IMG/VR virus record: IMGVR_UViG_3300025120_013226
Coordinates: 1-23,292 of that record
Strand: one strand, 5' to 3'
Source of the DNA: a virus
DNA: 23,292 bases
Shown here: piece after piece, positions 1 to 23,292 of the stretch
Numbering within the stretch: the first letter of the stretch is position 1
Layout: each line of letters begins with the position of its first letter
Position numbers and translations under genes: made by a program
Notes under the pieces: model-generated
Seen by the model: only the letters and a program-made list of their open reading frames with translations
Databases searched by the model: none
What the model was told of the DNA's origin: nothing

Positions 1-2
1 AT

Positions 3-140
3 AGAAAAATAAGACTAGAACGAGGACAAAACATATTCCGTTACTACTGGTGGTTATGGCTGTTGAGTCCGTTTATTATTTTTGCATTATGGATTCTGAC
101 AGCATTCATTATAGGATTCAGACAAGGCACAGGACTGTAA
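3..140 (+). CDS. C-terminal end of a membrane protein (cut by window edge)
   Basis: An open frame enters from the left edge and stops at TAA 138-140, giving 45 residues. It begins with a basic, Arg-rich stretch, then an aromatic patch (YYWWLWLL) and one or two hydrophobic segments (about residues 16-38, PFIIFALWILTAFIIGF), and ends in a short polar tail. This is the look of a membrane protein C-terminus. Its stop codon overlaps the start of the cyclase gene (TAATG), so the two are probably translationally coupled and may work together. I do not recognise the family, and most of the gene lies outside the window. Confidence 0.6.
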   Translation, partial: RKIRLERGQNIFRYYWWLWLLSPFIIFALWILTAFIIGFRQGTGL

Positions 141-2062
141 TGAAGATATTCACAAGCATATGGATGGTCATAGTGTTTGCTATTGTACTGACCGGTATCC
201 GAATAGACAACAGTGACACAGTAAAGACCATAAGATATAAAACGTGGGATCACTTCCAGTATGTGCAACCGAGACAAGATGTGAGTGATGCAATAGTTGT
301 GGTGGACATAACAGAAGAAGATCTAAAAAAATACGGACAGTGGCCATGGCCCAGACATACGATGGCCATGTTTCATGCTACTCTGACTTCTGCAGGTGCA
401 ATACTTGTGAACTACAACATACTGTTCGCAGATCCAGACAGGATGAGTGGTGAGGAATACCTCAAGAGTATGCCCATGGACAACGAACTGCGAGAGCAAC
501 TGGGCAAAGTGTTGCCAGACACAGATGCGATATTCTCGTACGTCATGAAAGAAAGCAACAATGCTGTACTGATTATGAGTGTCAATCATAAAGAAAGCAA
601 CGTGTTACCTAGGACAACATCAATCATACAGAAGGGTGATGCACTGCCGTGGTTGTACTCTTACCCGGGACTGGTTGTTCCAAACAGTAAAGTGGCCGCA
701 GGAGCAAACGCAATAGGAGTCATGGTGACTGCTCCAGAACCAGATGCTGTTGTAAGGAAGATGCCAATGCTGATACGTGTGGGTCAAAAAATATATCCCA
801 ACATGATTTTAGAAAATGTAAGGATACTCAACAAGAGCAAGAGGATCAAAGTGATAACAAAGCAACACGGGATTGATCAAATACTAGTGAAGAAAGATGC
901 AGGCATACCTGTTAACCATAACGCAGAGATGTACATCAATTATGCTGATCCAATAAATTATCCACACATGACCTCCGACGAAGTATTCACCAAACAAGGG
1001 CTGGACAAGGTCAAGGGAAAAATAGTCATAGTAGGACTGGATGCGGCAGGACTAAGATATTTAAAATACACACCACATGGACTGACCACAGATCAGATGA
1101 TGACTGCACAGGCGTTAGATACCGCGTTAACCGGCAAGCACCTGTTTAGACTGGCACAGGCAGATGCATACGAAATAGTGTTCATGGCATTTTTATTATT
1201 GCTGTTGATACTTGTACTGCCGAGAACCAGTGTGTTGTTGGCCGTTCCTTTACTGATTTTCATAGAAGGTGGTGTTGCTTATGCTTCTTTTGTGGCGTAT
1301 GCCAACAAGGGATTCCTGATAGATCCATCTTGGATAATGCTGTCCGTGTTCCTAGTTTGGTCCCATTCTGTGTACAACAACTTCGCGACACAGAGCAGAT
1401 TGAAACAACAGATCAAGAAACAGTTCGAACACTACCTCGATCCAAGGATGGTCAAGAAGTTACAGAAAGATCCCAGCCTATTGAAACTGGGCGGCGAAAC
1501 AAGATTCATGACTTTCATGTTCTGCGATATCAGAGGGTTCACTCCCATATCAGAACAGTACAAGGACAATCCAACAGAACTTACAAAACTGATCAACAGA
1601 TTCCTAACACGCATGACCAATGTCATAATTGCCAATGGTGGCACTGTGGACAAGTTCATGGGTGACTGCATAATGGCATTTTGGAACGCACCACTTAAGA
1701 CTGCAGATCATCAGATGTTGGCAGTGTTGACAGCGTCTCAGATGCAATCAGAATTGGCCATGCTGAACACACAATTGACAGCGGAAAATTTGCCAAACAT
1801 CAAAGTAGGCATAGGTATCAACTCAGGTGAGGCCCTGGTTGGCAACATGGGATCAGATCAGAGATTTGATTACTCTGTGATAGGTGATCCTGTTAACCTT
1901 GCGGCACGTTTGGAGAGTGCAAGTAAGACCCTAGGACACACATTGATAGTGGGAGAGGCAACTAAAAAGGTCATTGATGACAAGTTTCCTTTTGAATTCG
2001 TGGACAGTATCACAGTCAAGGGCAAAACCGAACCTGTGAATGTGTACACCCTGACACGTTAA
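140..2062 (+). CDS. CHASE2-domain class III adenylate/guanylate cyclase
   Basis: This 640-residue protein has the full architecture of bacterial CHASE2 cyclases. An N-terminal membrane segment (about 4-22) is followed by an extracytoplasmic CHASE2 sensor (about 30-335) with the hallmark VVVDITEEDL, GQWPWPR and LFADPDR motifs, then three membrane spans (about 343-415), a helical linker and a cyclase domain (about 455-640). The catalytic set is present: metal-binding D463 (FCDIRGF) and D509 (KFMGD), base-selecting K505, and transition-state N586 and R590 (VNLAAR). The second base-selecting position is S579, where class III cyclases usually have Asp or Thr. Lys505 favours ATP, so cAMP is the likely product; this is inferred. 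The start at 140 is chosen because it overlaps the upstream stop (TAATG) and gives a proper signal-anchor; an upstream in-frame ATG at 50 would run through the previous gene. Such a protein is normal in bacteria but unexpected in a phage. Confidence 0.93.
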   Translation: MKIFTSIWMVIVFAIVLTGIRIDNSDTVKTIRYKTWDHFQYVQPRQDVSDAIVVVDITEEDLKKYGQWPWPRHTMAMFHATLTSAGAILVNYNILFADPDRMSGEEYLKSMPMDNELREQLGKVLPDTDAIFSYVMKESNNAVLIMSVNHKESNVLPRTTSIIQKGDALPWLYSYPGLVVPNSKVAAGANAIGVMVTAPEPDAVVRKMPMLIRVGQKIYPNMILENVRILNKSKRIKVITKQHGIDQILVKKDAGIPVNHNAEMYINYADPINYPHMTSDEVFTKQGLDKVKGKIVIVGLDAAGLRYLKYTPHGLTTDQMMTAQALDTALTGKHLFRLAQADAYEIVFMAFLLLLLILVLPRTSVLLAVPLLIFIEGGVAYASFVAYANKGFLIDPSWIMLSVFLVWSHSVYNNFATQSRLKQQIKKQFEHYLDPRMVKKLQKDPSLLKLGGETRFMTFMFCDIRGFTPISEQYKDNPTELTKLINRFLTRMTNVIIANGGTVDKFMGDCIMAFWNAPLKTADHQMLAVLTASQMQSELAMLNTQLTAENLPNIKVGIGINSGEALVGNMGSDQRFDYSVIGDPVNLAARLESASKTLGHTLIVGEATKKVIDDKFPFEFVDSITVKGKTEPVNVYTLTR

Positions 2063-2068
2063 TAAATA
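2061..2068 (+). promoter_or_regulatory. Possible T4-type late promoter box
   Basis: AATAAATA overlaps the cyclase stop codon. It resembles the T4/cyanophage late promoter box. Start of transcription would be about 6 bases further on, almost at the ATG at 2077, leaving essentially no leader. This is weaker support than for the boxes before 14513 and 16289. Confidence 0.35.
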
Positions 2069-2076
2069 CACATATA

Positions 2077-2358
2077 ATGACACAGTTTTTTAAATTAGTA
2101 GCAGAACTAGGATTACCAATTGCCGCCACGGTGGGAATGGGTGTATTCATACTGTTCATAATCAGGTACATACTGAACGGCATAGTATCATCGATCAAGT
2201 TCATCGAGACCGTGATATCACAATTGGACAACAGGGTCAAGACAATGAACAACGACATACTTAAAATTGACCAGGAAGTTTCCGAACAACTGGGATTGCC
2301 AATAGACACGGACAGGGTGGCCAGAGCAGACGGCAAGACCGATGCGAGGAAAGACTAA
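2077..2358 (+). CDS. Small membrane protein, UviB/BhlA holin-like
   Basis: The product is 93 residues. It has an N-out short stretch, one transmembrane helix (about 12-36, GLPIAATVGMGVFILFIIRYI), an amphipathic/coiled-coil region with a heptad-like pattern (about 40-70), and a charged tail ending DARKD. One span followed by a coiled coil is the plan of UviB/BhlA holin-like proteins, and related small proteins occur in marine T4-like phages. It resembles the product at 2471 in order and spacing (G-[LF]-P-I, span, then L-D-N-R / L-D-N-D), suggesting a duplicated pair. It follows the cyclase by 14 bases and overlaps the next gene (TAATG). A role in lysis or in membrane remodelling is inferred from shape only. 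Confidence 0.75.
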   Translation: MTQFFKLVAELGLPIAATVGMGVFILFIIRYILNGIVSSIKFIETVISQLDNRVKTMNNDILKIDQEVSEQLGLPIDTDRVARADGKTDARKD

Positions 2359-2471
2359 TGAGTAAATTCTTCATAACAGCATTTTTAATCGGTTTCATCA
2401 TTGGGTTCATAGTTGGCGTTTCAGGCACAAGCATTGACCCGGGAGTGTTCGGCGGAAGGATGTCAGGATAA
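2358..2471 (+). CDS. Tiny single-span membrane protein (37 aa)
   Basis: ATG 2358 overlaps the stop of the preceding gene and its own stop overlaps the next ATG (TAATG at both ends), a strong sign of a genuine translated gene. The 37-residue product begins MSKFF and has one hydrophobic helix (about 4-22, rich in Phe, Ile, Gly with a G-x3-G repeat: IGFIIGFIVGVSG), followed by a short polar tail with Gly. The small-xxx-small pattern suggests helix packing in the membrane. No family is recognised. It sits between two holin-like proteins, so it may belong to the same complex. Confidence 0.65.
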   Translation: MSKFFITAFLIGFIIGFIVGVSGTSIDPGVFGGRMSG

Positions 2472-2719
2472 TGGACATAGTCAGTAAACACATGACAGTC
2501 ACTACAATTATTCAGGACTATGGTTTTCCCATTGTTGCTGTTTTCTTCCTTGCATACTTCATCTACTTCCTTTGGAAGTTTATCACAACAGAAATCACAC
2601 CTAAACTGTCTTCAACATCGGCTACACTGATCAAACTCATTGACAGGATACGATTGTTAGACAACGACCTGATCAGGCTACAGACAAAAGTACGCACTTT
2701 GCAGAAAAAGAAGAAGTAG
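2471..2719 (+). CDS. Small membrane protein with coiled-coil tail, paralogue of the 2077 product
   Basis: The product is 82 residues. One transmembrane helix (about 19-37, FPIVAVFFLAYFIYFLWKFI) is followed by a linker rich in Ser/Thr and a predicted coiled coil (about 52-78) that ends in a lysine cluster (QKKKK). The layout matches the 93-residue product two genes upstream and UviB/BhlA-like holins. The lysine tail would place the C-terminus in the cytoplasm. It overlaps the preceding 37-residue gene by one base. A membrane pore or anchor role is inferred; no enzymatic motif is present. Confidence 0.75.
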   Translation: MDIVSKHMTVTTIIQDYGFPIVAVFFLAYFIYFLWKFITTEITPKLSSTSATLIKLIDRIRLLDNDLIRLQTKVRTLQKKKK

Positions 2720-2746
2720 TACAATATAACTTCCTTCGTTTCTGAT

Positions 2747-2752
2747 TTAAAT
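2747..2752 (+). promoter_or_regulatory. -10-like box close to the ATG at 2759
   Basis: TTAAAT lies exactly six bases before the ATG, the same geometry as at 4645 and at the minus-strand gene starting at 10294. No good -35 hexamer is seen 15-18 bases upstream, so support is weak. Confidence 0.3.
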
Positions 2753-2758
2753 ATTTGT

Positions 2759-3025
2759 ATGAAATTCCTTATGGTAATGATAATATGTTTCGCTGAAGAC
2801 ACGTGTCAAGCGGTGTTCGATGCCACACAATACAACACGTACGATGAGTGCATGGCACAGGCACTTCCTGTGAGCAGATACATGAGAGATGTTTACACAA
2901 CGTCAGCAGGTGAGATACACTGCCTAAATTCAGAAGAAACAGCAACATACCAAGAGTACTTGAACAATGGCGGCAAGCCAACATTGAGCCTCGGCCACCC
3001 AGAGCATTCTAAGAATAGTATATAA
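2759..3025 (+). CDS. Small Cys-containing exported or membrane protein, unknown
   Basis: The product is 88 residues. It opens with a hydrophobic stretch (MKFLMVMIICFA) that could be a short signal peptide or anchor, followed by a polar domain with Cys at about 10, 16, 31 and 55, which might form disulfides outside the cytoplasm. Short proteins of this kind (hydrophobic start, a few cysteines) are frequent in marine T4-like phages, but I cannot name a function. There is no Shine-Dalgarno; a TTAAAT box lies six bases before the start. Confidence 0.6.
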   Translation: MKFLMVMIICFAEDTCQAVFDATQYNTYDECMAQALPVSRYMRDVYTTSAGEIHCLNSEETATYQEYLNNGGKPTLSLGHPEHSKNSI

Positions 3026-3054
3026 TTGACATTACCACATTTCCATAGTATAAT
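3026..3054 (+). promoter_or_regulatory. Consensus sigma70-type early promoter
   Basis: TTGACA (3026-3031), a 17-base spacer and TATAAT (3049-3054) match the bacterial consensus perfectly. Expected transcription start is about 3061, virtually at the ATG at 3060, so the exonuclease mRNA would be leaderless or start from the ATG at 3072. Confidence 0.8.
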
Positions 3055-3059
3055 TGTGT

Positions 3060-3599
3060 ATGATCCACGCAATGATAGATCTGGAGACTTTATCCACAAA
3101 ACCAAACGCCACAATATTGACAATTGGTGGTGTGAAATTTGATCCATACACTAGGATAGAACCCTCACAGGGCATGTACCACAGAATAGATGTAGACTCG
3201 CAGACTGCCATGGGCAGAGATGTCATGGAAGAGACCGTTGAATGGTGGGGCAAACAGGCGGAAGATGTCAGGGAAGAAGCACTAGGTGATGACGATAGGA
3301 TTGACCTCAAATACTTTGTTAAGCAACTGAATAAGTGGTGTGTGGGTGTAGACGTGTTCTGGTGTCAAGGTCCATTGTTTGATTATGCAATACTACAAAA
3401 TTTTTATGCACAAATGAATGTGCCTGTGCCATGGAACTTCTGGCAGATTAGAGATTCGAGAACACTGGGCAGTCTGGTACCTAGAGATCCCAATGAGAAG
3501 AGGACAGGACTACACAATGCCTTAGAAGACTGCTACTTCCAAGCAAGGAAAGTGCAACAGATATTCCAGCAGTTAGGAATCAAGAATGCAAGATATTAG
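3060..3599 (+). CDS. DEDDh 3'-5' exonuclease-like protein
   Basis: The product is 179 residues with the DnaQ-like exonuclease signature. Motif I is IDLET (D7, E9), motif II lies in the segment around FDYAILQNF (D108), and motif III is GLHNALEDC with H152 and D157, the H-x4-D spacing of the DEDDh class. The short length and the opening MIDLETLSTKPNATILTIG resemble the Rv2179c-like 3'-5' exoribonuclease family that T4-like marine phages often carry. RNA or single-stranded DNA is the likely substrate; which one is not decided by the sequence. The ATG at 3060 is preferred over an in-frame TTG at 3054, which falls on the last base of the -10 box. It overlaps the next gene by 14 bases. Confidence 0.85.
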   Translation: MIHAMIDLETLSTKPNATILTIGGVKFDPYTRIEPSQGMYHRIDVDSQTAMGRDVMEETVEWWGKQAEDVREEALGDDDRIDLKYFVKQLNKWCVGVDVFWCQGPLFDYAILQNFYAQMNVPVPWNFWQIRDSRTLGSLVPRDPNEKRTGLHNALEDCYFQARKVQQIFQQLGIKNARY

Positions 3600-3945
3600 T
3601 TGGTATAAAATACAAGATCTATACACAATAGAAGGATTCAAAATCAAACACAGTAAAAGTCCAAAAACAAAATGGATTAGATTACCTTGTGTGTACAAAA
3701 TTAAAATAAACTCTAAGGTAATACATGTAGGAAGGTCTGACACTTGTAAGAAGCATGGCGGTGCTGAAAAAGTTAGAAAGGCCTTGGTGAACCTATTAAA
3801 TATCCATGAGTACAACCCATCTGTTCCAAAAACAAAATTATGGGATCAGATAAGGTTGCAACATAGACCAAATTCTAGTAATATAAAGATAGGAATTATA
3901 GAAACAGATGCAATCGGAAAAACCTATCTACAAGAAAGAATATGA
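3586..3945 (+). CDS. Possible GIY-YIG-type nuclease, low GC
   Basis: The product is 119 residues. The segment CVYKIK...IHVGRS (about 35-51) has the spacing of the GIY...YIG pair in GIY-YIG domains (here CVY and HVG followed by Arg-Ser), with basic residues after it (KVRKALVNLL). A Glu near the end (IGIIETD) could correspond to the metal-binding acid. The match is short and could be chance. By hand count GC over 3601-3900 is about 32 percent, against 40 percent or more in flanking genes, which suggests recent acquisition. It overlaps the exonuclease by 14 bases and the HIT gene by 38 bases. Confidence 0.6.
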   Translation: MQDISWYKIQDLYTIEGFKIKHSKSPKTKWIRLPCVYKIKINSKVIHVGRSDTCKKHGGAEKVRKALVNLLNIHEYNPSVPKTKLWDQIRLQHRPNSSNIKIGIIETDAIGKTYLQERI

Positions 3946-4309
3946 ACCCATAGGCAACTATGAGGAAAGCACATGGATGGGCAACGACACACCGTTCATG
4001 GAAACAGATTACACAGGAGTGTTCAGTGACAGATATCCATGTGTACCCGGACACACACTTTTCATCCCCAAGAAGAACACAGCAGAGTATGTTGGTAAAT
4101 CCTACGGACTGGCCTACCAATACGGCAACGACAAAGTAAAGTCAGGTGAGATAGCAGGATTCAATGTTGGAATGAACATAGGAATTTGTGCAGGACAAAC
4201 TATACTATGGCCACACATCCATTTCATTCCAAGAAAAGAAAATGACTCCGACGTGATTGGAGGAATGAGGCACGCACACCCAGGGGCGGACCACAAGAAA
4301 TATTACTGA
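3908..4309 (+). CDS. HIT-family (histidine triad-like) protein
   Basis: The product is 133 residues. The conserved HIT elements are present: PGHTLFIPK (about 47-55) and QTILWPHIHFIPR (about 97-109). The triad H-x-H-x-H reads W101-x-H103-x-H105, so the first His is Trp while the expected nucleophile (H103) and last His remain. HIT proteins with WPH in this place are known in marine T4-like phages. The family hydrolyses or transfers nucleoside monophosphates; the phage substrate is unknown. The start at 3908 overlaps the preceding gene by 38 bases; no better start is seen before the conserved region. Its TGA overlaps the next ATG (TGATG). Confidence 0.85.
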   Translation: MQSEKPIYKKEYEPIGNYEESTWMGNDTPFMETDYTGVFSDRYPCVPGHTLFIPKKNTAEYVGKSYGLAYQYGNDKVKSGEIAGFNVGMNIGICAGQTILWPHIHFIPRKENDSDVIGGMRHAHPGADHKKYY

Positions 4310-4563
4310 TGCCAAGGAAAGCAAGAAAGATCAATCCCATATATGTTTCCCCTGATGGTGGAGAGACGGTTTACGAGCAATTACCAAACGGTGACCGGAT
4401 CCTGGTCGAACAATCACAGAAGGCCATAGACGAAGAGACCGCATATGCGGAGGCAGAAATGGTGGGAGCAGAGGCCATAGCACTGCGAAGGAAATACCCT
4501 ACACTGCAAAAAGCCTGGGACAAATATCTTACCGTATGGCATTTAATCAACGAAAATGAGTGA
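4309..4563 (+). CDS. Conserved phage hypothetical protein (84 aa)
   Basis: The product is 84 residues, starting at the ATG in a TGATG overlap with the HIT gene. A basic start (MPRKARK) is followed by a beta-rich segment containing YVSPDGGETVYEQLPNG, which I recognise as a pattern of small T4-like marine phage proteins, and then two helices rich in Ala and Glu. No catalytic motif is present. Function is unknown; translational coupling to the HIT gene is the only contextual hint. Confidence 0.75.
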   Translation: MPRKARKINPIYVSPDGGETVYEQLPNGDRILVEQSQKAIDEETAYAEAEMVGAEAIALRRKYPTLQKAWDKYLTVWHLINENE

Positions 4564-4610
4564 TATGTACAACTATTCCTGTTTGAATTTTACCAGCAGT
4601 GTACGTTGCT

Positions 4611-4638
4611 CTAACACAGTTTAAAGGGGTGATTAAAT
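4611..4638 (+). promoter_or_regulatory. Probable sigma70-type early promoter
   Basis: CTAACA (4611-4616), a 16-base spacer and TTAAAT (4633-4638) sit six bases before the ATG at 4645. The hexamers are imperfect (4/6 each or so), but the geometry equals that of the consensus promoters at 5266 and 5691. The 81-base gap 4564-4644 contains no other gene I can support. Confidence 0.5.
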
Positions 4639-4644
4639 AGCATT

Positions 4645-5280
4645 ATGACCAAGTATGTTAGTATAATAGGCAACGGCGAAAGTAGGAGAGGGTTTGACCT
4701 CTCTCCATTGAAACTATTCAGTACAGTAATTGGTTGCAACGCAATCTATCGAGACTATGTCACAGAATATCTTTGTTGTGCTGACAAGCATATGTGCCAA
4801 CAGGCTGTAAATGCAGTTGGAAAAAGAACAACAATATACACCCGAGATAGATGGGCAGATCAATTTGCCATGTGGCCTAACGTGAAAGAATTTCCAAAAT
4901 TACCGTATGCCGGAGACAAGAGGCAGGACGAGCCATTCCACTGGGGCACAGGACCATACGCAGGTGTGTTGGGACTGACTTTCAAACCCAAGGCTATATT
5001 CATGGTAGGGTTTGACTTACATCCTTTAGAAAAAGATAAGATCAACAACATTTACACAGGGTCAGAAGGATACACATATATCAATAGACCGGTCGATCCC
5101 AGTTACTGGATATACCAGTTCCACAAGTTGATGGGATATTCCGATCCAGACACAAGGTGGATTGTGGTAAATCATGATCGTTGGGAAATGCCCAAAGAAT
5201 GGAGCCAACATGGAAATGTGTTTCAGGAAACCTACGACGGCATGGCCAAGTTCATCAACAAACAGTTGACAAAAAAATAA
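4645..5280 (+). CDS. GT42/DUF115-like putative glycosyltransferase, copy 1
   Basis: The product is 211 residues. It starts with a Rossmann-type strand and loop, VSIIGNGESRRGFDLSPL (5-22), then VIGCNAIYRDY (28-38). Later it has HWGTGPYAGVLGL...AIFMVGFDLH (99-126). This order (GNG-x-S, a CN-x-x-Y segment, then a Gly-Thr/Ser-Gly helix and a strand ending in G-x-D) is that of Campylobacter CstII-type sialyltransferases (GT42) and of MptE/DUF115 proteins. It shares these motifs with the 252-residue product at 9263. A role in modifying host or virion surface sugars is inferred. No Shine-Dalgarno at proper distance; a promoter-like pair lies directly upstream. Confidence 0.65.
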   Translation: MTKYVSIIGNGESRRGFDLSPLKLFSTVIGCNAIYRDYVTEYLCCADKHMCQQAVNAVGKRTTIYTRDRWADQFAMWPNVKEFPKLPYAGDKRQDEPFHWGTGPYAGVLGLTFKPKAIFMVGFDLHPLEKDKINNIYTGSEGYTYINRPVDPSYWIYQFHKLMGYSDPDTRWIVVNHDRWEMPKEWSQHGNVFQETYDGMAKFINKQLTKK

Positions 5281-5293
5281 TCCAATATAAAAT
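5266..5293 (+). promoter_or_regulatory. Sigma70-type early promoter
   Basis: TTGACA (5266-5271, inside the end of the preceding gene), a 16-base spacer and TAAAAT (5288-5293). Six bases then precede the ATG at 5300, which predicts a leaderless transcript for the DNA glycosylase gene. Confidence 0.65.
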
Positions 5294-5299
5294 TACTGT

Positions 5300-5710
5300 A
5301 TGATCAAACCAATGGTGGATCACCTGATGGTACAACAGCAACTGAAGGCTCCACACAAGAGATGGAAACACATGGTAGGTGTAATGTGCCTCAACCTCAC
5401 GTATCGTAAGCATGTTAAGATAATCTTACCAAAATTATTTGCCAGATATCCCAACCCAGAAGCATATCTGCGTGGCAGATTGAAGACACAACAGGAGATG
5501 CTGAAGCCGTTAGGTATGTGGGAAGTTAGATCAAAAAGAATTAGAAAAATGACAGAACAATATCTCTCATGGGATAAGAAAGAAGCCAGCGATCTGCACG
5601 GCATAGGCAAATACGGTTCTGACAGTTACCAGATATTCTTCTTTGATTATATTCCACCTGATGTACAGGACAAAGAGTTACGAAAATACATTGACAAACT
5701 CGTAGGATAG
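5300..5710 (+). CDS. MBD4-like DNA glycosylase (HhH-GPD superfamily)
   Basis: The product is 136 residues, about the size of the isolated catalytic domain of MBD4. The match is extensive: WKHMVGVMCLNLT (helix before the active site), KLFARYPNPEA, MLKPLGMWEVRSKRI, the helix-hairpin-helix LHGIGKYGSDSYQIF (99-113), and QDKELRKYIDKL, where D124 occupies the place of the catalytic Asp of MBD4 (PEDHKLNKY). MBD4 removes T or U opposite G. No Fe-S cysteine cluster is present, which separates it from endonuclease III. It probably repairs or edits deaminated bases in phage or host DNA; the exact target is inferred. A consensus-like promoter ends six bases before its ATG. Confidence 0.85.
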   Translation: MIKPMVDHLMVQQQLKAPHKRWKHMVGVMCLNLTYRKHVKIILPKLFARYPNPEAYLRGRLKTQQEMLKPLGMWEVRSKRIRKMTEQYLSWDKKEASDLHGIGKYGSDSYQIFFFDYIPPDVQDKELRKYIDKLVG

Positions 5711-5718
5711 TTTATAAT
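5691..5718 (+). promoter_or_regulatory. Consensus sigma70-type early promoter
   Basis: TTGACA (5691-5696), a 16-base spacer and TATAAT (5713-5718); the ATG at 5725 follows after six bases. The -35 box lies in the last codons of the DNA glycosylase gene. Predicted transcript start coincides with the ATG. Confidence 0.75.
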
Positions 5719-5724
5719 AGTAAT

Positions 5725-6030
5725 ATGTTTGATAAAATAAAAGATGGAGATCTAGTTACTCTTAAACTGACTTCAGGAGAAGAAGTTATTGCAAAATTTA
5801 TAAGCAAGGCCGACTCATACATCAGTATTGACAAAGCACTTGTACTAATGAACGGCCCTCAGGGTCTTGCATTTGGTACATTTTTCTCCACTGCTAAACA
5901 AGACGTACCATTCAACATATTCACTGATAAGATTGTGTCGATAGCACATATCAATGACAAGATTGCTGACGAGTATAACAGGGTATTCAGCAAGATTGAA
6001 GTGCCAAAGAAACCTAGCATAATCACATAA
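5725..6030 (+). CDS. Sm-like beta-barrel protein, unknown function
   Basis: The product is 101 residues. The opening (KDGDLVTLKLTSGEEVIAKF, about 6-25) is a pair of beta strands of the LSm/Hfq-like pattern, with further alternating hydrophobic strands (YISIDKALVLM, DKIVSIAHI) and a polar tail. Similar small proteins are common in T4-like marine phages. RNA binding is possible from the fold but no residue proves it. A perfect early promoter precedes it, and its stop overlaps the next start (TAATG). Confidence 0.7.
   Translation: MFDKIKDGDLVTLKLTSGEEVIAKFISKADSYISIDKALVLMNGPQGLAFGTFFSTAKQDVPFNIFTDKIVSIAHINDKIADEYNRVFSKIEVPKKPSIIT
5996..6023 (+). promoter_or_regulatory. Weak sigma70-like promoter within coding sequence
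   Basis: TTGAAG (5996-6001), a 16-base spacer and CATAAT (6018-6023), six bases before the ATG at 6030. It has the geometry of the neighbours, but the gene is also translationally coupled, so its use is uncertain. Confidence 0.3.
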
Positions 6031-6284
6031 TGGCACATTTTGACAAACACTCGAAAAGTATCACTGCTCTCGTAGACGTATCGGAAGCCATGTTGAACGC
6101 AATGGAGGAACACGGCATAGACCCCGAGACAGTATCAAACAGAAACGAGTTCACAGTGATGGTACACTTTCTTAAGAGCATCATCGACGGAGAATTAAAT
6201 ATACCAAATGAACTAACGGATCGCATCAGAGACACAGCGTTCCAGATAGACATGGATCAGAAGATCAACAAAAAGTTGAACTGA
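6030..6284 (+). CDS. Conserved small phage protein (84 aa)
   Basis: The product is 84 residues, mostly helical and acidic, with the segment VDVSEAMLNAMEEHGIDPETV and a later helix around TVMVHFLKSIIDGE. No membrane segment, cysteine cluster or catalytic motif is visible. It starts in a TAATG overlap with the Sm-like gene, so the two are probably made together. Function is unknown; I regard it as a real gene because of the coupling, codon use and compactness. Confidence 0.7.
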   Translation: MAHFDKHSKSITALVDVSEAMLNAMEEHGIDPETVSNRNEFTVMVHFLKSIIDGELNIPNELTDRIRDTAFQIDMDQKINKKLN

Positions 6285-6373
6285 TGGTCAAGAGGACTCA
6301 AGACTTTCAACCCTCTATAAACACTCTGCAAGTCATCAAAACTAGGAGAAACGATGACTTATTACTCAACTAA
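6284..6373 (+). CDS. Possible 29-aa leader-type ORF
   Basis: ATG 6284 overlaps the TGA of the preceding gene (TGATG). The frame runs 29 residues (opening MVKRTQDFQP) and ends inside the start of the PTPS-like gene. It fills the 69-base gap before that gene. The overlap signature and basic composition are suggestive, but the length is too small to be sure. Confidence 0.3.
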   Translation: MVKRTQDFQPSINTLQVIKTRRNDDLLLN

Positions 6374-6803
6374 AACATACGGACACAACATAGGACTATC
6401 TGCGGTATTCAGACAACCCAACGCAGATCACTCACACTGCCACTTACTGCACGGATACAGCCTGGCATTCAAATTCACATTTGGTTGCAAGGATCTTGAC
6501 GACAAGAACTGGGCTGTGGATTTCGGTGGACTAAAGCCTTTAAAGGCCTGGTTAGAAAATAAATTTGACCACAAACTGATATTGGATGAAAATGATCCAC
6601 ACCTAGACAAGTTCAAAGAGCTTGAAGGATTGGATCTTGCCGAGATAAGAATATTTGACGGTGTAGGTGCTGAGATGTTCGCCAAACACGCCTTTGGTGC
6701 CGCTGATGATATAATCAGAGCCGCAACAAATAATAGGTGCTATGTTGTTGAATGCGAATGCATGGAACACGGAGCCAACAGTGCCATCTATAGAAAAGAA
6801 TAA
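6354..6803 (+). CDS. 6-pyruvoyl-tetrahydropterin synthase/QueD-family protein, divergent
   Basis: The product is 149 residues and aligns end to end with PTPS/QueD-like proteins: SHCHLLHGYSLAF (27-39), AVDFGGLK (54-61), FDHKLIL (71-77) and a C-terminal EHGANSAIY. The family makes 6-carboxytetrahydropterin for queuosine or tetrahydropterins from dihydroneopterin triphosphate. Here C29 and H33 remain, but two of the usual zinc ligands appear changed (F19 for the first His and Y35 for the last His of HGH), as in other phage and alphaproteobacterial homologues of this type I recall. Real activity is therefore uncertain. AGGAG at 6344-6348 precedes the ATG at a normal distance, unlike the leaderless neighbours. 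Confidence 0.85.
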   Translation: MTYYSTKTYGHNIGLSAVFRQPNADHSHCHLLHGYSLAFKFTFGCKDLDDKNWAVDFGGLKPLKAWLENKFDHKLILDENDPHLDKFKELEGLDLAEIRIFDGVGAEMFAKHAFGAADDIIRAATNNRCYVVECECMEHGANSAIYRKE

Positions 6804-6816
6804 ATTCATACATGAT

Positions 6817-7926
6817 ATGGTTAGGGTAGGCCTAACGAATAAGGCCTACTACTTCCAGGTATACGACACACCGTTGGGGCATAGGTGGTTGGAAGCACTC
6901 AAAGACAATCTCAAACAACAGAGAATACTTGAAAAAAATTTCTGTTTCTTAGGCTTTGCTGATTCAAAAAGAGACCTACAGTTTCTTGTGGGTGAGCTCA
7001 ACAAGGGTGTGGCCCAAATTAATTCTTTCCAGTTTGAACCCCCATATGAAAGCATACATCCTTTTGTTGCAGACGATTTCCAGTATAGCAGTAGCCTGCC
7101 CATGGGCAGTTGGGATAACGGTGACATATCAAAGACTTTAGGTAAGAGACTCAAACACGAAAGTTGCAATCTTCTGCATAGATATTTTGAAGATCTACAA
7201 GGTACTGCATGGCAAATCTCCAAATATTACAAACAGGCAGACCACGAAACCAAATATGCCATCAGACAACTTAACAACATCTGTCATGAGATAGAAAGTT
7301 GGGTCAACTCAGATCGTAAAAAAGCAATAGAACCTGAATGGATGAGACCTTCTCAGATCACAACATTTTTGAATGCTCCTAGACATGATTTGCATGAGGA
7401 AGATTTTGATTTATTCAAACAGAACAGGTACGACAGAGAGTTGGGCGGTGTTTATCTACACTGGTCACAGGTAGGTAAGACATTGTTCGAGGTATTTAGG
7501 GACGAACACGCCCCCGTCATGACGGAAGCACTATGTTCAGAAATTAACCACCAAAAATATTACTCCGGCGAGTTTGACATCGAGTGGGGACAGACGATCA
7601 CAGAAACTGATCATGCCTTTAAAAAAGAAGAAATGGATCAATACAGGGCATGGCTCAAAAATAACGGATATGATTGGGAAGACCCTAAACTGTCTTTGGG
7701 TTACATAAAGATAGGACAAGTAGACATGCAGAGAACATTCGGCACGGATGCCTCCATCCAGGATGTACATCAAACAATGAATAATAATTTAAATATCACA
7801 AGTATTAGAACAATTACAGGTCCCACAACAGAGTGCGAATATCCTTATACTCTCGACAGTGACGATTGGAAACAGATACAAATAGAAAGATTGAGGCAAG
7901 GTTATGAATCACGTAGTATGCGTTAA
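6817..7926 (+). CDS. Conserved large T4-like marine phage protein of unknown function
   Basis: The product is 369 residues. I recognise the overall sequence as a widespread hypothetical protein of marine T4-like phages by segments such as FCFLGFADSKRDL, LLHRYFEDLQGTAW, NNICHEIESWV and GGVYLHWSQVGKTL. No transmembrane segment is seen. It is rich in Trp, Tyr and His, with several acidic clusters, but no enzymatic motif I can name. The ATG at 6817 is chosen because homologous sequence starts there; an in-frame ATG at 6742 would lie within the preceding gene. It overlaps the glycosyltransferase by 23 bases. GC is low (about 30 percent over 6901-6960). Confidence 0.8.
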   Translation: MVRVGLTNKAYYFQVYDTPLGHRWLEALKDNLKQQRILEKNFCFLGFADSKRDLQFLVGELNKGVAQINSFQFEPPYESIHPFVADDFQYSSSLPMGSWDNGDISKTLGKRLKHESCNLLHRYFEDLQGTAWQISKYYKQADHETKYAIRQLNNICHEIESWVNSDRKKAIEPEWMRPSQITTFLNAPRHDLHEEDFDLFKQNRYDRELGGVYLHWSQVGKTLFEVFRDEHAPVMTEALCSEINHQKYYSGEFDIEWGQTITETDHAFKKEEMDQYRAWLKNNGYDWEDPKLSLGYIKIGQVDMQRTFGTDASIQDVHQTMNNNLNITSIRTITGPTTECEYPYTLDSDDWKQIQIERLRQGYESRSMR

Positions 7927-8602
7927 GTGGGGCAACAAATATATTTCGAAATATGCCAATGTCCTGAACAGCATGGTCAAAAGGCACACCACAGTGCCTT
8001 ATCAATTCCACTGTCTCACAGACGATCCCACAGGATTAGATCCAGAAATAAACATTATAAAACTTCCCAACGATCCATGGATCAAATCATGGTGGAGCAA
8101 GTTGTGGATGTTCGCACCTGAAATGCCTTTGAAAGGCAACATACTGTTCTTTGATCTTGACGTGGTCATCTTTGACAACATAGATTCACTGTTCACGCAT
8201 AACCCAGGCAAGTTCAACATCATAAGGGATTTCAACAGGTGCAGGATCAAGGACTGGAAACTGTCAAACTCCAGTTGTATGCGTTGGGAGGCAGGCACAA
8301 TGAATTACCTATGGAACGAGTTCAATGAGAGATCGGCACAGATCATGCAACAGAATCACGGAGACCAGGACTGGATAACCAAGAGAGCCAAGGATGACAT
8401 CACATGGTTCCCAGATGAATGGATAAGATCATACAAATGGGAGTTGATAGGTCTCAAGGACACTAAACTACTGACCAAGGACGGCAAGAAATGGTTCAGA
8501 GAACCAATAAAAATTAAACCAGGAAATCGTGTCGCAGTATTCCATGGATCACCAAACCCTATGGAAAGTGGAGACCAGTGGGTAATAGACAATTGGATGT
8601 AA
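7904..8602 (+). CDS. GT8-like glycosyltransferase (GT-A fold)
   Basis: The product is 232 residues. The first strand (NHVVCVKWGNKY) and the segment FHCLTDD are followed by SKLWMFAPEMPLKGNILFFDLDVVIFDNID (65-94). The D-x-D motif DLD (84-86) in the FFDLDVV context is the nucleotide-sugar and metal-binding site of GT-A enzymes, and the layout is closest to family 8. Later VAVFHGSPNP resembles the C-terminal H-x-x-G-x-x-K-P-type motif of that family. Donor and acceptor are unknown. It overlaps its neighbours at both ends, and with the two GT42-like genes it makes three candidate sugar transferases within 6 kb. Confidence 0.8.
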   Translation: MNHVVCVKWGNKYISKYANVLNSMVKRHTTVPYQFHCLTDDPTGLDPEINIIKLPNDPWIKSWWSKLWMFAPEMPLKGNILFFDLDVVIFDNIDSLFTHNPGKFNIIRDFNRCRIKDWKLSNSSCMRWEAGTMNYLWNEFNERSAQIMQQNHGDQDWITKRAKDDITWFPDEWIRSYKWELIGLKDTKLLTKDGKKWFREPIKIKPGNRVAVFHGSPNPMESGDQWVIDNWM

Positions 8603-8919
8603 TGACCAGTTACGGCAAAGTAAAAGTAAAGAGAAACAATCCTAGGCTAGACGAAGTCCCGGAGGACTGTGGATACATGCAACAGTTCGAGTACAATGTA
8701 GATATGAATTCGAATGGCATAATGGGCGACTGCATAGACTGGTGCCAGCAAAACTGTGAAGGCAAGTGGGGTTGGTGGTTCGAACCCGTGGGCGAGATAG
8801 AGAATCCTGCAAACCACTGGGAGCACCAGAACGCATACATGAGTTTCGAGAAGAAAATAGACGCCACTAGATTCTGGATGTCTGTTGGAATACAGAACAG
8901 CAACAAGAGAGATGTATAA
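8602..8919 (+). CDS. Conserved small Cys/Trp-rich protein, unknown
   Basis: The product is 105 residues, starting at the ATG that overlaps the glycosyltransferase stop (TAATG). The middle has CGYMQQFEYN, GDCIDWCQQNC and GKWGWWFEP, with four Cys and several Trp, followed by a region rich in His, Phe and Glu. The cysteine spacing (C-x3-C-x3-C) could bind a metal, but it fits no zinc finger I know. Its neighbour is an Fe-S carrier. Function is unknown. An in-frame ATG at 8578 would overlap more of the previous gene and is less likely. Confidence 0.7.
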   Translation: MTSYGKVKVKRNNPRLDEVPEDCGYMQQFEYNVDMNSNGIMGDCIDWCQQNCEGKWGWWFEPVGEIENPANHWEHQNAYMSFEKKIDATRFWMSVGIQNSNKRDV

Positions 8920-8920
8920 T
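8915..8920 (+). promoter_or_regulatory. -10 box directly before the Fe-S carrier gene
   Basis: TATAAT lies seven bases before the ATG at 8928 and overlaps the stop of the preceding gene. No convincing -35 hexamer is present at 16-18 bases. The position agrees with the leaderless early pattern, and there is no Shine-Dalgarno. Confidence 0.4.
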
Positions 8921-8927
8921 TAATAGT

Positions 8928-9263
8928 ATGAAACCATTCGAAATAACAGACTCTGCGAAAGCACAGATAGAACGACTGCTGGAGAAGAACCCAGACAAGT
9001 ACGCAGTGAGCCTAGCAGTGTTGGGAGGAGGTTGTGCAGGATTCAAGTACGAGTGGGGATTCGCAGACACAAAAGAGTCCATGAGTAAAGATGACCACAT
9101 GGAAGACTGGCACACAGGTAGGTTTGTTGTGGATGAGACTTCATTACTGTACGTGGTTGGTACCAAGATCGATTGGGTCGAGGAGACATTTGGATCGCAG
9201 TTCGAGATATCAAATCCCAACAGCTCAAGTTCGTGTGGTTGCGGAGAATCATTCGGCGTATAA
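8928..9263 (+). CDS. A-type iron-sulfur carrier (IscA/ErpA/SufA family)
   Basis: The product is 111 residues. The family signature is complete: C36 in GGGCAGFKYEW and the pair C103/C105 in SSSCGCGESF, the three cysteines that hold the iron or Fe-S cluster. The core of about 100 residues fits. An insertion of acidic, Ser- and His-containing residues (about 47-64) is longer than in bacterial IscA. A-type carriers deliver Fe-S clusters to apo-enzymes; phage versions presumably support host or phage Fe-S proteins during infection. The start is set by the ATG after the TATAAT box; it overlaps the next gene (TAATG). Confidence 0.9.
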   Translation: MKPFEITDSAKAQIERLLEKNPDKYAVSLAVLGGGCAGFKYEWGFADTKESMSKDDHMEDWHTGRFVVDETSLLYVVGTKIDWVEETFGSQFEISNPNSSSSCGCGESFGV

Positions 9264-10021
9264 TGGATACTGCTTTCATATTAGGCAACGGCGAATCAAG
9301 AAATATTTTTCCAATAGATAACTTAAAAGGCAAGGGTGTGATATACGGTTGCAACGCCATCTACAGGGATCATCCAATGCTGTGTAATCACATAGTGGCA
9401 GTAAATCCTCCCATGTACGAGGAACTGGCTCAGTGGCACAACTATGGCAAGGAGTCTCCACGTATACACGGTCCGGATGATATTAGCAAATGGAATTACA
9501 TCTGTGAAGGAGACCATGATCACGATATACCCGAAGGACTCAAGATTTACAGATTTTGGCGTGGTGGTGACATCAAGAAGGGTGGCAAGATAAAAACCAA
9601 CGACTTCTCAAAAGCACGTGGATCGGGTTGTAGTGCTGTGTTGATGGCCGCGGAGTCGGGAGTAAAGAATGTTGTAATAATGTCTTTTGATATCATGGGG
9701 GCAAAACAATGGGAATACACCAATGATAGCCGTGGCGAACTGAGCAGACTGCAGAACAACATATATAAAGGTTCAATAAACTACCCAGACAGGCACAGCA
9801 TGAAAGCCTACCTCAAGTACGAGTGGATGTATCAACTGAGGCAAACATTTAAGAAATTTCCCGGGACAAACTTCTATTTCATAAATCGAAAAGAATACCT
9901 GGAAAGCAATCCGTTCCTGCGTTGGTACTTCGACCAACCTAATATAAAGTGTGGCATATACGCTGACCTGCAGAGATGGATCACGGGATCACGTGACGAC
10001 ATCCGATGGAAACAGTTATAG
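9263..10021 (+). CDS. GT42/DUF115-like putative glycosyltransferase, copy 2
   Basis: The product is 252 residues. FILGNGESRN (5-14) and VIYGCNAIYRDH (26-37) are nearly the same as in the 211-residue product at 4645. Further on, KARGSGCSAVLMAAESGVKN and VVIMSFDIMG match the CstII/GT42 pattern of a Ser/Gly-rich helix and a following strand ending in Asp. The C-terminal part (about 150-252) is rich in Tyr and basic residues and is longer than in copy 1. The start at 9263 is set by the TAATG overlap and by alignment with copy 1. The last six bases overlap the convergent minus-strand gene. Sugar transfer to surface polysaccharide is inferred. Confidence 0.65.
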   Translation: MDTAFILGNGESRNIFPIDNLKGKGVIYGCNAIYRDHPMLCNHIVAVNPPMYEELAQWHNYGKESPRIHGPDDISKWNYICEGDHDHDIPEGLKIYRFWRGGDIKKGGKIKTNDFSKARGSGCSAVLMAAESGVKNVVIMSFDIMGAKQWEYTNDSRGELSRLQNNIYKGSINYPDRHSMKAYLKYEWMYQLRQTFKKFPGTNFYFINRKEYLESNPFLRWYFDQPNIKCGIYADLQRWITGSRDDIRWKQL

Positions 10022-10294
10022 GGTCTTGGTACTGCTGGCGTCCAACTGATACACCTTACGCATCTTGACACCCACTGACTGGGCGAACTTTTTTGAATCA
10101 CAATCATTACAGACGTGTTTGTAGTCATTTGAGGCACGATCTGGATCTACCTTGCTCTTGGGCCTCATGAATGTCTCCGAACAGGCATCGCATTTGAACA
10201 CATAGATCAGGTTCTTCCTGTGATAATTGTGCATCGTACCTAGTTTGCTCTCCCTCTTGTACAACTTCATTGTTTTTAAGGTTTCTATGAACAT
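10016..10294 (-). CDS. Zinc-ribbon protein, only minus-strand gene in the window
   Basis: The product is 92 residues from ATG 10294 or 84 from ATG 10270. Two CxxC pairs, CDAC and CNDC, are about 30 residues apart in a basic context (VFKCDACSETF...HVCNDCDSKKFAQ), a typical zinc ribbon. The tail QLDASSTKTL is polar. Such proteins occur in T4-like marine phages; DNA or RNA binding is likely but unproven. The 10294 start is preferred because a TTAAAT box on this strand lies six bases before it, as at other early genes here; neither start has a Shine-Dalgarno. It is convergent with the gene before it and divergent from the structural genes. Confidence 0.75.
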   Translation of the reverse strand: MFIETLKTMKLYKRESKLGTMHNYHRKNLIYVFKCDACSETFMRPKSKVDPDRASNDYKHVCNDCDSKKFAQSVGVKMRKVYQLDASSTKTL

Positions 10295-10300
10295 ATTATT

Positions 10301-10306
10301 ATTTAA
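10301..10306 (-). promoter_or_regulatory. Minus-strand -10-like box, overlapping a plus-strand late box
   Basis: On the minus strand TTAAAT precedes ATG 10294 by six bases. The -35 is weak (TTGCCA about 20 bases upstream). The box overlaps by two bases the plus-strand AATAAATA at 10305-10312. Confidence 0.35.
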
Positions 10307-10312
10307 TAAATA
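10305..10312 (+). promoter_or_regulatory. T4-type late promoter box before the structural block
   Basis: AATAAATA followed by C; the first structural gene begins 14 bases later. It is the first of three such boxes in front of structural genes (10305, 14481, 16261). Leader would be about 8 bases. Confidence 0.55.
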
Positions 10313-10325
10313 CGAGTATCATATT

Positions 10326-10691
10326 ATGGCAAGATTAACGATAGACACAGGAACAGCAGGAAATCCAGCAACAGGCGATACCTTACGTACCGCTATGACC
10401 AAGGTCAACAGCAATTTCGCTGAGTTGGCCGGTGACTTACAGATGTCAGGCAACACTTTATTGAGTGCTGACACAAACGGAAACATAATTCTAGATCCAA
10501 ATGGTACAGGACAGGTACAGATAGAAGCAGACAGACTTGTGATCAAGACTACGAAAACTGCGACTGCTGTAGGGAACACAGGTGACGTGGCAGGATCCAT
10601 ATCTTGGGACACAACAAATTTATATGTATGCACTGGAAACTATGATGGTTCAACAGTGATATGGAAAAAGATCACACTAGCGAGTATCTAA
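10326..10691 (+). CDS. Small virion structural/fibre protein with NIG-ANDGTGD-type start
   Basis: The product is 121 residues. The first 33 residues are a variant of the shared start of the following proteins (TIDTGTAGNPATGDTLRTAM, then KVNSNFAEL). Next comes one copy of the beta repeat NGNIILDPNGTGQVQI and a C-terminal beta domain with VAGSISWDTTNLYVCTG, which resembles small tail-fibre end domains of T4-like phages. The start is fixed by homology; upstream in-frame ATGs at 10227 and 10287 fall in the divergent gene or its control region. Likely a fibre or baseplate-decorating component; the exact place in the virion is unknown. Confidence 0.75.
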   Translation: MARLTIDTGTAGNPATGDTLRTAMTKVNSNFAELAGDLQMSGNTLLSADTNGNIILDPNGTGQVQIEADRLVIKTTKTATAVGNTGDVAGSISWDTTNLYVCTGNYDGSTVIWKKITLASI

Positions 10692-10692
10692 T

Positions 10693-13089
10693 ATGGCCCA
10701 GGAAGTAATCAACATCGGAGCACAGGCCGACGATGGTACAGGCGATACTATCAGAGGAACTGGCATCAAGATCAACAACAATTTTACAGAACTTTTCGCA
10801 AGGCCATCTGTCATATCAGATATTAATGTTATTCAGAATAACATAAGCACAACGGCCAGCGACGCAGACCTAGTGATCAATCCATCTGGGTCAGGATCAG
10901 TAACCTTTCCGGCAATAAGATTCAATGACAACAATATCGAGGGTACCCGTACCAACGACGACTTAAAGTTCGTACCAAATGGTTCAGGATCTTTGATTAT
11001 TGATGGTATTGGATTTGCCGGCACTTCAATAAGTGCGGCGGACTCCACAGCAGTAAATATCAACGAGGCATTATCAGTGGACGGCACATTAAGCTCTGCC
11101 GTTACGACATTCGATACTACCGTGAATTTGGGATCTACTTTAGATGTTTCAAGCACCGCTACACTTTCGACATTGACTGTATCAGGAGCGTCATCATTTG
11201 TAGGAACAACAACCATAGACAACTTGACATTTGACGATAATATTATTGCAACCAGTTCCAACGCTGATCTTAATCTTACACCAGGGGGAACAGGTGTTGT
11301 CAATGTCAGTAACTTGACTATAGATTCGAGCATTAATCTCACAGACAATGTTATTAAAGTGATAAGATCCGATGACGACTTTGTGTTATCTGCAAATGGT
11401 TCAGGTTCCGTTCAGGTATCAAAAATAGACATGAACCAAGGAACTGTTGATAATACCGTGATAGGTGGAACAACACCTGCGGCAGGAACATTCACAACTG
11501 TTTCAATAACAAATCCTTCCGTGACAGCAGATGGTGTCACGATCACGGATAATGTTATTACAGCAAACAGGTCAAATGACAACATAGAATTCAAAGCGAA
11601 CGGATCTGGATATGTGAAGATCAATGGCATAAATGTACCCAACGCAGATGGGGGAACTGGACAAGTACTACGTACAAATGGTTCTGGACAACTGTCATGG
11701 TTCACTTCGCCCATACTACTGGGAGTATCGGACATACAAGACAACTCCACGACGATATCTTTTTCATCATTGACAGAAATAGATCATGTAACAGCGACAG
11801 GAACACACAACAGGATAGAGTCGGGCACAGTAGTGCAAGACAGTTGGGTCACCTCCAAGTATGACAGTGCATGGTACCTGGCAGTGAACAGAGATGATGC
11901 CAGCGACGAATTACAAGTCACAAAACATTCCGTTGTACACAACAACACAGATGCTTTCATAACAACTTCCATAGACGCAAAGACAGGAACCAACAATCAC
12001 TTAATAAGCACAGCAGACATCAGTAGTGGGTCAGTGAGATTGCTGGGCACAGGTAGTTCACCTGAGAACAGTGTTGCATTTTACAGGATAGGGTTAGGAG
12101 ACGATGACTCAACAGGATACTCAGGCGAGGATGAAGCGGCAGTCGTAATAAACACAGACGTTGACAGTGCCAGTGAAGTGATTGACAGTTGGGCACATGG
12201 ATCGTTCAGAGGCGCCAAGTATTACATCTCCGTGAACAACGCATCTAAGACAGAATTAATGAACTGTGAGGCAACAGTGGTACACAATGGCACAGATGCT
12301 TTCGTTTCAACACACAATGTGGTGAACACAGGCAACAATGACCTTATAACATTGACAGCGGCCATCAACGGATCAAACCTTGAACTGAAAGCGGCAGGAT
12401 TGGAAACAAACTTGAGGGTACACGCATACAGAATTAGGTTGGCAGACAACGAAGCAGACAGAAGTTCAACCAACATAAATGTGATAGGAAATGTAACAGT
12501 TTCGAGTTCAACCACAACACTAGATACTTTCAGCACTGGGTCATACCAGGCGGCGCACTATATAATAGTTTCGCACAACGCATCAGAAGGACATTCAGCG
12601 ATAACCGAAGCGGCAGTTGTAAGTGACGGAACAAATGCATTCGTGTCACAATACGGATTAACATCATCAAAAGGCACAGATCAAATCCTATTGACCGTGG
12701 GACACGCAGGATCTACCACGACACTTTCAGCAACATCCACTTCGGGTGGTTCAACAACTGTGAACGCATACAGAGTGAGCCTGGCCAGACCGGGAGGAAC
12801 CTCATCGGCATCAGCAACACTTGATTCTGTATCGGCATCAACATACAGGGTAGCCAAATATAATGTTCAGGTAGTGGATGCTACTGGTGGGAACTACGAA
12901 ATTTTTGAAGCAAATGTTGTTCATGACGGGTCAACTGCATATGTCAGCACATTTGGTAACGTGGGAACGTCAATAGGACTTATCACAGTATCAGCAGATA
13001 TAGACAGCGGAAATCTAAGACTGAGAGGCACAATAAATAACACTAACGACCATGTGGTCAAAGTTATAAGAAGGGTAATTGCAGTATAA
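10693..13089 (+). CDS. Large tail-fibre-like structural protein with tandem 90-aa modules
   Basis: The product is 798 residues. It starts with the attachment-like motif INIGAQADDGTGDTIRGTG...KINNNFTELFA (about 6-36). Residues about 45-330 hold several degenerate beta repeats of the form DNxI..RSNDDxxFxxNGSGxVxI, compatible with a triple-stranded beta fibre. The C-terminal half (about 380-798) holds four copies of a 90-91-residue module (YYISVN...EATVVHNGTDAFVST...YRIxLA). Composition is rich in Ser, Thr, Asn and Gly with almost no Cys, as usual for phage fibres. It lies one base after the previous gene and two bases before the next, in a late structural operon. Confidence 0.8.
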   Translation: MAQEVINIGAQADDGTGDTIRGTGIKINNNFTELFARPSVISDINVIQNNISTTASDADLVINPSGSGSVTFPAIRFNDNNIEGTRTNDDLKFVPNGSGSLIIDGIGFAGTSISAADSTAVNINEALSVDGTLSSAVTTFDTTVNLGSTLDVSSTATLSTLTVSGASSFVGTTTIDNLTFDDNIIATSSNADLNLTPGGTGVVNVSNLTIDSSINLTDNVIKVIRSDDDFVLSANGSGSVQVSKIDMNQGTVDNTVIGGTTPAAGTFTTVSITNPSVTADGVTITDNVITANRSNDNIEFKANGSGYVKINGINVPNADGGTGQVLRTNGSGQLSWFTSPILLGVSDIQDNSTTISFSSLTEIDHVTATGTHNRIESGTVVQDSWVTSKYDSAWYLAVNRDDASDELQVTKHSVVHNNTDAFITTSIDAKTGTNNHLISTADISSGSVRLLGTGSSPENSVAFYRIGLGDDDSTGYSGEDEAAVVINTDVDSASEVIDSWAHGSFRGAKYYISVNNASKTELMNCEATVVHNGTDAFVSTHNVVNTGNNDLITLTAAINGSNLELKAAGLETNLRVHAYRIRLADNEADRSSTNINVIGNVTVSSSTTTLDTFSTGSYQAAHYIIVSHNASEGHSAITEAAVVSDGTNAFVSQYGLTSSKGTDQILLTVGHAGSTTTLSATSTSGGSTTVNAYRVSLARPGGTSSASATLDSVSASTYRVAKYNVQVVDATGGNYEIFEANVVHDGSTAYVSTFGNVGTSIGLITVSADIDSGNLRLRGTINNTNDHVVKVIRRVIAV
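11830..12099 (+). repeat. Fibre module, copy 1 (90 codons)
   Basis: Encodes a segment from VVQDSW to FYRIGLG with the core VVHNNTDAFITT. It is the most divergent of four tandem modules in this protein. Confidence 0.65.
12175..12444 (+). repeat. Fibre module, copy 2 (90 codons)
   Basis: Encodes EVIDSW...AKYYISVN...EATVVHNGTDAFVST...AYRIRLA, the clearest version of the module. Confidence 0.7.
12514..12786 (+). repeat. Fibre module, copy 3 (91 codons)
   Basis: Encodes TTLDTF...AHYIIVS...EAAVVSDGTNAFVSQ...AYRVSLA. Confidence 0.7.
12814..13086 (+). repeat. Fibre module, copy 4 (91 codons)
   Basis: Encodes ATLDSV...AKYNVQVVDAT...EANVVHDGSTAYVSTFG up to the protein end. It is closest to the single copy at the end of the next gene. 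Confidence 0.7.
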
Positions 13090-13091
13090 AC

Positions 13092-14453
13092 ATGTCACAA
13101 CAAACACTAAACATAGGAACAAACGCTAACGACGGAACAGGTGATAATTTACGTTCAGCGATGGTCAAGGTGAATGACAATTTCACTGAACTGTATGCTT
13201 CACCGTTATTCTCAGGAAATCTTTCCTTTACTGGCAATGAGATAAGTGCCACAAGAACAAACGACGATATAGTTTTTGTTCCTGCCGGAACAGGTTCTGT
13301 GTCTTTTCCAGCAATACGTATCAATGACAACAATATAGAAGGCACCAGGACCAATGATAACATAAATTTGATCCCAAACGGTACTGGCTCGGTTGTGTTT
13401 GGTGCTATAAAAATTAATGGTACCTCATTTAGTTCAGATGATTCGTCAGCAATAAACATCAATGAGAATTTGATTGTGGACGGCACTTTAAATGTATCCG
13501 GTATATCAACACTTGCGGGTGCAACAACCATGAGTTCTACTCTTGCTGTTCCATCAGGCCTGACAACATTGTCAACACTTACAGTTACAAGTGCAACAAG
13601 TCTTGCTGGTACAACAACAATAGACAATCTAACATTTAATGATAACACAATAGGCTCAAGTTCAAACGCAGATATCAATCTTACACCGGGTGGTACTGGT
13701 TCTGTAGTGGTAGCAAATTTAACTGTTGACTCTAATATCAATATTACAGATAACGAGATCACAACCACACAGTCTAACTCGGATCTTGTTATTGCACCTG
13801 CTGGATCAGGACAAGTTGTAATTGCTAAAGCAGACATCAATGGCGGTGCTATAGATAACACAGTCATAGGTGGTGCAACACCTTTGGCAGGTTCGTTCAC
13901 ATCATTGAACACGACAGCATCTTTAACAATCGACGGCGTGACCATAGCAGATAACACTGTATCAACAAATGCATCGAACGCCAATCTAGAACTGACGGGT
14001 AATGGTTCAGGAGGTGTAAGAGTAAGTGGGTTCACTTTCCCGACCACAGATGGTTCAAGTGGACAATTTATAAGCACTGACGGGGCAGGAACACTTTCAT
14101 TCGCTACAGCGGGTGCGACATTGAGTCACTCAGACATAGCAGATGCCACAACAACAGTGGCCAGTTCATCAACTAGTGTTCTCAACACGTTTGATAAAAC
14201 AGTCTACAGAAGTGCAAAATACTTTATATCTGCCACAGACGCCACGAACAGCAGATTCGAATTAGTGGAAGCCAACGTGATACATGACGGAACAACATCG
14301 TACATATCAACATTTGGATCTGTAAGCGATCATGCAACAGGCCTAGCAACATATTCCGTTGCAATAAGTGGTGATGATGTACAAGTAAAGGTTACAAATA
14401 TCACTGATAATAGCACAGTGTTCAAATTCCAACGTATAGCCATAGACATATAA
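13092..14453 (+). CDS. Tail-fibre-like structural protein, relative of the preceding one
   Basis: The product is 453 residues. The start LNIGTNANDGTGDNLRSAM...KVNDNFTELYA (5-36) is the clearest version of the shared motif. Several beta repeats follow (NNIEGTRTNDNINLIPNGTGSVVF; DNTIGSSSNADINLTPGGTG; DNEITTTQSNSDLVIAPAGSG, each quoted in part), many parallel to those in the 798-residue protein. The end (residues about 362-453) is one copy of the 90-residue module present four times in that protein. The pair probably arose by duplication with module gain or loss. Likely a trimeric fibre with the N-terminus bound to the baseplate and the module outward; this is inferred. Confidence 0.8.
   Translation: MSQQTLNIGTNANDGTGDNLRSAMVKVNDNFTELYASPLFSGNLSFTGNEISATRTNDDIVFVPAGTGSVSFPAIRINDNNIEGTRTNDNINLIPNGTGSVVFGAIKINGTSFSSDDSSAININENLIVDGTLNVSGISTLAGATTMSSTLAVPSGLTTLSTLTVTSATSLAGTTTIDNLTFNDNTIGSSSNADINLTPGGTGSVVVANLTVDSNINITDNEITTTQSNSDLVIAPAGSGQVVIAKADINGGAIDNTVIGGATPLAGSFTSLNTTASLTIDGVTIADNTVSTNASNANLELTGNGSGGVRVSGFTFPTTDGSSGQFISTDGAGTLSFATAGATLSHSDIADATTTVASSSTSVLNTFDKTVYRSAKYFISATDATNSRFELVEANVIHDGTTSYISTFGSVSDHATGLATYSVAISGDDVQVKVTNITDNSTVFKFQRIAIDI
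14175..14450 (+). repeat. Fibre module, single copy in the second fibre gene (92 codons)
   Basis: Encodes SVLNTF...AKYFISATDAT...EANVIHDGTTSYISTFG, matching copy 4 of the preceding gene. Confidence 0.7.
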
Positions 14454-14480
14454 TAATTACATTAGGTTTATAGAATTACA

Positions 14481-14488
14481 TATAAATA
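14481..14488 (+). promoter_or_regulatory. T4-type late promoter, exact consensus
   Basis: TATAAATA in the 59-base gap between structural genes is the canonical T4 late -10 box. Expected start is about 14494, leaving a leader that contains the purine-rich site AAAAGGA (14497-14503) before ATG 14513. Confidence 0.75.
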
Positions 14489-14512
14489 TCTGCAACAAAA
14501 GGAATTATAAAA

Positions 14513-16060
14513 ATGGCAAGACAACCAATAAACATAGGATCAAGTGCAAACGACGGCACGGGTGATCCGTTAAGAACAGCATTTGACAAGATCAATGACA
14601 ACTTCGTAGAACTTTACGGTTCTGACAACGACATCAACACACTTGATGCAAATCTCGATGTAAACAACTTTGCAATCACTACAGGTGTCACAAATGGTAA
14701 TATCACCATCACACCAAATGGCACAGGAAACATAGATCTAGGATCAATCACAATCAACGGAAGCCAAATAAGTTCCAATGATTCAACACAGATCACAATA
14801 GCAGACAATATCCAGACAACAGGCACAGTGAACGTAACCGGTGCCACAACACTTGGATCTACACTGGCCGTGGGAACATCTCTGGCTCTGGCGACAGGTG
14901 CAACAGTCACAGGCATAGACAACGGTGCGTTGGGCTCAAGTGCGACACTATTGGCCACACAGGGTGCAATCAAAACTTATGTTGACGCTCAGGTGACAGC
15001 ACAGGACTTAGACTTCACATGTGATGACTCGACAACACTTTCGATCGACTTGGACTCTGAGAGTTTACAGTTCTCTGGTGGTACAGGTATCACGACGGCA
15101 GGTACAGGTAAAACTGTCACTGTTGCAATAGATTCAACAGTGGCTACTCTTACAGGATCTCAAACCTTAACAAACAAAGTTTTAACCAACCCAACGATAA
15201 ACGCGGCAACAATGACTGGTGCGATCGCGATCGATGGTGTCACAATAGATGACAACGCTATCAAGGCCAACGCCTCAGACGCAGATCTAGAATTAGACGG
15301 CAGTGGCTCAGGACACACGAAGATACTGGCAAACGCAACAGTGGTAGGAACACTAAACACTGCGGACATCGCCACAACAGGAACACAAACAATCACAGGA
15401 CAATTAGATGTTGATGGTGTTAGAACCAAAGACAACAAGATCACAACAAATGCCACAAATGCCAACCTTGAACTTTCGGCCAACGGAAGTGGTGTGGTGG
15501 ACATCCAGAATGCTATGACCACAGTTGGACAAACTATTACCGGAAATGTTGCAATCACAGGACAAGCAGATGTGGATAACATCAGATTTGATACCAACAC
15601 TATCAGCACAACTAATAGTAACGGTGGACTGATAATAAGTCCAAACGGAACAGGTGCAATCACACTTAATTCTGGAACTGTATCAGTACCAGGAGTCATG
15701 TCTATAGCATCAGCGATGATTGATAACACTTTATTCATGGAAACAGGTTCAAAAATACAGGCCAACGTAACCAACGAAGACGTTGTAATAGAATCAAATG
15801 GTACAGGATCTGTTGTTCTTGATCAAGTTTCTATTACTGACAACAAGATTTCTACCCATGTGTCAAATGCTGACTTACAGTTGGACACAGACGGAACAGG
15901 TTTAATAGACTTTAGGACTGATACCCAGACAACTGTTGGTGCTGTCGGTGCCGCAACGCACTTGCCACTTGATTCTGCAAATGAAATCAGACCTGTTGGT
16001 TACCTAAGAATTAAGATCTCAGGAACAGAATACGTAGTGCCATATTTTAACGCATCGTAA
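14513..16060 (+). CDS. Tail-fibre-like structural protein with beta repeats
   Basis: The product is 515 residues. The start INIGSSANDGTGDPLRTAF...KINDNFVELYG (6-37) is the shared motif. The body carries repeated units of about 30-40 residues such as TIDDNAIKANASDADLELDGSG, TKDNKITTNATNANLELSANGSG and ITDNKISTHVSNADLQLDTDGTG (quoted in part), and a stretch GALGSSATLLATQGAIKTYVD that is typical of phage fibre shafts. The last 30 residues (RPVGYLRIKISGTEYVVPYF) look like a compact end domain. It lacks the 90-residue module of the two upstream genes. It has its own exact late promoter and a purine-rich ribosome site. Confidence 0.8.
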   Translation: MARQPINIGSSANDGTGDPLRTAFDKINDNFVELYGSDNDINTLDANLDVNNFAITTGVTNGNITITPNGTGNIDLGSITINGSQISSNDSTQITIADNIQTTGTVNVTGATTLGSTLAVGTSLALATGATVTGIDNGALGSSATLLATQGAIKTYVDAQVTAQDLDFTCDDSTTLSIDLDSESLQFSGGTGITTAGTGKTVTVAIDSTVATLTGSQTLTNKVLTNPTINAATMTGAIAIDGVTIDDNAIKANASDADLELDGSGSGHTKILANATVVGTLNTADIATTGTQTITGQLDVDGVRTKDNKITTNATNANLELSANGSGVVDIQNAMTTVGQTITGNVAITGQADVDNIRFDTNTISTTNSNGGLIISPNGTGAITLNSGTVSVPGVMSIASAMIDNTLFMETGSKIQANVTNEDVVIESNGTGSVVLDQVSITDNKISTHVSNADLQLDTDGTGLIDFRTDTQTTVGAVGAATHLPLDSANEIRPVGYLRIKISGTEYVVPYFNAS

Positions 16061-16096
16061 TAGTTAAAAAAAACATACACAGTCCCACGGACAAAA

Positions 16097-16255
16097 ATGA
16101 GAAAACGTTACAACGACCGTAATAGACATAAGACCGCACATTCCGAGATACGACGCTTGGAGGAGGCCATACGACGGGCTTCTGACGAAGTCGAACGTGA
16201 AGATATTAGACAACACCTAGAACACTGGATTCGTACACAGAATAATAGCCAGTAA
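16097..16255 (+). CDS. Small basic helical protein (52 aa)
   Basis: ATG 16097 to TAA 16253-16255 gives 52 residues: a basic start (MRKRYNDRNRHK), then a long amphipathic helix rich in Arg and Glu (EIRRLEEAIRRASDEVERED), ending HWIRTQNNSQ. It fills the gap between two structural genes and has a coding look (high Arg/Glu, regular heptad-like pattern). A weak purine site (CGGA) lies before it. Similar short helical proteins occur at this place in T4-like marine phages as far as I recall. Function is unknown. Confidence 0.65.
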   Translation: MRKRYNDRNRHKTAHSEIRRLEEAIRRASDEVEREDIRQHLEHWIRTQNNSQ

Positions 16256-16260
16256 TCGCC

Positions 16261-16268
16261 AATAAATA
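16261..16268 (+). promoter_or_regulatory. T4-type late promoter box
   Basis: AATAAATA followed by a leader containing AAGGAG (16276-16281) and ATG 16289. Spacing to the ribosome site and start is what a late promoter needs. Confidence 0.65.
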
Positions 16269-16288
16269 CCCTTGTAAGGAGTACAGTA

Positions 16289-18802
16289 ATGGCAACACCA
16301 GTGTGGACAACCACGGCAGGTAAAATTGCAACTATAGATGAACAAGTCGCATATTCTCTTCAACTAGAGGCGAACACCAGCGACTCAACGGCCATCGCTT
16401 ACTCCGTGATAGCAGGGAGCCTACCCGCAGGAATGCAGGTAACATCCACAGGCTTACTAACAGGTACTCCGGCTGAGGTTGCCAAGAGAACTCTTTACAC
16501 TTTCGTCGTGCGAGCCACGGCCGGTACCACTATCACAGACAGGACTTTTTCTTTAGACGTGCAAGGTGCGGACGCACCCACGTTCACAACAGCATCGGGA
16601 CAACTGCAACTGGATGATTCTACCAGTGTTGGACTTTACTGGGTAATTGATGGATCTAGTATATCACTTCAGATGCAGGCCGCCGACACAGACACACGTG
16701 CAGGACAGTCTCTTGTGTATGAGATTATGCAAGGAACATTACCACCAGGTGTGACCATGAGTAAGACAGGACTGATATCCGGTATAGTCGCACTAACAGA
16801 CGATCAAAGATTCGGAGTGCGTGGAGGGTATGACGGAAGTGGTAACGATGACGAGTTCGACGGCACGTTTGACCGTACTGTCACAACAAAAAGCATAAGC
16901 AAGAATTTTGATTTCATAATCAGGGTATCTGATGGTACCAGTTTTGTTGAACAGAACAATAGTATATTTGTATACAGTGCGGACTTTTGGAGAGTTTCGA
17001 ACACAGCAATAACCATAGACAAAAGTGAAATAGACGGCTCGGCATTGACCATGGATCTAAGTGCAAACAGGAGACCTGTATTCAGAACAGGTTCAGATCT
17101 TGGTACATTCAGGCATGACAACGCCTTGGTCATAAAAATTGATGTGGAGGATTTTGATCCAACACAAGGTGATCTAGAATATTCAATACAGTCAGGCTCA
17201 TTGCCGGCAGGAGTGTCCATAGACATCAATTCAGGTGAACTGTACGGGCAATTAGCCAGACAGGCCGCAATAGAAGTTGACTACACATTCACTGTCAGAG
17301 CTAATAGAGTTATAAGCACAGGTATTAATGTATTCACAGATCAAGGATTCACTATGAAAGTGATTGGTGAGTTGGACATAGGAATAGCATTCACCACACC
17401 AACAGTGATCGGAACATTGAAGGCCGACATACCAAGTTTACTATCTCTAGAAGCGGTGGCAGAAGAAACTAATAGAGTACTGAGTTATACAAAAACATCC
17501 GGAACTTTGCCGCCAGGTATCACACTATCAGAGCAGGGAAATCTTGTGGGGACAATAGACCCAAGTGACTTCACAGACTCGACAAGAGCATACACATTCA
17601 CGGCTTCTGTTAGTGACCAATACCAGTCATTGGCAACATCAAAAGAATTCACATTGAACATAGATATTCCATACACACAGATAGAGTACGGAAACATGTC
17701 AGGACATGCAACATCATTCATTGATCAGAACATATTCTACAGCATAGCTCAAGATCCAAACATCAACTCCGTTGAAAATATATACAGACCAGAAGATAAA
17801 AACTTTGGCATGACGGACAAGCCAGACATGTTGATGATGTCAGGTCTTGAAGCACAAACTCTGACAGTGTTCCAACAACAGATGGAACAAAGCCATGCTC
17901 CCAAGACTTTATACTTTGGAGATTTAAAAACAGCAGTGGCCAAAGAAGGAACGACTACAAAATACGAAGTGGTTTACATAGAGATCAACGATAGCATGGT
18001 CAACAAAAACGGACAAGCCGTTTCTAGTTCGATAAGATTAAGAGATGCAATAGCCAAACCATTATTAGGACCTAGGGCATCCAGCATGAATGCCACTGCA
18101 GATTACGTGGAGTACGAAGTAACAACTGACGGAGGACTTTCGTTCAGTACAGCAGGATCCAAAGTTAGATACGCTAATCAGTTGAGTGCAGATCTTGGAT
18201 TCATAGAAACACTATATCCTAATGCCGTGGCTAATATGAGGTCGAGAATGAAAAGCCTGGGACACAAAGAATGGGACTATCTTCCTTTATGGATGAAAAC
18301 CACCCAGTCGGGAGACCTAGCACCATTAGGTCATGTAATGGCAGTTCCGATCTGCTACTGTAAACCAGGAACGTCAGGATTGGTTAAGAAAAGAATCGAA
18401 GACAAGGCATTAAATTTCAAGAACATAGCATTCACGATAGATAGATATGTGGTGAGTAAGAGTAAGGTGGCGACAGAAACTTTCACAGCGGACGGTACAA
18501 CGACGGCATTTGTAGTTGACGAACTTGTACACCAAGAAGATATATTGGTCAAAGAAGGTACTACAACAGTATTACCAGGTGAGGGGTGGACTGCTTCAGG
18601 ATTTGCTGGTCATCTTAATCCAACAGCAGATACAGAATTGAGATCGGCCGATCATGAATACGGCATATCACTATCATACAATACCACTACCAACAAAACA
18701 ACAATAACTTTTACCAAAGAAGTGCCGTCAGTAGGCACTATTATAAAGGTGGAGAGAAGCAACGATAAATATCTTAAATTTAGAGATAAAGGAATACAAT
18801 AA
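16289..18802 (+). CDS. Large virion structural protein with four Ig-like (He_PIG/cadherin-like) repeats
   Basis: The product is 837 residues. The N-terminal half holds four putative Ig-like repeats, each marked by the pattern Y-x-x-x-x-G-[ST]-L-P-x-G-[MVI]-x-[ILV]-x-x-x-G-x-[IL]-x-G: SVIAGSLPAGMQVTSTGLLTG (about 38), EIMQGTLPPGVTMSKTGLISG (about 145), SIQSGSLPAGVSIDINSGELYG (about 298) and TKTSGTLPPGITLSEQGNLVG (about 400), each shown in part. The C-terminal half (about 455-837) is a different domain, well conserved in marine T4-like phages, ending in a beta-rich part with FTADGTTTAFVV. Such proteins are large structural components, probably surface or fibre-associated with carbohydrate-binding potential. 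It is preceded by a late box and AAGGAG; its stop overlaps the next start (TAATG). Confidence 0.8.
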   Translation: MATPVWTTTAGKIATIDEQVAYSLQLEANTSDSTAIAYSVIAGSLPAGMQVTSTGLLTGTPAEVAKRTLYTFVVRATAGTTITDRTFSLDVQGADAPTFTTASGQLQLDDSTSVGLYWVIDGSSISLQMQAADTDTRAGQSLVYEIMQGTLPPGVTMSKTGLISGIVALTDDQRFGVRGGYDGSGNDDEFDGTFDRTVTTKSISKNFDFIIRVSDGTSFVEQNNSIFVYSADFWRVSNTAITIDKSEIDGSALTMDLSANRRPVFRTGSDLGTFRHDNALVIKIDVEDFDPTQGDLEYSIQSGSLPAGVSIDINSGELYGQLARQAAIEVDYTFTVRANRVISTGINVFTDQGFTMKVIGELDIGIAFTTPTVIGTLKADIPSLLSLEAVAEETNRVLSYTKTSGTLPPGITLSEQGNLVGTIDPSDFTDSTRAYTFTASVSDQYQSLATSKEFTLNIDIPYTQIEYGNMSGHATSFIDQNIFYSIAQDPNINSVENIYRPEDKNFGMTDKPDMLMMSGLEAQTLTVFQQQMEQSHAPKTLYFGDLKTAVAKEGTTTKYEVVYIEINDSMVNKNGQAVSSSIRLRDAIAKPLLGPRASSMNATADYVEYEVTTDGGLSFSTAGSKVRYANQLSADLGFIETLYPNAVANMRSRMKSLGHKEWDYLPLWMKTTQSGDLAPLGHVMAVPICYCKPGTSGLVKKRIEDKALNFKNIAFTIDRYVVSKSKVATETFTADGTTTAFVVDELVHQEDILVKEGTTTVLPGEGWTASGFAGHLNPTADTELRSADHEYGISLSYNTTTNKTTITFTKEVPSVGTIIKVERSNDKYLKFRDKGIQ

Positions 18803-19365
18803 TGGCAAGTAAAATAGTACCAAGCAATATAAGTCCAACTTTTCCGGTTGCAGGACAGGACAATAGTTCTCAAGGATTCAGAGACAACTTCAGTGCCATT
18901 AAACGAAATTTTATAGAAAGCAAAACCGAGATAGAGGCGATGCAGACAAACAAGGCCAATCTAGATAGTGCCAGTAATTTCACAGACAACGAAGTTTCAA
19001 GAGCAAAGTTCAAGGACACATCAGAAACTATCTATGCACACGGCAGTGTGTCTAGTGGTAGTGTTACTTTAAATCATGAGAATGGTCATTATCAAACTTT
19101 AACTATAACAGCAGATACTACGTTTGCATTCACTAACTTTCCAACAGGAGCGTTGGGTAGAATTATCTTAGATATAACAGTGGCCGCAACCTCAACAGGT
19201 ATCTTAACTTTTCCAAGTGCTGTGATCAAAGCAGACAATGTTACAGGTAGTGACGGAACTTCAGATCAAGCCACTATAGGAATAGGTAGAGCTTTGTTTG
19301 AATTCATGTCGCCAGACGGTGGCACAACTGTGCTGATGCATCAACTCGGTAAACAATACGTTTAA
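18802..19365 (+). CDS. Virion structural/fibre-like protein (187 aa)
   Basis: The product is 187 residues. The N-terminus (PVAGQDNSSQGFRDNFSAIKRNFIESKTEI, about 14-44) is a variant of the N-terminal motif of the preceding fibres (D-N-F-x-x-I and N-F-x-E). The rest is beta-rich with GSVSSGSVTLNHENGHYQTLTI and FEFMSPDGGTTV, like end domains of cyanophage-type structural proteins. It is coupled to the Ig-repeat protein by TAATG, with AAAGGA upstream (18788-18793). Probably a partner of that protein in the tail; inferred. Confidence 0.75.
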   Translation: MASKIVPSNISPTFPVAGQDNSSQGFRDNFSAIKRNFIESKTEIEAMQTNKANLDSASNFTDNEVSRAKFKDTSETIYAHGSVSSGSVTLNHENGHYQTLTITADTTFAFTNFPTGALGRIILDITVAATSTGILTFPSAVIKADNVTGSDGTSDQATIGIGRALFEFMSPDGGTTVLMHQLGKQYV

Positions 19366-19380
19366 TAATTAAGGAGTCGT

Positions 19381-19632
19381 ATGTACTTCCATCCATTACA
19401 AGAAGAAATAGGCAACATGTCGGAAGAGGATATCTCTAAACGTATCAAAGAGCTGTCAAGAAAAGTTGCTATCGCAAGGCGTGGTAGGAATCCTGAGTTA
19501 CTTTTCAATCTCCAACAAGCACTAAAGACATACCAAGATGCCATCAGACAGAAACGTATTGAGGAATGGCACAAGAACAACAAGAAGTTAAGGAACGAAC
19601 CAGACCTAGGCGACCTGGTCAACATCGACTAG
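19381..19632 (+). CDS. Conserved small helical protein (83 aa)
   Basis: The product is 83 residues, nearly all helical and highly charged (EEDISKRIKELSRKVAIARRGRN, then a second helix with LQQALKTYQDAIRQKRIEEWHKNN), with an acidic tail. The pattern suggests a coiled-coil or helical hairpin. A strong ribosome site AAGGAG (19371-19376) precedes the ATG. Similar proteins sit near structural genes in T4-like marine phages; role unknown, perhaps assembly. Confidence 0.75.
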   Translation: MYFHPLQEEIGNMSEEDISKRIKELSRKVAIARRGRNPELLFNLQQALKTYQDAIRQKRIEEWHKNNKKLRNEPDLGDLVNID

Positions 19633-19644
19633 TAAATAGTTTTG

Positions 19645-20286
19645 ATGTCAAATACATTTTCTTGGAAGACAAAATTTAAAAGTATAATCATAGTTGACGG
19701 AGAACTATTCTCTAATGAATACAATCTAAACATTTCTCTCACTCCACACACAGCAAGTCTAAAAGAACAGACTGATTATTTTGAAAGACTGAAAAATCTT
19801 TTTGAACAGGTTTTTGCAAACACTATCACAACATGGAGAGACGAACCTCTCTACCATACATTAAAGAAAAGTTCTACAAACAGATTCATTGAATTACCAA
19901 AACCTCCCTATGACCAGATCATGGCCGCTGTGTGTTTTTGTAAAGCAAACTCAGTTTTAGATTCTGTCATCACTATTAATAACATCGAACTATCATCATG
20001 GCAGGGCGATGGTATTACCTACAAGGTTGACAAAGATAGCAAAGAGCTTATACTATTAGATAGACCCGATTGGTTTTCAGCAAAATACAGTAAATTCGAT
20101 CCATGGTGGTTGAGAGCGGACACGGCAACATATGATCAAGAACTTGACAAAGGAATATACACTGGACATTTTAGTTGGAACAATCAAAAAATACCAGTTG
20201 ACAAGACCCATGACTATCATGCTAAAGTATTTGAGTTCCAACCAAAGGTTTTAGATGGCGGAAAAGATAAAAACAAAAATAAATGA
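19645..20286 (+). CDS. Conserved phage protein of unknown function (213 aa)
   Basis: The product is 213 residues. It has FSWKTKFKSIIIVDGELF near the start, Trp-rich segments (SSWQGDGITYKV, DPWWLRADTATYDQEL) and a lysine-rich tail. No membrane segment or known catalytic motif is seen. Its sequence is AT-rich (about 30-35 percent GC in 19681-19800) compared with the structural genes. ATG 19645 is taken over an in-frame TTG at 19642; TAAATA lies six bases before it and there is no Shine-Dalgarno. It overlaps the next gene by 32 bases. Confidence 0.7.
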   Translation: MSNTFSWKTKFKSIIIVDGELFSNEYNLNISLTPHTASLKEQTDYFERLKNLFEQVFANTITTWRDEPLYHTLKKSSTNRFIELPKPPYDQIMAAVCFCKANSVLDSVITINNIELSSWQGDGITYKVDKDSKELILLDRPDWFSAKYSKFDPWWLRADTATYDQELDKGIYTGHFSWNNQKIPVDKTHDYHAKVFEFQPKVLDGGKDKNKNK

Positions 20287-20782
20287 TCACGGTGATGTAA
20301 TATTCTCAGAAGAGGATGTTATTGACTTACTGTACACTGATCCAGACTTCAACATATCAAAACTCTATTTCAACGACATAGACAAGTATTCAGACAGCCT
20401 AAAAGAGTTAGGTATAGATCTACCAGTGATCAACACAGCACCCAAGAGACCAGCACCTGCAGAATTTGACAAACAGAACTGTGACAACTGGCACATGCCT
20501 GAGAAGTATTACCAAATAAATGTTTTAGAATGGTTGCTTGATAAATGTCAGAACGATGAAGAGAAATTACAAGTGCAGATGGAATATGATCTGTTTGAGA
20601 AGAAACAATTCATACGTGTGTTACAGTTCTTGATTTACTTTGTAGACACGTTGAGAGCAAATAACATGGTCTGGGGTGTAGGCAGAGGATCAAGTGTGGC
20701 CAGTTTCTGTTTGTTCTTGATAGGAGTACACAAGATCAATCCTATGCTGTACAATTTAGATATCACTGAATTTTTGAGATGA
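20255..20782 (+). CDS. Short DNA polymerase III alpha (DnaE)-like protein without catalytic motif
   Basis: The product is 175 residues. The C-terminal part (about 108-175) matches DnaE just before its catalytic aspartates: EYDLFEKKQFIRVLQFLIYFVD, then VWGVGRGSSVASFCLFLIG with the dNTP-binding GRGS (143-146), then NPMLYNLDITEFLR. In DnaE the P-D-F-D-x-D metal site follows at once, but here TGA ends the gene. The N-terminal 100 residues are not a PHP domain and are unrecognised. It therefore cannot be a polymerase by itself. It may bind nucleotides or a replication partner, or mimic the host enzyme; this is inferred. I recall similar short proteins in marine T4-like phages, so it is probably not a recent truncation. 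Confidence 0.75.
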   Translation: MAEKIKTKINDHGDVIFSEEDVIDLLYTDPDFNISKLYFNDIDKYSDSLKELGIDLPVINTAPKRPAPAEFDKQNCDNWHMPEKYYQINVLEWLLDKCQNDEEKLQVQMEYDLFEKKQFIRVLQFLIYFVDTLRANNMVWGVGRGSSVASFCLFLIGVHKINPMLYNLDITEFLR

Positions 20783-20810
20783 TAAGTAATTATAATAGGA
20801 GCATATTATT

Positions 20811-21236
20811 ATGGTAGCAAGAGCACCCAGAAAAAGAATGTACAGAACCATGCAAGGGCGTATGGTAGACATAGAAAAACTTAGAGCGGCCAACGAGTCT
20901 GTACAGGCAGTTGGTAATATGAACGTAAACGCCAAGGGAGATGTGCTAGGAGCGAGTGGACAGATAGTGACCCCAAAGGAAGCAGTGATCAGGAAGTACT
21001 ACGAACAGCCAAAAGGCATGGTCAGTGACACTCCAAGCAAAGGCAAACCAATGCCAGCACCAAAGGCAGAGCCAGTGAAGGCTGTACAGAAGATGACCCC
21101 TGTGGCATCAAAGCCAGCACCCAAGACAGTAGTGGCAACACAGCCTAAAAAAATTGAACCAGTCGAGACTGTCAAACCCAAAGCAGAGAGCACAGCCAAA
21201 AAAGGCATAGATGCGGCACTTGACGGATTGGAATAA
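20811..21236 (+). CDS. Conserved phage protein with Lys/Pro/Ala-rich disordered tail
   Basis: The product is 141 residues. The first 65 residues are conserved in type (RKRMYRTMQGRMVDIEKLRAANE, then AVGNMNVNAKGDVLGASGQIV), familiar to me from T4-like marine phages, where it is unnamed or called structural. Residues about 70-130 are a low-complexity run of Lys, Pro, Ala, Val and Thr, surely disordered, and the end is a short helix (GIDAALDGLE). AGGAG (20798-20802) precedes the start. A virion or scaffold role is possible; not shown. Confidence 0.7.
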   Translation: MVARAPRKRMYRTMQGRMVDIEKLRAANESVQAVGNMNVNAKGDVLGASGQIVTPKEAVIRKYYEQPKGMVSDTPSKGKPMPAPKAEPVKAVQKMTPVASKPAPKTVVATQPKKIEPVETVKPKAESTAKKGIDAALDGLE

Positions 21237-21248
21237 ATCTGTTAAAAT
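21220..21248 (+). promoter_or_regulatory. Sigma70-type early promoter before the co-chaperonin gene
   Basis: TTGACG (21220-21225), a 17-base spacer and TAAAAT (21243-21248), five of six matches in each box. The ATG at 21258 comes nine bases later, so the leader would be about three bases. Confidence 0.6.
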
Positions 21249-21257
21249 AATCCTACA

Positions 21258-21701
21258 ATGGGACAACTAGAAGATTTACAAGCAAAAGGTTTTGGATCAC
21301 ATGGTGGCAAGGAATACACCGTTGATTACGACATCACACCCCTGAAGAAGAGAGTACTAGTTTCAGACATGCACTTTGGTGAAACGAAATCCAAGGGCGG
21401 AATCATACTTACAGATGATGACGGATCAGAAGGTGGAATACATCCTAGATGGGGCAAGGTTTATGCCATCGGCGATCAACAGGAAGATGTTAAAGTCGGA
21501 GAGTGGGTCATGGTGTCACATGGACGTTGGAGCAGAGGATTCAAGATCAAGAAAAAAGGCATTGAACTAGAGGTAAGAATGATAGATGAAAACGATATCT
21601 TACTTGTATCAGATGATGAACCAGAGTTCAATTCTAAACAGGCAGGATACATCAACATGGGCGGTGCCCAACAGATGACTAAACTACCTGGCAATGACTA
21701 A
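21258..21701 (+). CDS. GroES-like co-chaperonin (gp31-type function)
   Basis: The product is 147 residues. ITPLKKRVLVSDM (26-38), the mobile-loop-like GETKSKGGIILTDD (41-54), WGKVYAIGD (65-73) and VKVGEWVMVSHG (78-89) follow the order of GroES strands and loops. An N-terminal extension (1-20) and a C-terminal tail (about 115-147) are additional. In T4, gp31 replaces GroES so that GroEL can fold the major capsid protein; this protein most likely does the same. No Shine-Dalgarno; it has an early-type promoter and overlaps the next gene by eight bases. Confidence 0.85.
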   Translation: MGQLEDLQAKGFGSHGGKEYTVDYDITPLKKRVLVSDMHFGETKSKGGIILTDDDGSEGGIHPRWGKVYAIGDQQEDVKVGEWVMVSHGRWSRGFKIKKKGIELEVRMIDENDILLVSDDEPEFNSKQAGYINMGGAQQMTKLPGND

Positions 21702-22566
21702 TCAGCAAGAAAGACAACTAGACCAGCACGGGTTTGCAGAAAATTGGGTTCCGCCATTCTCCAACGATAATGACTTGTTACGGGCAAGAGTAGATTTTTT
21801 CCAGAACACAAATAAAAAAAGCATATCCTATATCACTACTGAATATCCTGATTTCATAGAAAGATTCGAAAAATCTTTGCTAGAGCACAAACACATAAAC
21901 GTTACAGGTCTAGAACTATTCGGACAAAAAGATGTCATAACAGGATGTCAACATTTTTTAGATCAAATGATCTTAACATATGGATTGGATAATTTACAAG
22001 TGTTCAAGGGAGGCTACCCATATTACAAGAAGTTGAAACCCGATCTGCAACATGTTGAATTGGAAAATATAATGTCGGGTAAACCATTGATTCTGGAATT
22101 CCCATTTTCTAGGACCGGAGACAAACATCCACAATACGATCAAATTATAAAAAAAGCAAACGAGCTTGGCATTGATGTGTATCTCGATTGTGCATGGCTT
22201 CCGGTAGGTTGGGATCTGGATCTTGATTTGACCGAAAGGTGTATCAAAGGTGTAGCAATGAGTCTAAGCAAGTGTTTTGGACTGCATTGGAACAGAATAG
22301 GTGTAAGGTGGCTTAAACATAAAACTATCGATACCATCAGTATTGAAAACAAATACAGAATGGTTTCTTATCCCAATGTAATGATAGGAAAATACTATCT
22401 GGATCGTTTCGAAATGGATCACCTGATTGAGAAATATAAAGAACCTTACTTGGAATTGTGTAGGTATCACGATCTTGTTCCCGGCAAAACTATCATGAAT
22501 GCGTATAGTAAGCAGAAAGGTCATAGTGTTGGCGTTGCCAATCTTCTATTGAACAAACATGATTAA
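21694..22566 (+). CDS. Short PLP-dependent aminotransferase-like (fold type I) protein
   Basis: The product is 290 residues. GIDVYLDCAWLPV (159-171) matches the strand with the Asp that contacts the pyridine nitrogen (D165), and MSLSKCFGLHWNRIGVRW (189-206) matches the Schiff-base motif, with K193 and Arg at 201/205. A Gly-rich phosphate loop upstream is not clear, and the usual C-terminal small domain is mostly missing (the family is about 350-420 residues). It may thus be a minimal or altered enzyme. GC is about 32 percent over 21781-21960, clearly lower than the co-chaperonin gene next to it, which suggests a separate origin. Substrate unknown. Confidence 0.75.
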   Translation: MTNQQERQLDQHGFAENWVPPFSNDNDLLRARVDFFQNTNKKSISYITTEYPDFIERFEKSLLEHKHINVTGLELFGQKDVITGCQHFLDQMILTYGLDNLQVFKGGYPYYKKLKPDLQHVELENIMSGKPLILEFPFSRTGDKHPQYDQIIKKANELGIDVYLDCAWLPVGWDLDLDLTERCIKGVAMSLSKCFGLHWNRIGVRWLKHKTIDTISIENKYRMVSYPNVMIGKYYLDRFEMDHLIEKYKEPYLELCRYHDLVPGKTIMNAYSKQKGHSVGVANLLLNKHD

Positions 22567-22801
22567 TCACAACTGCTACGTCTGTAAGAAGACTTTCACC
22601 AACGCAATTTACTGGTACGACAGCCTACATGACACCAAGTACGACAAGAGGATAATCAGACCATTCTGTGGTCCGGCCTGTGCAAACAAATACAGAGAAA
22701 TATCAGATGTGAATGATTACCCGCAGAGAAAACCGTTGCCACATGGTCCGGAATGGCAAATAATACAAAACATAGATTACATCGAATATGAAACAGATTA
22801 A
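22559..22801 (+). CDS. Small zinc-binding protein
   Basis: The product is 80 residues. CYVC near the start (7-10) and CGPAC (about 37-41) form a C-x2-C...C-x3-C set, with His and Tyr between, as in small zinc-binding proteins. The rest is polar (SDVNDYPQRKPLPHGPEW). Nucleic-acid binding is possible but not shown. It overlaps both neighbours (8 and 14 bases), so it belongs to one transcription unit with the ParB-like gene. Confidence 0.7.
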   Translation: MINHNCYVCKKTFTNAIYWYDSLHDTKYDKRIIRPFCGPACANKYREISDVNDYPQRKPLPHGPEWQIIQNIDYIEYETD

Positions 22802-23180
22802 ACTTAAAAAGATCAGAGTGGAAATAAACAAGTTGGTCACCATGGCAGAGATGGGACTTGGTGTAGTGCGTCCTCTGAACAAAGAGAAAAGAGGATGGAT
22901 CGCAAAGTTAAAGAAAGAGGGTGCTTGGGATCCTATACTTGTCACACCAATTAAAGATTCAGGATACTATCTTTTGACCGATGGATGGCACAGAGTACAG
23001 GCCGCAAAAGGACTGAAGAGGAAGACAATAAACGCAATACCGATGCCGGCCAATGTGGGCTTGAGCATGGCTAAAGCAAACAAGATCCTCAGAGACATAG
23101 ACAGGGAGTTCGGTTTCCGACTGAATTGCAGTGACATAATAGGACATTGGGCCATGATGCAATCTCTTCTAGAAGACTAG
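22788..23180 (+). CDS. ParB/sulfiredoxin-like domain protein
   Basis: The product is 130 residues. The segment GAWDPILVTPI...YYLLTDGWHRVQAAKGLKRKTINAIPM (about 45-83) is the ParB N-terminal/Srx fold, with DGWHRVQAA in place of the GEHRxxAA nucleotide-binding box. The N-terminal RPLNKEKRGWIAKLKKEG supplies the preceding helix. No helix-turn-helix DNA-binding domain follows. Phage proteins of this fold can be nucleases or CTP/ATP-binding regulators; which applies here is not visible. It is the last gene before a terminator. Confidence 0.75.
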   Translation: MKQIKLKKIRVEINKLVTMAEMGLGVVRPLNKEKRGWIAKLKKEGAWDPILVTPIKDSGYYLLTDGWHRVQAAKGLKRKTINAIPMPANVGLSMAKANKILRDIDREFGFRLNCSDIIGHWAMMQSLLED

Positions 23181-23209
23181 TTGACTATTTCAGATAACTA
23201 GTTTATAAT
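23181..23209 (+). promoter_or_regulatory. Sigma70-type promoter immediately before a terminator
   Basis: TTGACT (23181-23186), a 17-base spacer and TATAAT (23204-23209). Transcription would start near 23216, four bases before the terminator stem at 23220. Confidence 0.65.
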
Positions 23210-23219
23210 AATTATAAAG

Positions 23220-23245
23220 AAGGAATCCTAGTGGTTCCTTTTTTT
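23220..23245 (+). terminator. Intrinsic (rho-independent) terminator
   Basis: The stem pairs AAGGAA-T-CC with GGTTCCTT (one bulged T), the loop is TAGT, and a run of seven T follows from 23239. It ends the operon that includes the ParB-like gene. Confidence 0.85.
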
Positions 23246-23261
23246 CGTTTAAAACTAACCA

Positions 23262-23284
23262 TTGCAAATAGTTTGCATTTGCAA
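23262..23284. repeat. Short perfect inverted repeat
   Basis: TTGCAAAT and ATTTGCAA (8 bases each) are separated by a 7-base spacer. It lies 17 bases after the terminator and near the window end, so it may be an operator or a part of the next gene's leader. No T tract follows, so it is not a terminator. Confidence 0.45.
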
Positions 23285-23292
23285 CTACGAGG

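Follow-up and report, generated by a model that had tools for sequence, protein, structure and literature searches.

What is new in this group of uncultured marine phages is a type I secretion-like cassette, borne by the phages themselves and located upstream of a CHASE2-sensor nucleotidyl cyclase gene. The cyclase is probably the signalling end of this export cassette, in which a giant protein with a FecR domain would be exported, its FecR read by the CHASE2 domain, and cAMP made. Among the open-access titles and hit lists surveyed, none was recognised as dealing with type I secretion cassettes of phages or with phage CHASE2 domains. The window, meaning the whole stretch of DNA analysed, is an IMG/VR virus record of 23,292 bases; it opens partway through the cassette, and the genes before that point were read from relatives. 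The relevant features of the window are the following:

3 to 140, plus strand: 3' end of an upstream membrane-protein gene; the frame reads RKIRLERGQNIFRYYWWLWLLSPFIIFALWILTAFIIGFRQGTGL up to its stop codon, with a p127 match at position 3
140 to 2062, plus strand: CHASE2-sensor class III nucleotidyl cyclase of 640 aa (Pfam, Foldseek, catalytic residues, dN/dS)
179 to 1207, plus strand: CHASE2 domain, including the membrane helices that flank it, aa 14 to 356, a predicted periplasmic sensor (PF05226, E=3.4e-37; AF2 model; inferred topology)
1508 to 2053, plus strand: cyclase catalytic domain, aa 457 to 638 (PF00211, Guanylate_cyc, E=1.5e-20; alignment with 2w01 and 3r5g)
2077 to 2358, plus strand: small protein A (phrog_18771, E=4.6e-29)
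2471 to 2719, plus strand: small protein B, second of the pair (phrog_18771, E=2.9e-24)

In the relatives, the cassette runs from a FecR giant through a TolC-like protein, an ABC permease without ATPase, a short HlyD and, in part of the group, a small two-span membrane protein to the CHASE2 cyclase, which is on the same strand and is usually followed by two small one-span proteins. Type I secretion genes were found upstream of the cyclase in 33/33 window-type loci with at least 0.8 kb of upstream DNA (26 distinct contigs once seven repeats of the same contig are removed), and curli or FecR genes in 57/57 curli-type loci, counts that express consistency and not 90 independent events, as each phage group is one clade. 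At locus L016, the cassette comprises a FecR-cadherin-RTX giant of 1,209 aa, a TolC-like OEP protein of 598 aa, a permease of 249 aa, an HlyD of 241 aa, a membrane protein of 119 aa and the cyclase, with intergenic gaps of -44 to +27 bases. The membrane protein (L016:9642-10001) is the full-length form of the gene cut at the start of the window, where its stop codon TAA overlaps the ATG of the cyclase (TAATG). Giants of 1,000-1,700 aa with an N-terminal FecR and cadherin are recurrent, and some carry RTX; the motif was found in three of six giants examined (L016, L008 and L040) and not in L044, L053 or L034. Pfam assigned OEP, HlyD_3, FecR, Cadherin and RTX to the cassette proteins.

The exporter is reduced relative to a complete type I system. 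The outer-membrane protein is TolC-like by PF02321 (E=2.4e-49) and by TIGR01844 (E=1.4e-29, under the curated cut-off). The HlyD of 241 aa matches TIGR01843 (type_I_hlyD) at E=1.7e-45 in two pieces, under the cut-off, and its middle hairpin region is absent. The ABC protein, of 249-251 aa, matches TIGR03375 of NCBIfam (E=8.7e-16) with its membrane (permease) part only and ends before the ATPase. Export via the normal type I route is therefore doubtful. The single strong ABC_tran match elsewhere in the phage group, on contig G001, sits beside SufE and away from the cassette, and it is not supported as the source of the missing ATPase. On sequence grounds, the phage exporter is derived from type I secretion but lacks the ATPase domain expected of such a system, and we refrain from classing it as one.

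The initial annotation, made from the letters alone, had described a complete CHASE2-sensor cyclase with six catalytic positions and three spans, and Pfam, alignment with solved cyclases and hydropathy bear this out. Three membrane spans stand out clearly by hydropathy (aa 2-20, 343-361 and 364-382), and an AlphaFold2 model (mean pLDDT 85.5) added a helix at aa 397-429 that may be a fourth. Pfam, hydropathy and model together give the layout of a CHASE2 receptor cyclase, that is, an N-terminal span, CHASE2, further spans and a C-terminal cyclase. Furthermore, the catalytic domain has the fold and Pfam signature of class III cyclases, along with their two metal-binding Asp (D463/D509), base-selecting Lys (K505, paired with S579) and transition-state Asn and Arg (N586/R590), all six aligning with equivalent sites in solved cyclases (2w01 and 3r5g). 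Foldseek placed it close to Pseudomonas aeruginosa CyaB (3r5g, TMt 0.87). The two share the active-site residues, except that CyaB has Thr and not Ser as its second base-selecting residue; of CyaB, the solved structure shows just the catalytic domain. In an alignment of 72 window-type, 81 curli-type and 60 bacterial sequences, D463, K505 and D509 were 100% kept, and N586 and R590 were near-invariant. Ser579 had been called atypical; it is instead the usual residue (72/72 window-type, 79/81 curli-type and 53/60 bacterial sequences), and we rejected it as a special specificity switch. The dN/dS of the gene was 0.04-0.13 in the close pairs for which it was computable. By these measures, the gene is under purifying selection with an intact active site, and Lys505 predicts ATP as substrate and cAMP as product, not pyrimidine use.

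What stands of the initial annotation is that phage DNA here carries an intact sensor cyclase under selection, with residues predicting cAMP; the atypical serine and the novelty in phages do not stand, and the T4-like carrier is not supported. Indeed, Pelagibacter phage HTVC008M and Methylophilales phage Melnitz carry annotated homologues, and curli (T8SS) cassettes that include FecR and an adenylate cyclase were described in pelagiphages in 2022 (PMC9599517).

An intact active site would also suit a general manipulator of cAMP, with which the phage raises cAMP and reprograms host CRP-type regulons, the secretion genes being mere neighbours. A search of 15 phage records for cNMP-binding proteins found none; a phage-encoded cAMP receptor is thus not supported, and any receptor must be the host's or another; a host receptor, likely on this count, is what such a manipulator would use. 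However, the cyclase is steadily linked to secretion cassettes and FecR across widely differing phages and in many bacterial loci, and it keeps a large conserved sensor domain under selection, which makes this explanation unlikely. A stand-alone disturbance of host catabolite control, as first proposed, is likewise not the preferred reading: at every locus whose upstream DNA is available, the gene accompanies a secretion or curli cassette (33/33 window-type and 57/57 curli-type loci).

The comparison with curli phages separates what is constant in these cassettes from what is exchanged. HTVC008M and Melnitz, which belong to a different phage lineage from the group of the window, have the order small protein A, small protein B, CsgF, CsgG, curlin, FecR, curlin and cyclase. 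They share with the window's group a homologous CHASE2 cyclase (33-35% identity), a homologous FecR, the same small-protein pair and the placement of the cyclase after cargo and exporter genes. In contrast, their exporter is CsgG/CsgF and not type I secretion-like, and their FecR is a separate protein, whereas that of the window's group is fused to the giant cargo. The N-terminal FecR of the giant is 37.7% identical to that of HTVC008M over 204 aa (E=1e-30); by sequence reading, the curli FecR has a signal-peptide-like start, whereas the giants have none. In a scan for FecR, 77/79 loci also held curli, type I secretion or cyclase genes; no third exporter type was seen among the known markers searched, and the remaining 2/79 loci end within ~2.2 kb of FecR.

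The small proteins follow the same distribution. Small protein A, with one membrane helix and an LDNRVKTMNND helix, is 51% identical to its HTVC008M counterpart, which precedes csgF in curli phages. In relatives, the phrog_18771 pair usually adjoins the cyclase, on either strand (a few loci gave no match), and it occurs with both the curli and the type I secretion-like cassettes; in a scan for these proteins, 76/81 loci also held a cyclase, curli or type I secretion gene. Four contigs of 259-349 kb (L402, L369, L411 and L381) hold the pair with a cyclase, and three of them have curli and FecR genes nearby, so the core reaches jumbo phages. As a side observation, the two small proteins before CsgF in HTVC008M (L058:4929-5491) may be the "histidine kinase(s)" of PMC9599517, which is a guess; Pfam found no kinase domain in the one HTVC008M small protein examined.

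Some contigs combine both arrangements. In L025, one cyclase goes with a type I cassette and a second with a curli cassette, and L051/G003 and L047 have curli genes and two cyclases, the window-type copy being cut at the contig end. The two catalytic domains within each of these contigs are 79-81% identical, and the two sensors are 30% identical in L025, the sole contig that allows the sensors to be compared. In quick tree searches without bootstraps, the curli-side catalytic domains of the two-cyclase contigs nested among the secretion-linked ones (97 SH-aLRT), and in the sensor tree the secretion-linked group formed one clade with the curli-side sensors outside. We take this as an exchange of the catalytic half between cassettes, with the sensor apparently staying with its exporter. 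Curli as the regular partner of the window-type cyclase is not supported, as CsgG was absent from 16/17 viral records of the group, which are fragments; the exception is G003, with curli genes and a window-type cyclase. Taken together, these data may reflect a portable core of FecR, CHASE2 cyclase and phrog_18771 proteins, mounted on at least two unrelated exporters (curli and the ATPase-less type I derivative) and sometimes on both, through which the infected cell would sense a phage-built surface structure and answer with cAMP. We hold this broader reading with as much reserve as conviction.

Roles in sibling capture and lysis have been discussed for phage curli (PMC7029224, PMC9004378), and the curli pore (CsgG) of Melnitz has been proposed to time progeny release (PMC9004378). 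Extended to the present cassettes, the outer-membrane channel and the cyclase would form a gate for that release. This account has a published CsgG model behind it, and an ATPase-less permease with a trimmed adaptor would suit a gated channel better than a pump. Nevertheless, cargo is recurrent in both cassette types, as FecR giants of 1,000-1,700 aa or as curlin repeat proteins, and we find lysis timing somewhat less probable even than general cAMP manipulation.

The bacterial homologues extend the association beyond phages. The best 80 bacterial matches are mostly from Alphaproteobacteria, and both exporter arrangements are present among them. FecR occurs in 31/80 bacterial cyclase loci against ~1.2 expected, the expectation coming from 66 FecR hits in 72.6 Mb applied to 1.28 Mb, with the two counts made by different search methods. 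On the curli side, a Caulobacteraceae MAG (L183:5992-12049) has the order CsgF-CsgG-curlin-curlin-FecR-CHASE2 cyclase; FecR and cyclase have been stated not to lie within bacterial T8SS operons (PMC9599517), and this locus is at least one exception to that statement. On the type I side, the alphaproteobacterial loci L188, L197, L199, L201, L208, L216 and L218 resemble the phages in holding exporter genes together with a homologous cyclase. L188, from a marine bacterium, shares the gene order of the phages (a partial protein of 978 aa, ABC, HlyD and cyclase); it differs from them in its full ABC protein (551 aa including the ATPase) and its full-length HlyD (417 aa). L197 shares with the phages a FecR/RTX giant. 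The phrog_18771 pair was not found in the alphaproteobacterial type I secretion loci with a CHASE2 cyclase.

Unlike the phages, the six loci other than L188 have cNMP-binding domains on both sides of the cyclase, one just upstream and a stand-alone one just downstream. In L197 (L197:8246-9961), the upstream domain is N-terminal and fused to HlyD (Pfam), directly before the CHASE2 cyclase, and the upstream cNMP-binding proteins of L199, L201, L208, L216 and L218 are 74-81% identical to that of L197. These marine alphaproteobacterial loci may encode cAMP-gated type I secretion, and nothing else hints as clearly as this arrangement at an action of the cyclase product on secretion.

Related neighborhoods have been described elsewhere. 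In Sinorhizobium meliloti, the CHASE2 cyclase CyaD1 (SMc02176) lies beside the FecR-domain protein SMc02177 and feeds a cAMP cascade via the Crp-family regulator Clr, and SMc02177 was reported to be dispensable for signal perception (PMC5498481). By description and not by sequence comparison, this system resembles the phage cassette in that a CHASE2 receptor cyclase gene adjoins a FecR-domain gene; it is unlike the cassette in being chromosomal, without phage or exporter, and in not needing FecR for perception. The latter weakens the FecR-to-CHASE2 step proposed here. A Burkholderia biofilm operon likewise has CHASE2/FecR neighbours, together with a histidine kinase (PMC5192318).

A further alternative is counter-defence, according to which the nucleotide signal of the phage would decoy or jam host cyclic-nucleotide immunity of the Pycsar or CBASS kind. 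The enzyme is indeed a phage-borne class III cyclase, but its membrane CHASE2 architecture, its linkage to FecR and an exporter, the frequent position of bacterial homologues beside FecR or secretion genes and the use of ATP rather than pyrimidines predicted from Lys505 make this explanation very improbable.

Although the cyclase gene begins 140 bases from the contig end, an assembly chimera or accidental bacterial DNA at the window start, the chimeric join against which the initial annotation had cautioned, has a negligible probability and is ruled out by the 56 related loci with cyclase fetched from viral contigs and by the flanking gene order kept in four relatives (L016, L053 and L044/G001, the latter of 137 kb, keep the order of the window genes from 3054 on, which G003/L070 has in inverted form), in addition to an even base composition with no jump and the purifying selection on the gene.

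As for the carrier, the initial annotation had called it T4-like, which our results do not support. Gp23, sheath and Terminase_6N gave no match on the 67-148 kb contigs of the window's group, although these are fragments and such absence is not final. The DNA polymerase of the group falls in the wider T4-type set, nearest to jumbo phages, the closest polymerases being those of the 469-kb Sinorhizobium phage Phosso and of PA5oct. Compared with a set of HTVC008M proteins, G001 matched only hsp20, FecR, cyclase, gp44, gp43 and RNaseH. The contigs of the group look like pieces of larger genomes. Other observations concern the rest of the window. An ORF of 175 aa (20255-20782) matches a 171-aa DNA polymerase PHROG over its full length and resembles a piece of a larger polymerase. 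A small cysteine-containing ORF on the minus strand (10016-10294), amid plus-strand genes, is 98% identical in L016 and 76% in G001. Additionally, the window encodes an Fe-S biosynthesis protein (8928-9263), and SufE, ABC ATPase and TonB plug protein genes adjoin one another in G001 (L063:7651-10436); these are possibly phage genes for iron-sulphur metabolism or iron uptake.

The reading that we favor, a cyclase serving an export cassette, starts from the make-up of the cassette, the common core, the selection on the gene and the intact active site, all read from sequence; from these we infer export, FecR-CHASE2 contact, a cAMP product, a host receptor and a benefit to the phage. On the surface of the infected cell, the exported giant would form an adhesin or a fibre. 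The FecR at its N-terminus would stay in, or pass through, the periplasm, where the CHASE2 domain may read it. The helices would then relay the signal to the cyclase dimer, which would make cAMP from ATP, and the cAMP would act on a host receptor. Curli phages would use the same FecR, cyclase and small proteins with CsgG/CsgF and a separate FecR, the core remaining constant while the exporter is exchanged. The benefit might lie in host aggregation, superinfection exclusion or the timing of exposure.

Phage curli cassettes have so far been explained as serving sibling capture, transport or lysis pores, with the cyclase as an add-on. Since the same FecR, cyclase and small proteins occur on an unrelated exporter, what is conserved is the signalling core rather than curli itself. 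In one bacterial relative, the HlyD fused to a cAMP-binding domain offers a direct link, open to test, between the cyclase product and secretion. More broadly, these results suggest that many marine phages reshape the surface of the infected cell and keep watch over it.

Follow-up and report, generated by a model that had tools for sequence, protein, structure and literature searches.

The 23,292-nucleotide stretch of viral DNA analysed here (the window) carries promoter-like boxes that end only a few bases before start codons, which raises the question of whether the corresponding messages would begin at the AUG itself and, if so, for which genes. What is known of leaderless messages in phages comes mainly from isolated examples, lambda cI among them. 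A lineage in which host sigma70-type and phage-late-sigma-type promoters converge on one start-codon geometry would make it possible to ask directly for what reasons and under what conditions a virus employs leaderless initiation, and would give practical help in calling phage start codons and promoters.

The window appears to be part of the genome of a marine T4-superfamily phage whose relatives have core genes nearest to those of jumbo phages. The tie to this superfamily is drawn through a related contig (G001) that holds a polymerase gene together with a gene homologous to 5725 of the window (genes are named by their start positions). The G001 polymerase is 95% identical in a 138.7 kb relative (G015), in which T4-like polymerase, terminase, portal, protease, capsid and sheath genes were read, in G015 and not in the window. 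Positions 3000-22600 had no megablast match among cultured phages, no Rfam family reached the gathering score in the window, and no tRNA was found in 23 relative loci. The GC content of the window and ten related contigs (G001-G010) was 39-46%, and that of a SAR11 genome 29%.

Boxes adjoining start codons in the window

The sigma70-type sites located just before start codons were the following:

3026..3054, plus strand: promoter TTGACA-17-TATAAT (-10 box 3049-3054), gap 5 to ATG 3060, exonuclease-like gene
5266..5293, plus strand: promoter TTGACA-16-TAAAAT (-10 box 5288-5293), gap 6 to ATG 5300
5691..5718, plus strand: promoter TTGACA-16-TATAAT (-10 box 5713-5718), gap 6 to ATG 5725
21220..21248, plus strand: promoter TTGACG-17-TAAAAT (-10 box 21243-21248), gap 9 to ATG 21258, GroES-like gene
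8915..8920, plus strand: -10-like TATAAT without a clear -35, gap 7 to ATG 8928, Fe-S biosynthesis family gene

The four strong sites were present where the preliminary description had placed them, before 3060, 5300, 5725 and 21258, and no Shine-Dalgarno (SD) 4-mer lay 3-12 bases upstream of any of these starts. They were also beyond chance, as a scan requiring at least 10 of 12 consensus matches, a spacer of 16-17 and an ATG 5-9 bases on found 5 sites, one of which (at 1727) precedes an ATG internal to the cyclase gene, whereas 150 dinucleotide shuffles gave 0.77 on average and never more than 4. A looser 9/12 scan of positions 1-20000 was at chance (50 found versus 48.5 expected); counts of weak boxes were therefore discarded as evidence, and the 'weaker versions' reported before 2759, 4645, 6030, 8928 and minus-strand 10294 are unsupported by consensus alone. 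Among these, 8928 held up as a TATAAT at gap 7, though with no evident -35, and the consensus before the start in relatives of this gene was GATAATTAATAGT-ATG. The supposed box of 6030 was the 3' end of the preceding gene's coding sequence and was rejected as a promoter, and conservation identified the sites of 2759, 4645 and 10294 (minus) instead as TTAAATA plus 5 bases, a T4-late-type box. Such boxes, TATAAATA-like and without a -35, were found as follows, those of 2077 and 19645 being additional to the sites listed previously:

2748..2753, plus strand: T4-late-type box TAAATA, gap 5 to ATG 2759
4634..4639, plus strand: T4-late-type box TAAATA, gap 5 to ATG 4645
2063..2068, plus strand: T4-late-type box TAAATA, gap 8 to ATG 2077
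19633..19638, plus strand: T4-late-type box TAAATA, gap 6 to ATG 19645
10300..10305, minus strand: T4-late-type box TAAATA, gap 5 to minus-strand ATG 10294
10307..10312, plus strand: opposite-facing late-type box TAAATA, gap 13 to ATG 10326, no SD

The last two adjoin each other and form a near-palindrome.

Conservation was followed in homologous loci, some of which share one contig. Upstreams of less than 50 bases, or from alignments not beginning at query residue 1-3, were left out, as were distinct upstreams with no ATG at the aligned start (6/75 for 5300, 3/71 for 2759 and 1/89 for 4645). An ATG stood at the start in 79/79 distinct homologues of 3060, 88/88 of 5725, 88/89 of 4645 and 57/57 of 10294 (minus), and also in 90/92 of 6030, a gene without a near box. 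Of 79 distinct upstreams of gene 3060, 66 kept the sigma70-type site at gap 5-6 (2 had it at gap 2-3, and 11 had no site of at least 9/12); for 5300 the site was at gap 6 in 64 of the 69 with an ATG, and for 5725 at gap 5-8 in all 88; among homologues with a site, the spacer was 16-17 in 66/68, 66/69 and 88/88, respectively. The late box was kept at gap 5 in 50 of the 68 distinct upstreams with an ATG for gene 2759 and in 76/88 for 4645 (11/88 had no TAAATA within 30 bases), at gap 8 in 23/25 for 2077 and at gap 5-6 in 56/57 for 10294 (minus), and a near late box also precedes the terminase large-subunit gene of one relative. Gene 21258 had no homologue among 149 loci, so the conservation of its site rests on two contigs, relatives that carry TATAAT 8 bases before the ATG.

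Positional excess and start-site signature across the lineage

Starts were called without the motif, by an ATG-only gene caller, in the window and G001-G010 (an earlier homology-based choice of starts had let in some antisense ORFs). Removal of genes less than 60 bases from a contig end or with a 40-base-identical upstream reduced 547 genes to 494 distinct upstreams. In this set TAAATA occurred at gap 5-8 in 76 cases versus 4.7 expected, TATAAT at gap 5-7 in 33 versus 0.8, and TTGAC at gap 28-31 in 40 versus 1.5 (estimated from other gaps) or 3.4 (from internal ATGs). Before ATGs the motif was thus more frequent than in the controls, the comparison on which the preliminary description had staked its claim. 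Three long relatives (G015-G017) repeated the excess of TAAATA (18 vs 1.5, 9 vs 1.3 and 8 vs 0.8 expected) and of TATAAT (6, 4 and 3 vs 0.4 each), and no significant excess of TTGAC was seen in them (2, 2 and 1 observed). A further 76 loci, which match the G001 and G015-G017 polymerase region by homology and therefore represent other viruses rather than other genes, gave 28 TAAATA versus 0.7 expected, a weak TATAAT signal (2 vs 0.2), TTGAC at chance, and a single distant late box. Nor was the excess mere redundancy, since, with the genes grouped into 154 families, near-late boxes predominated in 28 and near-TATAAT boxes in 9. When hexamer and gap combinations were ranked unprompted, TAAATA at 6, TAAATA at 5 and TATAAT at 6 came out as the top three in G015, and SD as the top entries in T4.

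Near boxes might instead be AU-rich ribosome-binding elements within longer leaders transcribed from farther upstream. AU-rich starts without SD exist in other bacteria, and about half of the genes here (432/837) had neither SD nor near box. We nevertheless consider this very unlikely, given that near TATAAT is accompanied by the above TTGAC excess at sigma70 spacing, that the identical TAAATA occurs 20-30 bases before SD genes, beyond ribosome-binding range, and that the modal gaps of the two box types differ by one base, as promoter geometry predicts.

The bases around the start also carried a signature. Pyrimidines stood directly before the ATG in 72% of the leaderless class (156 genes) and 34% of the SD class (249 genes; P 1e-13). 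In distant late boxes a pyrimidine-purine step fell at bases 5/6 in 42/68, the top of nine positions (P 6e-8), which would put +1 six bases after the box and, at the modal gap of 5, on the A of AUG; the T4 late box, at -13 to -6 as deduced from PMC2988020, matches this distance. For TATAAT the start would lie one base further than for the late box, and the modal gap was 6. A pyrimidine occupied base 5 in 98% of late boxes with gap 5 (n=41) and base 6 in 90% of TATAAT boxes with gap 6 (n=31), and the step at 5/6 was found in 90% of 10 gap-7 and 96% of 23 gap-8 late boxes. Counting against the signature, only 24% of late boxes with gap 6 (n=37) had this step. It was present in 37% of distant late boxes of the pelagiphages HTVC008M and Mosig (n=38), which leaves the window's lineage as the only one with a clear signature.

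Box distance and mode of translation initiation

Late boxes also occurred farther from start codons in the window:

14483..14503, plus strand: late box and SD AAGGA, box 24 bases before ATG 14513
16263..16281, plus strand: late box and SD AAGGAG, box 20 bases before ATG 16289
18766..18793, plus strand: late box and SD AAGGA, box 30 bases before ATG 18802

The earlier proposal that late boxes go with SD was right for these three genes and wrong for late boxes near the ATG. SD was present in 4/76 near-late, 1/37 near-TATAAT and 31/41 distant-late upstreams (Fisher 1.8e-15), consistent with two initiation modes in one genome as previously proposed, near boxes lacking SD and distant late boxes mostly having it. 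In G016 and G017 SD was rare at distant late boxes too (2/10 and 1/7), so these two show no SD contrast, and the box of 10326, outside the leaderless distance and lacking SD, counts against a two-mode scheme.

These positions, their conservation, the exclusion of SD, the start-site signature and the absence of the trait from the close cultured relatives tested are the observed base for our explanation, namely that promoter position very probably decides the translation mode, a box 5-9 bases before the ATG making a message leaderless and one about 20 or more bases away leaving it usually SD-led. RNA polymerase directed by the near -10 box, host sigma70 TATAAT or gp55-type TAAATA, would begin on the A of AUG or 1-3 bases before it, and the resulting mRNA, without leader or SD, would be initiated in leaderless fashion by the host ribosome. 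This agrees with the earlier claim that the geometry predicts leaderless messages at these starts. From a box about 20 or more bases off, the mRNA would usually carry an SD and be initiated in the ordinary way. Use of the late box by gp55 is presumed, as is any early or late timing. A gp55 homologue was found in 3 of 6 long relatives and not in the window, G001-G010 or other loci searched, all fragments, and no match to gp33 or gp45 of HTVC008M was found in the contigs, likewise fragments.

The preliminary description confined leaderless messages to the sigma70 set, as a mark of early genes, with late genes using SD, as the distant boxes of 14513, 16289 and 18802 do. The larger near class is, however, the late type, in upstreams (76 vs 37) as in families (28/154 vs 9/154), so a restriction of leaderlessness to early messages is not supported, and we give this view next to no probability.

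Known systems and cultured relatives

In Zheng et al. 2011 (PMC3160421), bacterial leaderless ('TA-led') genes have a -10-like box some 10-12 bases ahead of the start codon, and the leaderless message is likewise deduced from box position; those genes are cellular with sigma70-like boxes, whereas here a phage uses two promoter classes, one of a phage-specified late type. T4 late promoters (gp55/gp33/gp45), according to PMC2988020 and PMC7892883, lack a -35 and have their TATA box roughly one helical turn upstream of the transcription start. The late boxes here share this arrangement, and the long relatives a gp55 homologue, but in T4 TAAATA was at gap 5-8 in 0/252 upstreams, 22 of 38 counted boxes were at gap 20-32, and SD was present at 23/30 distant boxes.

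The Thermus phages P23-45 and phiYS40 make leaderless mRNAs. So does lambda cI, as stated in PMC9031893. In all three the messages start at AUG, as predicted here, but the promoters are not T4-type late.

HTVC008M and Mosig resemble the window in having TAAATA at gap 5-8 (16 vs 1.8 and 8 vs 2.6 expected), with SD at 1/16 and 0/8 near boxes and at 9/11 and 15/23 distant boxes, and differ in that TATAAT is not enriched at leaderless distance (a single case in each). Cultured HTVC008M allows a test of the late half of the scheme, and the cultured leadered relatives serve as comparison. The latter, the jumbo phages PA5oct, 121Q, Phosso and Atu_ph07, rank among the closest cultured sequences listed for polymerase or terminase and all four have a gp55-like gene, but their boxes at gap 5-8 numbered 2, 5, 0 and 2 versus 6.0, 6.2, 6.8 and 8.7 expected; their late boxes lie about 20-35 bases off, with SD in 26/48, 37/50, 46/64 and 42/74. 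This bears on the idea that compact intergenic regions merely squeeze promoters against genes, start sites being variable and distance meaningless for translation. Phage genomes are tightly packed, and some divergent start codons are only 26-34 bases apart; yet the jumbo relatives hold their boxes away, and in the marine set TAAATA numbered 4 at gaps 0-4 and 23 at 9-19 versus 111 at 5-8 and 50 at 20-32, making compaction extremely unlikely as the explanation.

In cyanophages, SD was scarce at distant late boxes (7/22 in Syn9, 5/57 in P-SSM2), and near-box genes (n=9) had no pyrimidine excess before the ATG (33%). Raw TAAATA-N5-ATG anywhere, against the reversed pattern, numbered 14 vs 4 in HTVC008M, 11 vs 3 in Mosig, 5 vs 3 in Melnitz, 10 vs 5 in T4, where the surplus lies away from gene starts, 3 vs 3 in Syn9, 6 vs 6 in P-SSM2, 0 vs 0 in phiM12 and 2 vs 6 in S-CAM3. 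Among the open-access matches listed, none was found to describe a leaderless position for promoters of pelagiphages or cyanophages, or for T4-type late promoters; in passages of PMC9004378 the word 'leaderless' stands in a reference title.

Translation factors were searched in 13 records. S21 (PF01165) was found in six (HTVC008M, Mosig, Melnitz, PA5oct, Atu_ph07 and Phosso), IF3 (PF00707) in three (Phosso, Atu_ph07 and 121Q) and an S1 domain in none; all three were absent from the six marine fragments, which are incomplete records. IF3 acts against leaderless messages. A phage-encoded factor was considered as the explanation; IF3 tracks the trait imperfectly, PA5oct being leadered without it. 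It is conceivable, though we hold it only tentatively, that late promoters were moved up to the start codon in a marine lineage of the T4 superfamily (there together with host-type ones), and perhaps separately in the pelagimyophages, with the result that a large part of their promoter-headed messages bypasses SD. Since three leadered jumbo relatives encode IF3 and none was found in the six marine fragments, the switch may have adapted translation initiation to the infection of marine hosts.

A leaderless-rich host was considered as the source: in one Pelagibacteraceae genome (400 kb, 402 upstreams) TATAAT numbered 2, 2, 1 and 1 at gaps 5-8, the unprompted ranking had no -10 box among 22 listed entries, and TA[TA]AAT showed a mild excess over gaps 3-7, with 24 cases in total. 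HTVC008M and Mosig have hosts in this family; the host of the window may belong to another. Anecdotally, and for different gene pairs, one divergent pair of start codons in HTVC008M is 26 bases apart with two late boxes, and T4 pairs are 47-50 apart.

Promoter boxes close to start codons in the window

Strong sigma70 boxes had been placed 5-9 bases before ATG codons in the preliminary description, which proposed that they yield leaderless early messages and assigned late boxes and Shine-Dalgarno sites to the structural genes. We located the four strong sites as described. Requiring 10 or more of 12 matches and an ATG lying 5-9 bases further on, a scan returned 5 sites in the window (one of them intragenic), above both the mean (0.77) and the maximum (4) of 150 dinucleotide shuffles of the window. 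Weak sigma70-type matches were no more numerous in the window than expected by chance. The weaker sites that had also been assigned to sigma70 fared unevenly: start 8928 does have a TATAAT, those at 2759, 4645 and minus-strand 10294 turned out to carry the T4-late-type box TAAATA, and the promoter at 6030 was dropped, its supposed box being coding sequence. Conservation was assessed in 148 related IMG/VR loci (L002-L149) from two scans, some of them sharing a contig, with upstreams right-aligned at the start codon. Boxes and gap (the bases between box end and ATG) were kept in homologues:

3060, sigma70 boxes: of 79 distinct homologous upstreams, 66 have gap 5-6, 2 have gap 2-3 and 11 have no site
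5300, sigma70 boxes: gap 6 in 64 of the 69 distinct homologous upstreams having ATG
5725, sigma70 boxes: gap 5-8 in all 88 distinct homologous upstreams
8928, TATAAT (relatives' consensus GATAAT): gap 7, no -35 box
2759, late box, gap 5 in the window: gap 5 in 50 of 68 relatives' upstreams
4645, late box, gap 5 in the window: gap 5 in 76 of 88 relatives' upstreams
10294, minus strand, late box, gap 5 in the window: gap 5-6 in 56 of 57 relatives' upstreams

Distinct relatives conserve the upstream of gene 4645 (4600-4645) far beyond the extent of a promoter (GTTTAAAGGGGTGATTAAATAGCATT). The 31 bases separating two divergent start codons (10295-10325) hold two late boxes, one facing each way, and 10294-10326 forms a near-palindrome with these late-type boxes for the divergent genes, which is kept in relatives.

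Positional excess across the lineage

Genes were called from codon usage and the 5'-most ATG, with no motif used. The main set, 403 kb with 494 distinct upstreams, combined the window and ten related contigs. In it, TAAATA occurred at gap 5-8 in 76 cases, compared with 4.7 expected from other gaps or 0.0 from internal ATGs; the corresponding values were 33 against 0.8 or 0.4 for TATAAT at gap 5-7, and 40 against 1.5 or 3.4 for TTGAC at gap 28-31. When upstreams were collapsed into 154 families of genes starting with ATG (window and contigs G001-G008), late boxes were mostly near in 28 families and mostly far in 7, and TATAAT was mostly near in 9 and far in 4. The excess was repeated in three longer relatives reached through their DNA polymerase, G015 (138.7 kb), G016 and G017, both for near TAAATA (18 against 1.5 expected, 9 against 1.3 and 8 against 0.8, respectively) and for near TATAAT (6, 4 and 3, against 0.4 each); TTGAC was found there 2, 2 and 1 times, a non-significant excess. 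A further 76 loci gave 28 near TAAATA (0.7 expected), a weak signal for near TATAAT (2 against 0.2) and TTGAC no more frequently than chance.

Ranking all hexamers by their gap from ATG, unprompted by any motif, put TTGACA at 28 and TAAATA at 5 in the lead in the window set, and TAAATA at 6, TAAATA at 5 and TATAAT at 6 in G015. TAAATA at 6 headed the ranking in G016 and was runner-up in G017, and TAAATA at 5 came first in the pelagiphage HTVC008M. In the pelagiphage Mosig a Shine-Dalgarno (SD) hexamer was on top, followed by ATAAAT and TAAATA, and the highest entries in T4 were SD.

Predicted transcription starts and two proposed initiation modes

As a mark of the start site we counted pyrimidine-purine steps by base position after the box. 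In distant late boxes of the marine set the step was highest at bases 5/6 (42 of 68; runner-up 27 of 68; P 6e-8 against 0.3), in agreement with a T4 late box at -13 to -6, a location that we infer from the phrase 'positions -13/-12 in place of TA' in PMC2988020. A was the most frequent residue at base 6 of distant late boxes in T4 (66% of 29) and in four jumbo relatives (61% of 237), and the full step was present in 48% and 43%, respectively, and in 37% of 38 in HTVC008M plus Mosig. A start at this step would set +1 on the A of AUG at gap 5, where base 5 was a pyrimidine in 98% of 41 late boxes (89% of 19 in HTVC008M plus Mosig). The step was also found at 5/6 in 90% of 10 gap-7 and 96% of 23 gap-8 late boxes, which predicts leaders of 2 and 3 bases. 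The 37 gap-6 late boxes, drawn from the window, G001-G010 and G015-G017 (loci L150-L169, L196-L199 and L451-L468), had the step in 24% and lacked the start-site signature of gaps 5, 7 and 8. For TATAAT the pyrimidine peak lay one base beyond that of late boxes (90% of 31 at gap 6), and distant TATAAT boxes had a pyrimidine there in 68% of 22, the highest of all positions. The modal gaps of late and TATAAT promoters are one base apart, which is what a shared start on AUG requires. A pyrimidine immediately preceded ATG in 72% of 156 genes of the leaderless class against 34% of 249 in the SD class (P 1e-13); for HTVC008M plus Mosig the shares were 92% of 25 and 43% of 170 (P 2e-6).

SD sites (AGGA, GGAG or GAGG at gap 3-12) were counted with near and with distant boxes. 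In the window set they accompanied 4 of 76 near-late and 1 of 37 near-TATAAT boxes, against 31 of 41 distant-late boxes (Fisher 1.8e-15), and near-late and distant-late boxes also differed in HTVC008M (1/16 against 9/11), Mosig (0/8 against 15/23), the pelagiphage Melnitz (0/3 against 19/27) and G015 (0/18 against 5/12; P 0.006). G016 and G017 showed no such contrast, their distant late boxes being mostly without SD too (2/10 and 1/7 with SD). Pooled by gap, TAAATA in the marine set numbered 4 (0-4), 111 (5-8), 23 (9-19), 50 (20-32) and 12 (33-45). The earlier pairing of late boxes with SD held for the window boxes at 20, 24 and 30 bases from ATG, all with AAGGA or AAGGAG, but not for near late boxes. 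None of the window's ten near boxes has an SD, nor does the late box of 10326, 13 bases from its ATG. At 20791-20811, a TATAAT 14 bases before ATG 20811 is directly followed by AGGAG; since a start 7 bases past this box would exclude the SD from the message, the gene may be transcribed from another promoter.

Besides the window's marine lineage, the late near-box form is found in two pelagimyophages out of the ten cultured phages sampled. HTVC008M and Mosig share it (16 against 1.8 expected and 8 against 2.6) but lack the TATAAT form; 12 of 40 upstream TAAATA end exactly 5 bases before annotated starts in HTVC008M, where the genes with a gap-5 TAAATA include those at 6280, 7562, 11972 and 18943. 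TAAATA at gap 5-8 matched expectation in P-SSM2 (6 against 6.2) and Melnitz (3 against 3.1, all three at gap 5) and was absent from T4 and Syn9. The cultured jumbo phages PA5oct, 121Q, Phosso and Atu_ph07 (the last scanned over 460 of 490 kb) all have a gp55-like gene, but their late boxes stay some 20-35 bases from ATG, with SD at 26/48, 37/50, 46/64 and 42/74, respectively, and no excess at gap 5-8 (2 against 6.0, 5 against 6.2, 0 against 6.8 and 2 against 8.7). An IF3 homologue is present in Phosso (PV764938), Atu_ph07 (NC_042013) and 121Q (KM507819), all leadered jumbo phages; no such homologue turned up in PA5oct, HTVC008M, Mosig, Melnitz or six marine fragments.

Box geometry, its conservation, SD exclusion, the start-site signature and confinement to some lineages were directly observed. 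On these a putative mechanism would build its other parts, namely mRNA 5' ends at or near the AUG, use of gp55, host ribosome behaviour and timing. It is established that leaderless genes are marked by a -10-like box lying about 10-12 bases ahead of the start codon (PMC3160421) and that 70S ribosomes can bind AUG at or near a 5' end (PMC9031893). Kasugamycin spares leaderless messages (PMC5230787), and PMC5312081 describes phage transcripts as frequently leaderless, for which it cites an E. coli study. The text examined of the Melnitz paper reports 31 early and 15 late promoters, and leader lengths were not found in it. Among the open-access PMC papers listed, we found no report of such leaderless promoter placement in pelagiphages, cyanophages or T4-type late promoters.

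Affiliation of the virus and further elements

Pelagiphage matches of about 30-50% identity were found for some genes of the window. G015 encodes a T4-like polymerase, gp55, gp46, gp47, portal, protease, capsid, sheath and terminase, with names assigned from matches to HTVC008M and T4 coordinates. Phosso (50% identity), Atu_ph07 (45%) and 121Q (42%) were among the best cultured matches listed for the G001 polymerase, as were PA5oct (56%) and Phosso (47%) for the G015 terminase; all are phages of 287-490 kb. Since contig G001 carries this polymerase together with a homologue of gene 5725, the window is tied to that group, and its source may be a jumbo genome.

The window shares an adenylate/guanylate cyclase-like gene (50-2062) with HTVC008M and Melnitz. 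Four tandem genes (10326-16060), which we take to be tail-fibre-like, have products opening with related stretches, with INIG or LNIG in three and TGDxxR in all. Finally, within 23181-23245, TTGACT-17-TATAAT is directly followed by a GGAATCC...GGTTCC hairpin and a T run, an arrangement that may represent either an orphan promoter or a short RNA gene.
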